The notes beneath the pieces were generated by a model. That model was not told the DNA's origin, searched no databases, and was given only the letters and a program-made list of their open reading frames with translations. A DNA stretch of 64,000 bases, taken from the NCBI GenBank assembly GCA_025352225.1, contig JANXTT010000125.1, positions 1 through 64,000 on the forward strand. The letters run 5' to 3'. Origin of the DNA: Mucilaginibacter sp. Its GTDB lineage: Bacteria; Bacteroidota; Bacteroidia; Sphingobacteriales; Sphingobacteriaceae. Positions 1-64,000 of this stretch are shown here, piece after piece (the stretch's first letter is position 1; every line of letters begins with the position of its first letter). The translations under genes and the position numbers were made by a program.

Positions 1-1
1 G

Positions 2-904
2 CTTAATACAGCTTTCAAAGCTGCTCAGGAAGCATTAAAAACCCGCGAAAATACAGGATGGTATAAACCGGGATTGTATTGGGTAAATGAAGAAGATTTA
101 AGTATGTTTACGGGTATAGCCGGTATTGGTTATTTTTTTCTTCGATGTCTTTATCCAGACAAAATACCTTCCATCTTATATCCTAAAATTGAATCTGTTT
201 ATAAGGGCCCTTTTACCTTAAATAAGTATAGGTTTATAAATTACACATTGCCCGATATTCAAAAAAGTTATTTGAATAAATGTTTTCGGGCTGCTGCAAA
301 GTTTACAATGCTTACTTACCCCGATAAACTCACGGAATTAATCAGGCATGAAACTTCTATTGGTATATTAAAATCAAATTTTGTTCTTCTAGCGCAAAAA
401 ATCCTAGCAGAAAACAATGACCTTAACCTTGCAGAGGCAATAAATTATGATGTTTGCTTTGATGAATTAAGCTATCGATACAACAATGCATTTTTATATA
501 CAAAAGCGGCTTTAATGGATAAAGAAATTCTTTTAACCGATAAAATTGATGATAGCTCATTACTGAATATTGAAATAAATTTCAGTGATCATAATAAGTT
601 ATTAACATGCAAAAATAATTGGTTACAATATATAAGAGATACCGCACTACCAGAAAGCCAGAACGACGAAGAATGGTATTATGTTATGATCCCGACCTGG
701 AAAGGCGTTGTTGAATATCAGATAAGCTGGCTCTCTTACAAAATAATAACGCTTGTAGTAAATAAGAAAAGCACTCCCGAAATTATAAATTTTATAGCAG
801 AAGAATTGACTATTAGTAAACGCGGGAGAAAAGATTTGACTAAAAAAGTTTTAAGTCAAATAAGGGAGTTATTAAAGGCAAAAATTGTTTTTATTATTAA
901 ATAA
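2..904 (+). CDS. LanC-domain protein, C-terminal part with ~220-residue extension (5' truncated)
   Basis: The reading frame is open from base 2, so the gene starts outside the window. The first visible residues carry the closing motif of a lanthionine cyclase domain (LSMFTGIAGIGYFFLR, then a P..IPSIL ending), which in LanM/LanC proteins lies near the C-terminus. The cyclase zinc ligands would lie upstream and cannot be checked. An extension of roughly 220 residues follows. I do not recognise most of it; its end (STPEIINFIAEELTISK... then VLSQIRELLKAKIV) has the look of a small winged-helix/PqqD-like peptide-binding domain. The gene converges on the precursor-peptide gene across a shared terminator hairpin. 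It could be the main modification enzyme (LanM-like) of the RiPP locus or a stand-alone LanC. The LanC assignment is good, the class is unknown. Confidence 0.7.
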   Translation, partial: LNTAFKAAQEALKTRENTGWYKPGLYWVNEEDLSMFTGIAGIGYFFLRCLYPDKIPSILYPKIESVYKGPFTLNKYRFINYTLPDIQKSYLNKCFRAAAKFTMLTYPDKLTELIRHETSIGILKSNFVLLAQKILAENNDLNLAEAINYDVCFDELSYRYNNAFLYTKAALMDKEILLTDKIDDSSLLNIEINFSDHNKLLTCKNNWLQYIRDTALPESQNDEEWYYVMIPTWKGVVEYQISWLSYKIITLVVNKKSTPEIINFIAEELTISKRGRKDLTKKVLSQIRELLKAKIVFIIK

Positions 905-944
905 ACAGGTAAAATTAACCAAAATGATTAACCTACCTGTTTAT
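901..944. terminator. Bidirectional intrinsic terminator between convergent genes
   Basis: A perfect 11-bp inverted repeat (ataaacaggta at 901-911, tacctgtttat at 934-944) flanks an AT-rich loop. It overlaps the stop codon of the plus-strand LanC-domain gene and lies just beyond the stop of the minus-strand precursor gene at 956. Position and symmetry fit a terminator serving both convergent transcripts. Confidence 0.65.
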
Positions 945-955
945 TTAACTAAAAA

Positions 956-1156
956 TTAACAAACAGGCCCGTAAACTGTAGACCCATAAGGGCAGTTACT
1001 AGTCCATGTTGTTGGGCATGGAGAGTAATAAGGGTTTGTTGTTGGGCAAGCAGTGATAGAAGTGTTACCACCTTTCACTGTTTCTTTTTGCTCGTCTGAA
1101 AGTGAAGTTATAAAACTTTCAACTTTCAACTTTTCCAATTTTTTTTTGTTTTTCAT
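956..1156 (-). CDS. Lanthipeptide-like precursor peptide with Gly-Gly leader
   Basis: A 66-residue peptide. The leader has the Bacteroidota pattern: a basic start (MKNKKKLEKLKVESF), a helical SLSDEQKETV segment, and a KGG cleavage site at residues 28-30. The core is 36 residues with 12 Ser/Thr, four Cys (core positions 7, 17, 25 and the last residue, 36), two CPTT motifs and several Pro and Tyr. This composition suits dehydration and thioether formation. The neighbours are LanC-like proteins and glycosyltransferases, so a (possibly glycosylated) lanthipeptide-like product is inferred. An in-frame ATG at 1216 would add 20 residues, but it lies inside a 17-bp hairpin stem and the added residues do not look like a leader, so I chose 1156. 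A dedicated exporter/peptidase is not visible here. Confidence 0.75.
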   Translation of the reverse strand: MKNKKKLEKLKVESFITSLSDEQKETVKGGNTSITACPTTNPYYSPCPTTWTSNCPYGSTVYGPVC

Positions 1157-1211
1157 AAAAGTGTTTTTAATTTTTACTATAGGTTTCTTATGGTTAAAGG
1201 TAAATATCTTT

Positions 1212-1251
1212 TTCACAATAAAAAATATTTATTGATATTTTTTATTGTGAA
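1212..1251 (-). promoter_or_regulatory. Perfect 17-bp AT-rich hairpin between glycosyltransferase and precursor gene
   Basis: Positions 1212-1228 and 1235-1251 are exact reverse complements separated by a 6-base loop. On the minus strand the hairpin starts about 37 bases after the glycosyltransferase stop and ends about 55 bases before the chosen precursor start. No T-rich run follows it on the minus strand, so a processing or stability element, or attenuation between biosynthetic and precursor genes, is at least as likely as simple termination. Confidence 0.6.
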
Positions 1252-1287
1252 ATACTTGTGTTTAGACTTGTAATTTAAACGTTAAGC

Positions 1288-2076
1288 CTAAATTTTAGTG
1301 TTCCAACTCTTCACTTCCTCTTTTAATTGCTGTTTAGACATATTAACCACATTAAGCCACTCGGCAAACTTTATACTTTGCTGTTCCGTTGCATGAAATT
1401 TACTGTTAAGAAACCGCCTATGGGTAAAATGATAAATTACACCTGTGAGTTGTTCAATCTTATACCCTAAAATAGTCCATCGTTTTACGCGTTCGCCATC
1501 TTCAGTCCCCCATCCATAAAACTTTTTATTTTCAAGCCCGGCTTTTATATAAGTCTGCCTGTTTGCGAAGAAGCCTCCTCCAACTGGGTTTGGATTATAA
1601 ACTGATTTCATTTTGGCTTCGTTATGTACAAGAACATTAAAATCCCGGTCTTCATAATAAAGGGCTCTTATAATTTCGGAAGTATCCATAAATTTATTCT
1701 TATAAGGCAAAACAAAATCAAATTCATTATTGCGTAATAAAGTTACAGCCTCCATAATCTGCTCTTTTGAAACGATAACATCTGCATCCCAAATTGCAAC
1801 ATAAGGAGTATCACATTTCATAACCATTTGGTTAATATAATGAGTACGATAAAAAATGGGGTCGTAATCTACAGTAAATGTAATATCAACGCGCTCAGGA
1901 AGTATCTTTGATAATATTTTATTGTTAAACTTTGTCGCTTCTAAAACATGTATGTTGGTATCAAAATTATCAGATAAAAATTCAACAACCATCACAAGGT
2001 TTTCTAGCCGTTCAATAGAATCTAATCTTAAAGGGATCAGAAATGTAACATCTTTCAAATCTGTTTTATATAACAT
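1288..2076 (-). CDS. Glycosyltransferase family 2-like protein of the RiPP locus
   Basis: A 262-residue soluble protein with a GT-A fold signature. It has an N-terminal TFLIPLRLDS strand, a DAD metal/nucleotide-sugar motif at residues 97-99 within AIWDADV, and a FYGWGTEDGE motif near residue 190, typical of galactosyltransferase-like C-terminal regions where the acidic pair acts in catalysis. It is downstream of a LanC-like gene (28 bases between the coding regions) and upstream of the precursor gene on the same strand. Sugar transfer to Ser/Thr (or Cys) of the peptide is a reasonable inference; donor and acceptor cannot be read from the sequence. The enzyme family is firm, the role is inferred from context. 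Confidence 0.75.
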   Translation of the reverse strand: MLYKTDLKDVTFLIPLRLDSIERLENLVMVVEFLSDNFDTNIHVLEATKFNNKILSKILPERVDITFTVDYDPIFYRTHYINQMVMKCDTPYVAIWDADVIVSKEQIMEAVTLLRNNEFDFVLPYKNKFMDTSEIIRALYYEDRDFNVLVHNEAKMKSVYNPNPVGGGFFANRQTYIKAGLENKKFYGWGTEDGERVKRWTILGYKIEQLTGVIYHFTHRRFLNSKFHATEQQSIKFAEWLNVVNMSKQQLKEEVKSWNTKI

Positions 2077-2104
2077 AGTGTAATTCTGTTTTTCGTTGTT
2101 GCAA

Positions 2105-3160
2105 TCAGTTGTACCGCAATAATTCCATTCCTATACCTGAAAATCCATGCAAAAGGCCCATATTTTCATGTTCAATATATTTATTGTTTTTCATTTCTGC
2201 CCAGTACTCAGACTCCGTAATCCGTTTGGCTATCTCCTGAGGGTTAAATATAATATTGACACCAAATTGGTTTAGTTGGTTAACGATAAAAGAATAACCT
2301 GCCACTCCATTCGCAATAGAAATTAATTTGTCCTTTAACTCCTTATCAATTATAGTAGTTGGAATTATAGTTTGTTTCAAAAGCATGGCATGGGTTCTCC
2401 AGCCTTGTAAATCAACCAGATGCAATACATGCTGCATGCCTAACAATAAGTGCAACCTGTTGCATTGCGATACCGGCAGAATTGAAAGTACCACAGGCGA
2501 CAGATTTTCAAGAATCTTAATTATTTTCACATTGTAAATATTTAATTTGTATGCGTTACTGAAAAATATCAAACAATGAGGCAAATCCCAGGTAATATCA
2601 AATATCCCGGGCTCTCTAAAGATATTTTTGTCTTCCTCAATATAAGTGGATACTTTATTTATGATTTCAATTAAAAGGTTCTTAAATATCTTAACCTGCA
2701 TGGTATTAGCATTTAAATCCTTCCGCTCCAGTCTCGAAAGAATATAGAAGCCAAATCCCATCAGCCCTTTTAACAGCCCTATTGGAATTGAATGTTCATT
2801 AACAATGTATTGATATATTATATCATCAGCATCGGCCAGTACATCATCAGTATCGGCTTCAATAAAATCATTAACCACAAGATATTCTATTCCCCATGCA
2901 ACTCCGGCCAAACCACTTTCAAAATTTAGCGGATTGACAGAAGATGCAACCTTTTCAAATATTTCGTCTAAAAGGTTTTCGGCAAATTCTTGATGTTGCT
3001 GGTTTCCAGTTACCTCGGCCAAACGAAAAAAATAGATTGCTACCCCAAATTTACCATTCAGCAAGCCAATATTTAGTGACCGGGGCGCAATTTGCATTAA
3101 AGTTTCGCTTATAAATTCAGTTTCCTCTATAAGCGTATTATTTTTAAGAATATCGTTCAT
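2105..3160 (-). CDS. LanC-like protein lacking canonical zinc ligands
   Basis: A 351-residue protein with the repeated alpha-toroid motifs of lanthionine cyclases: GLLNGKFGVAIYFF near residue 35, FESGLAGVAWGIEYL near residue 80, and LLHGFSGIGMELL at the C-terminus. True cyclases use WCYG and CHG motifs to hold zinc. Here the corresponding positions read ANGVAG and LLHG, so two Cys ligands are missing and only one His may remain. It may bind the leader or act as a non-catalytic partner rather than a cyclase. It heads a minus-strand unit with a glycosyltransferase and the precursor. It is clearly paralogous to the divergent LanC-like protein at 3433-4521 (shared NIGL.NGK.G and EADTD motifs). 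Confidence 0.75.
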   Translation of the reverse strand: MNDILKNNTLIEETEFISETLMQIAPRSLNIGLLNGKFGVAIYFFRLAEVTGNQQHQEFAENLLDEIFEKVASSVNPLNFESGLAGVAWGIEYLVVNDFIEADTDDVLADADDIIYQYIVNEHSIPIGLLKGLMGFGFYILSRLERKDLNANTMQVKIFKNLLIEIINKVSTYIEEDKNIFREPGIFDITWDLPHCLIFFSNAYKLNIYNVKIIKILENLSPVVLSILPVSQCNRLHLLLGMQHVLHLVDLQGWRTHAMLLKQTIIPTTIIDKELKDKLISIANGVAGYSFIVNQLNQFGVNIIFNPQEIAKRITESEYWAEMKNNKYIEHENMGLLHGFSGIGMELLRYN

Positions 3161-3432
3161 TAGGTGTGTTGGTTAATTTAAATAATATAATTACTGATGT
3201 ATTTTTAGTGCACTATTGTTTATAACCGGGTGATGTAAAAGAATGCAAAGATTCTGTGTTAGTAAAGATAGTAATCTTATATATTTAAGCAATTGCAAAA
3301 TAATAAATAGTATATATATTGGTTTAAACTTGTTTAACGGCACTTTTTTGAATGACAAAGAAAATATTCAACTAAATAATAAAAAATATTCTATCAGATA
3401 CTTAAATTTGTTTGATATACCAGAAACCTTTA
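3161..3432. promoter_or_regulatory. Divergent intergenic region between the two LanC-like operons
   Basis: 272 AT-rich bases separate the head-to-head LanC-like genes and should hold the promoters of both units. I see no convincing Bacteroidota TTTG/TAnnTTTG pair on either strand. A 67-codon reading frame at 3243-3446 overlaps the plus-strand gene start and has no leader or core features, so it is not called. Confidence 0.4.
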
Positions 3433-4521
3433 ATGAATTATTTTAGCTCCGAATCAAAAGCCATTTTAGACGAAAGATTACAAAGTATTGCAAATATTTT
3501 AATGTTAAATGCTTCCAGCCTAAATAATATTGGGCTTTACAATGGAAAAATGGGGCTTGCCATCTTCTTTTATCATTATGCTCTATATAGTAAGAAGGAA
3601 ATTTATGAGGTTTATGCCGGTGATTTAATTGATGTTATTTTTAAAAAAATCCGCACCGGATTGCCCTTAGACTTTGAGACTGGCCTTACAGGACTAGGCT
3701 GGGGTTTTGAATATTTGGTACAAAATGAATTTGTGGAGGCTGATACGGATGAATTACTGGAAGAAGTTGATAAGGCTGTGGCTTCTGTCAAAAATGAAAA
3801 CCTAAAGGTACGTTCCAATGCAAATAAAGACGATTTATTTGGCACCGGGCTTTATTATGCAATGCGTTTAAAAGATTGGGGCTCTGATATAAAAGATGCT
3901 TCAGAAAACCGTTTAATTTTAAATAACCTAAAAAATGATGCTGAAATTTTATTTGATGCAGATCTTTTATTTGACGAAAATGTAAGCGCGTGCAGGCTAA
4001 ATTCAATCATTTATTTTTTGCTTGAAATTAAACGAAAAAAGCTGTTTCCCGAAAAAATCAATATTCTTTTATCTAATCTTCCGGCTTTCATCGCAAAACG
4101 AACTGATCTAAATATCAGTTGGGAGCAGCAATCTATACTGATCAATTTACTCTCTTTGCTTGCCGGCGAAATTGAAGTTCCGCAATTAAAAAAAGAGTAT
4201 AAAAAGGTGATCAAAAAATGTACTTCGCATCATAATAATACTTATTTGAGTGACCGGGAGGTAATTTCCAGTTATATTGCCGCTGAATTATCTTCTTTAT
4301 TATATGCTGTAAATTTACACGACGACGAAAAACACGCAGACATATCCCTTCGATCCCGAAAAATACTTGAAAACGAAACATTTTGGTTTACTTGGATAGA
4401 GCGCAATGACGAAGATGACCTAGGCTTTTGGAATGGCCTCGCAGGTTTAGGGCTGGCCTTGATGAAAGGTAAAAAACATACATCCATTACTGATTCCCTT
4501 ACAACATCTGCCAGCAAATGA
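3433..4521 (+). CDS. LanC-like protein, second paralogue, lacking zinc ligands
   Basis: 362 residues from the chosen ATG at 3433. This start puts the first toroid motif (NIGLYNGKMGLAIFF) at about residue 33, as in the paralogue at 2105-3160; an in-frame ATG at 3412 would add seven residues. Further motifs are FETGLTGLGWGFEYL and, near the C-terminus, FWNGLAGLGLALM, where a true cyclase would read CHG. No WCYG motif is present, so zinc-dependent cyclisation is not expected. It overlaps the next glycosyltransferase by 4 bases (ATGA at 4518-4521), which implies translational coupling. A scaffold, leader-binding or acceptor-presenting role for the glycosyltransferase is an inference. Confidence 0.75.
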   Translation: MNYFSSESKAILDERLQSIANILMLNASSLNNIGLYNGKMGLAIFFYHYALYSKKEIYEVYAGDLIDVIFKKIRTGLPLDFETGLTGLGWGFEYLVQNEFVEADTDELLEEVDKAVASVKNENLKVRSNANKDDLFGTGLYYAMRLKDWGSDIKDASENRLILNNLKNDAEILFDADLLFDENVSACRLNSIIYFLLEIKRKKLFPEKINILLSNLPAFIAKRTDLNISWEQQSILINLLSLLAGEIEVPQLKKEYKKVIKKCTSHHNNTYLSDREVISSYIAAELSSLLYAVNLHDDEKHADISLRSRKILENETFWFTWIERNDEDDLGFWNGLAGLGLALMKGKKHTSITDSLTTSASK

Positions 4522-6416
4522 TTAATCCGGAAAACGGCATATCTGTGATAATGCCAACATATAATCAAAGTTCATTCATTCTGTGTGCAATACTCAGCCT
4601 AAAGAACCAGGAATTTAGTAACTGGGAATTAATTATAATTAATGACGGTTGCACAGATGATACACATGTTGTATTACAGGATGTTTTAGAAGATACCAGA
4701 ATAAGATATTATAAAAATGACGATAATAAAGGGCTAGGAATATCTTTAAATATAGGAATTGAAGCTTCCCGCTATAATAATATAGCATATTTACCGTCGG
4801 ATGACGTTTATTATAAGCATCATCTGCAATCGCTTTATGATACATTATTAAGTGATAATGATTCGATTCTGGCTTATTCCGGCTTACGATATAATTACAC
4901 TTACTCTACCAGGGATAATCATTGCGCATCTTCTAAAGGCCAAATTCCGGGCTCATGGTTACAACTTGTACAGGTACTACACAAAAAAAATAGTTGTAAA
5001 TGGGTTGAAAGAGACGAAATGGTTACAGATAACTTGTTCTGGATGTACTGGAGAAAAATTGCCGGGAAGGGGATGTTCTTACCTACCTCAGAAACTTCGT
5101 GCGAATGGTCTAATCATTCAAAACAGCGCCATAAAATAATTAATAAAAACCTCGGTGGCGGGCTCTCAACTTACCGGGAACATTATCAGGTAAAAGTTCC
5201 AGTATTGTTTTATTCCACATCCGGCGAGCGTTTTAATGAAAAAGAATACTACGCTCCATTCAGGCAAAAAGTACAACCATCCAAAACGGGACTGAAAATT
5301 TTACTGGTGGGCGAACTATCATATAATCCCGAAAGGATATTTGCTCTTGAAGAGGCGGGGCATAAATTGTATGGGCTATGGACACAAAATACTGCTTTCT
5401 TTTACAATGTTGGTCCGTTACCTTTTGGTAATGTGATTGATATTCCATACGAGGGTTGGGTAAAAACCGTGAATGAGATAAAGCCCGATATTATATATGC
5501 GCAGCAAGGCTCGCCTGCTGTAAAAATCGGATTGGAGGTTATTCGGAATATGCCTCAAATCCCTTTTGTATGGCATTTTAAAGAAGGCCCGTTTATGTGC
5601 CGCGACAAAGGCGAATGGAACGAATTAATGCAACTATATAAGTTGGCTGATGGCCATATTCATATCCATCAAATGGCAAAAGATTGGTATGAACAGTTTT
5701 TACCACATAAAACAAAACCATTTATGTTTATTGATGGTGACCTGGCTAAAAATAATTGGTTTAATAATGAACGAACACCTTTATTATCAGAGAGCGATGG
5801 AGAAATTCATACCCTCTTCATTGGCCGCCCGATAGGTATAAATCCCGAAGATATAGGAACACTAGCCAGGCAAAAAATCCATATCCATTTTTATGGCACA
5901 TATCAGGTAACCTGGAAAGATTGGGTAACTAAGGCCCTTAAAGAGGCCCCAGGATATTTCCATATCCATCCAAACTGTTTCCCTAATAATTGGACGAAAG
6001 AGTTTTCCCAGTATGATGCGGGATGGTTGCATTTTTTTAAAAGTGAAAATGAAGGTGATTTACTAAAAGCTTCCTGGCATGATATGAATTACCCTGCTCG
6101 CTTGTCAACTTTAGCAGCAGCGGGCCTGCCTATGATTCAATATAACAATTCGGGTAATTGGGTTGCCGGTCAGTTACTTTTAGAAAAACTTGACGCCGGG
6201 ATTTTTATTAAAAATTTTGAAGAGTTAGGTCCTAAATTGAATGAAAAAACAAGGATGAATGAACTAAGGGAAAATATATGGAAACACCGTATGGAATTCA
6301 CTTTTGATTATTATGTTTCTGAATTAACAGCTTTTTTTAAAGAGGTTATTGAAAATAAAAAGGTTTCAAAATCAAATACCAGAAAAAAAACATCCAAACT
6401 CCAAGCACAACCATGA
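4518..6416 (+). CDS. Two-domain glycosyltransferase (GT2 N-terminus, GT-B-like C-terminus)
   Basis: A 632-residue protein. Residues 1 to about 130 form a family 2 glycosyltransferase domain: GISVIMPTYNQ at the N-terminus, ELIIINDGCTDDT, and a YLPSDD motif around residue 95. The second half (from about 255, KILLVGELSYNPERIFALEEAGHKL) looks like a GT-B fold with an N-terminal strand/helix pair and a later LHFFKSENEGD...LSTLAAAGLPMIQY region typical of the nucleotide-sugar binding half. This points to two sugar additions or one catalytic and one accessory domain. It is translationally coupled to the LanC-like gene before it, mirroring the LanC-like/glycosyltransferase pair on the other strand. 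The peptide as acceptor is inferred only from context. Confidence 0.7.
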   Translation: MINPENGISVIMPTYNQSSFILCAILSLKNQEFSNWELIIINDGCTDDTHVVLQDVLEDTRIRYYKNDDNKGLGISLNIGIEASRYNNIAYLPSDDVYYKHHLQSLYDTLLSDNDSILAYSGLRYNYTYSTRDNHCASSKGQIPGSWLQLVQVLHKKNSCKWVERDEMVTDNLFWMYWRKIAGKGMFLPTSETSCEWSNHSKQRHKIINKNLGGGLSTYREHYQVKVPVLFYSTSGERFNEKEYYAPFRQKVQPSKTGLKILLVGELSYNPERIFALEEAGHKLYGLWTQNTAFFYNVGPLPFGNVIDIPYEGWVKTVNEIKPDIIYAQQGSPAVKIGLEVIRNMPQIPFVWHFKEGPFMCRDKGEWNELMQLYKLADGHIHIHQMAKDWYEQFLPHKTKPFMFIDGDLAKNNWFNNERTPLLSESDGEIHTLFIGRPIGINPEDIGTLARQKIHIHFYGTYQVTWKDWVTKALKEAPGYFHIHPNCFPNNWTKEFSQYDAGWLHFFKSENEGDLLKASWHDMNYPARLSTLAAAGLPMIQYNNSGNWVAGQLLLEKLDAGIFIKNFEELGPKLNEKTRMNELRENIWKHRMEFTFDYYVSELTAFFKEVIENKKVSKSNTRKKTSKLQAQP

Positions 6417-6802
6417 ATGAATGCTGGGGTTTTATTATGTAATGATGTTGATGCAAAAATGCGCCGGTTCACATCAAGTCTTCTTAGCCGTCGTTAATCA
6501 ATACCAGCAGTTCTTGCAGTTCGTTAATAACTTGTTAATTAAAACACAAATACCGTAATGTTAAACTTTTATTATTTGATGAAAATATAATAATAACATA
6601 CCTGTTTTAATAAATTGTTATATATTTAAAACGTGCAAATTTTTGAAAAAAAAGCCCCTGATAATTGTTTCTGTTGATAATTTTTTTAATTACTAGTAAA
6701 TATTATAACGGCTGGATAATTAAACAAATAATAATCCCGTACAACATCTATCGCCATGTTTTTCGGCCTCGCAATCCGGAAAAATATATTTTATGAAATA
6801 CC
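6417..6802 (+). promoter_or_regulatory. Intergenic region upstream of the exporter/PKS operon
   Basis: 386 bases, strongly AT-rich, with no gene that I can support. It must hold the promoter of the plus-strand lipopeptide operon and divides it from the RiPP locus. One candidate Bacteroidota promoter is described separately. Confidence 0.5.
6575..6606 (+). promoter_or_regulatory. Candidate Bacteroidota promoter (TTTG, 20-base spacer, TAcctgtt)
   Basis: TTTG at 6575-6578 is followed after 20 bases by TACCTGTT at 6599-6606. The spacing fits the TTTG/TAnnTTTG promoter of Bacteroidota, but the -7 element matches only partly. A start near 6612 would give a leader of about 190 bases before the transporter gene. 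Confidence 0.25.
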
Positions 6803-8455
6803 ATGCCTAACTTTATTCAAAGTCCGAAGGTAAAATCACAGATAAGTTTTATCAACGTGATCTTACAAAACTCAAAAGTGCCAGTAACAACCATCGTTGC
6901 ATATACGGTGCTATCAGGCATTGCTAATGCCTGCCTTTTATCTGTGCTTAATAGTGCATCTAATTCCGCCGACAACGGCAGTGTTAATATTAAATATATT
7001 GCCCTGTTTGGTGTAGCGCTTGCCCTTTTTTATATCACTAAACGATATATCCTAAGGCAATCGGTAGAGATCGTTGAAACCTCAATATATAACATCAGGA
7101 TGCGTTTGTTAGAAAAACTTCGCCATTGTGAGTTATATGTAATGGAATTCATAGGTAAAGGCGAAATATTTAACCGCATATCGCAGGATGCAAATTTTAT
7201 TTCCCAATCTGCCGCGGTAATTGTTAACGCGGCTCAGGCAACGGTGCTTGTTTTTTTTACGCTCATTTATATAGGGTTCCTTTCTATAAAGGCATTTTTG
7301 ATTACCGTTACTATTATATATATAGGTACAACCTATTACCTGCACAGGCAAACGCTTATTAATAAAGAATTACAGGAGGCGGGTGAAAACGAAACATCAT
7401 TATATAACCACATCGAAGATCTGTATGAGGGTTTTAAAGAGATCAAGATCAATCATCGTAAAAACAACGATTTGTTTAAGGATGTAAAAGATACCGCCAC
7501 CATTGGCCGCGATGTAAAAACACAAACAGGCTTAAGATTTGCCGTTGGGTTTATGTTTTCCGAAATAGTATTTTATTTACTGCTTGGCTGCGTTGTGTTT
7601 TTGCTTCCGCAGATCGAAACCATGTATACAGGTTCTTTAACCAGGTTAACAGCTTCTATACTATTTATAATTGGTCCGCTCGAAAACATAGTAACAACTA
7701 TTCCCTTATTTATCCGGGCTAATAACGCTACAAAAAACATTCAAAAGTTAGAACAAAAAATTGATAGTGCCGGCGATCAGCAAAATAAAAATATCAATTC
7801 TGACCCTTTTGATTTTAAAGATATTAAACTTAAAGATATCACTTTTGATTATCTTGACGAAAGTAAAGAATCCACCTTTTCACTCGGCCCTATAAATTTT
7901 ACGCTTAAAAAAGGCGAGATCGTTTGTATCTTGGGTGGTAATGGCAGCGGCAAGTCAACATTTCTTAAAACTTTGTCAAGCCTTTACCTGCCTACAACGG
8001 GTATAATAAGCATCAACGGTAAGCCGCTCTCAGCCGATAATGCACAACGGTACCGATCGTTATTCTCCATTATTTTTACCGATTTTCACCTCTTTCCTAA
8101 AATTTACGGTGTAGAGAACCTGAGTGCCGAAAAAGTTAACAATTATATAGAATTAATGGGCCTGGCAGATAAAACCTCTTTCGACGGTGAAAACTTTTCG
8201 AGCCTTAAGCTCTCAACCGGTCAGCGAAAACGGCTGGCACTCATCTGTTCCATGCTCGAAGATAAGCAGATTATGATACTTGACGAAGTAACTGCCGATC
8301 AGGATCAGGAATTTAAGCGGTTCTTTTATACTTCCATATTGCCCGATCTGAAAAAGCAAGGCAAAACTGTTTTAATGGTATCGCATGATGATAAGTATTT
8401 TGAACAGTTTGATAAGGTATACAAAATGGAGTATGGAAAAATAACAACACTTTAA
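6803..8455 (+). CDS. Cyclic-peptide-type ABC exporter (fused TMD-NBD)
   Basis: A 550-residue half transporter of the YojI/SyrD/PvdE type, usually found with non-ribosomal peptide clusters. Residues 1 to about 310 hold the membrane helices (for example TIVAYTVLSGIANACLLSVL and VVFLLPQIETMYTG). The nucleotide-binding domain follows with Walker A GGNGSGKST near residue 378, signature LSTGQRKR near 470, Walker B IMILDEVTAD near 490 and the H-loop MVSHDD near 527. There is no C39 peptidase domain, which argues against bacteriocin export and for a lipopeptide substrate. It is first in the plus operon, 18 bases before the acyl-ligase/PKS gene. Export of the lipopeptide, also giving self-protection, is the likely role. 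The length is normal for the family. Confidence 0.85.
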   Translation: MPNFIQSPKVKSQISFINVILQNSKVPVTTIVAYTVLSGIANACLLSVLNSASNSADNGSVNIKYIALFGVALALFYITKRYILRQSVEIVETSIYNIRMRLLEKLRHCELYVMEFIGKGEIFNRISQDANFISQSAAVIVNAAQATVLVFFTLIYIGFLSIKAFLITVTIIYIGTTYYLHRQTLINKELQEAGENETSLYNHIEDLYEGFKEIKINHRKNNDLFKDVKDTATIGRDVKTQTGLRFAVGFMFSEIVFYLLLGCVVFLLPQIETMYTGSLTRLTASILFIIGPLENIVTTIPLFIRANNATKNIQKLEQKIDSAGDQQNKNINSDPFDFKDIKLKDITFDYLDESKESTFSLGPINFTLKKGEIVCILGGNGSGKSTFLKTLSSLYLPTTGIISINGKPLSADNAQRYRSLFSIIFTDFHLFPKIYGVENLSAEKVNNYIELMGLADKTSFDGENFSSLKLSTGQRKRLALICSMLEDKQIMILDEVTADQDQEFKRFFYTSILPDLKKQGKTVLMVSHDDKYFEQFDKVYKMEYGKITTL

Positions 8456-8473
8456 AAAATCAAATAAGTTATT

Positions 8474-11400
8474 ATGTTTTGTAATCACATTGCATATAAA
8501 AATGTAGGCTCTGTTTTACAGAAGCTATATACCAATCCCGAAGCCAAAGAGATCGTATTTGTAAAAGACTCCAAACAAGAGGATGCTATTACCTACACCA
8601 CCCTGATACATGAGGCGGCAAAATTGCTATCGTACCTTCAAAAGCTGGGGCTGAAGCCCGGCGACGAGTTATTGCTGCAAATAGACGATAACAAAAACTT
8701 TCTTATCGCATTTACATCATGCCTTTTAGGTAACATTATTGCCGTTCCGCTGGCGGCGGGTATGCAGGATGAGCATAAAAAGAAAGTGAAAAACGTTTGG
8801 CAGCAAATGAAAACGCCTTTTTTGCTTGGCGATCAAGAAACATTGAACAGGCTCGACAAGTTTTTCACTGCCGATACAAATGATGGGGCCGAATGGTGGG
8901 CAAAAGCACAGGCCAATATCATTAAGTGGCCGTTATTGTTATCGCCATCGCTTAATATAAAGTTTTATGATAAGGTAGATACCCACGACCTGGTTTATAT
9001 CCAGTTCTCATCCGGCTCAACCGGGAGCCCTAAAGGTGTTAGGGTTACCCATCAAAATATATTGTACAATACTGATAGCATACTTAACTCATCAGATAGT
9101 ATTCCTGGCGAAACCATGGTGAGTTGGCTGCCGTTAAGTCATGATATGGGTTTGGTGGGCTGCTTTTTATGCGGATTGCTAAATGACCTTAAACAGGTAA
9201 TCATTCCAACTGGCCTTTTTATCCGTAATCCGCTTTTATGGATGGATAAGGTACATAAGCATCGTGGCAATATCAGTTTTTCGCCAAACTTTGGTTACAA
9301 ATACCTTTTGCAGGAATGGGAGAATAAAAAGCCCGTAGTAGATTGGGATTTAAGTAGCCTGCGGATAATTTATAACGGTGCAGAACAGATCTCGCACGAA
9401 ATTATAAACGATTTTATAGCCGCATTAAAAAGCCAGCGTTTGCGCGATACCTGTATAGTGCCATGTTATGGGCTGGCCGAAGCTACCCTTGCCGTTGCTT
9501 TACAAAAGGCAGGTACACCAGCACGTTCTATCATCGTTAACAGGCTAAAACTTAGTATCGGTGATGCTATTACTTTGGTTGATGAGGGTGCACAGCAAAG
9601 CACCGCGCTGGTTTGCTGCGGGCGCGCTGTCCAGAATGTAAGCATACGCATTTGCAACCAAGAGCATAAGCCGTTAGGCAACAGGGTAGTAGGCATGGTA
9701 GAGGTAAAGGGCCAAAATATAACTGCTGGCTATTACCAGCACGAAACATCGCCTATAACTGCTGATGGTTGGCTCATTACAGGTGATATTGGATTTTTAG
9801 ATAACGACGAACTCTATATTACCGGCAGGCATAAAGAGATAATCATTATCAACGGCATCAATTACTATCCGTACGATATTGAAAAGGTTTTAGAAGCTAA
9901 CGATCAAAAAACATTCGCGCTTACTAAGGTCGCGGCCTCAAGCGTGTTCGTAAAAGAACTTAATAAAGAAGCCCTTATTGTATTTATAACATCGCGCTTA
10001 AGCGGAGCAGATTTTGTACCCGTTGCAGAACTGGCCCGGCGGGTAGTAATGAAACACTTTGGCTTGGTTATAGCAGATGTTGTACCAGTTAAACGTATAC
10101 CTAAAACTACCAGCGGAAAGCTGCAACGCACTAAACTTAGCGCCGAGTATCAAGAAGAATTGCAACAAAAAGAACCCGGTTTTGTAGCCTCATACCCGGA
10201 GGAGCAAACTGTAGTACAACTGATACATGATGAAATATTAAAACGGTACGGACTTAATGATATTGACAATAACAAGCCGCTGATTGACCTGGGTTTCGAT
10301 TCGTTAAGAAGCACCGAACTGATAAGTGTTTTAAACAAAGCGTTACATATAAAACTTTCGCCCACAGTGGTGTTTGAGTACGCTACCATAGCGCAGTTGG
10401 TTAAACATATTTCAGGTATAAAATCCGCATCACAAATACAGGATGCACCCATTATTTCAAACAAACCTTTAACCGGTTTTGAAGCTGTTGCCGTTATTGG
10501 CATGTCGTGTGTGTTTCCGGGCGGAGCCAATAGCCCGGAGCAATTATGGGATATTTTGATAAATGGAACCAATACCGTAAAAGAAGTACCTTCCGAAAGA
10601 TGGAACGCTACCGAATTTTACGATTCTGCTTACCAAACCGCCGGAACGAGTAATACCATGTATGGTAGTTTTATTGATAATGTACAAGGCTTTGACGCGG
10701 CCTTTTTTGGCATTTCTCCAAGAGAAGCCGAGTCGTTAGATCCCCAACAGCGCCTTTTGCTCGAAGTAAGTTTTCAGGCGTTGCAATCGGCAAGGTATTC
10801 TTTGCAGAATGTAAGCGGCAGCAATACCGGTGTTTATATAGGCTTTAGTCACAGCGATTATACACAGGCACATATCCATTCGGGCCAGCCCAACAGGATC
10901 GACCCGTATTCGCTAACTGGTACTATCAGCAGTACAGCCGCGGGCCGGCTTTCTTACTTTTATAATTTGAGCGGCCCCGCAATGATTATTGATACGGCCT
11001 GCTCATCTTCTTTAGTGGCCATACATAATGCCTGCCGCGATTTGCAATTCGGCGATTGTAACATGGCTCTTGCCGGTGGTGTAAACCTGTTGCTTGTGCC
11101 CGAATCATACGTGGCGCTTACAAAAATACAGGCCCTATCGCCCGATGGGACATGTAAAACTTTTGACGGTTCTGCCAATGGCTATGGCCGGGGCGAAGGC
11201 TGCGGTATGGTAGTTTTAAAATTACTGAAAAACGCAGTGGCCGACGGCGACCCGGTACTGGGTGTTATCCGTTCATCGGCCGTTAATCACGATGGTAAAA
11301 GTAATGGTTTAACAGCTCCAAACGGGTTGGCACAACAAAGCCTGCTTAAAAAGGCAATTGCCCTATCAGAACTTACTGCCGGGCGCATTAGTTACCTTGA

Positions 11401-14400
11401 GGCGCATGGAACCGGTACACCTTTAGGCGATCCGCTCGAAATACACGCGGCCAATACAGCTTACCAAAGTAATGGCCGTAAAGGAAAACTTTTAATAGGA
11501 AGCATCAAATCCAATATCGGTCACCTCGAATCAGCTTCGGGTATTGCCGGGTTTATAAAAATACTATTATCCATGCAGCATCACCGTTTACCGGCCAATC
11601 TGCATTTTAAGCAACCCAACCCGCTTATTGCCTGGAACGATATTGATATACAAGTGGTAGATAAAAACCGCGAATGGAATACCGACGGGCTATTGGCTGC
11701 CGGTATCAGTTCTTTTGGCTTTAGCGGCACCAATGCGCATATTATTGTGGAAGAAGCCCCTGCAAAGCATCAGGGCACTGCCATACAAAGCCAATATGCG
11801 CTCACCTTATCTGCACATAGTAAACCAGCGCTTAAACAAATGGCCGCAGGTTTAATACAATACCTGCAAAATAATATGGATGTTAATACGGCTAATCTGT
11901 GTTACCATCTTAATTGTGGTAATAATTCATTCCCATACAATGGGCAAGCCGTTATCAGTAATAATGAGGAATTGGTAAAATACCTTATTACACTGCAATA
12001 TAATGATGATGAAGTATTTGTACGGCATAATAATGTACAGCAACCTCTTGCTTTCCAATTTACCGGTCAGGGGTCTCAGTATACCGATATGGGCCGCGAA
12101 TTGTATAACGAGTACGAAGCCTATCGCGATGCCTTGAACGAGTGCGATAAGTTTTACCGCAAACACAACGATAACAATTCTATCCTTTCCATAATTTTTG
12201 AGGCCGACGAGGAGAAAAAGGTCGATCAAACCAAATTTACGCAACCGGCAATATTTTGTACTGGCTATGCTTTAACCAAACTTTTTGAAAGTTTTGGCAT
12301 AGTGCCCGATGTAGTGCTTGGCCATAGTGTTGGCGAGTTCATTGCCATTTGTGTGGCCGGTATCATATCGCTCGAAGACGGTATCAGGCTTATTTGCAGC
12401 CGGGCTGCATTTATGCAAAGCCTTCCGGCCGGCGGTGGCATGGTATCGGTAATGGCACCGGTAAGCCAGGTGCTTGATGTAATAAAAAAGCTTAATGTTT
12501 CGGTTACCGTTGCCGGGATAAACAGTCCTAACCAAACTGTAATATCGGGTTTGCTTGATGAATTGCAAGTGGTTAAGCAGCATTTGCAATTACAAGAGTT
12601 TATATGCATTCCACTTACCGTATCACATGCGTTCCATTCACCGTTAATGCAGCCAATTTCTGCCGGGCTTTTAGATGTAGTTAATCAAATTCAATTTAAT
12701 AAACCCCGCATTGCAGTTATTTCTAATGTTACCGGGCAGGAGTTTACTAAAGAACAATGGAATGATCCTCAATATTGGGTGCAGCATTTACTGCAGCCGG
12801 TACAATTTGTAAATTCAATTAAAACCCTTGAGCGTTTGGGATGTAACCTGTGTGTTGAGTTAGGGCCGCAGCCCGTTTTAACCAACCTGGCCAAACAAAC
12901 CCTGCCCAATGCCGACAGCTTTATATTTACCTTGCGCAAGGGCCAATCGGCAGCGGCACAATTTTTAAAAAGCTTGTGCATCCTTAAACAACGGGGCGTA
13001 AATGTAGCCTGGAAAATGGCAGTGGGTAATACTTATCATCCATACCTGCAACTTCCTCCATACCCGTTCCAACGCAAAAAATACTGGAAAGAATTAATGA
13101 TAGGTAAACGCCTGCCTGCCGCTGGCATGCCCCTGCCCCATGCAGTTGCGGATACCAATTTGCTTTATGATGTTCAATACGAGGCCATTGATAAACCGTA
13201 TGCAGCAGATAAAATTGTGCACGGTTCAGAGATCATAATTATCTACGATCAGCAATCAGCACTGGCTAATAAACTGTTATTAAATTATGCGGATGCAGGT
13301 ATAAAAGCTGTGACATATTCAATAAACCAGTTAAATGATGCTTTACCCATGGCCTCCAAAAGCATAGTTTGTTATATAGCCAATGTGCACGCCGCACCCA
13401 ATGTCAGTATTAGCTATGATGATATAAATAATGCCTTTGTCATTTGCAAGGTTATAGTGGCTCAAACTCATTTGCCCCAATTGATATTTTTAACCAACAA
13501 TGTACATGCTTCTGCCCAAAATACTCTGGTTAATTTTAGCAATTGTTTATTATGGGGTTTTGTAACTGCTTTAAAGCACGAGTACGCTCATCTGGAAATA
13601 TCTGTAGCCGATATTGATCCTAATTACAACATCTGGCAGTTAATGTCAGTTATCAGCCATGCCGGGGAGCTTCCGTTGCAGCTCATTATTAATGACGATA
13701 AATGGATGGCGCCTCGTTTAAAAGCAGCCCCTAAAACCACAGCTAAAATCCAATTTAGAAACAATTGTACGTACCTGTTAACCGGAGGCTTTGGCAATAT
13801 AGGCACCCTGTTAATTAACTGGATGATTCAAAAAGGCGCACGCAATTTTGTATTGGTTGGTCGTAGTGAAATAACATCGGCACGCAAGGGTCTGGTTAAT
13901 GCCTGGGAAAAACAAGGCTGCCGTATTGAATATATAAAGGCCGATGTAAGTAATCGGGATAATTTAACCAGCGAATTAAGTAAACTGAATGATCTGCCGC
14001 CTTTTGCAGGGGTTTTTCATACAGCGGCAGTGCTGAATGATAAACTATTATCATCGCACGATGCAGACAGCTTTACAGCGGCTTTTGACGGAAAGGTACA
14101 GGGCGCATGGAACCTGCACCAATTAAGCCTGCAATGGCCATTGGATCATTTTGTCATGTTTTCTTCAACGGCATCAATACTAGGTAATCCCGGCCAAACC
14201 AATTACGCGGCTGCCAATTACTTTTTAAACAGCCTTTCCTCGTTCCGCCGCGCACAACAGCTGCCTTCATTAAGCATTTGCTGGGGCCCCTGGGAAGGCA
14301 GTAACATGATCACCGGGCTGGACGATACCTTCCAAAGCGTTGGTATCCAGTTATTACAGCCCGAAATAGCATTCAACGCTCTTGAAACAGCCCTGCAACA

Positions 14401-14908
14401 AAAAACAGCTGGGGTGGTTGCCGCCATTAGCCTGCAACCGGAACGGTTTATGGCAAACAGCCCACATTGGCTGCATCAGTTTTTACCCCCGGAATGGCAA
14501 GTTGCTCAAACTGAAAATAACATGGTAGCTGAAAAAGTAAGTTTTGATACCGAAGATGGGGCTTTGTCAATGCTCGAAAAACTGGCCAGAGCCATTTTAC
14601 AACTTGAACCCGACGACGTGCTTAATGTACAACGACCTTATTTTGAAATAGGCTTTGATTCTATTATGCTAAGTGCTCTTCAGGGTAAAATACGTAGCTA
14701 TACGGGTATCAATGTTCCAATTTCGCAGTTTTTTCAGTATCCTACGCTTAACTCGCTCGCGGGTTATATTATGCAATCTTCATTGCCTAAACGGCCTTTA
14801 GCCAAAAGCCGTGAAATTATAAATACCCACACCATATCCGACGAGTTAAAGCAGCAAGTAAGCCTGCTGTCTGATAATGATATCACCGAATTATTAAATC
14901 AATATTAA
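8474..14908 (+). CDS. Fatty acyl-AMP ligase / type I PKS loading-extension protein (AL-ACP-KS-AT-KR-ACP)
   Basis: 2144 residues. Residues 1 to about 560 are an acyl-AMP ligase (YIQFSSGSTGSPKGV; YITGRHKEIIIINGINYYP, typical of fatty acyl-AMP ligases; TTSGKLQRTKL near 545). ACP1 has GFDSLRS near 606. The KS spans about 670-1095 with active-site DTACSSS (Cys near 841), EAHGTGT near 975 and NIGHLESASG near 1014. The AT spans about 1190-1500 with FTGQGSQ, GHSVGE near 1283 and HAFH near 1385, which predicts malonyl-CoA. The KR (about 1560-1960) has GGFGNIG for NADPH and a Ser...Tyr catalytic set in SSTASILG...TNYAAAN. ACP2 has GFDSIM near 2059. There is no DH or ER, so the first extension should leave a hydroxyl. 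It would activate a fatty acid and start the lipopeptide chain; handover to the KS-KR-ACP protein at 52886-56497 is inferred. It carries the only AT in the cluster. Confidence 0.92.
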   Translation: MFCNHIAYKNVGSVLQKLYTNPEAKEIVFVKDSKQEDAITYTTLIHEAAKLLSYLQKLGLKPGDELLLQIDDNKNFLIAFTSCLLGNIIAVPLAAGMQDEHKKKVKNVWQQMKTPFLLGDQETLNRLDKFFTADTNDGAEWWAKAQANIIKWPLLLSPSLNIKFYDKVDTHDLVYIQFSSGSTGSPKGVRVTHQNILYNTDSILNSSDSIPGETMVSWLPLSHDMGLVGCFLCGLLNDLKQVIIPTGLFIRNPLLWMDKVHKHRGNISFSPNFGYKYLLQEWENKKPVVDWDLSSLRIIYNGAEQISHEIINDFIAALKSQRLRDTCIVPCYGLAEATLAVALQKAGTPARSIIVNRLKLSIGDAITLVDEGAQQSTALVCCGRAVQNVSIRICNQEHKPLGNRVVGMVEVKGQNITAGYYQHETSPITADGWLITGDIGFLDNDELYITGRHKEIIIINGINYYPYDIEKVLEANDQKTFALTKVAASSVFVKELNKEALIVFITSRLSGADFVPVAELARRVVMKHFGLVIADVVPVKRIPKTTSGKLQRTKLSAEYQEELQQKEPGFVASYPEEQTVVQLIHDEILKRYGLNDIDNNKPLIDLGFDSLRSTELISVLNKALHIKLSPTVVFEYATIAQLVKHISGIKSASQIQDAPIISNKPLTGFEAVAVIGMSCVFPGGANSPEQLWDILINGTNTVKEVPSERWNATEFYDSAYQTAGTSNTMYGSFIDNVQGFDAAFFGISPREAESLDPQQRLLLEVSFQALQSARYSLQNVSGSNTGVYIGFSHSDYTQAHIHSGQPNRIDPYSLTGTISSTAAGRLSYFYNLSGPAMIIDTACSSSLVAIHNACRDLQFGDCNMALAGGVNLLLVPESYVALTKIQALSPDGTCKTFDGSANGYGRGEGCGMVVLKLLKNAVADGDPVLGVIRSSAVNHDGKSNGLTAPNGLAQQSLLKKAIALSELTAGRISYLEAHGTGTPLGDPLEIHAANTAYQSNGRKGKLLIGSIKSNIGHLESASGIAGFIKILLSMQHHRLPANLHFKQPNPLIAWNDIDIQVVDKNREWNTDGLLAAGISSFGFSGTNAHIIVEEAPAKHQGTAIQSQYALTLSAHSKPALKQMAAGLIQYLQNNMDVNTANLCYHLNCGNNSFPYNGQAVISNNEELVKYLITLQYNDDEVFVRHNNVQQPLAFQFTGQGSQYTDMGRELYNEYEAYRDALNECDKFYRKHNDNNSILSIIFEADEEKKVDQTKFTQPAIFCTGYALTKLFESFGIVPDVVLGHSVGEFIAICVAGIISLEDGIRLICSRAAFMQSLPAGGGMVSVMAPVSQVLDVIKKLNVSVTVAGINSPNQTVISGLLDELQVVKQHLQLQEFICIPLTVSHAFHSPLMQPISAGLLDVVNQIQFNKPRIAVISNVTGQEFTKEQWNDPQYWVQHLLQPVQFVNSIKTLERLGCNLCVELGPQPVLTNLAKQTLPNADSFIFTLRKGQSAAAQFLKSLCILKQRGVNVAWKMAVGNTYHPYLQLPPYPFQRKKYWKELMIGKRLPAAGMPLPHAVADTNLLYDVQYEAIDKPYAADKIVHGSEIIIIYDQQSALANKLLLNYADAGIKAVTYSINQLNDALPMASKSIVCYIANVHAAPNVSISYDDINNAFVICKVIVAQTHLPQLIFLTNNVHASAQNTLVNFSNCLLWGFVTALKHEYAHLEISVADIDPNYNIWQLMSVISHAGELPLQLIINDDKWMAPRLKAAPKTTAKIQFRNNCTYLLTGGFGNIGTLLINWMIQKGARNFVLVGRSEITSARKGLVNAWEKQGCRIEYIKADVSNRDNLTSELSKLNDLPPFAGVFHTAAVLNDKLLSSHDADSFTAAFDGKVQGAWNLHQLSLQWPLDHFVMFSSTASILGNPGQTNYAAANYFLNSLSSFRRAQQLPSLSICWGPWEGSNMITGLDDTFQSVGIQLLQPEIAFNALETALQQKTAGVVAAISLQPERFMANSPHWLHQFLPPEWQVAQTENNMVAEKVSFDTEDGALSMLEKLARAILQLEPDDVLNVQRPYFEIGFDSIMLSALQGKIRSYTGINVPISQFFQYPTLNSLAGYIMQSSLPKRPLAKSREIINTHTISDELKQQVSLLSDNDITELLNQY

Positions 14909-14914
14909 ACCATA

Positions 14915-16654
14915 ATGCAAAAATACTATATAGGGCTAGCCAGTACATTTCATGATTCTGCAATTGCTATAATGAATAATGAAGGCCAGATTCTATTTGC
15001 CGAGGCAACAGAAAGGCGTATGCAATTTAAGCGAGCATTAAACTGCCCTCCCGATAACTTTGATGTTGGCCGTATCCTGAAAAAGTACTGCGATACCGGG
15101 GCCGACTTTGTAGTGGCCACTTCGTGGAGCGATAATTACTTGCAGTTTTTGAACCGGTTGGAACGATTTGGTTTCTTTTCCGAAAAAACGCTTCAGAACC
15201 CGCTGCTAAAACAGCATTCAAAGTATTTGTTCTCAAAAAACTCCATCTATACCGTTCTTAAATTGCAGCATCAGTTTATGAAAAAGGTTGGAACGGGTAT
15301 ACTGTTAAACGTTAACCAGCATTTCCCGGGAAGCAGCGTTACTTTCAAATCTTATCAGCATCACCTTACTCACGCGGCCTATGCCTGTTATTCGAGCCCG
15401 CATGCGGATGGTGCTTGTTTAATAATGGATGGTTTTGGCGAAGGAAGCTCTGTTTCCCTGTTTGATTACCGGGACGACAAATTGAAACAACTGTGGTTTC
15501 ACAAAGGCCCCGAAAGCCTGGGTTGGTTTTACGAACTAGTTACCGACCTTTGTGGTTTTGATTGGTTTACCGGAGAGGAATGGAAGGTTATGGGCCTAGC
15601 CCCCTATGGTAAGGTAAATCAGGATTGTTACATACTTTTAAAAGAATTGTGCCAGTATAAAAACGGGCACTTAAAATACCCTTCCGAAGAAAGAATAAAA
15701 GAAATACTTACCGCTTTAATCACATTTAAACGCCCAGGAGGCAGTTCGCCCTGGGAGGCCGCCGATCTGGCTTATACCGGGCAATTGGTTTTTTCTGAAC
15801 TGGCTTTGGATTTATTAAAAGACGCCGAAGATCTGCAGCTTTCGCAAAATCTTATTATTGGCGGGGGCTGTGGTTTAAACTCATCTTTTAACGGCACCGT
15901 TGTAGATAAAACAGGTTTTAAAAATGTATTTGTACCCTCGGCACCCGCCGATGATGGTAACGCCATAGGTGCCGCAATGCTGGCTTATAAAGAAGATAAT
16001 CCAACTAAAATAGTTGGTTCTAAACCGTTTTTCTCGCCATATCTGGGCTCGTCCGTTTCCGACGAAACAATAAAGCGCTTGGTTCAATTGGGTAAGATCA
16101 GTAAGGTAAGGCATTTGCCTTTAACCGTTCATAAAGAAACGGCCAAACTACTGTCCGAAGGTAAATTGGTAGGCTGGGTACAGGGTAAGGCCGAATTTGG
16201 CCCCCGGTCGTTAGGTAACAGAAGTATCCTTGCCGATCCTCGGCCTCAGAATATGAAAGAGATCATTAACGCGAGAGTGAAATTTCGTGAAGAATTCAGG
16301 CCTTTTGCCCCATCTATCTTACACGAGTTTGGCGAAGAATACTTTGTAAATTATCAGGAAACACCATATATGGAGCGTACACTGATATTTAGAGAAGAGG
16401 TAAAGGCTAAAATACCTGCGGTGGTGCACGCCAATGATACAGGCAGGCTGCAAACCGTAAAAAAAGAATGGAACCCATCGTACTACAAACTAATTAGCGC
16501 ATTTAACGATATTACCGGGGTGCCTATAGTACTAAATACCAGTTTAAATATAATGGGTAAACCAATTATACACTCGGTAGAGGATGCCATAGGTATGTTT
16601 TACACCACCGGCTTGGATGTTTTGGTACTTAACGATTACATCATAGAAAAATAG
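14915..16654 (+). CDS. O-carbamoyltransferase (NodU/CmcH/TobZ family)
   Basis: A 579-residue protein with the family's full length. The N-terminal ASKHA-like half opens with YIGLASTFHDSAIAI and carries the HHLTHAA metal/nucleotide motif near residues 149-155, then MDGFGEGSS. The C-terminal half has GWVQGKAEFGPRSLGNRS near residues 420-440, diagnostic of carbamoyltransferases that use carbamoyl phosphate and ATP through a carbamoyl-adenylate. It begins 6 bases after the PKS gene and precedes the hydroxylase by 60 bases. It should carbamoylate a hydroxyl of the lipopeptide: one of the polyketide hydroxyls, a beta-hydroxyl of an amino acid, or the Tyr or Thr side chain. Which one cannot be told. 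Confidence 0.88.
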   Translation: MQKYYIGLASTFHDSAIAIMNNEGQILFAEATERRMQFKRALNCPPDNFDVGRILKKYCDTGADFVVATSWSDNYLQFLNRLERFGFFSEKTLQNPLLKQHSKYLFSKNSIYTVLKLQHQFMKKVGTGILLNVNQHFPGSSVTFKSYQHHLTHAAYACYSSPHADGACLIMDGFGEGSSVSLFDYRDDKLKQLWFHKGPESLGWFYELVTDLCGFDWFTGEEWKVMGLAPYGKVNQDCYILLKELCQYKNGHLKYPSEERIKEILTALITFKRPGGSSPWEAADLAYTGQLVFSELALDLLKDAEDLQLSQNLIIGGGCGLNSSFNGTVVDKTGFKNVFVPSAPADDGNAIGAAMLAYKEDNPTKIVGSKPFFSPYLGSSVSDETIKRLVQLGKISKVRHLPLTVHKETAKLLSEGKLVGWVQGKAEFGPRSLGNRSILADPRPQNMKEIINARVKFREEFRPFAPSILHEFGEEYFVNYQETPYMERTLIFREEVKAKIPAVVHANDTGRLQTVKKEWNPSYYKLISAFNDITGVPIVLNTSLNIMGKPIIHSVEDAIGMFYTTGLDVLVLNDYIIEK

Positions 16655-16714
16655 CACGTAATGAAATAATTAAGATAAAGCCTTTCCTAAAAACCTATAT
16701 AACCTAACACCATT

Positions 16715-18340
16715 ATGCAAACATTAAATGAAGATCAGTTTTATCTGAAGCAGAATATTCAGGTAGAACCGCTTGTAAACGGATGGTATGCCTGGTTTCA
16801 CCTCATACCGCCTGCTACATCTGCGCTTAACTTTCTGGAGCGGCACGTGGCTATTATGGAATCATATGTTGATGCGCCTCTATTACATGCAGCAGCGGTT
16901 TGTAACCCTGCAATGCGCGGGGGGCCGTTTATTGATCTTAAAGGCAAGCGGGTTGATGAAGTAAGCTGTTTACTAGAAGATTCAACCGAGAAAAATCAGC
17001 ATATTATAGAATTTGCCCGGGCAATACGCGAATTGCAACACTTGCTGATTAACAAGGCTAAAGGGCAGTCGTTAGAGAGCCTCTACCAAGAAGTGCCCGA
17101 GATATTAAGGGGCTATGTTGAGCTGGCATACGATCTGTTCAATAATCCAACCTTTCGCTTTTTTGAATCGCTTTTGTATAAAAGCCCTTACTACGCCATA
17201 GCATCTCAAAGCGTAAGGTTATCCGAAATTGTAAAAGATGCTGACCGCCCCTTTATTTTAAGCACACCCCGGTTAAATGAAAAAGGGAACGTAAACTTAA
17301 CTATCCCTTTTAAAACCGCGGCCCTTGATGATCTTTTCAGGATGAAAAAAACAGCCGGTTCTGTAGATCGTTTGGTAAAAGAGCTAGAAGTGGGCGCAGA
17401 AGAAGAGAAAATATTCCGCGCGTTTTTTACAAAAGAGGAGCCAGCTATATACGAAGGTTATAACGGAAAAGATATGCGGATAAGGTACTTTGGCCATGCC
17501 TGCATACTAATAGAATCTAACGGTGTATCGATTTTAATGGACCCGGTTTTAAGTTATACCTATGAATCTGATATTTCAAGGTATACCTACGAAGATTTAC
17601 CCGATACCATAGATTATGTACTTATATCGCACAGCCATCAGGATCATATACTTTTAGAAACTATGCTGCAATTAAGGCATAAGGTTAAAAATATAATTGT
17701 CGGCAGCAATATTGATGGCGCTTTGCAGGACCCCTCGCTTAAACTTGCTTTTCAAAATATGGGTTTCAAACAGGTTATCGAGCTTAGGGAGTTTGACGAA
17801 ATTACTTTCCCTGGAGGTTCAATAACTACATTGCCGTTTTTGGGCGAACATCACGATCTTTTGATCCACAGTAAACTTGGTTACCTGATAAAAATACAGG
17901 ATAGGACAGTATTATCCATTGCCGACTCGTGCAATATAGAACCCAAACTTTACGAACGCGTTTATGAGCTTATTGGAGATGTGGATGTTCTTTTCCTCGG
18001 GATGGAGTGCGAGGGTTCTCCGCCATCGTGGGTATATGGCCCATTGTTCCCGGCTCCTATTCAACGTGAGTTTGACCAAACACGGCGCGGTAGGGGCTGC
18101 GATTTTAACGAGGGTATGGATATTATCCGGAGATTTAATTGCACCGAGGTTTTTGTGTACGCTATGGGCCTCGAACCCTGGTTGCGTTATATCCTTGGCC
18201 TACAGTTTTCCGAAGAATCTCACCCAATGATGCAGGCGCGAAAACTGGTTAGCGTATGCCAAAGCGAAGGCCGGAATGCAGAATTACTCTTTGGAGAAAA
18301 AGAGATATGCAAATTAAATAACGCGCCCGAAACTGTTTGA
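16715..18340 (+). CDS. CmlA-like diiron amino-acid beta-hydroxylase (metallo-beta-lactamase fold)
   Basis: 541 residues, close to the length of the chloramphenicol-pathway hydroxylase CmlA, with the same layout: an N-terminal domain of about 245 residues (NGWYAW near 22, HAAAV near 58, MRGGPF near 67) then a metallo-beta-lactamase fold. The metal motif HSHQDH sits at residues 306-311. A Glu (E378, in FLGEHHD) takes the place of the usual third His, and an Asp follows at D404 (IADSCN). The Glu is the feature that separates the oxygenase group from hydrolases. CmlA-type enzymes hydroxylate the beta carbon of an amino acid held on a carrier protein. The Tyr module (39283-46863) is the most likely target because CmlA itself acts on an aromatic amino acid; Thr or another residue is possible. 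A plain hydrolase is the alternative. Confidence 0.75.
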   Translation: MQTLNEDQFYLKQNIQVEPLVNGWYAWFHLIPPATSALNFLERHVAIMESYVDAPLLHAAAVCNPAMRGGPFIDLKGKRVDEVSCLLEDSTEKNQHIIEFARAIRELQHLLINKAKGQSLESLYQEVPEILRGYVELAYDLFNNPTFRFFESLLYKSPYYAIASQSVRLSEIVKDADRPFILSTPRLNEKGNVNLTIPFKTAALDDLFRMKKTAGSVDRLVKELEVGAEEEKIFRAFFTKEEPAIYEGYNGKDMRIRYFGHACILIESNGVSILMDPVLSYTYESDISRYTYEDLPDTIDYVLISHSHQDHILLETMLQLRHKVKNIIVGSNIDGALQDPSLKLAFQNMGFKQVIELREFDEITFPGGSITTLPFLGEHHDLLIHSKLGYLIKIQDRTVLSIADSCNIEPKLYERVYELIGDVDVLFLGMECEGSPPSWVYGPLFPAPIQREFDQTRRGRGCDFNEGMDIIRRFNCTEVFVYAMGLEPWLRYILGLQFSEESHPMMQARKLVSVCQSEGRNAELLFGEKEICKLNNAPETV

Positions 18341-18372
18341 TGTTTTTATAGCACATTACAAATACCATTATA

Positions 18373-18412
18373 AGCAAAAGCCTGTATACTACATATCAGC
18401 AGGCTTTTTGCT
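18373..18412. terminator. Bidirectional terminator between the two convergent lipopeptide operons
   Basis: The arms agcaaaagcctg (18373-18384) and caggctttttgct (18400-18412) pair with one bulged T around a 15-base loop. T-rich DNA follows on the plus side and A-rich sequence precedes it, serving the minus strand. It lies between the hydroxylase stop (18340) and the stop of the terminal NRPS (18433). Confidence 0.75.
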
Positions 18413-18432
18413 TTGGTACTTTTATGTTCTTA

Positions 18433-21400
18433 TTAGGTTTTCCAGATATGATCAATAACCTGCTGGTAAGTACGTACATTATCAGCTATATAAGGCTCGT
18501 TAAGCATACTGGCATGCGGACCGCTGCCCTGGTAATTAAAAATTTCGCCGCCTGTAATTTCCTGCCAGGCCATTATTCTTTCCTGGTTATTGCGGTTTGT
18601 TTCCGAACAGATGTAATGAATATCCGTTTGCACCATCCCGCTATCTTCCAGCCCGTGTATAAACCGGGTTGAGGCTTCAATACGTTTGCGCATGGCGCTT
18701 TTTATAACCGGCGATGTTACAAAATCCTGCGCGAGCGGGTTATGCAGGTATTCATCAGCTATATTAACTATTTCCTCATCAGATAATGGTTCTACTGTAA
18801 TAAACCTTCGCGAATCGAGCATAATTATACCTTTTACACGTCGTCCTTCGGCTTCAAGTAGTTTGGCCACATGGAAGCATACGCTCCCGCCTGCCGAAAA
18901 ACCGCATAAAACAATATCGCCTTCGGGTTGCAGGTTTTGTACATAATTAGCCATTGATTGTAAGGTGTCATTATCAATAAAGTTTATTCCGTATACCCTG
19001 CAACGCTGCAAATGGCGGGCAAGGGCGGCAAATCCAAAAGCATAGCCAACAGCAGGTGGAAAGAAAAACAGGGTTTTAGCCGGATCGCCATCTTTCAATA
19101 ATAAATGATCTGATTCCACCACGTCATACACGTTTTTTAATCTCGAACGGATGGCGACAGCAAGGCCGTTAATTGTACCGTCTTTATATAATTGAACAAT
19201 TGGCAGTGTAACATTAAATTGTTTTTGGACTTCGCTCATCAGCCTCACGGCTTTTAAACTATGGCCGCCTACATCAAAAAAATTATCGTTTATACCAACG
19301 GTATCCAGGTCGAGTTCTTTTTTCCAGATGTTGGTTAGTGTTTGTTCAATAATATCGGCAGGTTTAGCATCTGTATCATTTATTCCATTATTACCGGCTG
19401 GCAGCGGGAGTTGATCTTTGTTTATTTTTCCGTTAAAGGTTAACGGCAGTTCGTCCAAAAATATAATATGGCGTGGAATAAACTGCGCGGGCAACCGCTC
19501 CGAAAGGTGATTTTTTATTTCTGCAATTTCCGGTAAAGCCGTATTATTTAAAGGCACCAGGTAGGCTATAAGCTCAATATCTGCACCCGGTGTTTGTTTG
19601 GCTATTACCAACGCCTTACTTATTTGAGCATGCTGTTGCAGGTGATGCATAATTTCGCCCGGTTCCACGCGGAAACCCCTTATCTGTATCTGATCGTCCT
19701 TACGGTTTAAATATTCTAAAGTACCATTGGTTAGCCAACGGCCATAGTCGCCGCTGCGGTACATTTGTTTCCCGGTATTGAATGGATCGGGTATAAATTT
19801 ATGAGCCATTAACTCGGGCCGGTTATAATAGCCCGCTGTTACGCCGTTACCGCCTACAACAAGCTCCCCAAAAACACCTGCCGGGCAAAGCTGTAACTGG
19901 TTATTTAACACATATACCGAAGTACCCGGAATAGGCCGCCCAATAATAGATTGCTGCGTTGCATGTGTTATTTCATCCTTAGTTATATGATGCCAGGTAG
20001 CGTGTACGGTTACTTCGGTAATACCATATAAATTAAACATGGCAATATTACTACTTCCGTTTATATTTAACCATGGCTTAAGTTTAAATGCATTCAGCTT
20101 ATCGCCGCCAAACATTACCATCCTTAATGGCGTGGCTGCCAAATCGGTATTTGCAGTAACCATATCTTCCAGCAGGAGGTAAAATGCGGCAGGTGTTTGA
20201 TTAAGAATAGTTACCCCTGTTTTTTGCAGTAACTGTCTAAACCCAGCTATATCCCTTACCTCGTCGCGCTGTGGGATATATAGACGCCCGCCATTAAGTA
20301 GAGCCCCAAATTGCTCCCATACCGAAAAATCAAACGCATAAGAGTGGGTCATTATCCAAACATCATCGCTGTTAAATTGTAGCCAATCTACCTTTTGCTC
20401 CAAAAGGTTCATCAGGTTTAAATGAGTTATCAAGCAACCTTTGGAGAGTCCGGTGGAACCCGATGTATAGATCACATAGGCTAGGTTATCTTGTTTTACA
20501 AGGGGTAATATCTTTTCGTCAACCGGTAATGGTGGCGTATCTTCAAGCAGTAGTGTTTGGGTTGCGGTTATGCTTTGCAGTTTTTCAATTAATTCCTTTT
20601 GGGTGATAATTAATTTGCACGAGCTATCTTTAGCAATAAAGCTAACCCGCTCTGCCGGGTGTTCAACATCCATCGGCACATAAGCCGCGCCGCAATAAAA
20701 AATACCCCAGATAACTATCGGGATGTTTACTGAGGGGGGCAAATAAATACCGATCTTATCTCCGGGTTCAATGTGATATTCTTTGATAAGCCATTGCGCC
20801 AATTGTTTGGACGATAGCTCAAGCCGGCCGTAAGTAAGGGAGTGTTGCCCGTCTTCAATCGCTATCTTATCCTTATTTAAGGCACAGGTGTTATTAAAAT
20901 AGTCAATAATGGTTTTTTGTTGATCGAAATTTCCTGTAGAATGGCTCCAGTTCAATAATTCTTCCCTCTCTTTCACGGTAACCATCTCGGCATGGTTTAC
21001 CAGTATAGTTGGAGTTTGGGCTATTTGCTCAATAATTTGATGAAAATGTCTGCTAAACTTTTCCATCCAGTCATCAGTATAAACATTCCTGTTAAAGGCA
21101 AAATTAATATGTACCTGTTCGCCAGGATAAATAATTACCGCCAGCGGATAATTTGTATGGCCAAAAGTGCTTTTTGATGATATAGCGATGCCCGAACCAT
21201 CCGATTCTTCCTGTACCGAAGTGAGGGGGTAATTCTCAAACACCAGCAAATGATCTATCATATTGTTGTTTAGAACAGAACAAGCCTGAACCTCGGGCAG
21301 GGGTAAATATTGATGTGACTGGTAATTATGCAAGAACGAGGTAAGGTTACTTAGCAAATCGCTAACGCTGGTTTCATCGTTCCATTTTACACGCAGAGGT

Positions 21401-24400
21401 ATGGTATTGATAAATAAGCCCACCATACTTTCAAAACCATCTAATTCGTAAGGGCGGCCCGCAACTGTTATCCCAAAAACGGTATCGTTGGTGTCATTAT
21501 ACTTGCCCAGTAAAATGCCCCATGCAGCCTGGAAGAAAATATTTAAGGTTGTTTTTTTTGAGTTGCAAAGGTTTGTTATAGCTTTTGTAAGTTCCACACT
21601 TAAATTAAAGGTGAACGATCCGGCATCGTAAATACCAGCATCCGCGGCCTGAACCGGGATCGGAAGTGAGGTTATAGTGTTAAAATCGTTAAGATACTCG
21701 GTCCAAAAGCCGGTTGAGTTATGTTGTGGGCGCAGTTTTAACCATTCGAGGTATTTTGTAAATGATGTATAGTTCGGCCAGGTATAAGTAAGGTTGTTAC
21801 ATAGTGCATAATAACTACTAAGTATACCCTTCATTATCACGTTAAAGCACCAGCCATCCATAATAATATGGTGGTAAGCCAGCAAAATTACATGGGTATC
21901 ATCACCTGCCTCAAACAGGTTTATACGCAGCGGTAAATCGCTTTCCAGATCAAAAGCTTCATCTATCCATTTTTGGCGGATTTGGTCGATAACCGCCTGC
22001 CCCTGTTGGGTTGCTGCCGATGGTATGTTTTGAATCCCTGTTATAAAATCTGCCTCCCGGCGGATCTGTACCACCGGAGACGAAGACTCGTCTGAAGTAA
22101 ATCTAACGCGTAAAATATCATAATGATCAACAGCTTCTTTTACCGATCTTTTAAAGGCTGGTATATTCATTTTACCTGTAACCTCAAATTGCCTGATCAC
22201 AATATTGGCCTTTGAATTTGGGAACGCCTTATAATGAAAATACATGGCTTCCTGCATTGGCGACAGGCTATAATTAACAAGAGCCTCTTCAGGTACTTCA
22301 CTTAATACGTCTTGTTTATCATTAATATCTTCAGGTTTTAAGTGCTGCGCAAGGCTACCAACCGTAGTGAAATTAAAAATATCTGCCAACTGGCACCTTA
22401 ACCCCTGGCGGTTAATCTTAGCTATGATCTGGATCGCCTTGATAGAGTCACCTCCGAGAAGAAAAAAATCGCTTTGCGGTGTTATGTTTGCCTGGTGCAA
22501 AACCGATGCCCATATCTCTGCAATAATTCTTTCGGTGTCTGTAAGCGCTATATTTTGTTTTATAGGGTCTGCTATATACCGATAAGGATCGGGTAGGGCC
22601 TTGTAGTCTACCTTGCCATTAGCAGTAAGCGGTATTGTTGTAATACGGATAAAAAAGGCAGGTATCATGTATTCGGGAATGTGCTGCTGTAATTGCATAC
22701 GTAGCAGCAATATATCCGGCTCATTTTCAGCTTGATAATAACCTACCAACTCTTCACCATAATGGGGCGCTTTTATTACACTTAGTATATGTTTGGCAAT
22801 GCCGCAATGCTCCAATGCAAGTTTTATTTCCGAAAGCTCAATTCTGTGTCCGCGTATCTTAACCTGGTCGTCTATTCTGCCTTCAATACAAATATTCCCA
22901 TTGGTAAGGCGGTAGGCCATATCACCTGTACGGTATAACCTTACCAAGTCGCCTTGTATGTTTTTGAGGATGAATTTTTCCTGGTTTAGTTGTTCGCGGT
23001 TATGGTATCCCTTTGATACACTTTTGCCGCTAATATATATTTCGCCGCGTTCGCCCGGTAAAATAAGAGCTCCCTCCGCATTTAATATGTAGGCGCTTAC
23101 ATTATTTATCGGTTTGCCAATAACCGGTTTTGCAATAAAGTTTTTAAGCTTACCGGGTTCAATGGTATTGAAAATCACACCAACAGTAGTTTCGGTGGGG
23201 CCGTAATGATTAACAAAAACAACATCCTTTTTTATAGCTTCAAAGTGTTGAAGAATATTTGTGTCAATTTTTTCTCCACCCGAAATAATTAATCTTAATG
23301 CCGACTGTTGAAGTGTTTTTATATTACCGGCACTAACCATTAAATAAAATACCGATGGGGTAAGTTTTAAAAAGCTGATGTTTTGTTCTTTAATATATTC
23401 AACCAGCCAATCGGTATTTTGCCTTTGGCTTGCAGGTAATACATGCAGCGAAGCGCCCGATAGCAAACATCCCCACAGGCTTGTATATCCCAGGTCATAC
23501 GCGTATGATGCCTGCAGCAAGCTTTGATCTGCCGGTGAAATAGAAAAGCATTGCCGCAACCAATCGGTATAGTTTAAAAGGTTAGCATCGGTTACCATAA
23601 CACCTTTAGGCATACCCGTTGTGCCCGATGTATAGATCATGTATGCTACCTGGCTTGCACGCCGCGATACCTTTGTTTGTGATGATATTTCAGTTTTCAA
23701 AAGCTCGTCCATCAATATCATTGTAACTCCGTTGTTATCTACAAGATCAGCCAGTTTTGAGTTAGTGATAATACAAACAGGTTTAGCATCGGCAATAATA
23801 TGTTTTAAACGCGCAGCCGGATTGCCCGCATCAATTGGGATGTAAGCAGCACCGGCCTTTAGTACGGCCAACATACTTACGGCCAACCACTCGTCTTCAT
23901 CCATCATAATCCCAACAAAATCATCAGGTTTTATTTTACATAAATGGATGAGGGACGCTGCTGCTTTTTCGGTTAGTTCGTCAATTTGCTGGTAGGTAAA
24001 AGCCACGTTTTGTGTTTTTACTGCAATGTGATTTGGATATAATTGAGCAATGTACCTAAATCTGCCAGCAACATCTTCTGGCAGATCATCCCCCGAAATT
24101 GTAGTAGGTAATGATAGCTGTGATGCATAATGTCCGGCTATTTTATCAATAGCTTCGGTTAAACCTGTGGCTACATAATGTAGGTTTGCTATAATAATTT
24201 CTGCAAAATAATTAATGTCGTTTTCGGTTAAATAGCGATCATCATACATCAAACTAAATATGGTTTGGTTTGCCGATGCAACAACCTGAAATTTTAATTT
24301 GGCCGGGTGCAATAATTGCGAGGCATTGATAAGATAGGGGCTCTGTGTTTTTAAATATCCAAATTGATAGTTAAACTGAGCGGTTTCGGGCTGTGAGTAA

Positions 24401-25293
24401 TAAAACTGATAATAGCGGGCAGTGTCCATTTCCTCATCGGCCTTTTTCAGGCCAACTTCTGTATTAAATTCCCTATACAGCACAAACGGAATTATTTTGG
24501 TAAGAATCCCCATTGTATTGTTCAGTTCATCAAATTCGCGCCCATGACACTCTATCCCGATATGAACATCATCAGTAGTGCTAAGCGAACAGATGAGTTT
24601 AGAATAGGCTGATAAAAAAAAGCTCTCTTCGCTTACCTGTTCTTGTTCAGCCTTGTTTGTTATAAGGTTCTTTAAATCCTGAGGTAATGTAATATTTATG
24701 CTTTTTAAATTGTAAGCATCGTCCATAGGCTGTTGCTCCAACCTTAACCGGCATAAAGCAACTGCCGGTTTCTGTTGCCAGTAATTTACCCCCTCAGCAG
24801 CCGATTGCTCATCGGTTAAAAGCTGGTATTGCCATTCGGCAAATTGTATATAGCTTATATCTTCGTTTACACTTGCATTATCGCTGTTCAATAATTGCTC
24901 ACGTAATAAGAGCAAGCCTGTGAGGTCGGTACAAACAGGGTGGGCGGTGAACGTGATAATCAGCTTATCATTTCCCTCCTCAATGTTTACCCTAAGCAGT
25001 GGCATATGCTGCATTAAGGGGGCAAACTCCTCTTCGCCCGTTAATATCTCGCCATAGCTAAAAGCAACCCGCAAAGTATCACCAACAGACTGCAATACGG
25101 TATGATCGATAGAATCGGTAACAAATTCAAACTTAAACGAGTTGTATTGATCTAAAATACCGGTCAGTTTTTCCGTTATCTCTCCTGCCGAGCCTGTTGT
25201 TTCAAAACTAATGCTGCAATATGACGAACCATGTGCGGCAAACTGCACAACTGTTTTTTGCTGGGGCGAAAGCTTATAAGCTAAAGTATTCAT
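18433..25293 (-). CDS. Terminal NRPS: I-A(Asp)-T-C-A(Thr)-T-TE
   Basis: 2286 residues. An N-terminal condensation-like domain (1-430) has HPVCTD (near 115) where active enzymes have HHxxxDG, so the catalytic His is lost. A1 (440-900) gives the eye-read code D-L-T-K-I-G-H-V-G, the classic Asp code. T1 has GGDSIKA near 948. C2 (1000-1430) has intact HHIIMDG near 1140. A2 (1450-1930) reads D-F-W-N-M-G-L-V-H, close to the Thr code. T2 has GGHSLKA near 2008. The thioesterase (2060-2286) has GFSAGG near 2133 and a C-terminal GPHASML with the likely catalytic His. It is last in the minus operon, 11 bases after the TauD-aldolase gene, whose product is the likely Asp beta-hydroxylase working with the degenerate domain. 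The thioesterase should release the peptide, probably by cyclisation onto the fatty-acid amine. Residue calls rest on manual alignment to the GrsA A domain. Confidence 0.92.
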   Translation of the reverse strand: MNTLAYKLSPQQKTVVQFAAHGSSYCSISFETTGSAGEITEKLTGILDQYNSFKFEFVTDSIDHTVLQSVGDTLRVAFSYGEILTGEEEFAPLMQHMPLLRVNIEEGNDKLIITFTAHPVCTDLTGLLLLREQLLNSDNASVNEDISYIQFAEWQYQLLTDEQSAAEGVNYWQQKPAVALCRLRLEQQPMDDAYNLKSINITLPQDLKNLITNKAEQEQVSEESFFLSAYSKLICSLSTTDDVHIGIECHGREFDELNNTMGILTKIIPFVLYREFNTEVGLKKADEEMDTARYYQFYYSQPETAQFNYQFGYLKTQSPYLINASQLLHPAKLKFQVVASANQTIFSLMYDDRYLTENDINYFAEIIIANLHYVATGLTEAIDKIAGHYASQLSLPTTISGDDLPEDVAGRFRYIAQLYPNHIAVKTQNVAFTYQQIDELTEKAAASLIHLCKIKPDDFVGIMMDEDEWLAVSMLAVLKAGAAYIPIDAGNPAARLKHIIADAKPVCIITNSKLADLVDNNGVTMILMDELLKTEISSQTKVSRRASQVAYMIYTSGTTGMPKGVMVTDANLLNYTDWLRQCFSISPADQSLLQASYAYDLGYTSLWGCLLSGASLHVLPASQRQNTDWLVEYIKEQNISFLKLTPSVFYLMVSAGNIKTLQQSALRLIISGGEKIDTNILQHFEAIKKDVVFVNHYGPTETTVGVIFNTIEPGKLKNFIAKPVIGKPINNVSAYILNAEGALILPGERGEIYISGKSVSKGYHNREQLNQEKFILKNIQGDLVRLYRTGDMAYRLTNGNICIEGRIDDQVKIRGHRIELSEIKLALEHCGIAKHILSVIKAPHYGEELVGYYQAENEPDILLLRMQLQQHIPEYMIPAFFIRITTIPLTANGKVDYKALPDPYRYIADPIKQNIALTDTERIIAEIWASVLHQANITPQSDFFLLGGDSIKAIQIIAKINRQGLRCQLADIFNFTTVGSLAQHLKPEDINDKQDVLSEVPEEALVNYSLSPMQEAMYFHYKAFPNSKANIVIRQFEVTGKMNIPAFKRSVKEAVDHYDILRVRFTSDESSSPVVQIRREADFITGIQNIPSAATQQGQAVIDQIRQKWIDEAFDLESDLPLRINLFEAGDDTHVILLAYHHIIMDGWCFNVIMKGILSSYYALCNNLTYTWPNYTSFTKYLEWLKLRPQHNSTGFWTEYLNDFNTITSLPIPVQAADAGIYDAGSFTFNLSVELTKAITNLCNSKKTTLNIFFQAAWGILLGKYNDTNDTVFGITVAGRPYELDGFESMVGLFINTIPLRVKWNDETSVSDLLSNLTSFLHNYQSHQYLPLPEVQACSVLNNNMIDHLLVFENYPLTSVQEESDGSGIAISSKSTFGHTNYPLAVIIYPGEQVHINFAFNRNVYTDDWMEKFSRHFHQIIEQIAQTPTILVNHAEMVTVKEREELLNWSHSTGNFDQQKTIIDYFNNTCALNKDKIAIEDGQHSLTYGRLELSSKQLAQWLIKEYHIEPGDKIGIYLPPSVNIPIVIWGIFYCGAAYVPMDVEHPAERVSFIAKDSSCKLIITQKELIEKLQSITATQTLLLEDTPPLPVDEKILPLVKQDNLAYVIYTSGSTGLSKGCLITHLNLMNLLEQKVDWLQFNSDDVWIMTHSYAFDFSVWEQFGALLNGGRLYIPQRDEVRDIAGFRQLLQKTGVTILNQTPAAFYLLLEDMVTANTDLAATPLRMVMFGGDKLNAFKLKPWLNINGSSNIAMFNLYGITEVTVHATWHHITKDEITHATQQSIIGRPIPGTSVYVLNNQLQLCPAGVFGELVVGGNGVTAGYYNRPELMAHKFIPDPFNTGKQMYRSGDYGRWLTNGTLEYLNRKDDQIQIRGFRVEPGEIMHHLQQHAQISKALVIAKQTPGADIELIAYLVPLNNTALPEIAEIKNHLSERLPAQFIPRHIIFLDELPLTFNGKINKDQLPLPAGNNGINDTDAKPADIIEQTLTNIWKKELDLDTVGINDNFFDVGGHSLKAVRLMSEVQKQFNVTLPIVQLYKDGTINGLAVAIRSRLKNVYDVVESDHLLLKDGDPAKTLFFFPPAVGYAFGFAALARHLQRCRVYGINFIDNDTLQSMANYVQNLQPEGDIVLCGFSAGGSVCFHVAKLLEAEGRRVKGIIMLDSRRFITVEPLSDEEIVNIADEYLHNPLAQDFVTSPVIKSAMRKRIEASTRFIHGLEDSGMVQTDIHYICSETNRNNQERIMAWQEITGGEIFNYQGSGPHASMLNEPYIADNVRTYQQVIDHIWKT

Positions 25294-25304
25294 ATATGGT
25301 ATTA

Positions 25305-27155
25305 TTATTCTGGTCTGAATTTTTTTAGATCCGGATAGTGGCGTTCTGCTTTGCGCAGATAGGCATCAAATTCTATTTGCATACCAAGCGGGTTGGCTAT
25401 CCATTGTTGTGTAAGCCTTGCTACTTCGGGTTCAACGGCCACAGGTTTCCCTATTGTGTGTGCCTGTATGTTTACATGGTAGGCATGTTCGGCTGCAATC
25501 ATTAACATTGCCGCTGTTTCAAGCTCATTGCCCAACGTTAAGGTACCATGATTACGTAGTAATAAGGTATGGTTATCCTTGAGGCTATTGGTTAGGTTAT
25601 TACTTTCCTCATCCGATAACACCGGGCCGTTATACTCATCATAAATCGCGTGTTTTTCAAAAAACATGCACGATGTTTGATCTATGGGCTCAATGGGTAA
25701 GCCCAGTGATGTAAACACTGTTCCTAAAGGCGAATGAGTATGTACGATGCAATGAACATTGGGCTTGGCTGCATGTATGGCGGCGTGTATACAAAATCCG
25801 GCTACATTTACAGGATGTGATCCTTCAACAACATTACCTTTCCTATCAACTGTAATCAGGTTGTCGGGTGTTACTTCTTCAAAAAATAAACCAAAAGGAT
25901 TTACCCAGAATAATTCTTGTTCGCCGGGTACCTTAAATGAAATATGTCCGCTTATGCCTTCGTCCAGCTTTTCCATCGCCAGGATACGGTACAGGCCAGC
26001 CAGCCGGTAACGGAGCCATGCTATAGTTTGCGGCCGTTCTTTATTGATAAAAAACGAAGATGTTTGCTTGCGGGCCAATGCAATGGCTGCGTCTGCAATA
26101 TCTGTTGTTGCTTTGGTATCATGTTTATTGGTAAATGGGTCCGACATGGCTACTAAAACCTTTCGTGGACCATCAAAAGGATGCCTGCCGTGTGCAAAAC
26201 GCATGTTATCTAACCAAAGTACATCGTTGTCTTCCCATTTAAAAACCACTTTGGCTTTTTGATAAGCACCTGTAATTGCATCAAACTCCTGGGATGTAAT
26301 AGGTTGCTTATTGCCGCAATAACTGTTTCTTGGCAAATGGTCTTCGCCAAAGGTTTCCTTTAAAAACTCCTGCATAGAAGCATCGCGACTTTGCAGGTTA
26401 AATAAATGCGCCTGATTAAACCACAAATGCTGGCCCGTAACCGGATGTTTTACTACAGCCTGCGCGGTATAGCGGGTTGTTAAAACATCATCGGCTCTCC
26501 AATCACATGCAATGCCTTGTTTTTTGCAATGTGCTTCAACTTGTTTTTTATCGTCGGTTCCAAAAACCTGTTGCCAGGGCAGGTCAATACCTTTGTAAAA
26601 ATTACGTACGTAAGTAACGCCATGCTGCGCAAATTTTTCGCGTAGTGAAACCGGCAATAAGTTGTATACAAGTGCCGAGTCTGCAATTGGGGTTTCGCCG
26701 CCTGTAGATGTCGCTATTTTGCAATAGAACCATATTTTTTGAGGCCATGTATCCGTATACGAATGCTCGTTATGCATTGGGATAAATTGGTCTTTAGGAT
26801 ACTCGGTAGATGTATAAACTTTATCGCTTACCCGTGTGCGTGGTGTTGATGGTTCGGTATAATCAAGCAGCTGGCTGGTGAACGATTGGCAAAGGGTTTG
26901 AAAGGTTGCATCTTCCATTGTATTAAACCCTCTGAACAATACGGCGCCATATTTTTGATGGAGGTTGTTTAAATGAGCCTCATTATTTTTTGCCCAATCG
27001 GCAAGGTCAACAGCTGCGCTTTGCGAAGTGATCTGCACATATTTTGTTCCTAGGCCGTTTCCGTCAATTACCTGTTCTTTAATTGTAGGATCAATTTTAA
27101 CCCCCTGCGGAACGGTGCCTTTTAGTGATTGTAATAACTGAGATCGTAATTGCAT
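25305..27155 (-). CDS. TauD/SyrP-like Fe(II)/2-oxoglutarate hydroxylase fused to a class II aldolase domain
   Basis: 616 residues with two domains. Residues 1 to about 345 are a TauD/TfdA-family dioxygenase of the SyrP type: facial triad H128-x-E130 (MHNEHSY) and distal H322 (FAHGRHPFDGPR). Residues about 375-600 are a class II aldolase/adducin domain with likely zinc ligands H472 and H474 (VHTHSP) and H536 (LLRNHGTLT). SyrP-type enzymes hydroxylate the beta carbon of Asp held on an NRPS carrier. The gene sits between an NRPS that ends in a C domain and one that begins with a degenerate C-like domain before A(Asp), so carrier-bound Asp is the likely substrate. The aldolase half is unusual; it might act on the beta-hydroxy acid (aldol/retro-aldol, epimerisation) or only help docking. 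Most metal ligands are present, so it may be active. Confidence 0.85.
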   Translation of the reverse strand: MQLRSQLLQSLKGTVPQGVKIDPTIKEQVIDGNGLGTKYVQITSQSAAVDLADWAKNNEAHLNNLHQKYGAVLFRGFNTMEDATFQTLCQSFTSQLLDYTEPSTPRTRVSDKVYTSTEYPKDQFIPMHNEHSYTDTWPQKIWFYCKIATSTGGETPIADSALVYNLLPVSLREKFAQHGVTYVRNFYKGIDLPWQQVFGTDDKKQVEAHCKKQGIACDWRADDVLTTRYTAQAVVKHPVTGQHLWFNQAHLFNLQSRDASMQEFLKETFGEDHLPRNSYCGNKQPITSQEFDAITGAYQKAKVVFKWEDNDVLWLDNMRFAHGRHPFDGPRKVLVAMSDPFTNKHDTKATTDIADAAIALARKQTSSFFINKERPQTIAWLRYRLAGLYRILAMEKLDEGISGHISFKVPGEQELFWVNPFGLFFEEVTPDNLITVDRKGNVVEGSHPVNVAGFCIHAAIHAAKPNVHCIVHTHSPLGTVFTSLGLPIEPIDQTSCMFFEKHAIYDEYNGPVLSDEESNNLTNSLKDNHTLLLRNHGTLTLGNELETAAMLMIAAEHAYHVNIQAHTIGKPVAVEPEVARLTQQWIANPLGMQIEFDAYLRKAERHYPDLKKFRPE

Positions 27156-27166
27156 AATATCAGGTG

Positions 27167-30100
27167 TTAGTTATGTTCCTGTAAGTTTTTAAGTAATTGA
27201 TATGATTGCTGGCGTAAATTACTTTTTGTGCCGCTTTGCGGATGCGATAAAAAGTTTTTTAACAACTGCTGCGGCGATCGGCTTAAGTTAATTATTAGTG
27301 CTTCCCACTGTTGTATGTACGATATGATAAGGCTCTCATCGTAAACAGCTGTTTTGTATTCGGCATTTAGCGTTAGGGTATTGTTGTGCGGTTGTACAGT
27401 AAAGCTCAAATCAAATTTGGAGCCCTGCATCCCAATGTTTAACTCTTCCACAGTAAAACCATCATTGGGAGCCGCAACTCCGTTGGAAAAATCATTATAC
27501 ACAAACCTTGTTTTAATAAGGGCGCTCAGTTTTATACCTTTTTCGTGTTGTATAAGTGCCGCTAATTCATCAAACGGAAAGGCCTGGTACTGCATATCCT
27601 GCAAAAACGAATTAGTGAAATTGTCGAAAAAGTCTTTTACAGTTAATTGTTCGTTTGCTTGCACTATTACAGGCATCATATTAACAAAAAAACCAGCTAC
27701 GTTTTCCATATCCGGATGGATTCTGCCCGATACCGATAAACCAAAAACAAAATTTTTATTATTAGACAGGCTGGCTAATAGTACAGTATAGCTATAAAGC
27801 ATTACCTGGTTTGCGGTACAGTTCCACTGCAGGGCGGTATCATGTATCTGGCTAACGGTTTCTGGCTGTAAGGTTACGTGTATTGTATTGCCCTGATTAT
27901 TATCAGGCTTGTGGCGGGATAAAGCAGGTAAGCGGGCAGCCTGTACATTCTGATCTATCCTTTGCAGCCAGTAAGCAGCATAAGCATCCTGGTTTTCGGC
28001 TATATGGCTTTGGAACCATTGAGCAATATCGGTATAACGAACTGTTACAGGCGGAAGCTGGAGTGTTTGCCCATTAATTTTTGCCTGATAGATGCTTACA
28101 AGCTCATTCAACAAATTCGTCATCGACCATCCATCGGTAATAATATGATGCATGTTCAAAATCACATAAAATTCTTGTTTAGCAGATGGCACTATCAATA
28201 CGCGGATAAGAGGGGCCTGGTCTAAAGCAAACGGACGGTTACAAAATATTCCGGCCATTTCTACTATTTGTTCATGGCTCAATAGGGCATCCTTGTAAAA
28301 AGAAAGATAGAGGTCGGGGTCAATAGCCGTATAAATTTCTGATACGGGTCCATCGTCATGGAGTATAAATCGCGCCCTTAGCTGGTCGTGCCGTTGCACT
28401 ATATCCGTAAAGCTGTGCTTTAAAATATCAGGATCATAGTTGCCTGGAATTTTAAAGGCATACGTCATATTATAGGCAATATCATTGGGTTGTAACTGCT
28501 GTAAAAACCACAACCTTCTTTGCGCCGGCGACAGGTTGTAAAACGGCTGTACGGGTAACAGCGGAATAGCTGCTGTTCGCGCTGTTACCGAGGTTTGCAA
28601 CAACCCAGCCAAACTGCGTACCGTAGTGTGGCTAAATATATCGGGCAGGTTAATTTTGATATTAAAGCGTTGCTGAATACGATTGATGAGTTTTATAGCC
28701 AAAATGCTGTGCCCGCCCGAAGCAAAAAAATCGTCGGTAACCATTACATTGGTGCGGCCCAGTATTTGGTGAAATATATCAAGCAGTTGTTGCTCTGCAT
28801 CGCTTACATTTGTAAGCTCGTTTTGCGGATGCTGGCAAGTTTGCAGGTAAATTTTCTCTAACTCGGGTAAATTAACTTTACCATTGTTATTAAGTACAAA
28901 ACCAACCATCGGAATTATTGACGAGGGAATCATATACGCAGGTAAAAATTGTTTCAGATGTACCAATAATTCCTGCTCCGGATTTACTGCTGTTGTTTGA
29001 ACAAAGGCCACCAACTCTTTATTTCCCGAAGGTGAGGTTACAATATGCGCTAAGGCTTTTTTTACCTGTTGGTTTTGCTCCAACACTTTCTCTATTTCCT
29101 GCAGCTCAATGCGATACCCGTTCAGCTTGATCTGTGTATCGGCCCGGCCTTTAAATTGTATGGTGCCGTCAGGCATCCAGCTACCTATATCATTTGAATA
29201 ATATACCCGCTGGCCAGACTTAAACGGATCGGGCCTGAATAGTTTATGCTGTAATACAAAACGGTTTTTATAACCCCTTGCAACGTTAATTCCGCCAATT
29301 ACAATTTCTCCGTTTATACCCGCCGGTTGCAGTTTATTAGTAGCGGGGTGTACAATGTAAATGTTTACATTATCTAATGGTTTACCAATTGATACTGTAT
29401 TGTGTTGTACCCGGTTACCCGATATTGAGGATACCTCAACAGTGGTTTCGGTTGGGCCGTACATAATTATCAACTCTTTTTGAGTTTCAAATGCTATATC
29501 AAAAGCTTTTATCAAACCCGCAGTTACGGCTTCGCCGCTGGTTAATACCTTTGTCAGAGATGTTAATTGCTTTTGCTTACCAAAGGTTTGTACATACTCA
29601 ACAAATATCTGGAGCATAGAAGCAACAAAGTGTATACGGGTAATGTTAAATTCTGCTATTGTTTTAATAATAGCTTCCGGGTTTTTTTCATCGCCGGCAG
29701 GCAATACATACAGTTTACTGCCACCCAATGCCCAGCCAAATAATTCGCCTACAGAAACATCAAATGTAAATGCGGTTTTCCATAGCCAGGTATCGGTAAT
29801 GTTGGTGGGCAAATCGCGCTGCAGCCAACACAGGCGATTTACAACCGAGCTTTGTTCAATCATTACCCCTTTTGGCTTGCCTGTAGATCCTGATGTGTAA
29901 ATAATATAAGCCAGATCGCCGGGTTCGGCCATTCTGTGTTCAATGTATAATGCATTCAGGCTGTTGTCTATTTTGCAATGCGCAACGGTTGTAAATGTAA
30001 GCGGCTTATCCTCATGTAAAATTAATACTGCGCCACTATCTTCGAGCATAAATTTTAAACGCTCTTCGGGCAGGTCCGGATCTAATGGTAAATATGCGGC

Positions 30101-33100
30101 CCCGGCTAAAATTACCGCATGTACAGCCGCAAGGGTTAAGCAACTGCGGGTCATGCAGATGGCTATTACTGTATCTTTTTCTACGGCTACCGCTTGTATT
30201 ATTTTTTGAGCAATGCCATTTGCTAACCGTTGTAATTGCAGATAGCTTAACTGGAGCCCGGGGCCAACTATAGCCGGCAAATCGGTATAATAGTAATGTG
30301 CCGCCTGCAAAATTTGCTGCAGCGTGTTAAACTCGTTCCGGTGCGTATGTCCCTGCCCAAAAGATAATAATGTATTTTTTTCATCATCATCTATAATATC
30401 CAGATCACCTAATGATAGGGTTTCGTTTTGCTGGATGTTTTTTACCAGCGTTATAAAATTATGATACAGCCGTTTAATATAATCGTGATTAAACAAATCT
30501 GTACGATAATTAAAGCCTATACTAAATTTACCCGCCTGTTCTTTTATTTCAATACTCAGGTCAAATTTGGATTCGCTGATAATTTCGTCGCTGCTCATCG
30601 CATCGGGCTGCAATGGTGTACCACCCATCGTATTAATATAATTGAACAATACCGAAAACAAAGGGTGCCTGTCGCCTGTGCGTGTTATGTGCTGTTCTCG
30701 CAAAATGTATGCAAGGGGGTACCAAACATGCTCCATCAGTTCAATCATTTGTATGCCTGTTTGCTTAAGGTGGGTGGTAAAAGAACCATCATGCTGCACC
30801 CTGCAACGGTAGGGGAGCGTGTTTACCATCAGGCCAACAATATTATTCATTTCTTCGGTACTGCGGTTAGTAACGGGTATGCCTACCAAAAAATCATCCT
30901 GTAACGCGTAGCGGGATAATAATACCTGGAACGCGGTAAACAATACCGAAAATGGGGTAACTGATGATGCCATGGCCGATTGGTACACCCAGTTTGTTAA
31001 GCTGGATGGTAAAACTTCTTCGTATACCGCACCAGCAAAGGATGCATGGGCCGGCCGGCTTACGGGAAGGGGTAATTCCAGCGGACTGGGAAGTTCTGCC
31101 AAATGTTGTTGCCACCATTTTTTGTCCCTTATGTACAGGGTATCCTGCAAATAAGTATGGAGATACCAGTGTGCGACATCGGGATATTGAAATTTGGGTA
31201 GAGATAGCTCGATCCCATTATATAGCTGCAAAAGTTCGTTAATGAGCAAGTTATTTGAATGCTCGTCGGATATGAGGTGATGAACATCTAATACAAAACA
31301 CACGGTATTATCGTCCTGGGCAATAATATAGGCTTTAAATAAAGGCGCAACGGCAATATCAATTATACTTCTGCCATGTAGCCATTTAGATGCTGTTTTG
31401 CCCTGAGCTGCTTCAAGATAGTGAACAGCGCCTTGCTGTGTAAACGTATTGCATACATCTTGTGCCGATAGTACTTCCTGATAAATCTGATCGCCATCTG
31501 TATTGACAAATTGGGTTCTGAGTGCCGCATGGCGATAGATCAATTGTTGTATAGCAGTTGATAACCTTAACTCGTGCGGCCTTTCGCTCAAGGTTACAAT
31601 GGCAGGCATTTGGTAGGTGCAGCCAATGCCGGGTAATTGCTGTAGTACATACAGGCTTTCCTGAGCCGGTGTTAAGGGATAATATTGCTGTACCGGGGCA
31701 ACACCAAACTGATGGGTAACACCTGTACCGATACTTTTAATGTGCGCAGCCAGCATTTGCAGGGTAGGCGCACGAAACAGATCGGGCAGCGATATGCTGA
31801 TATTAAAATGTTTCCTTATGGCCGCGATTAAACGGATTGCGCTTAAACTGTGACCGCCATTTGCAAAGAAATCAAAATCAGGGCGTATCGGTTTTTCTAA
31901 TACATCTTTCCAAAGTTTTAGCAATTGAAGTTGTACAGTATCATTAAACAGATGGCCATAGGTTGCCGGAGTCGAATCGGTCGCGTGGTTTGCTCTTAAA
32001 CTTTTTTTATCAATTTTTCCGCTGCCTGATCTTGGTATAGTTTCTATCCAAACCAATTGCGACGGAACCATATAAGCCGGTAATAGTTGGATTAAATGAG
32101 TTTTTAAATCAGTTTCGTCAACCTTATTACCGATGTAAAAACCTACCAGGTTATTGTTACCGCTTAGTATTACAACAGCATCCGTTAAGCCTTCAAAACA
32201 AAGTATTGCCGCTTCTATTTCGCCCGGCTCAATGCGTTGCCCGTTAAACTTTAACTGATCATCGGCCCGGCCCAAAAATATTATTTCGCCATCGTTGTTC
32301 CACATGGCTAAATCGCCGCTGTTATACATAATCTGGTCAGCGGTAAAGCAATCATTTATAAAGCGTTCTGCAGTAAGCAACAAATTATTGTTATAACCCT
32401 TTGCAACGCTTTTGCCTGATATGTAAAGTATTCCGGGTATCCACGGAGGTAATACATTGAGCTGTTTATCTAATACGTAGAGCTGATAATTGAACATGGG
32501 TTTGCCTATAGGCACATAACTTTGCTCGTTGTTAAACGGCGAACATACAAACTGTGTGCAGTATATGGTTGTTTCGGTTGGCCCGTATAAATTAATAAGC
32601 TGTGTTTTATTTGTGCTATAAAGTAACCGGTTAAAGGTTTTTACTGTATTTAACGGCAAAGCTTCGCCTGCCGAAAAAACATACCGTAAACTGCATAAGT
32701 TTAGTAATTGTTTTTCGCTGGTTGCATCCAGAAAAATAAGTAGCAGCGACGGTACAAAGCATGTTGCGGTTACCCTTTCGCGATGAATTGCTTCGCCGAT
32801 AAGCAGAGGATCGGTTTCGTGGCCCTGCGGCAGAAAATAAGTTTGACAACCCGAAAAGATCCAATAAAAAAGCTCTGTAACTGAAACATCAAAGGTTGCT
32901 GTTGTTTTTTGTAGCATACAATCATCAGGACCGAGGCTGTACTTTTGCTGCATATCATACAGCGCGTTTACAACGGCCCTGTGCTGCACTATAACACCTT
33001 TGGGGTTACCAGTAGAACCCGAAGTATAAATAATATAAGCGGCATCATTGGGGGCAGGCGCGTCAATATTGCTGCTGGTAGCAACATTGGTATCGCTTAT

Positions 33101-34852
33101 ATCATCCACATTCAACACTTTACAGGTGTTTGATAATTGGGGGATGGGAGCATTGTTATAGCATAATACAACTTTTATCTGGCAGTCATTAAGTATGTAA
33201 TCGACACGATCGGCGGGGTGATTTATATCGATTGGCACATATACGCCACCGCGTTTAAAAATGGCCATTATACAGGCAATAAGCCATACCGAGCGCTGAG
33301 CAAAAACGGCTACCGTATCACCCTTTTTTACACCTTCGCGTATCAGGGTGGCCTCAATTTTGCCCGAAAGTATTTCAAGCTCATTAAGGTTAAAACGGTG
33401 CTGCTCGTCACTCATAAAAGTTGCCGCACCTGTTTTGCTTAGTTGCTGGTAGTAAAGCGAAAGCAGCGTATCGTGTTCCGGATACTCGTGTTTGCTGTTA
33501 TTAAAGTTATTGAGGATGTTATTTTTTACACGCTCATCCAATATGGTAACCGATGAAAGTAGGCTGTTTTGTTTTACCGCGCTGCACAACTGGCTGGCAA
33601 TTAGCGCAACATGGTCAAGCGCTTGCCTTATCATTGTTTCGGGATAAGCATCCGGTTTAAATGCCAGGCGCCATAACATTTCGGTGCCAATAGAAATATG
33701 TACAGACAATGGATAATGGGTTTCTTCAAAAACCTCCATTGCAGATATGTCAAATTGCGGAAACTCTGCCGAAGTCGTAATTTCTTCAACCGGGTAATCC
33801 TCAATTACCACCAAGTGGTTAAATAATGTATTAATACCCGCCCGCTGCTGTATATCCGCCAGCGAACAATATTGATAGGGAATACTTTGGATAAAGTTTG
33901 CCGAAATTGTTTGAATATAATCTGCCACGGCAATACCATCATCAACATTGAATGCAAACGGAATAGTATTGATACACATGCCCACTATATCGGTAGCATC
34001 CTCTACTGGTACTTGCCTGCCCGATACGGTAATACCTGTAATTACCTTGTTTACCTGGTTATATCTTGCCAGCAATATTCCCCAAATGGCGTATGCCATT
34101 GTATTAACGCTTACCTGTAAATGCGCGGCGGTTTGCTGTATCTGGCGGGTTAGCCCGGCATCTAAAACCGTATTTAATGACATTTGCCTTTCGTCTGCGT
34201 TTTTTAATCCATAGCCGGCAGGTAAACCTGTAATTTCAAAATCGTTATCAATAGCTAAGTGCAGGTGCCAAAACTCTGTTGCGGCTTTTTGTGGCTGTTG
34301 CTGCAGCCAGTTTAATATGCGCTGAAAAGGTACGGGTGGCTTTAAATCTATTTGGAGCTTGTTGCTTTGAGCGTTAATAATGGTAAACAGCTCTTTTAGC
34401 ACAATGGCAAAGCTCCATCCATCTAAAATAATATGGTGGTACGAAAGGACAATCAACGTTTGATCGGTAAGATACAGCAGGCTGGCCCTAAACAGCGGGT
34501 CGGTTTGTAGTTGAAAAGAACGTTGTCTGTCGGCCTCGCAATGTTCAATTACAGCAATATGTTGTCTGGCTATATTTAAATCTTCGAGGTGCTGAACAGT
34601 AAGTTCGGGCTCCTGGTTTTCAAGTATCAGTTGCAGTGGTCTTGTGCCTCTGTCGGCCACAAACCGTGTACGCAATGCTTCGTGCCTTTTTATGAGGATA
34701 GTTAAACTGTTAAAAAAAACATCGCGGTTAACTTTCCCATTTATTAAAAAAGAATATTGTTCAAAATAGGCATTTACATCATCGCCCCGCAAGGCATAAA
34801 AAAGCATGCCTTCCTGTAATGGTGTTAGTATTTGTATGTTTTTTACTTGCAT
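27167..34852 (-). CDS. NRPS: C-A-T-C-A-T-C (residues 4 and 5; specificity uncertain)
   Basis: 2561 residues. C1 (1-430) opens with LTPLQEGMLF, typical of DCL condensation domains, and has HHIILDG near 141; this fits its place after the epimerase-ending NRPS. A1 (460-930) gives the code D-V-T-C-F-A-L-I-Y, which I cannot assign. T1 has GGHSLSA near 999. C2 (1050-1480) has HHLISDE near 1191, with Glu in place of the usual Gly. A2 (1500-1980) gives D-V-G-H-L-S-M-V-E, which shares H-L-S with Ser codes but is not a clear match. T2 has GGHSILA near 2048. C3 (2095-2530) has HHIITDG near 2236 and ends the protein. The unpaired final C domain must serve the Asp module that begins the next NRPS. Both A domains have YTSGSTGxPKG cores and the A10 lysine, so both should be active. 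Confidence 0.92.
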   Translation of the reverse strand: MQVKNIQILTPLQEGMLFYALRGDDVNAYFEQYSFLINGKVNRDVFFNSLTILIKRHEALRTRFVADRGTRPLQLILENQEPELTVQHLEDLNIARQHIAVIEHCEADRQRSFQLQTDPLFRASLLYLTDQTLIVLSYHHIILDGWSFAIVLKELFTIINAQSNKLQIDLKPPVPFQRILNWLQQQPQKAATEFWHLHLAIDNDFEITGLPAGYGLKNADERQMSLNTVLDAGLTRQIQQTAAHLQVSVNTMAYAIWGILLARYNQVNKVITGITVSGRQVPVEDATDIVGMCINTIPFAFNVDDGIAVADYIQTISANFIQSIPYQYCSLADIQQRAGINTLFNHLVVIEDYPVEEITTSAEFPQFDISAMEVFEETHYPLSVHISIGTEMLWRLAFKPDAYPETMIRQALDHVALIASQLCSAVKQNSLLSSVTILDERVKNNILNNFNNSKHEYPEHDTLLSLYYQQLSKTGAATFMSDEQHRFNLNELEILSGKIEATLIREGVKKGDTVAVFAQRSVWLIACIMAIFKRGGVYVPIDINHPADRVDYILNDCQIKVVLCYNNAPIPQLSNTCKVLNVDDISDTNVATSSNIDAPAPNDAAYIIYTSGSTGNPKGVIVQHRAVVNALYDMQQKYSLGPDDCMLQKTTATFDVSVTELFYWIFSGCQTYFLPQGHETDPLLIGEAIHRERVTATCFVPSLLLIFLDATSEKQLLNLCSLRYVFSAGEALPLNTVKTFNRLLYSTNKTQLINLYGPTETTIYCTQFVCSPFNNEQSYVPIGKPMFNYQLYVLDKQLNVLPPWIPGILYISGKSVAKGYNNNLLLTAERFINDCFTADQIMYNSGDLAMWNNDGEIIFLGRADDQLKFNGQRIEPGEIEAAILCFEGLTDAVVILSGNNNLVGFYIGNKVDETDLKTHLIQLLPAYMVPSQLVWIETIPRSGSGKIDKKSLRANHATDSTPATYGHLFNDTVQLQLLKLWKDVLEKPIRPDFDFFANGGHSLSAIRLIAAIRKHFNISISLPDLFRAPTLQMLAAHIKSIGTGVTHQFGVAPVQQYYPLTPAQESLYVLQQLPGIGCTYQMPAIVTLSERPHELRLSTAIQQLIYRHAALRTQFVNTDGDQIYQEVLSAQDVCNTFTQQGAVHYLEAAQGKTASKWLHGRSIIDIAVAPLFKAYIIAQDDNTVCFVLDVHHLISDEHSNNLLINELLQLYNGIELSLPKFQYPDVAHWYLHTYLQDTLYIRDKKWWQQHLAELPSPLELPLPVSRPAHASFAGAVYEEVLPSSLTNWVYQSAMASSVTPFSVLFTAFQVLLSRYALQDDFLVGIPVTNRSTEEMNNIVGLMVNTLPYRCRVQHDGSFTTHLKQTGIQMIELMEHVWYPLAYILREQHITRTGDRHPLFSVLFNYINTMGGTPLQPDAMSSDEIISESKFDLSIEIKEQAGKFSIGFNYRTDLFNHDYIKRLYHNFITLVKNIQQNETLSLGDLDIIDDDEKNTLLSFGQGHTHRNEFNTLQQILQAAHYYYTDLPAIVGPGLQLSYLQLQRLANGIAQKIIQAVAVEKDTVIAICMTRSCLTLAAVHAVILAGAAYLPLDPDLPEERLKFMLEDSGAVLILHEDKPLTFTTVAHCKIDNSLNALYIEHRMAEPGDLAYIIYTSGSTGKPKGVMIEQSSVVNRLCWLQRDLPTNITDTWLWKTAFTFDVSVGELFGWALGGSKLYVLPAGDEKNPEAIIKTIAEFNITRIHFVASMLQIFVEYVQTFGKQKQLTSLTKVLTSGEAVTAGLIKAFDIAFETQKELIIMYGPTETTVEVSSISGNRVQHNTVSIGKPLDNVNIYIVHPATNKLQPAGINGEIVIGGINVARGYKNRFVLQHKLFRPDPFKSGQRVYYSNDIGSWMPDGTIQFKGRADTQIKLNGYRIELQEIEKVLEQNQQVKKALAHIVTSPSGNKELVAFVQTTAVNPEQELLVHLKQFLPAYMIPSSIIPMVGFVLNNNGKVNLPELEKIYLQTCQHPQNELTNVSDAEQQLLDIFHQILGRTNVMVTDDFFASGGHSILAIKLINRIQQRFNIKINLPDIFSHTTVRSLAGLLQTSVTARTAAIPLLPVQPFYNLSPAQRRLWFLQQLQPNDIAYNMTYAFKIPGNYDPDILKHSFTDIVQRHDQLRARFILHDDGPVSEIYTAIDPDLYLSFYKDALLSHEQIVEMAGIFCNRPFALDQAPLIRVLIVPSAKQEFYVILNMHHIITDGWSMTNLLNELVSIYQAKINGQTLQLPPVTVRYTDIAQWFQSHIAENQDAYAAYWLQRIDQNVQAARLPALSRHKPDNNQGNTIHVTLQPETVSQIHDTALQWNCTANQVMLYSYTVLLASLSNNKNFVFGLSVSGRIHPDMENVAGFFVNMMPVIVQANEQLTVKDFFDNFTNSFLQDMQYQAFPFDELAALIQHEKGIKLSALIKTRFVYNDFSNGVAAPNDGFTVEELNIGMQGSKFDLSFTVQPHNNTLTLNAEYKTAVYDESLIISYIQQWEALIINLSRSPQQLLKNFLSHPQSGTKSNLRQQSYQLLKNLQEHN

Positions 34853-34854
34853 CG

Positions 34855-37800
34855 TTATATTAAATTAATGATGTCTTTAAGTTCTTCCTGATCCAGACCT
34901 TTATAATCAAAATGGTTACCGATATTTTGATCTGAATTTTCTGGCGAAAAATTCTTTATAATGTCTCTTAAACAATCAATATAAGATTGTTGAAGGCCTG
35001 CTATTTCATGATCTTCATACAAGTATTTATGGTACGAAACACCTATTTGCAATGTGCCATTGGTAATAATGAGTGTGAACAAAATGGTAGATGGAATGTA
35101 GATTGATCCACCTATGTTTTGTTGCTGCTCAGAAAGCGGGTGGATAAAGAAATCCTGATCACGGGGCATATCCAGTTGGCCCAAATAGTTAAAGCTAAAC
35201 TGCGGTTCGGCATCAATCTTTAATACAGATGTTGCACCAGAGTATTTATCAACCAGGTATCCGGCGCCATTTCTGGGAACTACATTAAGGGACGCCTTTA
35301 CAGTTGTAAGCATTTGCTGAACAGTAGCGCTTGTATGGTAATTAAGCAGGAACGGATATTTTGTAGTAAACCAGCCAATAGTGCTTGCATAAGCTTCAGT
35401 ATTTTCCATTATGCCCCGCCCATGCGATTCGAGGTAGATAGCGTTTTGAGTGTTGCTGTTCCATAAATAGAGGGCTTTGGCAAGTGCTGCAAGTAAAACC
35501 TCCTGCATACTTGTATGCGATGACCCGATCTGTAATAATTGGTCTGTGTCGTGAGCCGATATCAAGATGTTTTTATATTGATAATGCTGATGAACCTGTT
35601 CGGTAAACCTATTGTTAAAAGGCGATTTTTTATTTAGGGCCTGTTCAATATTTTGCCAGTATTCTGTTTCTTCTTCCGCAAAACCATTTTTTGCTATTTG
35701 CTGTAACTGCTCAGACCATTGCCCGAAAGATGCCGACGGACTTAATACAACTTGTTCTTCCTGATAAAGGCGGGTCAGGTCGTCAAGTAAAATACGCCAT
35801 GATATACCATCAACAATTAAATGATGTGCAAGCAGGAACACCAGATCATGATGAGGTAAACGGAGGAGCAGGCATTTGAACAGTGGCCCAGCTTCAAGAT
35901 CGAAGTTTTTTTGCCAATACGTTGTTTGCTCAGCTATCCAGTTGTTTTGATCTTTATCAATAATGCCATCCCCGTTTATAATCATAAAATAATCGGCTAT
36001 GGTATGGGCAGGCAATATTTGCTGTACAAGTTCAGCTCCCGAAGTATCGTACCGTGCTCTTAGCATATGGTGGTGCTGCCATAGCCTGGTTGCACAGTAG
36101 CGCAGCTTTTCTTCATCAACCCGGTTAACGGAACCTAATAGAATGGATTGGTTATAATGCGCGCGGTCGTTTTTACAGTCTTTAAAAAACTTAACCTGTA
36201 TCGGTGTAAGCGGTATAATGCCACCGTTAACAAGGCTGTTATTGTTATCAATGGTGTTTTTATCTAAATGCAGCACCAATTCGGCAATGGTTGGATACAA
36301 TAAAATATCGCGTACGCTTACTTGCAGGTCGTGCGCGCGCAAACGCGCCACTACCTGTATAGCTTTTATAGAATCGCCGCCAATGCTTAAAAAATGATCG
36401 TTTACACTTATCTCCGTGCGGTGAAGCACTTGTTGCCATATCTCGGCCATAAGCTTTTCGCCGGCACTTTGCGGGGCAATAAATGCTTGGTTCCGTTTTT
36501 TGTTAACCTCTGCGGGAGTTGGCAGCAAATCTTTATTTAGTTTGCCATTTACTGTGAGTATAAACTGCTCAACCGGCAATATATGCGCGGGTACCATGTA
36601 CGGTGGCAGGTGTTGTTGTAAAAGTGCTGAAAGGCTGTTGCTATTATCATTATAGGAGTTTGAAGGGATATAGTAGGCGATAAGCTGCTGGCTATTATCA
36701 TCGGCTGTAAAGCTACCTACATAAGTATCCTGAACTAAAGGCGAGCTACGCAAAATACTCGAGATCTCTTCCATCTCTATCCGGTATCCGCGTATTTTAA
36801 CCATATCATCATTCCGGCCAATATAATTTACGTTGCCATCGGCCATCCAATACCCCAGATCGCCGGTTTTATAAAGTATTTCGGCAGCATTAAACGGAGA
36901 TTGAATAAACTTTTTTGCTGTTAAAGCAGCGTTATTAAGATAGCCCGCGCCAACTGTTTTACCGCCAACATACAGCTCGCCTGCAATTCCGGCGGGGCAT
37001 AGCTCACCCTGTTCGTTTAAAATATATATTCCAGTATTATCAATAGGTTTACCAATGAGTATAGTATCCGCTTTTTGCGGAACTTCCCATATCATACACC
37101 CAACGGTACATTCTGTAGGGCCGTACTCATTAAAAATCCTCATTGCGGGATTAATTGAGCGCAAAATATCAACATCATGCGGCAGCAAAGCTTCGCCGCC
37201 TACAATACAGGTTGAGATATTACAAGCCGATAAAGTAATATGCTGAAGCAGCCGGATATGTGATGGTGTAAGTTTTATGGTATCGCATCCGGTATCGCCA
37301 TCAAATATTTTTTGAAGATGCACGGTAATCAATTCATCTTCGGGTGTAATGTATAAAGTTGCGCCTCTGGTAAGCGTACTAAAAACCGATGTTATTGTAA
37401 GATCAAAAGCTATAGAGGTAAATAATGGGAAGTTGCCTGCTTCGCCAGATGAAAAGTAGCACGATTGCGCCCATTTAAGATAATGCAAAACATTACTCAT
37501 GGTAATTTTGCAGCCTTTAGGATTGCCGGTAGTGCCAGATGTATAAATGATGTATGCAATTTGATCTGGCTCCCACTTAGGAAGGTCCGGCAATTTATCT
37601 GTATTTGCAGGTTTCTGTATAAGGGCTTCAGCGGTTATGGCTTTAATACCTTCGTTCCATACCTCATTTGCCGAGTGTGTAATTAACAGTTGAGCGTTTG
37701 AACTTTTTAAAACATAATCTATACGGCTTTGCGGATATTGCATATCGATAGGGATATACGCCGCGCCCGATAGCATTACAGCCCAAATAACCTGTATCAG

Positions 37801-39273
37801 TTTTTCGCTGCGCGGAAGATGTATTGCTACTATATCGCCGGGTTTAATTGCAAACTCTGTAATGAGCGTATTAGCCATTTGTCGGGCCGTATTGTATAAG
37901 GCCTGATACGAAATGTTTTGATTGTTAAACCTAAGCGCAGCATGATGTGGTATTTGCTGGCTTATATTATACAACAGATCTGGCAGTGGCGTAAACGGTA
38001 TATCCACTATTGGGCCTTGTGATATATTTTGTAATAAATTAGTTTTTGATGCCGCATCGGCAAGGCTCATTGAAGATAAATTTGCTATGCTTTGCTGCCC
38101 GGCAATTTCTGTAATAAGCTGCCCAAACTGCGATACTATAGCTAGTATAGCATCCGGTTTAAAAGCATTGCTATCGTATTGTAAAGATGCTTTAAGGCTA
38201 TGCTGCTGCCCGGTTATCACTAATTTGAGTGCAAAAGGCTCGCTGCAGTAAACTGCATCAATTTGTATAATGTTATTTTTAAGCCACGTTGAGGGAAAAA
38301 GATCATGATCCAGGTATTCAAACGCGGTGGGTGTGTACGGCATTGTCAAAATGTTTGTACCCCAAACAAAATAATCGCGGTAGGTTTCTATCAATTCAAT
38401 GTTCTCGGTCCAGTTTTTTAAACTTTCAGTTTTTGCCTCATCATCATATACATTAAACGGAATGCTTTTTGAAAATGGCCCCAGTATTTGCCTAAATTCA
38501 TCAGGCTGCCTTCCTGATGATATCCATGAGGTACTCCAATGTTGCCCTAGGTAATATTTACTTAATAAAAAGCGCCATGCCATCCATAAAATATCGGGCT
38601 GTTTAACCTGTAGCGCGGTTGCTGTGTTTTGCAAAATATTGGGCGCGAGTGGTATGCTAACCGAGGCGTACTCTTCCTGCCCAGGAGTAGTTGTGCCGGT
38701 TTTTAGGGTGATATTGCCTGGCTTTTTAGTTACTGTCCACAAGTTTGCAAGTTCGGGCGGTATTGATGGAGCTTCTTCTAAAATACTCTCCAGCCAATCG
38801 GTATATTGGGTATATTGTAGAGGGGTTTCGGTAACAGCGTCGGCTTCTGTAAGCGAGTAAATAATGTAATTTACCGACCAGTTATCAAGCAAGGTTACCG
38901 GAGCAGATACACCGATATATTTTACCTTATCACTCTCAATAAACACCGCCAGATGTATCCCATTATTGTTTTGAAGGCGTTGTTTTTTATATTGGGCAAT
39001 GATCGCGGCTTCATCAGTTTCGGTGTAGTCAATAAAAGATATAGGAACCGTTTTCTCTACATCAACGCTTTGAAAGGGATGTTTAAAACCTTCATTATAT
39101 TCAAAGGTAGTTTTCAAAATATCATGTGCCGCTACCAACTGCTGCCACCTATTTTCAAGCTGGGCCCGAACAAGATTCTGGTCTATCCTGAACAAGGCAT
39201 AATTTAGTAAGCAGCCATCCCACTTTTCTGCAAATACTCTTTTCTGAAATGGCGATGTGTTATATACTGGCAT
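34855..39273 (-). CDS. NRPS: I-A(Asn)-T-E (D-Asn module)
   Basis: 1472 residues. The N-terminal condensation-like domain (1-430) reads APVTLLDNWS at the HHxxxDG site: both His are gone while the D.WS frame remains. The A domain (440-905) gives D-L-T-K-I-G-E-V-G, a match to Asn codes. T has GGDSIKA near 965. The last domain (1010-1460) is an epimerase: HHLIVDGISWRIL near 1150, SHGRG, and NYLGQLD near the end. The following NRPS starts with a DCL-type C domain, which supports a D-residue here. The C domain for this Asn is the unpaired C-terminal one of the preceding NRPS, 9 bases upstream. If the degenerate domain recruits a hydroxylase, this Asn could be beta-hydroxylated, but no separate hydroxylase gene lies at this junction. 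Confidence 0.92.
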   Translation of the reverse strand: MPVYNTSPFQKRVFAEKWDGCLLNYALFRIDQNLVRAQLENRWQQLVAAHDILKTTFEYNEGFKHPFQSVDVEKTVPISFIDYTETDEAAIIAQYKKQRLQNNNGIHLAVFIESDKVKYIGVSAPVTLLDNWSVNYIIYSLTEADAVTETPLQYTQYTDWLESILEEAPSIPPELANLWTVTKKPGNITLKTGTTTPGQEEYASVSIPLAPNILQNTATALQVKQPDILWMAWRFLLSKYYLGQHWSTSWISSGRQPDEFRQILGPFSKSIPFNVYDDEAKTESLKNWTENIELIETYRDYFVWGTNILTMPYTPTAFEYLDHDLFPSTWLKNNIIQIDAVYCSEPFALKLVITGQQHSLKASLQYDSNAFKPDAILAIVSQFGQLITEIAGQQSIANLSSMSLADAASKTNLLQNISQGPIVDIPFTPLPDLLYNISQQIPHHAALRFNNQNISYQALYNTARQMANTLITEFAIKPGDIVAIHLPRSEKLIQVIWAVMLSGAAYIPIDMQYPQSRIDYVLKSSNAQLLITHSANEVWNEGIKAITAEALIQKPANTDKLPDLPKWEPDQIAYIIYTSGTTGNPKGCKITMSNVLHYLKWAQSCYFSSGEAGNFPLFTSIAFDLTITSVFSTLTRGATLYITPEDELITVHLQKIFDGDTGCDTIKLTPSHIRLLQHITLSACNISTCIVGGEALLPHDVDILRSINPAMRIFNEYGPTECTVGCMIWEVPQKADTILIGKPIDNTGIYILNEQGELCPAGIAGELYVGGKTVGAGYLNNAALTAKKFIQSPFNAAEILYKTGDLGYWMADGNVNYIGRNDDMVKIRGYRIEMEEISSILRSSPLVQDTYVGSFTADDNSQQLIAYYIPSNSYNDNSNSLSALLQQHLPPYMVPAHILPVEQFILTVNGKLNKDLLPTPAEVNKKRNQAFIAPQSAGEKLMAEIWQQVLHRTEISVNDHFLSIGGDSIKAIQVVARLRAHDLQVSVRDILLYPTIAELVLHLDKNTIDNNNSLVNGGIIPLTPIQVKFFKDCKNDRAHYNQSILLGSVNRVDEEKLRYCATRLWQHHHMLRARYDTSGAELVQQILPAHTIADYFMIINGDGIIDKDQNNWIAEQTTYWQKNFDLEAGPLFKCLLLRLPHHDLVFLLAHHLIVDGISWRILLDDLTRLYQEEQVVLSPSASFGQWSEQLQQIAKNGFAEEETEYWQNIEQALNKKSPFNNRFTEQVHQHYQYKNILISAHDTDQLLQIGSSHTSMQEVLLAALAKALYLWNSNTQNAIYLESHGRGIMENTEAYASTIGWFTTKYPFLLNYHTSATVQQMLTTVKASLNVVPRNGAGYLVDKYSGATSVLKIDAEPQFSFNYLGQLDMPRDQDFFIHPLSEQQQNIGGSIYIPSTILFTLIITNGTLQIGVSYHKYLYEDHEIAGLQQSYIDCLRDIIKNFSPENSDQNIGNHFDYKGLDQEELKDIINLI

Positions 39274-39282
39274 AATATTTTT

Positions 39283-42200
39283 TTAATTCTTTTTAAAAAA
39301 GTTTTTGATACTGTTGGTTTGCTCTGCTTGCATTGTGTTTTTTTCGTTGTTAGCAATAGCCGAAAACAAATCGCTAACGGTAATGGAAGGTTGCTCATTT
39401 AACAATAGCAGCATATTTTCAAAACGTTGGGTGTGCTGTTTAATATTGGCAAGCGAAAAGTACCGGGCATTGAACATACATTGAACAGAAATATCATCTT
39501 TGCTGAGCCTGTAGTGAAATTCGAGATCAAACTTTCTGGCCATAAACTGATCTTCATTTTCGGTAGCTGATATGGATAGTCCGGGTAAATTACCATCTGC
39601 TTTATCGGCATCGTAGTACAGGTCAAAATCATCTACATGGAGTTCTACAAGTGCTTTATCTTTACCCAGGTCATAAGAAGAAGGTACCCATTGCGCGGCG
39701 TAATCTGCAATGTTATCCGGCTCAATAAAGCTCATATATTGTTGCTGAATATTGGCTATTAGCTGATGTACAGGTTCATCAGGGTTAGCCGTAATAACAA
39801 ACGGAACGAGGTTCATAAACAAGCCAATTGTTGGGTTCCATTTACTTTGATAACGCCCGTGCAGTGGTGTTAAAATAGATAAGCTTGGCTGCCCGGTATG
39901 CTGCATTAGTGCCAGCATTTGAAAGCCATTAATTAATGGCAGATAAGAAATGGCATAAGTATTTGATAAATGTTTTAACGCGCTATAAGCTTCGGGTTTA
40001 AAGTGCTGCTGCCATGTTTGTATTTCGCTGATCTGGTTTGTTTGTATGTTATCCTTTAACAATGATGTAGCTGCTATAGCCTTACGGTTTACAGCTTTAG
40101 GCGTATAGCCGGATAACCACAAGGCATATTCGCCATAGCCCGAAGCCTGGGTTAATTCATCACCTGTTTTATCAATTAATGACGCATATAGGTTAAGTAC
40201 CGATGTAAGCAATAACCTAACCGACCATGCATCACCAATAAGATGGTGCAGCATAAACGCGAACTGCCATTTATTACCGGCAAGTTTAATTAGTGCCAGC
40301 TTACACAAAGGGTCTTCCTCGGGATTTACCAATTGCAGCAGTTTTAATTTGATGAACGATTCTATCTCGGTTGCAACATCAGCGGCCCCGGTTAGGTCAA
40401 CATATATAACCTGACTTTTGTCTTGCTCAACCGGCATAAAGCCTAACCCATTCTCATTAAGGCTGAAACGATAACGAAGCGCTGCGTGCCGGTCTATCAT
40501 TATTGTTAAGGCCTTTAAAAACAGATCTTCGTTTAATGCGCCGGTTAACTGTAAGCCACCGGGCATTAAATATTTATGGCCGTTGCTTAAGTCCATATCA
40601 GCCCAAAGCTTTTGCTGCATAGGTGTGCAGGGTATCCATCGGCCATCGTCAGTATTAATTGTAGCGTCTGTTAGTTCAACCTCGCTAAGTTTTGATGTGA
40701 TGACCTGTGCCAGATCGCGAATTTTGGGTGAGGTATAAATGTCGGAAAAAGTTATATTCACCTGCGTTTCGCGATACACCTGCGAGATCATCTGTATTGC
40801 CGATAAGCTTTGGCCGCCTGCGCTAAAAAAGTTACTGTCATGGTTAATAGCATCGTTTTGCAGTATGGCTTTCCATATATTTATCAGCAATGTTTCTGCG
40901 CTTGTTAAACTGGTTTTTAAAGCAGCTACATCTTCGTTTGCAATGGGTGATGGTAATTGGGAAAAATCTATTTTACCGTTGCTGTTTAAGCATATTTCAT
41001 TAACTGATATAACATGATCGGGTACCATATAATCGGGCAAACCGGCTTGCATAGTATCCCTTAGCGGGTTAATATTAGTTGTGTTGTCATTTTCTAAAAC
41101 AACATAGGCAACCAAAAACGGGCCCATGTTATTAAAAGTTTTATAACAAACAACAGTATTTTTAACAGCAGGTTGTTTCAGTAAAAACTCTTTAATGTCG
41201 CCTAACTCAACACGATAACCGCGTATTTTGATCTGATCGTCGCGGCGGCCTAAATATTCGAGCATACCATTATTTGTCCACCTAACCCAATCGCCCGATC
41301 GGTACCAGCGTTGGTTATCCTGTTTGTAAAATAGCTGTTCTGTTTGGGTGCTGTTTTTATAATATCCTTCGGTTAAGCCTGTTCCGCTAATATTTAATTC
41401 GCCAGGCACACCAACGGGTACTTTTTGGCCATTGCTATCAAGCACCCTTACCATTACATTTGCTATTGGCTTGCCAATAGGAATATTGATACCGATGTTA
41501 TGTGGGTAAACCTCCATAAATGTGGTACAAACCGAATTTTCGGTAGGGCCATAGGCATTGAACAAGCGGAGCTTTGATGCAAAATTTAAGGCTACTGCAG
41601 GTAATAAAGCTTCGCCCGCAGAAATAAGCAATCTTAAATGAGCGAGCTCGTTTTGCGGTAAGGCCGCTAAGTAAGCCGGTGGAATAGTAGCAACTGATAT
41701 CTGTTGCTCTTTTAACCAGTTGATAAAATGATACTGGTTTTGAATTAATGAGCGGCTGGCAATACCTAAAGTTGAACCGGATAATAAAGCAAGGAAAATT
41801 TCTGAAAGAGAGGCGTCAAACGCTGGTGATGAAAACCACAAGCATTTGTCGTGATGGCTTATTTCAAAGCCATTAAGCTGGGCGGTTATCATGTTGATAA
41901 AGCCCGAGTGCGGTATTACCACGCCTTTGGGCCTGCCTGTTGAGCCCGATGTAAATATCATGTAAGCCGGGCACGATGCATCAGGCGGGGTGGGTAAAGT
42001 AAAGCCATTGTATTTTTTAAGCTCCTCTGCTGTAATGGCAGCAACATCAACAGCATTAACAGGCTTACCGGCTTTGCCCGCAGCATTAAGAATTACAGAC
42101 GCGTTAACTTCTAACAGAATAGATTCTATCCGTTGCTGCGGGTAATTGCATTCAATAGGCAGGTAAATTGCTCCGCAACGCATTAGTGCCAATAGTACTT

Positions 42201-45200
42201 GTATTGTTTTAATACTACGGTCGGCTATTACGGGTACAATTTCTCCGGGCTTTATCTGTAAATTATGTGTAAAATACCGGCTTAGTTGTTCGGCTTCTAA
42301 TTTTAGTGCCCCGTAGCGTATTTCGCTGTGCTCGGTTATCAGCGCGGTTTTTTCGAGAAACTGTGAAGCCGTTTTTTCAAACCACGACCATATGGTTTCC
42401 TTTTCGTTCATCCAGTTTACGGGCAAATAGCCAAATGAATTTAACTGTTCGTTTTCGGCAGTAAGCAGCATCGGGATCTGTGCAACGGTTTGGGAAGGTT
42501 GCCGGATTAACTCAATGGCAATTTGCTCCAGATGAGTAGTAAGCTGCGCTATAAATTCGGCGTTATAAAAATCGGTAGTATAATCTACTTCCAACTGTAT
42601 CTCCCCGGCTATCAGCGAAAAATTAAACGCTATATCAACTTTAGAGTCTGTTATTACATCCTGAAGTTTGCTAAAACGTATCCCCTCCATTTCAAAGTCG
42701 GATTTGTTTCCGCTTTCCTGGAAATTAACCAATATATTAAATAAGGCATCTGCCGCACCATCGTTTGTTCCTCTCAGATCGCGGGTAAGCATCTCAAACG
42801 GATAGTGCCTGTGCGCAAGTCCTTCCAGTAATAAATTGCGAATATCATTAACTAAAGTATCGGCCGGTTCGTGCTGTTTAATGGTATTACGCAATACAAT
42901 GGTATTGAGGAAAAAGCCCACCTGGTTTTCAAAAACCTCATCCTGTATCATGTCAACCGGTATCCCGATGGCCCATTCCTGCTGCCCCGAATAACGGTAC
43001 AAAACCATTTCTACCAGCGCTATTACAATGGCCGAAAGGCCGCATTTTCTTTCGTTTGCAAATGCTTGCAAACGCTTAGTGCTTCCCTGGTTAAAAAGCT
43101 TTAAATAAGTGGCCGATTTATATTGCCTATTTATTGTTTGCTTCCCGGGGGCAATAACGGGGCATTTAGTTAGCTCGCCTTTTAGTTGCTGTGTCCAGTA
43201 TGCCCGGCTTTCAGCCTGTAACGAACCTTTTTGAAGGTTGTTTTGCCAGGCGGCAAACTCTTTGTACTGGAATGCTGAAGCGGATACCAGGGGTGCTTTA
43301 TTATCGGCAGCCGCTTGTTTATAATAGCTGATGAGTTGCGAAAAAATAATTTCTATTGCTCTGCCATCGCAAATGATATGGTGCAGGTTGAGCAGGAACA
43401 ACGATTCGCTATCATTCAGTTTATATATGGCGGCCCGGTACAACGGAAATTGGGATGGATCGATATATTGCAACGCATGTTTAACGCATGTTTCTTTTAT
43501 TTTTTGCTCATCAGGGTTTAACAGCGACCAATCTTCAAACGAATAAGAAAATTCTGAAAACGGATGAACTACCTGCCGCAAGCCTTCGGGTTTTAATGTA
43601 AAGGATGTACGGAGTGATTCGTGCTGTTGCATTAATGCCTCAAAGGCCATTACTAATGCACCGATATTTAAATTGCCTTTTATAATATATGCCGATGGCA
43701 TATTATATGCGGCAGATTGCAGTTGGAGATGATGCGCCGTCCAGATACCCAATTGCGCGCCAGAGGCTTCATAATCGCTTTGGGGGGAAAGAACTACGGG
43801 CGCATTATGTTTTGTTAATTGTAAGGTATTAACCAGCGCTGCCTGTTGAAACAGCAGCGGATTATTAAAAATATCCTTTAACTGAAGATCGATCTGCAAT
43901 AGTTTTTTTAACCGGCCAGCAAGTTGTGCCGCTTTTATACTTTGCCCGCCCAGGCTAAAAAAGTCGTCGTTCCGGCTAATTTTCGGGGTATTTAAAATAT
44001 TGCTCCATAGTCCGGCAATTATCTCTTCGGTTTTACCGGATGGGGCCTCATATACAGCCTCATTTTCGGTTATGGTTAACTTGTGCGATAGTAACGCACG
44101 CTCATCAATTTTTCCATTAACCGTAAGCGGAATTTCTTTTACCCTGAAATACTTTTCGGGTAACATGTATTGTGGCAGGTTTGCCTGCAACTTTTGCTTA
44201 ATATCTGCAATGGCACTTTTTGAACTGTAGTATACTTGTAATTGTTGTTCGTTGTTTTTTTGCTCAATTAGTACGTGCGCGCCGGTAATAGTATCAATGT
44301 TTTTTAAGTGGTGTATAATTTCGGCTAATTCAATGCGGTAACCGCGTATCTTAACCTGGCTATCTATGCGACCTAAAAAATCTATCTCATCGGTATGTAA
44401 AACCCTTGCTATATCGCCAGTGCGGTATAGCAGTTTATCGGTATTCCATATGGCTGGTATAAATTTTTCGGCACTTAACTCAGCCTTATTTAAATAACCT
44501 TTTGAAAGCCCTTCGCCGGCAAGGTAAAGCTCGCCGCTCATACCGGGTAATACAGGTTTTTGCTCGTCATTTAAAACAAAGGCTTCCATTCTGTTAATAG
44601 CATTGCCTATGGTTATCCTGTCGTCGGTTGGGTTTATCTTTTTTACAATGCAGCCTACCGTAGCCTCTGTGGGCCCATACTCATTATAAATATCCATATG
44701 GGTATTTAAGGCAAACAAGGTTGCAACCTGGTTTGGATGTAAAGCCTCGCCACCGGCAATTACAACACCTACAGGGCTTTCGGTCAAATTAAGGGTTTGC
44801 AGTATATCAATATGCGATGGGGTAAGCTTAACAGTATCTATATTGGCCGAGCCATCAAAGCATTGCATTAAGGTTTGATCTATACTAAGCGTATCATCAA
44901 TAATGGTTATGCATTTGCCGCTTGCCAACGGCGAAAATATAGAAGTAATGGTAAGGTCGAACGAAAGCGGGGTGAACCAGGCAAAATTTGCCGCCCGCTG
45001 ACCCGAAAAGTAAGATTCGGCACACCAGCTAATATAATGCGCAAGGTTGTGGTGACTGATAACGCACCCCTTTGGCTTACCTGTGGTACCCGAAGTATAA
45101 ATAATATATGCCGGCAGTTGCGCATTTAATTGGGGCAATGGCCGTTCAATTTTTGATTGATTTGACAGTGATATTAACTCCTTTATTATTAACTGCTTAC

Positions 45201-46863
45201 TGCCCTTTGTATCTAATACTCTATCTGTAAAAATTAATAGTGGAGATGCATCATCAAGTATAGTTTGCATACGGCTATTGGGCTGCGAAGGGTCGATAGG
45301 TAAAAAGGCAGCACCAGCCATTAAAATTGCAAGCACACCAATAACAACCTCTGGCGAACGGCCCGCGCATACACCAATAATATCACCGGGCTTAACACCT
45401 TCCCCCGTAATAAGGAAACCTGCCAGTTGCTGTGCCTCCGTATATAATTGCGCATAGGTATATTGCTTGTTTTTATAAGCAATAGCCACATATTGGGGGT
45501 TTAACAAGTATTGTGTGTAAATAGCCTCAACAATTGTTTCCCATTTCATGGGCTGTTCTTTGGTTACACGGGCAGCAGGTGGCTGGCTAACAGTAAGTGT
45601 GTTTTTATTGGTTATTGATTGTTTAGGCTCGGATAACAAGCCTTGTAGTAAAGCCGTAAGCATGTTTTGTAACAGGGTGATAGCGGCACCACTAAAGCTG
45701 ACGTTGTTATAAGTCCAGCGGGTAGATATGGTATTGCCCGTTTCTAAAACCTCTAATTGTAATTGTGTGCCAGCCTGTATATCCTGATGGGCGATATAGT
45801 TAACCAACTCATTAGGGAGTGCTAAATGTTGCAGTACATATGGATACCCGCCGGGTGCTAATTTTTTTAGAAAGGAACGATCGGCATATTCAGCTACGGC
45901 TAACTGTTCTTCTCTTGTTTTATGGATCAGTTGGGCCAGGCTTTGTGTGTTGTTTATAAATTGCCATGATACAAGCAGTGGGCAGTTTTGATCTATTCGC
46001 CCGATAGTATCTTCCAGTTCATCATAAACCCGTCCCTTTAAGTTAAATGTTACAATTGTTACTTCATCATCGGTAATGTGGTGTAGCAGGCAGGCAAATA
46101 CAGCAAGCCATATATCGGTATTGGTAACATTCCATTTGGCAGCCAGTTGGGTAAGCATTGCGCTAACGGACGATGGAACAGCCTCTAAATTTGATGATGC
46201 ATAATGGATTTGCCTACTGTTGTTTTTATTTTGAACAGGAATTAAAGTTAGCGGCGCGGTATATTTTAACTGCCCTTGCATCCATTCGGTTATTTCGTCG
46301 GGAACGGAATTTAAGGTTTCCTGTTGCCAGGAAGAATACTGCGAGTAACGGATCTGTGCCTCAGCCGGAAAGATATTCTGGCTTATGGTGTTTTGAATAT
46401 GCACGGCAATTTTTAATAAGCTGTGCATATCTGCTGCTGTTGCCAATAACTGCAGGTACAGCAGATATCCGGGCCTGTCATTAGCACGGGCAATAATAAA
46501 TACTGTTTTATCGGCATGCTGCTGCGCATAAGCCTCACGGCAATCTTGCAAAAACTCATCAGGCGGTAAGGCTTCTGTTTTGTATCGAACAATAAGCCGG
46601 GCGTGATTTATCTCATCCAGTACTCTTTGTACCGGATACATGCTGCCCTCGTCCGCGTCGGATATGGTTTTTAAGGTTTCATAGCTATTCAATAACTTTT
46701 TTACTGATTGTAAAATGTTATCGGGATTGGTTTCCGGCAGGCCTGGAAAATTCCAGCAATAATACAAACAGGTTGAAACGCCGTTTGCGGTAGTATTGTC
46801 AATAAGTACCTTTTGCTGTTCGGTAAGTGTAAATAATAATTCGTTTTGCAGTAGTTCATCCAT
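39283..46863 (-). CDS. NRPS: I-A(Asn)-T-C-A(Tyr)-T-C (residues 1 and 2)
   Basis: 2526 residues. The N-terminal condensation-like domain (1-445) has no HHxxxDG at all (LLATAADMHSL in its place). A1 (455-925) gives D-L-T-K-I-G-E-V-G, matching Asn codes. T1 has GGQSIKA near 971. C2 (1015-1450) has HHIICDG near 1159. A2 (1475-1960) gives D-A-S-T-I-A-A-V-C, a Tyr-type code of the Phe/Tyr group. T2 has GGQSLSA near 2016. C3 (2070-2490) has HHLIGDAW near 2208 and ends the protein. The first Asn is joined to the beta-amino fatty acid by the C domain that ends the preceding PKS-AMT protein. The TauD gene 10 bases upstream probably supplies its beta-hydroxylase. No epimerase follows Tyr, so L-Tyr is expected, unlike the D-Tyr of iturins, unless C3 has dual activity. 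Confidence 0.92.
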   Translation of the reverse strand: MDELLQNELLFTLTEQQKVLIDNTTANGVSTCLYYCWNFPGLPETNPDNILQSVKKLLNSYETLKTISDADEGSMYPVQRVLDEINHARLIVRYKTEALPPDEFLQDCREAYAQQHADKTVFIIARANDRPGYLLYLQLLATAADMHSLLKIAVHIQNTISQNIFPAEAQIRYSQYSSWQQETLNSVPDEITEWMQGQLKYTAPLTLIPVQNKNNSRQIHYASSNLEAVPSSVSAMLTQLAAKWNVTNTDIWLAVFACLLHHITDDEVTIVTFNLKGRVYDELEDTIGRIDQNCPLLVSWQFINNTQSLAQLIHKTREEQLAVAEYADRSFLKKLAPGGYPYVLQHLALPNELVNYIAHQDIQAGTQLQLEVLETGNTISTRWTYNNVSFSGAAITLLQNMLTALLQGLLSEPKQSITNKNTLTVSQPPAARVTKEQPMKWETIVEAIYTQYLLNPQYVAIAYKNKQYTYAQLYTEAQQLAGFLITGEGVKPGDIIGVCAGRSPEVVIGVLAILMAGAAFLPIDPSQPNSRMQTILDDASPLLIFTDRVLDTKGSKQLIIKELISLSNQSKIERPLPQLNAQLPAYIIYTSGTTGKPKGCVISHHNLAHYISWCAESYFSGQRAANFAWFTPLSFDLTITSIFSPLASGKCITIIDDTLSIDQTLMQCFDGSANIDTVKLTPSHIDILQTLNLTESPVGVVIAGGEALHPNQVATLFALNTHMDIYNEYGPTEATVGCIVKKINPTDDRITIGNAINRMEAFVLNDEQKPVLPGMSGELYLAGEGLSKGYLNKAELSAEKFIPAIWNTDKLLYRTGDIARVLHTDEIDFLGRIDSQVKIRGYRIELAEIIHHLKNIDTITGAHVLIEQKNNEQQLQVYYSSKSAIADIKQKLQANLPQYMLPEKYFRVKEIPLTVNGKIDERALLSHKLTITENEAVYEAPSGKTEEIIAGLWSNILNTPKISRNDDFFSLGGQSIKAAQLAGRLKKLLQIDLQLKDIFNNPLLFQQAALVNTLQLTKHNAPVVLSPQSDYEASGAQLGIWTAHHLQLQSAAYNMPSAYIIKGNLNIGALVMAFEALMQQHESLRTSFTLKPEGLRQVVHPFSEFSYSFEDWSLLNPDEQKIKETCVKHALQYIDPSQFPLYRAAIYKLNDSESLFLLNLHHIICDGRAIEIIFSQLISYYKQAAADNKAPLVSASAFQYKEFAAWQNNLQKGSLQAESRAYWTQQLKGELTKCPVIAPGKQTINRQYKSATYLKLFNQGSTKRLQAFANERKCGLSAIVIALVEMVLYRYSGQQEWAIGIPVDMIQDEVFENQVGFFLNTIVLRNTIKQHEPADTLVNDIRNLLLEGLAHRHYPFEMLTRDLRGTNDGAADALFNILVNFQESGNKSDFEMEGIRFSKLQDVITDSKVDIAFNFSLIAGEIQLEVDYTTDFYNAEFIAQLTTHLEQIAIELIRQPSQTVAQIPMLLTAENEQLNSFGYLPVNWMNEKETIWSWFEKTASQFLEKTALITEHSEIRYGALKLEAEQLSRYFTHNLQIKPGEIVPVIADRSIKTIQVLLALMRCGAIYLPIECNYPQQRIESILLEVNASVILNAAGKAGKPVNAVDVAAITAEELKKYNGFTLPTPPDASCPAYMIFTSGSTGRPKGVVIPHSGFINMITAQLNGFEISHHDKCLWFSSPAFDASLSEIFLALLSGSTLGIASRSLIQNQYHFINWLKEQQISVATIPPAYLAALPQNELAHLRLLISAGEALLPAVALNFASKLRLFNAYGPTENSVCTTFMEVYPHNIGINIPIGKPIANVMVRVLDSNGQKVPVGVPGELNISGTGLTEGYYKNSTQTEQLFYKQDNQRWYRSGDWVRWTNNGMLEYLGRRDDQIKIRGYRVELGDIKEFLLKQPAVKNTVVCYKTFNNMGPFLVAYVVLENDNTTNINPLRDTMQAGLPDYMVPDHVISVNEICLNSNGKIDFSQLPSPIANEDVAALKTSLTSAETLLINIWKAILQNDAINHDSNFFSAGGQSLSAIQMISQVYRETQVNITFSDIYTSPKIRDLAQVITSKLSEVELTDATINTDDGRWIPCTPMQQKLWADMDLSNGHKYLMPGGLQLTGALNEDLFLKALTIMIDRHAALRYRFSLNENGLGFMPVEQDKSQVIYVDLTGAADVATEIESFIKLKLLQLVNPEEDPLCKLALIKLAGNKWQFAFMLHHLIGDAWSVRLLLTSVLNLYASLIDKTGDELTQASGYGEYALWLSGYTPKAVNRKAIAATSLLKDNIQTNQISEIQTWQQHFKPEAYSALKHLSNTYAISYLPLINGFQMLALMQHTGQPSLSILTPLHGRYQSKWNPTIGLFMNLVPFVITANPDEPVHQLIANIQQQYMSFIEPDNIADYAAQWVPSSYDLGKDKALVELHVDDFDLYYDADKADGNLPGLSISATENEDQFMARKFDLEFHYRLSKDDISVQCMFNARYFSLANIKQHTQRFENMLLLLNEQPSITVSDLFSAIANNEKNTMQAEQTNSIKNFFKKN

Positions 46864-46873
46864 ATCAGTATTA

Positions 46874-47884
46874 TTAAGCTCCCTGGCAGGGCTGCATCAT
46901 TACAACATTAATTTCGCGGTCGCCTTTGTACGAGTTGCGGCCATGCGCCACCAGCATATTATCAAGCAGTAATAAATCGCCGTGTTTCCAGGTGAAATAC
47001 ACACATTCGTCCTGATAAGCTTGTTGTATGGCTGTTAAATAGCTTTCTTCAATGGGCGACCCATCGCCATAATAGGTATTAAATGGCAATTCCTGCGGAT
47101 CGGAAAAGGCATCCCTTATTTCGGGTGCCAAAGCCATAAAATTAAAAAAATAGCCATGATTGAACCATATCTTTTCGCCTGTTTCGGGATGATCAAGTAC
47201 GCCCGGGCGTGTCCATTTTATTTCGAGGCGGTCATTATCGAGCCATTTATATTGCATTTTATGTGTTTTGCAATAGTCTTCGGCTACGGTACGGTCATCT
47301 GTTTGATATACCTGTTGCCAAGATAAACCAATGCCCTTTTGCAATAACCTGCGATATAAAATGCCCTTTTGTTCAAACGCGGTTTTTACCTCGTCGGGCA
47401 GCCTGTTCCATACCTTTCTAACATCGGCAATAGGCGTTTCGCCTTTTTCTTCGGCTTCCTTATAACAATAAAAAGCTATTTTTCGGGGCCAGGTATGCGA
47501 GTAGGATAACTCGTTATGCATATTGATAACCTGATCGGCAGGGTGTTCGGTAGAGTTGTAGATGTTTTCTTTGATCTCGGTACGTGGCGAAGAGCGGTCT
47601 TTGTAAGAAAGAAATTCGTAATTAAATGCCTGCATAATTTCCTGAAACGCATCTCTGGATGGTACATCAAACCCTCTGAAAAGCAATGCGCCGTGCTGCT
47701 TTAAATTCAACTCTATTTCGGGCAGATTTTTTTGGAACCAGTTTTTTAACATCAGGCCATCGGTAACAGGACTGTATACCAGTGGGAACCCTGCGGGTTG
47801 CATAAGCTCACATTTTACAGTACTGGTAAAAAGGTTTACTGATTTGGGTTCTTTAATTGAAAAGGATGGGCGTACAGGTATCAT
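46874..47884 (-). CDS. SyrP-like TauD family Fe(II)/2-oxoglutarate beta-hydroxylase
   Basis: A 336-residue single-domain enzyme with facial triad H123-x-E125 (NMHNELSYSH) and distal H314 (LVAHGRNSY), and the family's N-terminal HGALLFRGF strand near residue 64. It is about 40% shorter than the fused paralogue at 25305-27155 because it lacks the aldolase domain, but shares the MHNE.SY.TWP signature. It starts one base after the preceding PKS-AMT-C gene and is followed after 10 bases by the NRPS that begins with a degenerate C-like domain and A(Asn). Beta-hydroxylation of carrier-bound Asn is the simplest role; it might serve the second Asn module as well. The fold and metal site are firm, the substrate is inferred. 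Confidence 0.85.
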   Translation of the reverse strand: MIPVRPSFSIKEPKSVNLFTSTVKCELMQPAGFPLVYSPVTDGLMLKNWFQKNLPEIELNLKQHGALLFRGFDVPSRDAFQEIMQAFNYEFLSYKDRSSPRTEIKENIYNSTEHPADQVINMHNELSYSHTWPRKIAFYCYKEAEEKGETPIADVRKVWNRLPDEVKTAFEQKGILYRRLLQKGIGLSWQQVYQTDDRTVAEDYCKTHKMQYKWLDNDRLEIKWTRPGVLDHPETGEKIWFNHGYFFNFMALAPEIRDAFSDPQELPFNTYYGDGSPIEESYLTAIQQAYQDECVYFTWKHGDLLLLDNMLVAHGRNSYKGDREINVVMMQPCQGA

Positions 47885-47885
47885 A

Positions 47886-50800
47886 TCAGTTTGAGGTTGA
47901 AATGAGTTTTGATAAATTATTTTGGCGATTGTTTTTTAATGAGCTTTGCTGGCTTTGCGCTTTTTTATGCTGCAAGCTGGTCACGATGTCATTAATGGAT
48001 ATGGATGCCGATTGGGTTACAAGCTGATATAGTTGCTGCCAGTCGTTCAATAACGTTTTGATAAAATCGCTCGAATAGCGGCCGGGGTCGTAAGCTACTT
48101 TTAACAAAACGTCTTCATAGCCTTCGTCAAAACGGAACTCTATCGGATATTTTCTGCTGTCGAGAGATAGGTCGGCGAAAGCCTCTATTTGTATACCGGC
48201 AAAATTGCGGCCCTTATTATGGCGGTGCATCCTGAAATTCTGCATGGCTATTTCTATCTCAAAAAATGGCATTTCGTTAGGTAGTCTGTCGCCGGAGCAT
48301 TCGCTTCGTAGTAATTCAAAAGAGTATTCCTGTTTTTCATAAGCATTAAGTATCAATGCCTGTAACTGTTGCAAATACGCAGCAAAGGTATCTGCGGTAT
48401 TAATCTTACTTCTTAAAACCAGCATATTAAGGCAAAGACCAATTAGCTTGTTCCATTTTGTTTGTACTCTGCCTGGTACCGGAGTGCCTATGGCAATATC
48501 GTTTTGCCCGGTATAGGTATACAAAAGCAGTTTGGTAACAGCGCTTAATACGGTAAAAGGCGAAACATGATTATTTTTTACGATAGATGATAAACTTGCG
48601 TAGGTTTCGCCATCAATTAAAATCTCGTCAAAGGCTTCGTTACCAGTATTGGCATTGCTGATGTCGCCGTTTAAGGTAAGCGTGTTTATTCCATTAACCT
48701 GCTGGTGCCAGTAATGCTGTAATTGCTGTAAGTGCGCAGGCTCAAGCGTGTGGTTAATATAGTGGCGGTATTGCAGGCTGGCGGGTGCGCGGTTAGTGGC
48801 CTTAGTGTTGTTTAAAAGTGAGTTATAGGTATCTATCACTTCGTCAAATAACACTTCAAGTGCCCAGCCATCGCAAATAATGTGGTGCGCAACAATAGTT
48901 AAAACCAGCTTGTTTTCGCCAACCTCATAAACCATGATATTGAGCAGGGGAGCCTCTTCAAGGTTAAACGGTTCCCTTATTTTGCGCTCCAGTATTTTTA
49001 GTGCCTCGTTTATTGCATCCTGCTCATCCAAATGTTTTAAGCTGAATTGCTTTATGGTGAAAGCGAATCGCTCATGTACTTTTTGAAAAGGTACGCCTTC
49101 GTTTTCGGCAAAAGAAGTTCTTAATATTTCGTGCTGGGCAATTATTGCGCAACAGGCCTGCTCAAAAACCGTTTTGTTGAAAGGCCCGGTTACCAGAAAA
49201 CTTTCGGAAAGATTAAAGGTGGATGTGTCGTCGCTGAGTTGTTGTGCCCACCATACTCCACGTTGAGCGGGTGATAAAGTGAGTATATTTTCATCTGTTT
49301 GCGCAGATGGCTCCATGATTTCAACCTGGCTTATCCAGCCCTCGTTAATTAATTCAAGGCAGCTTTCTTTTACAGATGCTATCAATAATTCAATATCATC
49401 GCTTGTATGTACAGTTGACAGGTAACAGTTGCGGCCTTCCCATATATAAATGCCTTTGGCCAGTAGTTTATAAAACAACAACTCCTCGTTGCCTTTAAGA
49501 GCAAAGCGGAATAGCGAGCCGAAATGGATCATCCTGATGTTTAATAGGTTATCTGTAAACCAATTGTTTAAGTGGGTACATAGATAGTGGGCGGTGTCAT
49601 TCAGTTTCTGATAAAGATCCGGATGTTGTTTAAGGTGATTTATAACGCTTAACCCGGCTGCCATAGCCAGCGGATGATGACAGAACGTACCGGCAACAAA
49701 TGTGCTTTTACTACTCGGATATGACTGATCGCCATAATTCCAGAAACCGCCGTCAACGGCATCCAAAAACCGGGCCCGGCCTGCCACAACACCTACGGGT
49801 ATGCCGCCGCCTATTATTTTACCATAAACAGTAATATCGGCTTTAACATCCGTAAACGACCTTATGCCATTTATGGAGAAACGGAAACCCGAAATCACTT
49901 CGTCAAAAATGAGGGCTATTTCGTGTTGTTTGGTAATTACTTCGAGTTCTTTTAAAAAGTTTACCGGAAAAATATCCGGATGCCTGCTTTGTACAGGCTC
50001 AACTAAAACTGCAGCCAGATCTGGCGCCAAATCACGTATAATATCCAGATCTTCGTCACTTCCATAATGTAAAACAATCACATCCTGAACCATAGATGGT
50101 GCTATGCCAGGTGCCAGCGGCTCGGCATAAATTTCTGTACCTTCCCGGGCGAGTATGCCGTCGTAAGTGCCATGATAGGAGCCTGCAAAAAGTACTATTT
50201 TGTTTTTGCCGGTAATTGCCCGCGCCAGCCTGATGGCAACCATAACAGCCTCTGTTCCGGTATTGTAAAACGCGGCTCTTTCGTTACCTGTTACGGTGCA
50301 TATGGCTTCGGCTAGTTCACCTGCTGCGGGTGCCAATGCGCCAAGCACCAGTTGATCATCAATAACCTGGTGAAGGCTTTGCTGAACAAACTCAGGGTTA
50401 TACCCAAAAAGATTTACACCAAATCCCATAGAAAAATCAAGAAACCGGTTGCCATCTTTATCCCATATATGGGCCTTGTTGCCTTTTGCGGCTACCAGTT
50501 GGTAGGTCATCTCTTTCCAACGGGGCCTGAAACCGGCAATGTTGCGGTTATTTGCCAGCCAGCTACGGTATAATTGTGTATGAGTTTTAGATGAGTTGCT
50601 TATTGTGTTAACATCGGTAATAAGCTTTTGAAGGGCTTTCTCCTTTATGCCATCAAGCGATTCCTGCAAAAGGTTTACTTCTTTATACGGAATAAATACT
50701 TTAGCTGCAGAGCGCTGATGGGTACTTAAATGATGTGGCGCATCTGCATTGGCAGGAGCGTTTTGCTGTCCGCCCTGATGCTGCGCCAGGTAATTAGCCA

Positions 50801-52883
50801 GTTTATTAAAGGTATTAAGCTCATTATAAAATAACGAAACTTCGATGTTTGTGGCCCTGTCGGTGTTTATCCGTTGCTTTAGTTGGATGATGAGAATGGA
50901 ATCCATACCCATCGAAAAAAAATCGTCGTCAGTTTTTATCTTACCTGCCGGTAGCTCGGTTATTTCTTCCAGAACCCGGTATAAATAAGGAATGGTATCT
51001 TCCGGAAAAGGCAACTTAGCGGAATCGCTAATCAGTTCGGATTGGATTTTTTCAACCTCATCTGCACCATTAATAAGTGCTAAATAAGCAGCTGAGTATA
51101 CCCACATATCCAGGTGGTGAAACTGATATACCGGTATACTTACCCGTTTGCCGTTAAAATGATCAGAAAGTAGAATAGCATTGTTGCCGTTAACATATTT
51201 ACCGGCTATACTGATCAGATCAGCACTGTTTTTGGAGTTAACAAATGGTGATACCAGTACATTTGTACTATTGGCAGTGTTATACCCGGACAGCAGGTTT
51301 ATCAAATCGGCTTTATCGGTTGCTATCATTGCCGTTCTTACGGCAAAATGATCGCGGTATAGGGCCGCTGTATGGCATATGTCGGTTAAGCTATTGGTGG
51401 TATTTGTTAAATAGTTTTGATACGCTTCTATCAATAAATTTAACGATGGTGTATCTTTTGCGGATAACAACAGCACTACCGGCTGGCCGTTATCAGCAAC
51501 AGGCTGATCGGCCACAATTTGGGCCGACTCCAATATCATGTGTACATTGGTTCCGCTAAAGCCAAATGAGCTAATGGCAGCTGTTACAGGTTTTTCGGTG
51601 TTTTCAATACTTACCGGGTTTGTAGCTATGCGGATTGACGCATGCCAGGTAACAGCGTTATTGGATTGCTTAAAATGAAGATTAGGCGGTATGGTTTTAT
51701 GATAGAGCGCCAGTGTTGTTTTAATTAACGAGGCAATACCCGCCGCCGCTTCCAAATGGCCAATATTTGTTTTTACGGTACTAACATATAATGGATGGTT
51801 AGCCGGCCTGTTTTTACCATATACCTTTCCTAATACCTCAATTTCAATAGGATCGCCTAATTTGGTTCCGGTGCCATGCGCTTCTACAAACGAAATTTCG
51901 GAGGCTTCGATATTGGCATTTTGTAACGATTTAAGGATAACTCTTTCTTGCGCAGTGCCGTTGGGGGCGGTCATGCCATTACTTAAACCATCCTGGTTTA
52001 TAGCCGATCCTTTGATAAGCGCAAATATGTGGTCGCCATCTTTTAAGGCGTCGCTATATCTTTTTAATACTACAATACCACAGCCTTCTCCGCGTCCGTA
52101 TCCATCTGCCGAGGCATCAAAAGATTTGCAGCGCCCATCTGCAGATATGGCATGGGTTCTTGACAGTGCAATGTGCCCAAATGGCAATAATATATGGTTT
52201 ACGCCGCCTGCCAGTACCAGGTCGGTCTTTTTTAAGCGTAATTCTTGAATACCCAGGTCAACAGCGGCTAATGAAGATGAACAGGCAGTTTGTACTACCA
52301 TATTTGCACCCTGCAAGCCCATAAAGTAAGAGAGCCGCCCGCTTGCACTTGATAAAGAATGACCGGTTACAGAATGAGGGTTTATGGTTTTACCCCTATC
52401 GCCAGATGTGATGTACGAATAATCATCATCAGAGATACCCATATAAACTGCTGTATTGCTTCCGGATAATTGGGATGGCCTGATGTTGGCTGCTTCGAGT
52501 GCTTGCCATGCTGTTTCGAGTAACACGCGCTGCTGTGGAGCCATTTGCTTGGCCTCGGCAGGTAAAATATTAAAAAAAGCCGCATCAAAGCCTTTAATGT
52601 CTTTTAAAAAAGCTCCCGACTGGCAATACGTTTTACCGGGGCTATCCGGATCTTCGTCATAAAATAAATCAGCGTTCCATCTGTCGGCGGGTATCTCTCT
52701 CACCGGATCGTGGCCTTTATACAGGTTATCCCAAAATTGTTCAATATTATCAGCATCCGGAAAACGGCCAGCCATACCAATAATTGCAATAGGTTCGGTT
52801 TGCTGCTGCTCAAAACCTGCCAGCTTTTCTTCGGCCAGTTTTAATGCTGTATATAATTTTTTAGTCAGATCGATATTCTCCAT
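47886..52883 (-). CDS. PKS-aminotransferase-condensation hybrid (KS-ACP-AMT-C)
   Basis: 1665 residues. The KS (31-455) has active Cys C201 in QTACSSS, EAHGTGT and NIGHLEAAAG. No AT, KR or DH domain follows. The ACP has GMDSI near 661. A class III, PLP-dependent aminotransferase (about 770-1180) has SYHGTYDG and the Schiff-base Lys in YGKIIGGG near 1020. A condensation domain (1195-1640) has HHIICDG near 1331. This is the mycosubtilin/iturin arrangement: the beta-keto acyl-ACP is converted to a beta-amino acyl chain, which the C domain joins to the first amino acid (Asn). The gene starts 2 bases after the KS-KR-ACP gene. Malonyl loading must come in trans, from the AT at 8474-14908 or from a stand-alone transferase elsewhere in the genome. 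Confidence 0.92.
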   Translation of the reverse strand: MENIDLTKKLYTALKLAEEKLAGFEQQQTEPIAIIGMAGRFPDADNIEQFWDNLYKGHDPVREIPADRWNADLFYDEDPDSPGKTYCQSGAFLKDIKGFDAAFFNILPAEAKQMAPQQRVLLETAWQALEAANIRPSQLSGSNTAVYMGISDDDYSYITSGDRGKTINPHSVTGHSLSSASGRLSYFMGLQGANMVVQTACSSSLAAVDLGIQELRLKKTDLVLAGGVNHILLPFGHIALSRTHAISADGRCKSFDASADGYGRGEGCGIVVLKRYSDALKDGDHIFALIKGSAINQDGLSNGMTAPNGTAQERVILKSLQNANIEASEISFVEAHGTGTKLGDPIEIEVLGKVYGKNRPANHPLYVSTVKTNIGHLEAAAGIASLIKTTLALYHKTIPPNLHFKQSNNAVTWHASIRIATNPVSIENTEKPVTAAISSFGFSGTNVHMILESAQIVADQPVADNGQPVVLLLSAKDTPSLNLLIEAYQNYLTNTTNSLTDICHTAALYRDHFAVRTAMIATDKADLINLLSGYNTANSTNVLVSPFVNSKNSADLISIAGKYVNGNNAILLSDHFNGKRVSIPVYQFHHLDMWVYSAAYLALINGADEVEKIQSELISDSAKLPFPEDTIPYLYRVLEEITELPAGKIKTDDDFFSMGMDSILIIQLKQRINTDRATNIEVSLFYNELNTFNKLANYLAQHQGGQQNAPANADAPHHLSTHQRSAAKVFIPYKEVNLLQESLDGIKEKALQKLITDVNTISNSSKTHTQLYRSWLANNRNIAGFRPRWKEMTYQLVAAKGNKAHIWDKDGNRFLDFSMGFGVNLFGYNPEFVQQSLHQVIDDQLVLGALAPAAGELAEAICTVTGNERAAFYNTGTEAVMVAIRLARAITGKNKIVLFAGSYHGTYDGILAREGTEIYAEPLAPGIAPSMVQDVIVLHYGSDEDLDIIRDLAPDLAAVLVEPVQSRHPDIFPVNFLKELEVITKQHEIALIFDEVISGFRFSINGIRSFTDVKADITVYGKIIGGGIPVGVVAGRARFLDAVDGGFWNYGDQSYPSSKSTFVAGTFCHHPLAMAAGLSVINHLKQHPDLYQKLNDTAHYLCTHLNNWFTDNLLNIRMIHFGSLFRFALKGNEELLFYKLLAKGIYIWEGRNCYLSTVHTSDDIELLIASVKESCLELINEGWISQVEIMEPSAQTDENILTLSPAQRGVWWAQQLSDDTSTFNLSESFLVTGPFNKTVFEQACCAIIAQHEILRTSFAENEGVPFQKVHERFAFTIKQFSLKHLDEQDAINEALKILERKIREPFNLEEAPLLNIMVYEVGENKLVLTIVAHHIICDGWALEVLFDEVIDTYNSLLNNTKATNRAPASLQYRHYINHTLEPAHLQQLQHYWHQQVNGINTLTLNGDISNANTGNEAFDEILIDGETYASLSSIVKNNHVSPFTVLSAVTKLLLYTYTGQNDIAIGTPVPGRVQTKWNKLIGLCLNMLVLRSKINTADTFAAYLQQLQALILNAYEKQEYSFELLRSECSGDRLPNEMPFFEIEIAMQNFRMHRHNKGRNFAGIQIEAFADLSLDSRKYPIEFRFDEGYEDVLLKVAYDPGRYSSDFIKTLLNDWQQLYQLVTQSASISINDIVTSLQHKKAQSQQSSLKNNRQNNLSKLISTSN

Positions 52884-52885
52884 AG

Positions 52886-55800
52886 CTAAAAGTATTTTTG
52901 GATGTCGGCATTGATAAGGGCATGGAGTTCGTCCTCCTTCATCATGTTTAATTCAAATTCAAGGTTGGCAATCTTTTCGGCGTTTGGCAATAATCCCTCT
53001 GCCGGGCTTTTTGTACCGAAAAAGCTGTCGTTAATATGTTGGCTAAATAATTTTACCGTATGGAAATTGAAGATCATGTTTGTGGTTATCGGCTGTTTAA
53101 ATTGCTTTTGCAGTTTTTCTATAAAGCGTATTACCAGTATCGAGTCCATTCCCATATCGCTAAAGTTTCTGTCACAATCAATTTTTGCAACATCATCTAT
53201 CGCTAATACAAGGCATAATTGTTCGGCTATTATTTGCTGTATCTTTTTGTAACGCTCGGCAGGTTTTGACTTTTGCAGCTCTTCGTCTAAAATATCTAAG
53301 CCCTGGTTTGTTGTATCAGCCTGTTCCTTTTTTACTGTGCGTAACTCATCCCAAAAAGCAGATTGTTTTTGGAGCTGCATAACGGCTATAAAGCGCTGCT
53401 TATCTAGCTGTACATAAACCTGCTGGCTATGTTGCGGGTGTAGTAGTTGTGCATAATGTTTTAAAACGGCATCTTGCTTATGGGTAATAATGCCGGTTTC
53501 GCGTAATACATGTTCGCTGTTTTCGTCTTGCAGCATCATGTTGCTATCTGCCCAGGGCCCCCAGTTGATGGCTTTTGCCGGGATGCCATTAAGGCGCATT
53601 TGCACAATATAAGCATCCATATAGGCGTTTACAGCCGCGTAATGCGAAAGCATAGCCGAACCCCATACCGATGCTATAGAAGAGTAGGCTACAAAAAAAT
53701 CAAGTGATTGTAATGGTAAGTGGTTGGCTAAATTGCGCAGCCCGTTTACTTTGGCATGAGCTACCTTTTCTATATCGGCCCAGCTCATATCCTTAAATAA
53801 TTTCCTGTGCGAAATACCAGCAGCATGTATTATGCCTTTTAGTTCTAAGTTATTGTTAGTAAGCCAGTTACTAAATGCTGTAACCGAGGCCGGGTCGCTA
53901 ACATCTAGTTTGGTATGTATTACATTGTGGTTTATTTGTTGTGTTTTTTGCTGGGTGTTACGGCTTGCCAATATTATTTTACCGGCATTTTGTGCCTGTA
54001 GCCATTGTGCAACATGCTTGCCTAAACTGCCATTACCACCGGTAATAAGGTATACACCCTCCTTATTTATTTTTACGGACAAGCTTGTTGTATTATCAGC
54101 ATCCGGGGCTATAACCTGGTAGTATAAGCGGCCTTCGCGAAGGGCAAGTTGTTGGTGATACTGTTGCTGAAACCATACGGCTATATTTTGTTTGCCAAGT
54201 TGGTTGGCAGTAGTGGCTAATCCAATATCAAAAAGTAGCATATGCAGGTTAGGCAACTCCAAACTGGCTGACCTGGCCCATGCGGTGATGCTGTATTGTA
54301 ATGGCTCAATAGTTTTATCGCTATCGGTAACCTGGGCGGCTTGTTGGGTTAAAACAATAAATGATGCAGGTTTAAGCTGCGAAGCGGAGAGGGTTTGCAA
54401 ACAGGTTAAAATGTTTTGGTACGATGTTTTAAAAAGATCGTTAAAATGTTCGTCGTTACCGTGGTCGTGCAGTCCGCTTATATCGTATACAATATAAACT
54501 GATTGGTTTTTATACTGTTGAAATATATCTTCAAAAAAATGTGCTAATCCGGCTTGCGTATTAATGTAAGGATAGGCTTTATCGTTATTTTGCTGTTGCC
54601 AGTAAACAGGTATGGTTGTTATTGCTGGATTGGTTTGTAAGCCCTGTAAAAATACTGATGAAGTAGGATTGATGTGCAAATAAATTCCTGCAACTGCTTG
54701 TTCGGCCTCGGTTTCTGCCACATCAATGGCTTTCCAGGCCAACTGATATTGGTTTAACGGATGTATATTTCCAGGTAATGGCCCAACCCAATGTGGTGTG
54801 AGGGTAAAAGCATAGTGCGGCAGGCTTACTTTTCCCCCTTTTATTATACCGCCTATCTCTGATAATGGTTTTGTAAGTGGAACTGATTTTTGCAAAGCAG
54901 AGATCATGGTTTGTTTATCGGCCGCCTGTGATAGCAGAGCGTATTTGTATATGTTTTTGCCTATTGCCGCTGTGTAGCAAATATTTTGTAAGGTATGGTT
55001 GGTATTGGATAAATAATCCAGATAGGCTGATCTTAAATTTTCGAGCACTGTAATGGTAGGTGCTGTAATAACAAGTGTTTGATGGGAGCCGGGCTGAGCG
55101 GCATCTTGTGTTTTTTGATTGTATTCCGCAAGTATGCAGTGGGCAATGGCACCGGTAAAGCCAAAGGAGCTAACTCCGGCGATAAGCAATTTATCAGAAT
55201 TACTGTAATCGTGCAGTTTAGTGTTTAATTCTACCGGAAGGGTTTCCCAGGCAATATGCTTGTTTGGTGTATTATAATGCAGGTGGCCTGGCAGTTTTTT
55301 ATGATATAGGCTTAAGCTGGCTTTTATTATACCGGCCAAACCCGCTGCCGCCTCAAGGTGCCCAACATTTGTTTTGATGGAGCAAATACGCATTTTTTTA
55401 CCGTTGTTCCATTCGCCATAGCCCAGTTTTAATCCCTCCATTTCAACGGGGTCGCCCAGTGATGTACCTGTGCCGTGCGCTTCCAAAAAATCAACATCGT
55501 TAGCTGTTATGCCTGCGGTTTTAAGCGCTTGTTTTATAACAGATGCCTGTGCCACCGGATTAGGTACAGTAAGCCCTCCGCTGGCACCATCCTGTGCAAT
55601 GGCTGTTGCTTTAATACATGCATAAATGCGGTCGCCATCTTTTTCGGCATCACTTAATTTTTTAAGCACAATGGCCAAACAACCCTCTGAGCGTACATAG
55701 CCATCGGCCGAGTCGTCAAAAGTTTTGCAATGCCCGTCTGGCGATAGCATACCCGCCTGGGCAAGGCTATCCTGCAATTGTGACGATAACAAAAAGTTTA

Positions 55801-56497
55801 CTCCGCCGGTTAAGGCTAAATTACACTCGCCTGCCCGCAAGCTTGCGCAAGCCTGGTGCAGTGCAACCATTGATGATGAGCATGCCGTATCAATACTAAG
55901 CGAAGGGCCGTTACAGCCAAAAAAGTACGAAAGACGGCCACTTGCCGCGCTTAAGGAGTTGCCGCTGCCTAAATAGGGGCTTACGGCTGTTTGCCCTGGC
56001 TGCTGCATTAAGTGCAGGCTGTAATCAACTGCGCTTATACCTATAAATATACCTGTTTCCGAATTTTTTAGCGACTGTGAGGCTATACCCGCATCTTCAA
56101 AGGCTTTGTATGCTACCATGAGCATGTGCCTGTGCTGCGGATCTATAAATTGAGCTTCGGTTGGCGAGATGTGAAAAAAGTCGTTATCAAAGCCTGCTAT
56201 ATCTTCTAATAAACCGGCATGGGATACAGTATTGTCAAAATAATGATCATCGGTATGTATCCCGCGCCAGCGGTTGGCTAAACCATTATAAGCTATCAGG
56301 TCGCGTTCTTCTATTAAGGCATCCCACATTTCTGTGGCCGAGTTGATGTTACCCGGTAAATGACAGGCAATACCAATAACTGCAATGTCTTCTTTACCTG
56401 CACTTTGTTCTGAGGCATCTTTCAGTCGTTGCTGAAGATCTTTAATAACAAGAAATGCCTTTTGTAAAGGTGTAAATTCAGAATTTATTTCAGGCAT
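52886..56497 (-). CDS. AT-less PKS extension module (KS-KR-ACP)
   Basis: 1203 residues. The KS (36-465) has C206 in DTACSSS, EAHGTGT and NVGHLEAAAG, so it should be fully active. The next 350 residues hold the structural half of the ketoreductase, not an AT. The KR has the nucleotide motif GGNGSLG near 811 and a Ser/Tyr catalytic set in YSSIASVWG...SHYAAVNAY near 952. The ACP has MGMDSI near 1118. No DH or ER is present, so this round should leave a second hydroxyl. Its place between the AL-PKS starter and the KS-ACP-AMT protein is inferred from domain logic; gene order on the minus strand agrees. It starts 107 bases after the type II thioesterase gene. Confidence 0.9.
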   Translation of the reverse strand: MPEINSEFTPLQKAFLVIKDLQQRLKDASEQSAGKEDIAVIGIACHLPGNINSATEMWDALIEERDLIAYNGLANRWRGIHTDDHYFDNTVSHAGLLEDIAGFDNDFFHISPTEAQFIDPQHRHMLMVAYKAFEDAGIASQSLKNSETGIFIGISAVDYSLHLMQQPGQTAVSPYLGSGNSLSAASGRLSYFFGCNGPSLSIDTACSSSMVALHQACASLRAGECNLALTGGVNFLLSSQLQDSLAQAGMLSPDGHCKTFDDSADGYVRSEGCLAIVLKKLSDAEKDGDRIYACIKATAIAQDGASGGLTVPNPVAQASVIKQALKTAGITANDVDFLEAHGTGTSLGDPVEMEGLKLGYGEWNNGKKMRICSIKTNVGHLEAAAGLAGIIKASLSLYHKKLPGHLHYNTPNKHIAWETLPVELNTKLHDYSNSDKLLIAGVSSFGFTGAIAHCILAEYNQKTQDAAQPGSHQTLVITAPTITVLENLRSAYLDYLSNTNHTLQNICYTAAIGKNIYKYALLSQAADKQTMISALQKSVPLTKPLSEIGGIIKGGKVSLPHYAFTLTPHWVGPLPGNIHPLNQYQLAWKAIDVAETEAEQAVAGIYLHINPTSSVFLQGLQTNPAITTIPVYWQQQNNDKAYPYINTQAGLAHFFEDIFQQYKNQSVYIVYDISGLHDHGNDEHFNDLFKTSYQNILTCLQTLSASQLKPASFIVLTQQAAQVTDSDKTIEPLQYSITAWARSASLELPNLHMLLFDIGLATTANQLGKQNIAVWFQQQYHQQLALREGRLYYQVIAPDADNTTSLSVKINKEGVYLITGGNGSLGKHVAQWLQAQNAGKIILASRNTQQKTQQINHNVIHTKLDVSDPASVTAFSNWLTNNNLELKGIIHAAGISHRKLFKDMSWADIEKVAHAKVNGLRNLANHLPLQSLDFFVAYSSIASVWGSAMLSHYAAVNAYMDAYIVQMRLNGIPAKAINWGPWADSNMMLQDENSEHVLRETGIITHKQDAVLKHYAQLLHPQHSQQVYVQLDKQRFIAVMQLQKQSAFWDELRTVKKEQADTTNQGLDILDEELQKSKPAERYKKIQQIIAEQLCLVLAIDDVAKIDCDRNFSDMGMDSILVIRFIEKLQKQFKQPITTNMIFNFHTVKLFSQHINDSFFGTKSPAEGLLPNAEKIANLEFELNMMKEDELHALINADIQKYF

Positions 56498-56604
56498 AGG
56501 TATATACTCTAAATGTGATAATTAGAAAAATTTATTACCGGGCAATCTATAATAGGCTAATAAACAAACGGCAGTTTTAGCAAGCCGTGGTGTTCTGTAT
56601 TGTA

Positions 56605-57345
56605 TTATAAATTACTATGTTCTAAACAGTTCAATTGATGCTGAATGTACTGCTGGTTGTATGAAAACAGCATGTCTGTAAACAGGGGATTTTCCAAATG
56701 GAAAAAATGGCCACCCTCCAGCATTTCAAATTTGCATCCGGCTTCGGTTTCCTGTTGCCACGCTTTTACAGATTCCGGACTTACAACGGTATCTGCTGTT
56801 CCGTTTATAAGTACAAGTTTTGTGTGTATAAGCGGGGAATTCTTATAGGTATAATTTTCGTTCAGTGCCAAATCATTTCTGATTATGGGCAAATAGAATG
56901 ACAGGAACGAAGTATCTGCAAGCAATGCATCAGGTAAACCGCCAATTGTTTTTAAATAATTAGTGAGATGCGTATCATTAAGTTTGTGTTTTTGCGCGCT
57001 TAATGAGGTATAAGCCGGAGAACCCCGCCCAGATAAAAACATGATCGGAGGAACTTCCATTTTGTTTTGCTGCAAAGCTCTTGCGCATTCAAAAGCTACC
57101 AGAGCGCCGAAGCTGTGACCCATAAAAAAGAAAACGGAGCCGTTTAATTTTGACAAGAGCTGCGCAAGGCAATCATCAATCAGTTCGTTTATGTTTTTTA
57201 CAAAGTTTTCCGAATATCTTCGGCCTCTGCCCGGATAACATATAGTAGATGCATCAAAGCAATGAGATATTGATTTCTCGATAGAAGAATAAGAGATATC
57301 ACTACCTCCTGCATGAGGAAATATAAAAAGCCGGGTTTTTTGCAT
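56605..57345 (-). CDS. Type II thioesterase
   Basis: A 246-residue alpha/beta hydrolase of the external thioesterase family: FPHAGG near residue 9, YPGRGRR near 38, nucleophile Ser in GHSFGAL near residue 75, and a C-terminal EGGHFFH with the catalytic His. Such enzymes clear mis-primed carrier proteins in PKS and NRPS systems. It precedes the PKS gene on the same strand and starts 4 bases after the small membrane protein gene. Start and length are normal for the family. Confidence 0.9.
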   Translation of the reverse strand: MQKTRLFIFPHAGGSDISYSSIEKSISHCFDASTICYPGRGRRYSENFVKNINELIDDCLAQLLSKLNGSVFFFMGHSFGALVAFECARALQQNKMEVPPIMFLSGRGSPAYTSLSAQKHKLNDTHLTNYLKTIGGLPDALLADTSFLSFYLPIIRNDLALNENYTYKNSPLIHTKLVLINGTADTVVSPESVKAWQQETEAGCKFEMLEGGHFFHLENPLFTDMLFSYNQQYIQHQLNCLEHSNL

Positions 57346-57349
57346 GGTA

Positions 57350-57532
57350 TTATTTAGTAGTAACCGGCTTAAATATTCTTAATGCAATAAATACCAAAAC
57401 CGGCGAAACTATAAGCGCAAGCAGAAATGAGCCCCAAAAGCCAGTGCGCCTGTTTGAGCCGATTATACCGCAAATAACGCTTAGAATAATCCACGCCGGT
57501 AAAAACGCAGGATTTATAACGATACCTAACAT
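57350..57532 (-). CDS. Small membrane protein with two predicted helices
   Basis: 60 residues. Two hydrophobic stretches (about residues 10-25, PAWIILSVICGIIG, and 33-53, GSFLLALIVSPVLVFIALRIF) are separated by a short basic loop (SNRRTG), the look of a hairpin membrane protein. It is packed between the DUF697 gene (5-base gap) and the type II thioesterase (4-base gap), so it is probably translated as part of the operon. I do not recognise the family. A role in immunity or in a membrane complex with the SPFH and DUF697 proteins is only an inference. Confidence 0.6.
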   Translation of the reverse strand: MLGIVINPAFLPAWIILSVICGIIGSNRRTGFWGSFLLALIVSPVLVFIALRIFKPVTTK

Positions 57533-57537
57533 ATTGT

Positions 57538-58068
57538 TTATTCTGCTGCTACTACTGGTTCTTCAGCTTTCTTTTTTGTAAATGGTTTTTTTACTGTTGC
57601 AACTACGTGTTTTCCTTTTTCAAGTTCTTCGTGAAAGAAATGTTTCATATCTGATGCTTTAAAATCAAGCAGTGTGCCGCCTGTTTCAAAATGACGTTGA
57701 AATACCTTGCCTACTGCATAAGTTGTTGCGCCTGCAATAACGGGATAGGTAACAGCGCCTATAATAGAACCAACACCAGGTATAAATTTAACAATGCTGC
57801 CAAGTGTGCCTGTAGCAAGTGTATTGCTGCCAACAGCTCCAAGTAATGAACCCAATACAGATTTGCCTAACTCGTTGGAGAATTGCACATCGTGTATGCC
57901 GGCAAGTTTGCTTATCATTGAAATTTGTGTTCCGGTAATGGCGGCAATGTCAACAAAAGGAATAGGTATGGCGCCAAATCCCATCGAAAGCAATAAGTGA
58001 TTTTTGATGATCTTGTCAGCCTTTTCTGAAGTTTTAAGTTCGATTGTAACACTTTGATTTTTTGTCAT
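57538..58068 (-). CDS. DUF697 (YcjF-like) membrane-associated protein
   Basis: 176 residues with the DUF697 signature PIPFVDIAAITGTQISMISKLAGI near residues 36-58, followed by glycine-rich hydrophobic segments (VLGSLLGAVGSNTLA, FIPGVGSIIGAVTYPVIAGATTYAVG) that may insert in the membrane, and a Lys-rich tail. The biochemical function of the family is unknown. It lies between the SPFH gene (51-base gap) and the small membrane protein in the lipopeptide operon. Self-protection of the membrane is a possible role, not shown by sequence. Confidence 0.75.
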   Translation of the reverse strand: MTKNQSVTIELKTSEKADKIIKNHLLLSMGFGAIPIPFVDIAAITGTQISMISKLAGIHDVQFSNELGKSVLGSLLGAVGSNTLATGTLGSIVKFIPGVGSIIGAVTYPVIAGATTYAVGKVFQRHFETGGTLLDFKASDMKHFFHEELEKGKHVVATVKKPFTKKKAEEPVVAAE

Positions 58069-58119
58069 GATAGATGAAGTTTTGGTTGTGATTGATTTAT
58101 TAATTGTTTGTTTTGGTTT

Positions 58120-58968
58120 TCATTTTTTTTTACCGTCGTCGCTTAACAGTATTGGCAGTTCTTTAGACGAGTTACCCATGATAACGATTTTTGCATTAGG
58201 CGATCTCGACATCTTTTCGGTTACATCCAATCCTTTCCATAATAATGGTGATACTCCGGATATTGCATAGAATTGCTTTACGCCTTCGGCCTCAATTATT
58301 TTACGTTTGCGTTCCTTATCTTCAACATCCAGCTTAAAATCATATTGCAGGCTTAACTGTTGCTCCCGGTATTTTTGCTCGATAGAGTGCGATATGGTAT
58401 CGGGCAGTTCTATCCTGCTGATCAGGTAACCTTGAAGGTTAATATTGTTTTTGATGCATATGGCATTTAAATTTGATATTACATATTTTTCCATAGAATC
58501 GTGATCTACACCTTTGTCAACCAAAAAAATTTGTTCGGGTGTAAGGTGGGCAATAAATTTCCGGGTCCATGATTCGGCCTCGGGTATAACCAGCACCTGG
58601 GCATAATTTGGCCCTATTTGCTGGTGTAATTTGCTCAGATACACAAAATCAGGCCGGTATAATATATTATACTTAACCTTTATTTTTAGCCCGTTTTGAC
58701 TCAGGATAGTTTGTTGCTGTTGTATCCGTTGCGTTCGTAGGTTATAGATGTACATTTTATTTAGTGGACTGATCATTTTTAACCCTTCTGTATAAACTTC
58801 GGGCTGGCTTCCTTTAAACAAATCATATAAAACACCAGCTTCTCCTGGTTTTATTGTTACAAAAATTCTGTTACTAAGTATAATGAGTATAAACAGTATT
58901 ACCAGTACCGTAACTGATAAGTTTCTTAACGTAGCATTTATTTTTTCCTTTTTAAACCAATTTGTCAT
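58120..58968 (-). CDS. SPFH/prohibitin-family membrane protein
   Basis: 282 residues. An N-terminal membrane helix (about residues 17-37, LSVTVLVILFILIILSNRIFV) is followed by an SPFH/Band 7 domain (VTIKPGEAGVLYDLFKG, YTEGLKMISPLNKMYIYNLR, KVKYNILYRPD). A C-terminal helical region (EQKYREQQLSLQYDFKLD) is the family's oligomerisation coiled coil. Such proteins form large rings or microdomains in the membrane. It heads the 40-kb minus operon, with an 836-base upstream region that presumably holds the promoter. It may scaffold the synthetase complex or protect the cell's own membrane from the lipopeptide. Confidence 0.85.
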   Translation of the reverse strand: MTNWFKKEKINATLRNLSVTVLVILFILIILSNRIFVTIKPGEAGVLYDLFKGSQPEVYTEGLKMISPLNKMYIYNLRTQRIQQQQTILSQNGLKIKVKYNILYRPDFVYLSKLHQQIGPNYAQVLVIPEAESWTRKFIAHLTPEQIFLVDKGVDHDSMEKYVISNLNAICIKNNINLQGYLISRIELPDTISHSIEQKYREQQLSLQYDFKLDVEDKERKRKIIEAEGVKQFYAISGVSPLLWKGLDVTEKMSRSPNAKIVIMGNSSKELPILLSDDGKKK

Positions 58969-59804
58969 AAAGACATTGCTCCTAATCGATAATTTTTAAT
59001 GTTATTTAGTAAGTTTGTTTGTTAATTGTCAGACATTATAAATGTTGGAATAATTGTTAATGACGGCTTTGGGGAGATACCTCATTTACTTATTATGACA
59101 TATGTAAAAGTATAAAAATTAATTTAAGAACATAATAAAAATACATTTTATTTTCATTAAAATAAGATGCAGGCGTTTGATAAATATGAATATTTAGTAA
59201 AAATTAAATAAATATCGCGAAGCTGTAATTGCTTGTGTCTGCTACAGTTTGTCTGTTTAAAAAAGAGTGTTTAATCAGCCTTGATGCAATATTTACGATT
59301 GTTGTAGTTGTATTGTGCTATCCGAATGCCGACGGATATTTTGTTTTTTATCTGCCTTATATATATTTATTATATACATAAGTATAAAGTGCCGCTGGTG
59401 TATTTATCAATTCCAAGTATTATTGATTAATTTTATATTAAACTTTATAGAAATTTGGAAGTGGATGATGAACTTAAAATTTTAGAATGTTTTTTGAGGC
59501 TTATAATTTGGTAAATTAATTTAATAATACGCAACTGAGTAATCAATACCCTTTATTGGAGGTAGGTTTACAGGCACAATTATTTTTCAGGATAACTCAT
59601 CTAAATAACAACATGATGATAAGAATTATACCCGTAGTGCATTATTAGAGTAAGTTAGTTTTAATGTGGTTCATATTCATGTTGAAGACAATTTTATGGA
59701 GATATTGAATAGTAGTTGGGGCTGGAGATTTAGCCCCGCTTGATTCCTTCTAAATTGTAAGGGAGAGTGTTTTGTATTACTGGATGGGTTTTGTAGCGTT
59801 TTTA
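58969..59804. promoter_or_regulatory. 836-base intergenic region upstream of the SPFH-led operon
   Basis: This stretch is strongly AT-rich and holds no reading frame I can support on either strand. It lies upstream of the minus-strand lipopeptide operon and downstream of the minus-strand three-gene operon, so it should contain the lipopeptide promoter and a terminator for the other unit. I found no clear TTTG/TAnnTTTG promoter and no clear hairpin with a T tract. Confidence 0.45.
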
Positions 59805-60707
59805 TCAATTATTTTCAAATAATCCCAGACAGGTACCAGCCTTAGCTAATTCTTTAAAGAAAATGTCTGTCAATAAAGTATTATGTTTCCCTAAAACCTG
59901 TTCTTTTATCTCTTCATTCCTAGCAGGGCAAAGTTGGATAAGGGAAACGGCTGCCAATGCACCAATGTGCCTGTTAGTGTTCGCTTCAAAAATTTTCTCT
60001 AGAATATTGATCATGTTGTCATCTCCCAGTGCGCCTGCCATCCTGACCATAAGCTCATTTCCGGAATTTTGAAGATACCGGCATATGGTATGTGTGGATT
60101 CATCGAACTGGTACTGAGGAGCCTTAATACTACCATTATTGGGAATGAGGTTGAGTGAAATGGATAAACTTTCTGGTGGAAGTTGGATATGAATATCTTC
60201 TTTTGCCCTATATAACAATATTTTCCCTTCGGGTAATGCATAAATTTTCTTTTGTTTCATATCTATTTTCTCACCGAGACATCCGGTAGTTTTATTATAC
60301 TCATAAGTGTAAGTCCGGGTCTCATAACCAGGTCCAAAATATCCAGCTGTTAAAATATCAAAGTTATGGTCGTGACAGATATCGTAATTGAATCCCTTTA
60401 TAGAACGTTCAAGCTGAGAGATTGGTTCCCATACCACTGCGCGTAAAAAAAACTTTGGATGACTTAGTAAGATAAAGACTTTTGGCCCATAAAGATTGCT
60501 TTTCTGAAAAGCCTGTAAATCCTGCAATTCACTGGTAATTCGTTCAATCAATAAATTTTTATTGTTGTTCAACTGTTTAAGGTAGGGAGATGAGTCAATA
60601 ATATCCTCTTGCCTTGAAAAATCATACTTTTGGGTTTCTATTATATCTACATACTCTTCTAATTCTATACTTTTGTCGTCAAACGGCAATTTTATTTCTA
60701 TTGGCAT
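59805..60707 (-). CDS. Uncharacterised protein, possible cupin-like fold
   Basis: 300 residues, not recognised. The central part (about 100-190) reads like a cupin barrel: DICHDHNFDILTAGYFGPGYET with an HDH pair, then a second short beta region ending in DIHIQLPPESLSISLNL with one more His. The last 90 residues are helical (AGALGDDNMINILEKIF, LAAVSLIQLCP) and recall short HEAT-like repeats. The next gene upstream has a similar barrel-plus-helix layout (60714-61532, 6-base gap), and they probably act together. A metal-binding sensor or enzyme is possible; no function is claimed. Confidence 0.55.
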   Translation of the reverse strand: MPIEIKLPFDDKSIELEEYVDIIETQKYDFSRQEDIIDSSPYLKQLNNNKNLLIERITSELQDLQAFQKSNLYGPKVFILLSHPKFFLRAVVWEPISQLERSIKGFNYDICHDHNFDILTAGYFGPGYETRTYTYEYNKTTGCLGEKIDMKQKKIYALPEGKILLYRAKEDIHIQLPPESLSISLNLIPNNGSIKAPQYQFDESTHTICRYLQNSGNELMVRMAGALGDDNMINILEKIFEANTNRHIGALAAVSLIQLCPARNEEIKEQVLGKHNTLLTDIFFKELAKAGTCLGLFENN

Positions 60708-60713
60708 AGTTAG

Positions 60714-61532
60714 TTATTTAAGTTCAGCATGTAGCAAGCGGTCGAAAATAGCCCTTGCCCCCTCCGATAAAACAAGATCATCTGATTCAATGAATTCGTT
60801 CAATTTGTCAAAAGCAATATCAAGGCCTTCCTTTAACATTGTTTGAACAGCTCTTAATTTTAAATTGGTATCTCCTTGAGCGAAGATAAAGTTGTATAAT
60901 TCAGTTGGCGTCTTCGCCTTCATTTTATTGACTACATTTAATATTGTGGTAAGCCTTGACATAATTAAACTAGAGGATTCAGCATAAGAAGAACAAAGAT
61001 TTTCATCGAAATTCCAAAACAGATTGGCCTGCGGATTCTTGATTGTTAGCGTGTCGATAATTACAACGCCATTAATACCCATAATTTCAATAATTTCGTA
61101 AGGTGCTTGGCAGGATAATGTATCTCCACAACGTAGGGTTCTATATTCTAATATTTCTACCGGAACTCCTTTACAAAATAAATTTATCTCAGCAGAGTTC
61201 GGCATTCGTAAAATCCGAACCATCACATTACCAGTTCCTTTAATAAACATTAGCTGACTTGTCCCCATCCATTTGATATTTGCCTTGTAAGAGCTGGACA
61301 TCCGGAGGTGCACAGTATAATCGATAATGTCTTCATTAATGAGTTTCAGACTTAATTGACCGGAAATACCTCCCACCACATAATTGCTGTCATTCGCCAT
61401 TGCTGACAGCTCCCTTGCAAAGTAGCCATTCAAAAAAGAACTTTTTGAATGGCTAAAGAATAATTCAGACAGATTTTCAAAGGAGCCGACTGCGTTATTC
61501 AACTGTCTTTGTAAAAGTTGTAGTTTGTTCAT
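60714..61532 (-). CDS. Uncharacterised protein with beta-rich centre and helical C-terminus
   Basis: 272 residues, not recognised. Residues about 50-165 are beta-rich (YVVGGISGQLSLKL, GNVMVRILRMP, YEIIEIMGINGVVIIDTL). The C-terminal third is helical with TLKEGLDIAFDKLNEF-like segments resembling the end of the neighbouring 300-residue protein. The start codon overlaps the stop of the upstream gene by 4 bases (61529-61532), so translation is coupled. No signal peptide or membrane segment is visible. Confidence 0.55.
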   Translation of the reverse strand: MNKLQLLQRQLNNAVGSFENLSELFFSHSKSSFLNGYFARELSAMANDSNYVVGGISGQLSLKLINEDIIDYTVHLRMSSSYKANIKWMGTSQLMFIKGTGNVMVRILRMPNSAEINLFCKGVPVEILEYRTLRCGDTLSCQAPYEIIEIMGINGVVIIDTLTIKNPQANLFWNFDENLCSSYAESSSLIMSRLTTILNVVNKMKAKTPTELYNFIFAQGDTNLKLRAVQTMLKEGLDIAFDKLNEFIESDDLVLSEGARAIFDRLLHAELK

Positions 61533-62170
61533 AACCTCGCTTCTGCTGCGATTTCCCGTTCATTAAAAACATCCGCTACTAGGGGGCAGGCAATAAATAT
61601 TTCTGCGATAACAAAAATAACGGCTCCACCGTTATCAGCATGGTTCAGGCCAACTCCATAAAGGGCTAATGAATCGTCCACCTCGCTAGCTGTCCTGAAG
61701 TCACCAACGAGCTCTTTTCTGGTCTGTTCCAGATATTTATTAAACTGATTGTATTTTTCTTTGGCTTCTTTATTGTTGCCGATAGTGTGAGTATGGTAGA
61801 TGTCATTGACCATTCTGGATACTTGTTTTGCCACTTCCAGTTGTCCCGCGTGAACTGTAATCTTTCTATATTCTATACCCTTTTCTGGGTCACTTTTCTT
61901 CTCTTCGTATTCTTTGGGCACAATTTTAAGGCTGTCCAGAGTAGCATTGGGCCGTAGGTAAGGTTTCAATAATTTAAACTTATGCATCAATGATTCGAGG
62001 GTTAATAGTTCTTTTTTTGAAAGAGCTGTATACTCGTCAATAGGCACCCTGGTTGGCTTATCAACGAAATTGCCTCTATCATCATAATAACCGGGAAAAG
62101 CAACAGCGGGCCGGATCCTTAATGCGAATGAAACATAGGAGCTGATGTCCTTAGAAAAATGATTGTCCAT
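61529..62170 (-). CDS. Uncharacterised protein with hydrophobic C-terminal segment
   Basis: 213 residues, not recognised. A charged, helical body (ELLTLESLMHKFKLL, EYEEKKSDPEKGIEYRK, AKEKYNQFNKYLEQTRKEL) ends in a Gly-rich hydrophobic stretch (NGGAVIFVIAEIFIACPLVAD) and an acidic-basic tail. It is first in the three-gene minus operon. The C-terminal hydrophobic segment might be a membrane anchor or a small bioactive part, but no leader motif supports a RiPP. No function is claimed. Confidence 0.55.
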   Translation of the reverse strand: MDNHFSKDISSYVSFALRIRPAVAFPGYYDDRGNFVDKPTRVPIDEYTALSKKELLTLESLMHKFKLLKPYLRPNATLDSLKIVPKEYEEKKSDPEKGIEYRKITVHAGQLEVAKQVSRMVNDIYHTHTIGNNKEAKEKYNQFNKYLEQTRKELVGDFRTASEVDDSLALYGVGLNHADNGGAVIFVIAEIFIACPLVADVFNEREIAAEARL

Positions 62171-62759
62171 GTTTTTTAGTTTTTGAGATGATTTATTTAT
62201 TTATTTAGAAAAGTTTATTCTTCGGTAAAAAAGCCTAAATATTTTAAGTAGAGGGACGTAAACGAACACAACAATGATTAAACTTACAACAATGTTAGAG
62301 CAGTTTCATTTCATCCAAAATATAGCTCATAGCCCAGAAATTAGTAAGCTAGGTATTAGTTCTGTGTCCCAGACAAGACCATCAAAAACGAAGGATTTTT
62401 GGCTTCTTCTACCAACCTTTTCATTCCTTCTATATTTAGATTAAGAATTTCTTGGAATTAGATAAGTTTAAAGAATAGGTAGTAATTTAGAACAAGGTAC
62501 AATCTAATTTTCTTTTTTGCAAGGGAAAAATAATTTTATAGTCAAGGTAATCCGAAATTTGGCTGTAGGGTTAATTATAATGCATTGTTTATAAATCGTG
62601 TTTTTGCCTGAGGAAACAGCTTGGGGGGGTAAGCACAAGTTCTGGTACACTATGTTATCCCCTGCACCACTTAACAACAAATGTGCGGCAGGTATTATTC
62701 TTCCATTCTGTTTCTTGCCTATGCCAGCAAAATTTCGTATATTGTATAGCTTACGAGGG

Positions 62760-62878
62760 GAGAAAGTTAAAAGCCGAAAGTTAAAAGTCAAAAGTGCGCC
62801 GGGTGTAATTCTGAACCTGTCCAAGAACGGAGCGCAGAGGCCTACCCATCATGCTTCGACGGACTCAGCATGACAGTC
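62760..62878. repeat. Short intergenic repeat with palindromic end
   Basis: Two copies of gaaagttaaaag (from 62762 and 62776) and a partial third are followed by a GC-richer stretch that ends in a hairpin with 7-bp arms, tcatgct (62849-62855) and agcatga (62867-62873). The sequence near the hairpin looks like short intergenic repeats I associate with Sphingobacteriaceae genomes; that is recall, not a search result. Confidence 0.4.
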
Positions 62879-62890
62879 AGTTTTTTAAAG

Positions 62891-63072
62891 CATCCATTAA
62901 TACCCAGGTGTTATTTTGGTATCAAGTAGCTAGTATCAAGTAGTTAGACTCTGAAAAACGTAGTTGATATAAAGTTTAAACACCGACAAATACCCATGTC
63001 TATTTTTGAAAAAAATACTTGATACTAGCTACTTGATACTATATTAAATACACCCATTAATACCCATGTGTG
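62891..63072. repeat. 24-bp perfect inverted repeat framed by direct repeats (possible MITE-like element)
   Basis: 62919-62942 and 63016-63039 are exact reverse complements. Each arm itself contains gtatcaagta twice, separated by four bases. The pair is framed by near-identical direct copies of ccattaatacccaggtgt (62893-62910) and ccattaatacccatgtgt (63053-63070), and a third partial copy (aatacccatgtct) lies inside at 62989-63001. This nested layout suits a small non-autonomous mobile element or recombination product. No transposase is present. Confidence 0.55.
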
Positions 63073-63107
63073 TCTGAGTATGATTAGGGGTTGTATCTAT
63101 AATGGCA

Positions 63108-64000
63108 TTACTTGGTACCACCTCTGGCGGGATAAGCTTTATTGCCTTTTGCAGCGAACCATAAAATGCGGTTGAAGCGGTCGTCGTCCCCGCCATCTAT
63201 ATGGTCAAATTCGGGCCGCAATGATTGTTTGGCATAAAACAACCGCCTCCCTTTTAAAGTGCTTATGGCAGGGGTAATACGGTTCAATTTGACCTTGTTA
63301 GGCAAACAATGATAAGGGGATAGCGATGGCTTATCTGTAAAACAATTGTACATAGGCAGAGCCGTAGCGTCAATAATATTCATTGGCGGTATACCTAATA
63401 TTTGTTCAATAGACCGTACCATACAGGTTTGATTGTAATTGGTTGAAACTGTCTTTTTTATCGTGCTATAGGGGCTTATTACAAAGCCCGTAGTCCGGTA
63501 AGCTGATATATGGTCCCAACCGTCCTGCGAGTCGTCTTCGGTAACAAATATTACGGTGTTTTTCCAGAACCTGCTTTTACTTATGGCTTCAATAATGCGG
63601 CCAAGTGCCAGGTCATTGTCGGCAACCATTGCCTGTGGTACCGGGAAACCTGGCCGGATACCTTCGGTATGATCGGCAGATAGGGCCATTACCATTAATT
63701 GAGGTAAGTTATCGCCGGGTTGACGCTCATAATCTTTTAGTTCATCAATAAACGCGGACGCCCGAATCTGATCGGTGATCTTCAGTTCATCAGACGCCGG
63801 GTAGTTTTGAGATAACATGGGCCGTACCCGGGATATTGTACTGGTATTATAAAACTTGAAAGGTTTGCCCGCCTGGTAATTGTTATAGATATTGCTCCAG
63901 GTAAGTTTTTCATCATAGTGCGGAACTGAGGCTTCGCCATAGATCCGTACCTTTTTACCATGATCGGCAGCATTGTTCCAAATAAAACCATTGGCGCCAT
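63108..64000 (-). CDS. Phosphoesterase / alkaline-phosphatase-superfamily protein (5' truncated at window end)
   Basis: The reading frame is open to the end of the window, so only the C-terminal 296 residues or so are visible. An in-frame Met near 63818 is internal. Visible motifs are NGFIWNNAADHGKKVRIYGE, then VMALSADHTEG, FWKNTVIFVTEDDSQDGWDHISAYRT and GFVISPYS. The TEDD..DGWDH segment is the metal-binding signature of phosphoesterases related to phospholipase C/AcpA and of the YncE-phosphatase fusion proteins common in Bacteroidota. The C-terminus ends in FNRILWFAAKG. It appears unrelated to the biosynthetic clusters and probably marks the cluster's outer edge. The start and any N-terminal beta-propeller are outside the window. 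Confidence 0.75.
   Translation of the reverse strand, partial: GANGFIWNNAADHGKKVRIYGEASVPHYDEKLTWSNIYNNYQAGKPFKFYNTSTISRVRPMLSQNYPASDELKITDQIRASAFIDELKDYERQPGDNLPQLMVMALSADHTEGIRPGFPVPQAMVADNDLALGRIIEAISKSRFWKNTVIFVTEDDSQDGWDHISAYRTTGFVISPYSTIKKTVSTNYNQTCMVRSIEQILGIPPMNIIDATALPMYNCFTDKPSLSPYHCLPNKVKLNRITPAISTLKGRRLFYAKQSLRPEFDHIDGGDDDRFNRILWFAAKGNKAYPARGGTK

Follow-up and report, generated by a model that had tools for sequence, protein, structure and literature searches.

A complete, apparently undescribed PKS-NRPS gene set on a Mucilaginibacter contig, predicted to make a beta-amino-fatty-acyl heptapeptide

A stretch of 64,000 nucleotides from a Mucilaginibacter contig (the window) was analyzed, and its sequence contains a complete, apparently undescribed PKS-NRPS gene set in a Bacteroidota bacterium (Table 1). 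The cluster extends from about 6803 to 57345. The end at 58968 given by an earlier sequence-only reading was too far downstream, as the last two genes, encoding DUF697 and Band_7 proteins, have no evident role. With large open reading frames over about 50 kb and Pfam matches down to E=6.7e-242, the cluster is far beyond chance, and the catalytic motifs searched for in its proteins were all intact. In assembly order, the PKS part is FAAL-ACP-KS-AT-KR-ACP / KS-KR-ACP / KS-ACP-aminotransferase-C, and the NRPS part has seven modules, for Asn-Tyr-D-Asn-X-X-Asp-Thr, followed by a thioesterase. The data agreed with the sequence-only reading in its seven-A-domain line with a KS-ACP-aminotransferase-C protein, in its three polyketide rounds (three KS domains), in carbamoylation (a carbamoyltransferase) and in its three possible hydroxylases (a CmlA-type hydroxylase, a TauD and a TauD-aldolase fusion). 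It had also known of no described product with this combination, and no identical product was found in the available text of the publications among the matches listed.

Table 1. Genes and domains of the cluster and its flanks, in window positions
Feature	Position	Strand	Details
Family-2 glycosyltransferase gene	4518-6416		just upstream of the cluster
Cyclic-peptide export ABC transporter	6803-8455	+	NCBIfam TIGR01194 344.1 bits (cut-off 286.2); Pfam ABC_tran
PKS1, FAAL-ACP-KS-AT-KR-ACP	8474-14908	+	loading and first extension round; AT with HAFH motif
O-carbamoyltransferase (NodU-like family)	14915-16654	+	Pfam Carbam_trans_N and Carbam_trans_C
CmlA-type diiron beta-hydroxylase	16715-18340	+	Pfam CmlA_N 2.9e-86; HSHQDH metal motif
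NRPS4	18433-25293	-	interface-like-A6-T-DCL-type C-A7-T-TE
NRPS4 TE	18436-19098	-
NRPS4 A7	19384-20928	-	DFWNMGLVH, Thr
NRPS4 DCL-type C	20953-22272	-
NRPS4 A6	22564-24078	-	DLTKIGHVG, Asp
NRPS4 interface-like domain	24094-25281	-
TauD fused to class II aldolase/adducin-family domain	25305-27155	-	Pfam TauD 1.3e-43, Aldolase_II 2.4e-43
Fusion, aldolase/adducin-family half	25308-26045	-
Fusion, TauD half	26121-27092	-
NRPS3	27167-34852	-	C-A4-T-C-A5-T-C
NRPS3 C for module 6	27233-28552	-
NRPS3 A5	28826-30337	-	DVGHLSMVE, X (substrate not assigned)
NRPS3 A4	31964-33484	-	DVTCFALIY, X (substrate not assigned)
NRPS3 DCL-type C	33512-34843	-
NRPS2	34855-39273	-	interface-like-A3-T-E
NRPS2 E	34900-36231	-
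NRPS2 A3	36499-37986	-	DLTKIGEVG, Asn
NRPS2 interface-like domain	38047-39267	-
NRPS1	39283-46863	-	interface-like-A1-T-C-A2-T-C
NRPS1 C for module 3	39337-40647	-
NRPS1 A2	40924-42411	-	DASTIAAVC, Tyr
NRPS1 A1	44068-45546	-	DLTKIGEVG, Asn
NRPS1 interface-like domain	45574-46836	-
Stand-alone TauD Fe/2OG oxygenase	46874-47884	-	Pfam TauD 1.8e-42
KS-ACP-class III aminotransferase-C protein	47886-52883	-	third round and beta-amination
its C	47949-49295	-
its aminotransferase	49329-50648	-
its KS	51312-52799	-
PKS2, KS-KR-ACP	52886-56497	-	second round; AT-less
Type II thioesterase (editing)	56605-57345	-	Pfam Thioesterase 3.7e-34; GHSFG motif
DUF697 gene	57538-58068		past the cluster end; no evident role
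Band_7 gene	58120-58968		past the cluster end; no evident role

PKS1 contains the only AT of the cluster; PKS2 and the aminotransferase PKS module are AT-less, and no separate malonyltransferase gene was seen in the cluster. The set for a beta-amino fatty acid (FAAL, KS and class III aminotransferase) was present with its motifs, as in the iturin family. The ABC transporter scored above the cut-off of a cyclic-peptide exporter model and is thus predicted to be of that type. The O-carbamoyltransferase scored below the cut-off of the NCBIfam NodU model. The CmlA-type protein matched CmlA (5.2e-115) and 8a90 (1.6e-128) among PDB sequences. The stand-alone TauD has the motifs MHNE and AHGR, which are common to the TauDs of the fusion and of genomes G342 and G765; the TauD of genome G553 has MHTE and SHGR at these positions.

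The A domains were read with a code-to-substrate table. As a control, the annotated genes for bacillomycin D were read likewise and yielded Asn-Tyr-Asn-Pro-Glu-Ser-Thr, the known residue order of that peptide, and the codes of the window gave the Asn-Tyr-Asn start and the Asp-Thr end that had been proposed. A4 and A5 grouped with Ser-type A domains (support 98/99), which is too little for substrate assignment. The C-terminal domain of NRPS2 fell within the epimerase clade (100/100), so residue 3 is predicted to be D-Asn; no E domain follows Tyr2 or residue 6. The C domains of modules 4 and 7 adjoined Bacillus DCL domains (97/80), in a clade to which L102_4592_3368 also belongs, a position consistent with D configuration of residue 6, which iturins also have.

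The relationship to the iturin family, to which the sequence-only reading had likened the cluster, was examined domain by domain. Its view of the aminotransferase-C starter as an iturin hallmark was not supported, because in 46 of 80 named-genome loci a C domain comes immediately after the aminotransferase in a single frame; such loci are from Bacillota, Cyanobacteria, Pseudomonadota, Acidobacteriota, Chloroflexota, Bacteroidota and Actinomycetota. Two A domains could be read in 27 loci; 3 of these, all from Bacillus, had Asn-Tyr as residues 1 and 2, and the order in the window is therefore iturin-like. In a careful tree of 45 aminotransferases (39 of the 80 named loci and 6 others, hand-picked to span the clades), the window enzyme fell, as had been suggested, in a 16-row clade with Bacillus/Paenibacillus iturin-type enzymes (96/92), the closest of all being 54% identical. 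A quick tree of 83 rows (72 from the set of 80 named loci, plus 11 others; L087, L118, L119, L121 and L123-L126 had been left out as weak, partial or distant) contained no supported set that included the window.

The A domains gave a different picture. In trees of domains preselected by code and length, placement of the window Tyr A domain with those of Bacillus was rejected (AU p=0.0004), as was an exclusive clade of the window and Bacillus Asn A domains (AU p=0.009), and Bacillus ancestry for the whole line was rejected on these tests. The window Asn A domains joined Bacteroidota and Burkholderia ones before those of Bacillus, and the Tyr A domain clustered (99/93) with Tyr A domains of a Burkholderia occidiofungin-like cluster and of Chitinophaga (L090), both of which have a CmlA gene. 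Of the C domains, which had also been proposed for comparison with ItuA/MycA, the DCL-type ones lay beside those of Bacillus, as described above. Joining the starter C with that of Bacillus alone (AU p=0.27), or with those of Bacillus, Burkholderia, G342, G027 and L071 (p=0.45), was not rejected, yet in the best tree it lay outside the clade of these five. Two Chitinophaga starter-C rows belong elsewhere in the tree and were omitted from the p=0.45 set.

We compared the window with bacillomycin D (NZ_CP083716, bamDABC). Both share the beta-amino acyl heptapeptide plan, the Asn-Tyr-D-Asn start and the Thr end (positions 1, 2, 3 and 7), the aminotransferase lineage and an AT-less aminotransferase PKS module. 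However, the window has three PKS rounds instead of one, different residues 4-6, a Tyr A domain of other ancestry, and additional interface-like domains, TauD, CmlA and carbamoyltransferase. The iturin configuration is L-D-D-L-L-D-L, and this pattern was not matched by the single E domain of the window, in comparison with three in bacillomycin D. Nor was the iturin plan of one PKS round, a separate malonyltransferase and an aminotransferase-C-T-C-A protein: the window has no extra C-T after the aminotransferase, and its FAAL is on another protein. The iturin assignment was thus only partly right: aminotransferase lineage and Asn-Tyr-D-Asn order agree with it, and Tyr module ancestry, E pattern and the three-round PKS do not. 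An iturin-family synthetase acquired from Bacillus that makes an iturin or bacillomycin with extra decorations is disfavoured by these sequences and is highly improbable.

The occidiofungin/burkholdine group has the residue order Ser-BHY-Dab-Gly-Asn-Ser-Asn and a C7 oxygen on the occidiofungin amino acyl chain. The Burkholderia reference was the unannotated B. arboris NZ_CP101526, a cluster of inferred identity whose PKS frames are broken in the record; its A codes after the aminotransferase read Ser, DGMNIASVC, Dab, DIWQLIADS, Asn and Ser. This cluster and the window are alike in having three KS, two KR and one aminotransferase, with the three-round 3-amino acyl plan ending in aminotransferase-C, and they share TauD, a CmlA accompanied by a related A domain of the Tyr type, and the Asn A-domain clade. 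The two CmlA proteins were 53% identical, but relatives up to 52% identical occur in 13 other Mucilaginibacter genomes, so this nearness is not special and was rejected as a Burkholderia link. The residue order and E-domain pattern differ, a 99/82 branch separates the two aminotransferases, no halogenase was found among the cluster proteins scanned, and no aldolase-family domain was found in the B. arboris cluster. A Bacteroidota member of this group is consequently very unlikely. In the text available of PMC10897925, the NMR table places OH groups on C5 and C6 of the amino acyl residue of occidiofungin, which also contains beta-OH-Tyr and beta-OH-Asn.

Interface domains are C-family domains that lack HHxxxDG and lie directly before the A domain of a hydroxylated residue. 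Three domains of the window that had been counted as C domains lack HHxxxDG and directly precede the A domain in all three candidate modules (Asn1, Asn3 and Asp6). The label "interface-like" (no HHxxxDG, N-terminal, A next) was fixed before the tree was made. A search of PDB sequences with the interface-like profile gave 63 matches, including C, E and Cy domains, which confirmed membership of the C-domain superfamily; none of the best 60 of these 63 was named an interface domain. A C-domain tree of 85 rows was made, with six C-like stretches shorter than 300 residues and the Burkholderia 59270 protein left out. In it, one clade (100) united the interface-like domains of the window with 11 C-like domains of other genomes, and its members came from Bacteroidota, Cyanobacteria and Acidobacteriota; the window members diverge strongly (at best 19-23% identity), and long branches meet in that clade. 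Eight of the 11 outside domains lie in front of an A domain for Asp or Asn, and the other three precede A domains with the codes DSALIAEVW (L074, L109) and DAWQFGLIQ (G027). In these genomes, picked partly for having a TauD gene, seven of the 11 domains directly follow such a gene (L072, L074, L088, L091, L109, L110, G027) and one follows a C-TauD fusion (Nostoc L046); in G342 TauD lies elsewhere in the cluster, and no TauD was found in the stretch examined for L082 and L098.

Interface domains and beta-hydroxylases are known from siderophores (cited in PMC12230676, in the part available), and we read the three domains as putative interface domains that would recruit beta-hydroxylases; which TauD serves which module we infer from gene order. 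They could instead be remnants at protein boundaries, with the TauDs acting elsewhere, for example on the acyl chain. The three domains do sit at the three boundaries that split C from A, and bacillomycin proteins carry a truncated C-like start (208-244 residues) at boundaries of the same kind, so that a mere boundary role is possible. In G027, an epimerase stands before both TauD and the interface-like domain, and the A domain concerned has no ordinary C in front of it, an arrangement that a simple docking scheme does not explain. However, with about 395-420 residues each, the window domains come close to full length, and they share a clade with domains from three phyla that mostly lie beside TauD genes. 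This relation covers long domains only, as the tree was built without the short stretches of Bacillus, Burkholderia and Nostoc. The boundary explanation is thus rather unlikely.

The aldolase half of the TauD fusion matched 4xxf (labelled fuculose-1-phosphate aldolase; best by score), NovR (1e-40) and TqaM (4.5e-30) among PDB sequences. It keeps the three-His metal site of the class II aldolase family (HxH...H), with HTHS and NHG aligned with 9ryg and 9m09 and conserved in the fused homologues found in two genomes, G342 and G765. The Glu of the TqaM/NovR stretch (HSEIH/HAEIH) is Ala in all three fusions (HAAIH). A difference from TqaM and NovR is that the window domain forms one protein with TauD, encoded next to an NRPS module, and narrow literature searches found no description of a two-domain TauD-aldolase tailoring enzyme. 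A structure predicted for the fusion from a 4-row alignment was of low quality (mean pLDDT 37.9). The substrate that TqaM decarboxylates oxidatively is a 2-hydroxy-3-amino acid (PMC11880133, in the part available). Beta-OH-Asp contains such a unit.

Tentatively, and with somewhat less than even likelihood, the fusion may remodel carrier-bound Asp6, the TauD half making beta-OH-Asp and the aldolase half cutting or rearranging it. Because carrier-bound beta-OH-Asp has the unit on which TqaM acts, residue 6 could become aminomalonyl. A retro-aldol reaction would give glycyl and glyoxylate, and re-addition would epimerise residue 6; if true, this would account for the DCL-type C of module 7 without an E domain. 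Epimerisation by the aldolase half in all clusters was rejected, as the C after the Asp module of G342 lies outside the DCL clade.

The G342 and G765 fusions (52% identical to that of the window) both lie in beta-amino lipopeptide clusters of the same class as the window, with a FAAL-KS-KR / KS-AT-ACP-aminotransferase-C start, one interface-like-Asp module, an Asn module, an ABC exporter and a type II thioesterase. Their order (DLFNNALTY, Val, Asp, DVGEIGSID, DARHLALMV, DLYDFSLVW, Asn) differs from that of the window, they have two PKS rounds in comparison with three, and neither CmlA nor a carbamoyltransferase was found in the 80 kb read from the FAAL gene. The last NRPS protein of G342 ends in an E domain, and that of the window in a TE.

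Chitinopeptins from Chitinophaga are Bacteroidota cyclic lipopeptides with beta-hydroxylated residues and, in A and B, a 3-amino fatty acid; in contrast to the window heptapeptide they have 14-15 residues and another sequence (PMC9248904, in the part available). The C. eiseniae locus L099, a possible chitinopeptin cluster, has a one-round FAAL-KS-AT-ACP-aminotransferase start with CmlA. As chitinopeptins with beta-OH-Asp coordinate Fe (PMC9248904) and interface domains were described from siderophores, the same assembly line might mainly yield an iron-chelating lipopeptide with beta-OH-Asp and beta-OH-Asn. However, a Pfam scan covering 25 window proteins found no TonB receptor or siderophore-uptake family, and the exporter is of the cyclic-peptide type; a product of this kind is unlikely.

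The cluster probably encodes an orphan PKS-NRPS assembly line, complete in its genes, for a cyclic beta-amino-fatty-acyl heptapeptide that would be exported by the cyclic-peptide ABC transporter, and the best reading is a new cyclic beta-amino-(dihydroxy)acyl heptapeptide, predicted to be heavily beta-hydroxylated. In this scheme, FAAL would load a fatty acid, two KS/KR rounds would leave two hydroxyls, and a third round ending in transamination would give a 3-amino-5,7-dihydroxy acyl chain. Seven modules would then add Asn-Tyr-D-Asn-X-X-(D?)Asp-Thr, and the TE would close the ring, most likely via the beta-amine, as in the antifungal iturins of Bacillus; an antifungal action of the window product, suggested by the sequence-only reading, would be putative. 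The interface-like domains before A1, A3 and A6 may dock the two TauD oxygenases, the stand-alone TauD hydroxylating carrier-bound Asn1 and/or Asn3, and the fusion Asp6, at the beta carbon. CmlA would hydroxylate carrier-bound Tyr2, and the carbamoyltransferase may cap one hydroxyl.

An iturin-like peptide order is thus carried in Bacteroidota by parts of differing ancestry. Asn-Tyr-Asn after a beta-amino acid may have arisen repeatedly, perhaps because such an order is effective on membranes. The cluster offers a starting point for obtaining a new beta-amino lipopeptide, predicted to be polyhydroxylated, from a phylum in which few have been described, and the pairing of an interface-like-Asp module with a TauD-aldolase fusion in the window, G342 and G765 poses a testable question in assembly-line enzymology.

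The window covers the opening 64 kb of a 100,049-base contig (G000:C23). The domain order of its assembly line was obtained from Pfam scans together with an annotation based on domains of the window itself; in the table, I denotes a C-like domain that lacks HHxxxDG. All catalytic motifs sought were intact in the window's proteins. One AT seems to supply several PKS modules: that of the window lies only in PKS1, and in the relatives G342 and G765 a strong AT match was confined to the KS-AT-ACP-aminotransferase protein. The LanC-like and glycosyltransferase-like genes immediately upstream of the cluster (2-6416) may represent a peptide-modification locus, unrelated to the cluster, where the contig begins, and the genes that follow the cluster are probably outside it.

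Order of the assembly line, with accompanying and flanking features
Feature	Position (nt)	Domains or match	Place or strand
PKS1		FAAL-ACP-KS-AT-KR-ACP (Pfam and own-domain annotation)	strand opposite to rest of line
AT of PKS1	12044-12973		
PKS2		KS-KR-ACP	second in assembly order
Aminotransferase protein		KS-ACP-aminotransferase-C	third in assembly order
TauD gene			before NRPS1
NRPS1		I-A1-T-C-A2-T-C	
NRPS2		I-A3-T-E	
NRPS3		C-A4-T-C-A5-T-C	
TauD-aldolase fusion			before NRPS4
NRPS4		I-A6-T-C-A7-T-TE	
Cyclic-peptide ABC exporter		TIGR01194, 344.1 bits (cut-off 286.2)	same strand as PKS1
Carbamoyltransferase			same strand as PKS1
CmlA-type hydroxylase			same strand as PKS1
LanC-like proteins (3)	2-904, 2105-3160, 3412-4521		upstream
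Glycosyltransferase-like genes	1288-2076, 4518-6416		upstream
DUF697 and Band_7/SPFH genes	57538-58968		after cluster

The specificities of the A domains were predicted by reading nine code positions off alignments, with a code-to-substrate table. Applied as a positive control to the annotated genes for bacillomycin D, this reading returned Asn-Tyr-Asn-Pro-Glu-Ser-Thr; for the window it returned Asn-Tyr-Asn-DVTCFALIY-DVGHLSMVE-Asp-Thr. A4 and A5 were sister domains within a clade of Ser-type domains (98/99), which gives no substrate assignment.

The sequence-only reading had taken an aminotransferase-C starter followed by Asn-Tyr-D-Asn as the hallmark of the iturin family. The data showed that this link is real for the aminotransferase domain, since it fell, in a carefully built 45-row tree, into a 16-row clade (96/92) with eight iturin-type enzymes of Bacillus, Paenibacillus and Viridibacillus and three from other phyla or orders; its sisters within that clade were four stand-alone Bacteroidota aminotransferases (96/85), and the enzymes of Burkholderia, cyanobacteria, Chitinophaga and G342 lay outside. 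Among plasmid records at least 50 matched, the best of the matches listed being from Paenibacillus (52.5%), and BamA of bacillomycin D reached 49.9%. As a hallmark, however, the arrangement did not hold: the scan of named genomes gave at least 80 loci, and a C domain directly followed the aminotransferase in 46 of the 80 listed. An Asn-Tyr start was found in three of the 27 loci with two readable downstream A domains, all three from Bacillus. Six stand-alone aminotransferases near the iturin-type lineage (L067, L068, L073, L078, L085, L086) came from Bacteroidota MAGs, and no further cluster domain was detected within the stretches read.

In a 55-row tree the window's two Asn A domains grouped with those of G342 and of an occidiofungin-like Burkholderia cluster (100/99), and the Bacillus Asn domains lay in the next group; forcing the window and Bacillus domains together was rejected (p=0.009). 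The Tyr A domain grouped with one Burkholderia and one Chitinophaga domain (99/93), both from clusters containing a CmlA gene, and its placement with Bacillus Tyr domains was rejected (p=0.0004). In the best tree the C domain after the aminotransferase was outside the starter-C clade of Bacillus, Burkholderia, G342, the congener G027 and locus L071 (100/94). Its joining to all five (p=0.45) or to Bacillus alone (p=0.27) was not rejected. The Burkholderia cluster has the same plan, with three KS, two KR and one aminotransferase, its PKS frames being broken in that unannotated record. Occidiofungin, as described in parts of PMC10897925, has a 3-amino chain with hydroxyls at C5 and C6 in the NMR table, and contains beta-hydroxy-Tyr and beta-hydroxy-Asn. 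The window's line works like the iturin lines and like the occidiofungin lines; it is a member of neither group, because at least one defining feature of each was tested for and not found.

The C-terminal domain of NRPS2 is an epimerase (clade 100/100), which makes Asn3 D. C4 and C7 fell within the 11-row clade (100/100) of C domains placed after an epimerase; by context nine of these rows do follow one, the exceptions being C7 and one Chitinophaga domain. Since an E domain is absent from module 6, the residue presented to C7 may have become D, or be achiral, by another route.

The N-terminal C-like domains ahead of A1, A3 and A6 lack HHxxxDG. In an 85-row C-domain tree, 14 domains labelled interface-like before tree building formed a single clade (100). 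Eight of them came from cyanobacteria, three from the window, and one each from G027, G342 and an acidobacterium. Those of the window were divergent (best identity 19-23%). Of the other 11, eight were followed by an A domain for Asp or Asn; a TauD gene stood directly ahead of seven and a C-TauD fusion ahead of one. In G342 TauD lay elsewhere in the cluster, and in L082 and L098 none was seen in the stretch read. The complete order C, TauD, I-A was present in L072, L074, L088, L091 and L109, and at two places in the window; the locus end truncated the C domain ahead of TauD in L110. In G027 (L035-L038) an epimerase stands before TauD and the interface-like and A domains, and no ordinary C domain was detected ahead of them. 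Interface domains paired with siderophore beta-hydroxylases are cited in a passage of the antiSMASH 8 paper (PMC12230676), and by analogy we infer that the window's domains may be of this type.

Homologues of the TauD-aldolase fusion that were both fused and full length were found in one of 395 genomes of the phylum (G342; any match, nine). In the order to which G342 belongs, two of 390 genomes had one (G342 and G765; any match, seven). In the genus, three of 149 genomes had a match, full length only in the window's own. Of 390 matching plasmid records, four spanned most of the query (28-32% identity), and in the two examined TauD and aldolase were separate adjacent genes; in Thalassospira such separate genes adjoin a FAAL and a protein in which A- and C-like domains were seen. 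The G342 and G765 fusions lie in a FAAL-KS-KR / KS-AT-ACP-aminotransferase-C cluster with a single interface-like module, and the code of its A domain is that for Asp; the Asp domain of G342 is the sister of A6 (100/100). The TauD halves formed one clade (100/98). The aldolase half matched 4xxf, NovR and TqaM among PDB sequences, and its three-His motif was kept in all three genomes. TqaM carries out decarboxylative oxidation of a 2-hydroxy-3-amino acid, as stated in part of PMC11880133. Because carrier-bound beta-hydroxy-Asp contains that unit, we propose that the fusion might convert Asp6 into an aminomalonyl or glycyl residue or an epimer. Against such remodelling, the Glu that TqaM and NovR share is replaced by Ala, the top-scoring structure carries an aldolase label, and the C domain following the Asp module of G342 is not of the DCL type.

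Beta-amino lipopeptides are already known in the phylum, namely chitinopeptins A and B (in a part of PMC9248904), and no description of the window's line was met among the matches listed from open-licence literature. A second CmlA, 50% identical, lies elsewhere in the window's genome, next to an NRPS at a contig start (G000:C5:1-8750, L145). An aminotransferase match was present in 26 of the 60 congeners that were listed, in most cases in an open frame some 2,200 residues long; the one read (L166, G032:C13:125001-137000) encodes AMP-binding, KS, AT, ACP and aminotransferase domains, then C-A-T-TE and a phosphopantetheinyl transferase. The congener G044 (G044:C10:1-38238; L162, L163) has another Asn/Tyr-rich beta-amino lipopeptide line, accompanied by CmlA, TEII and an exporter of the ABC type. 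The codes of this line are Asn-like, Asn, Asn-like, Tyr, Gly, Tyr, and both of its Tyr A domains contain long insertions, perhaps methyltransferases. The window's line is thus part of a wider set.
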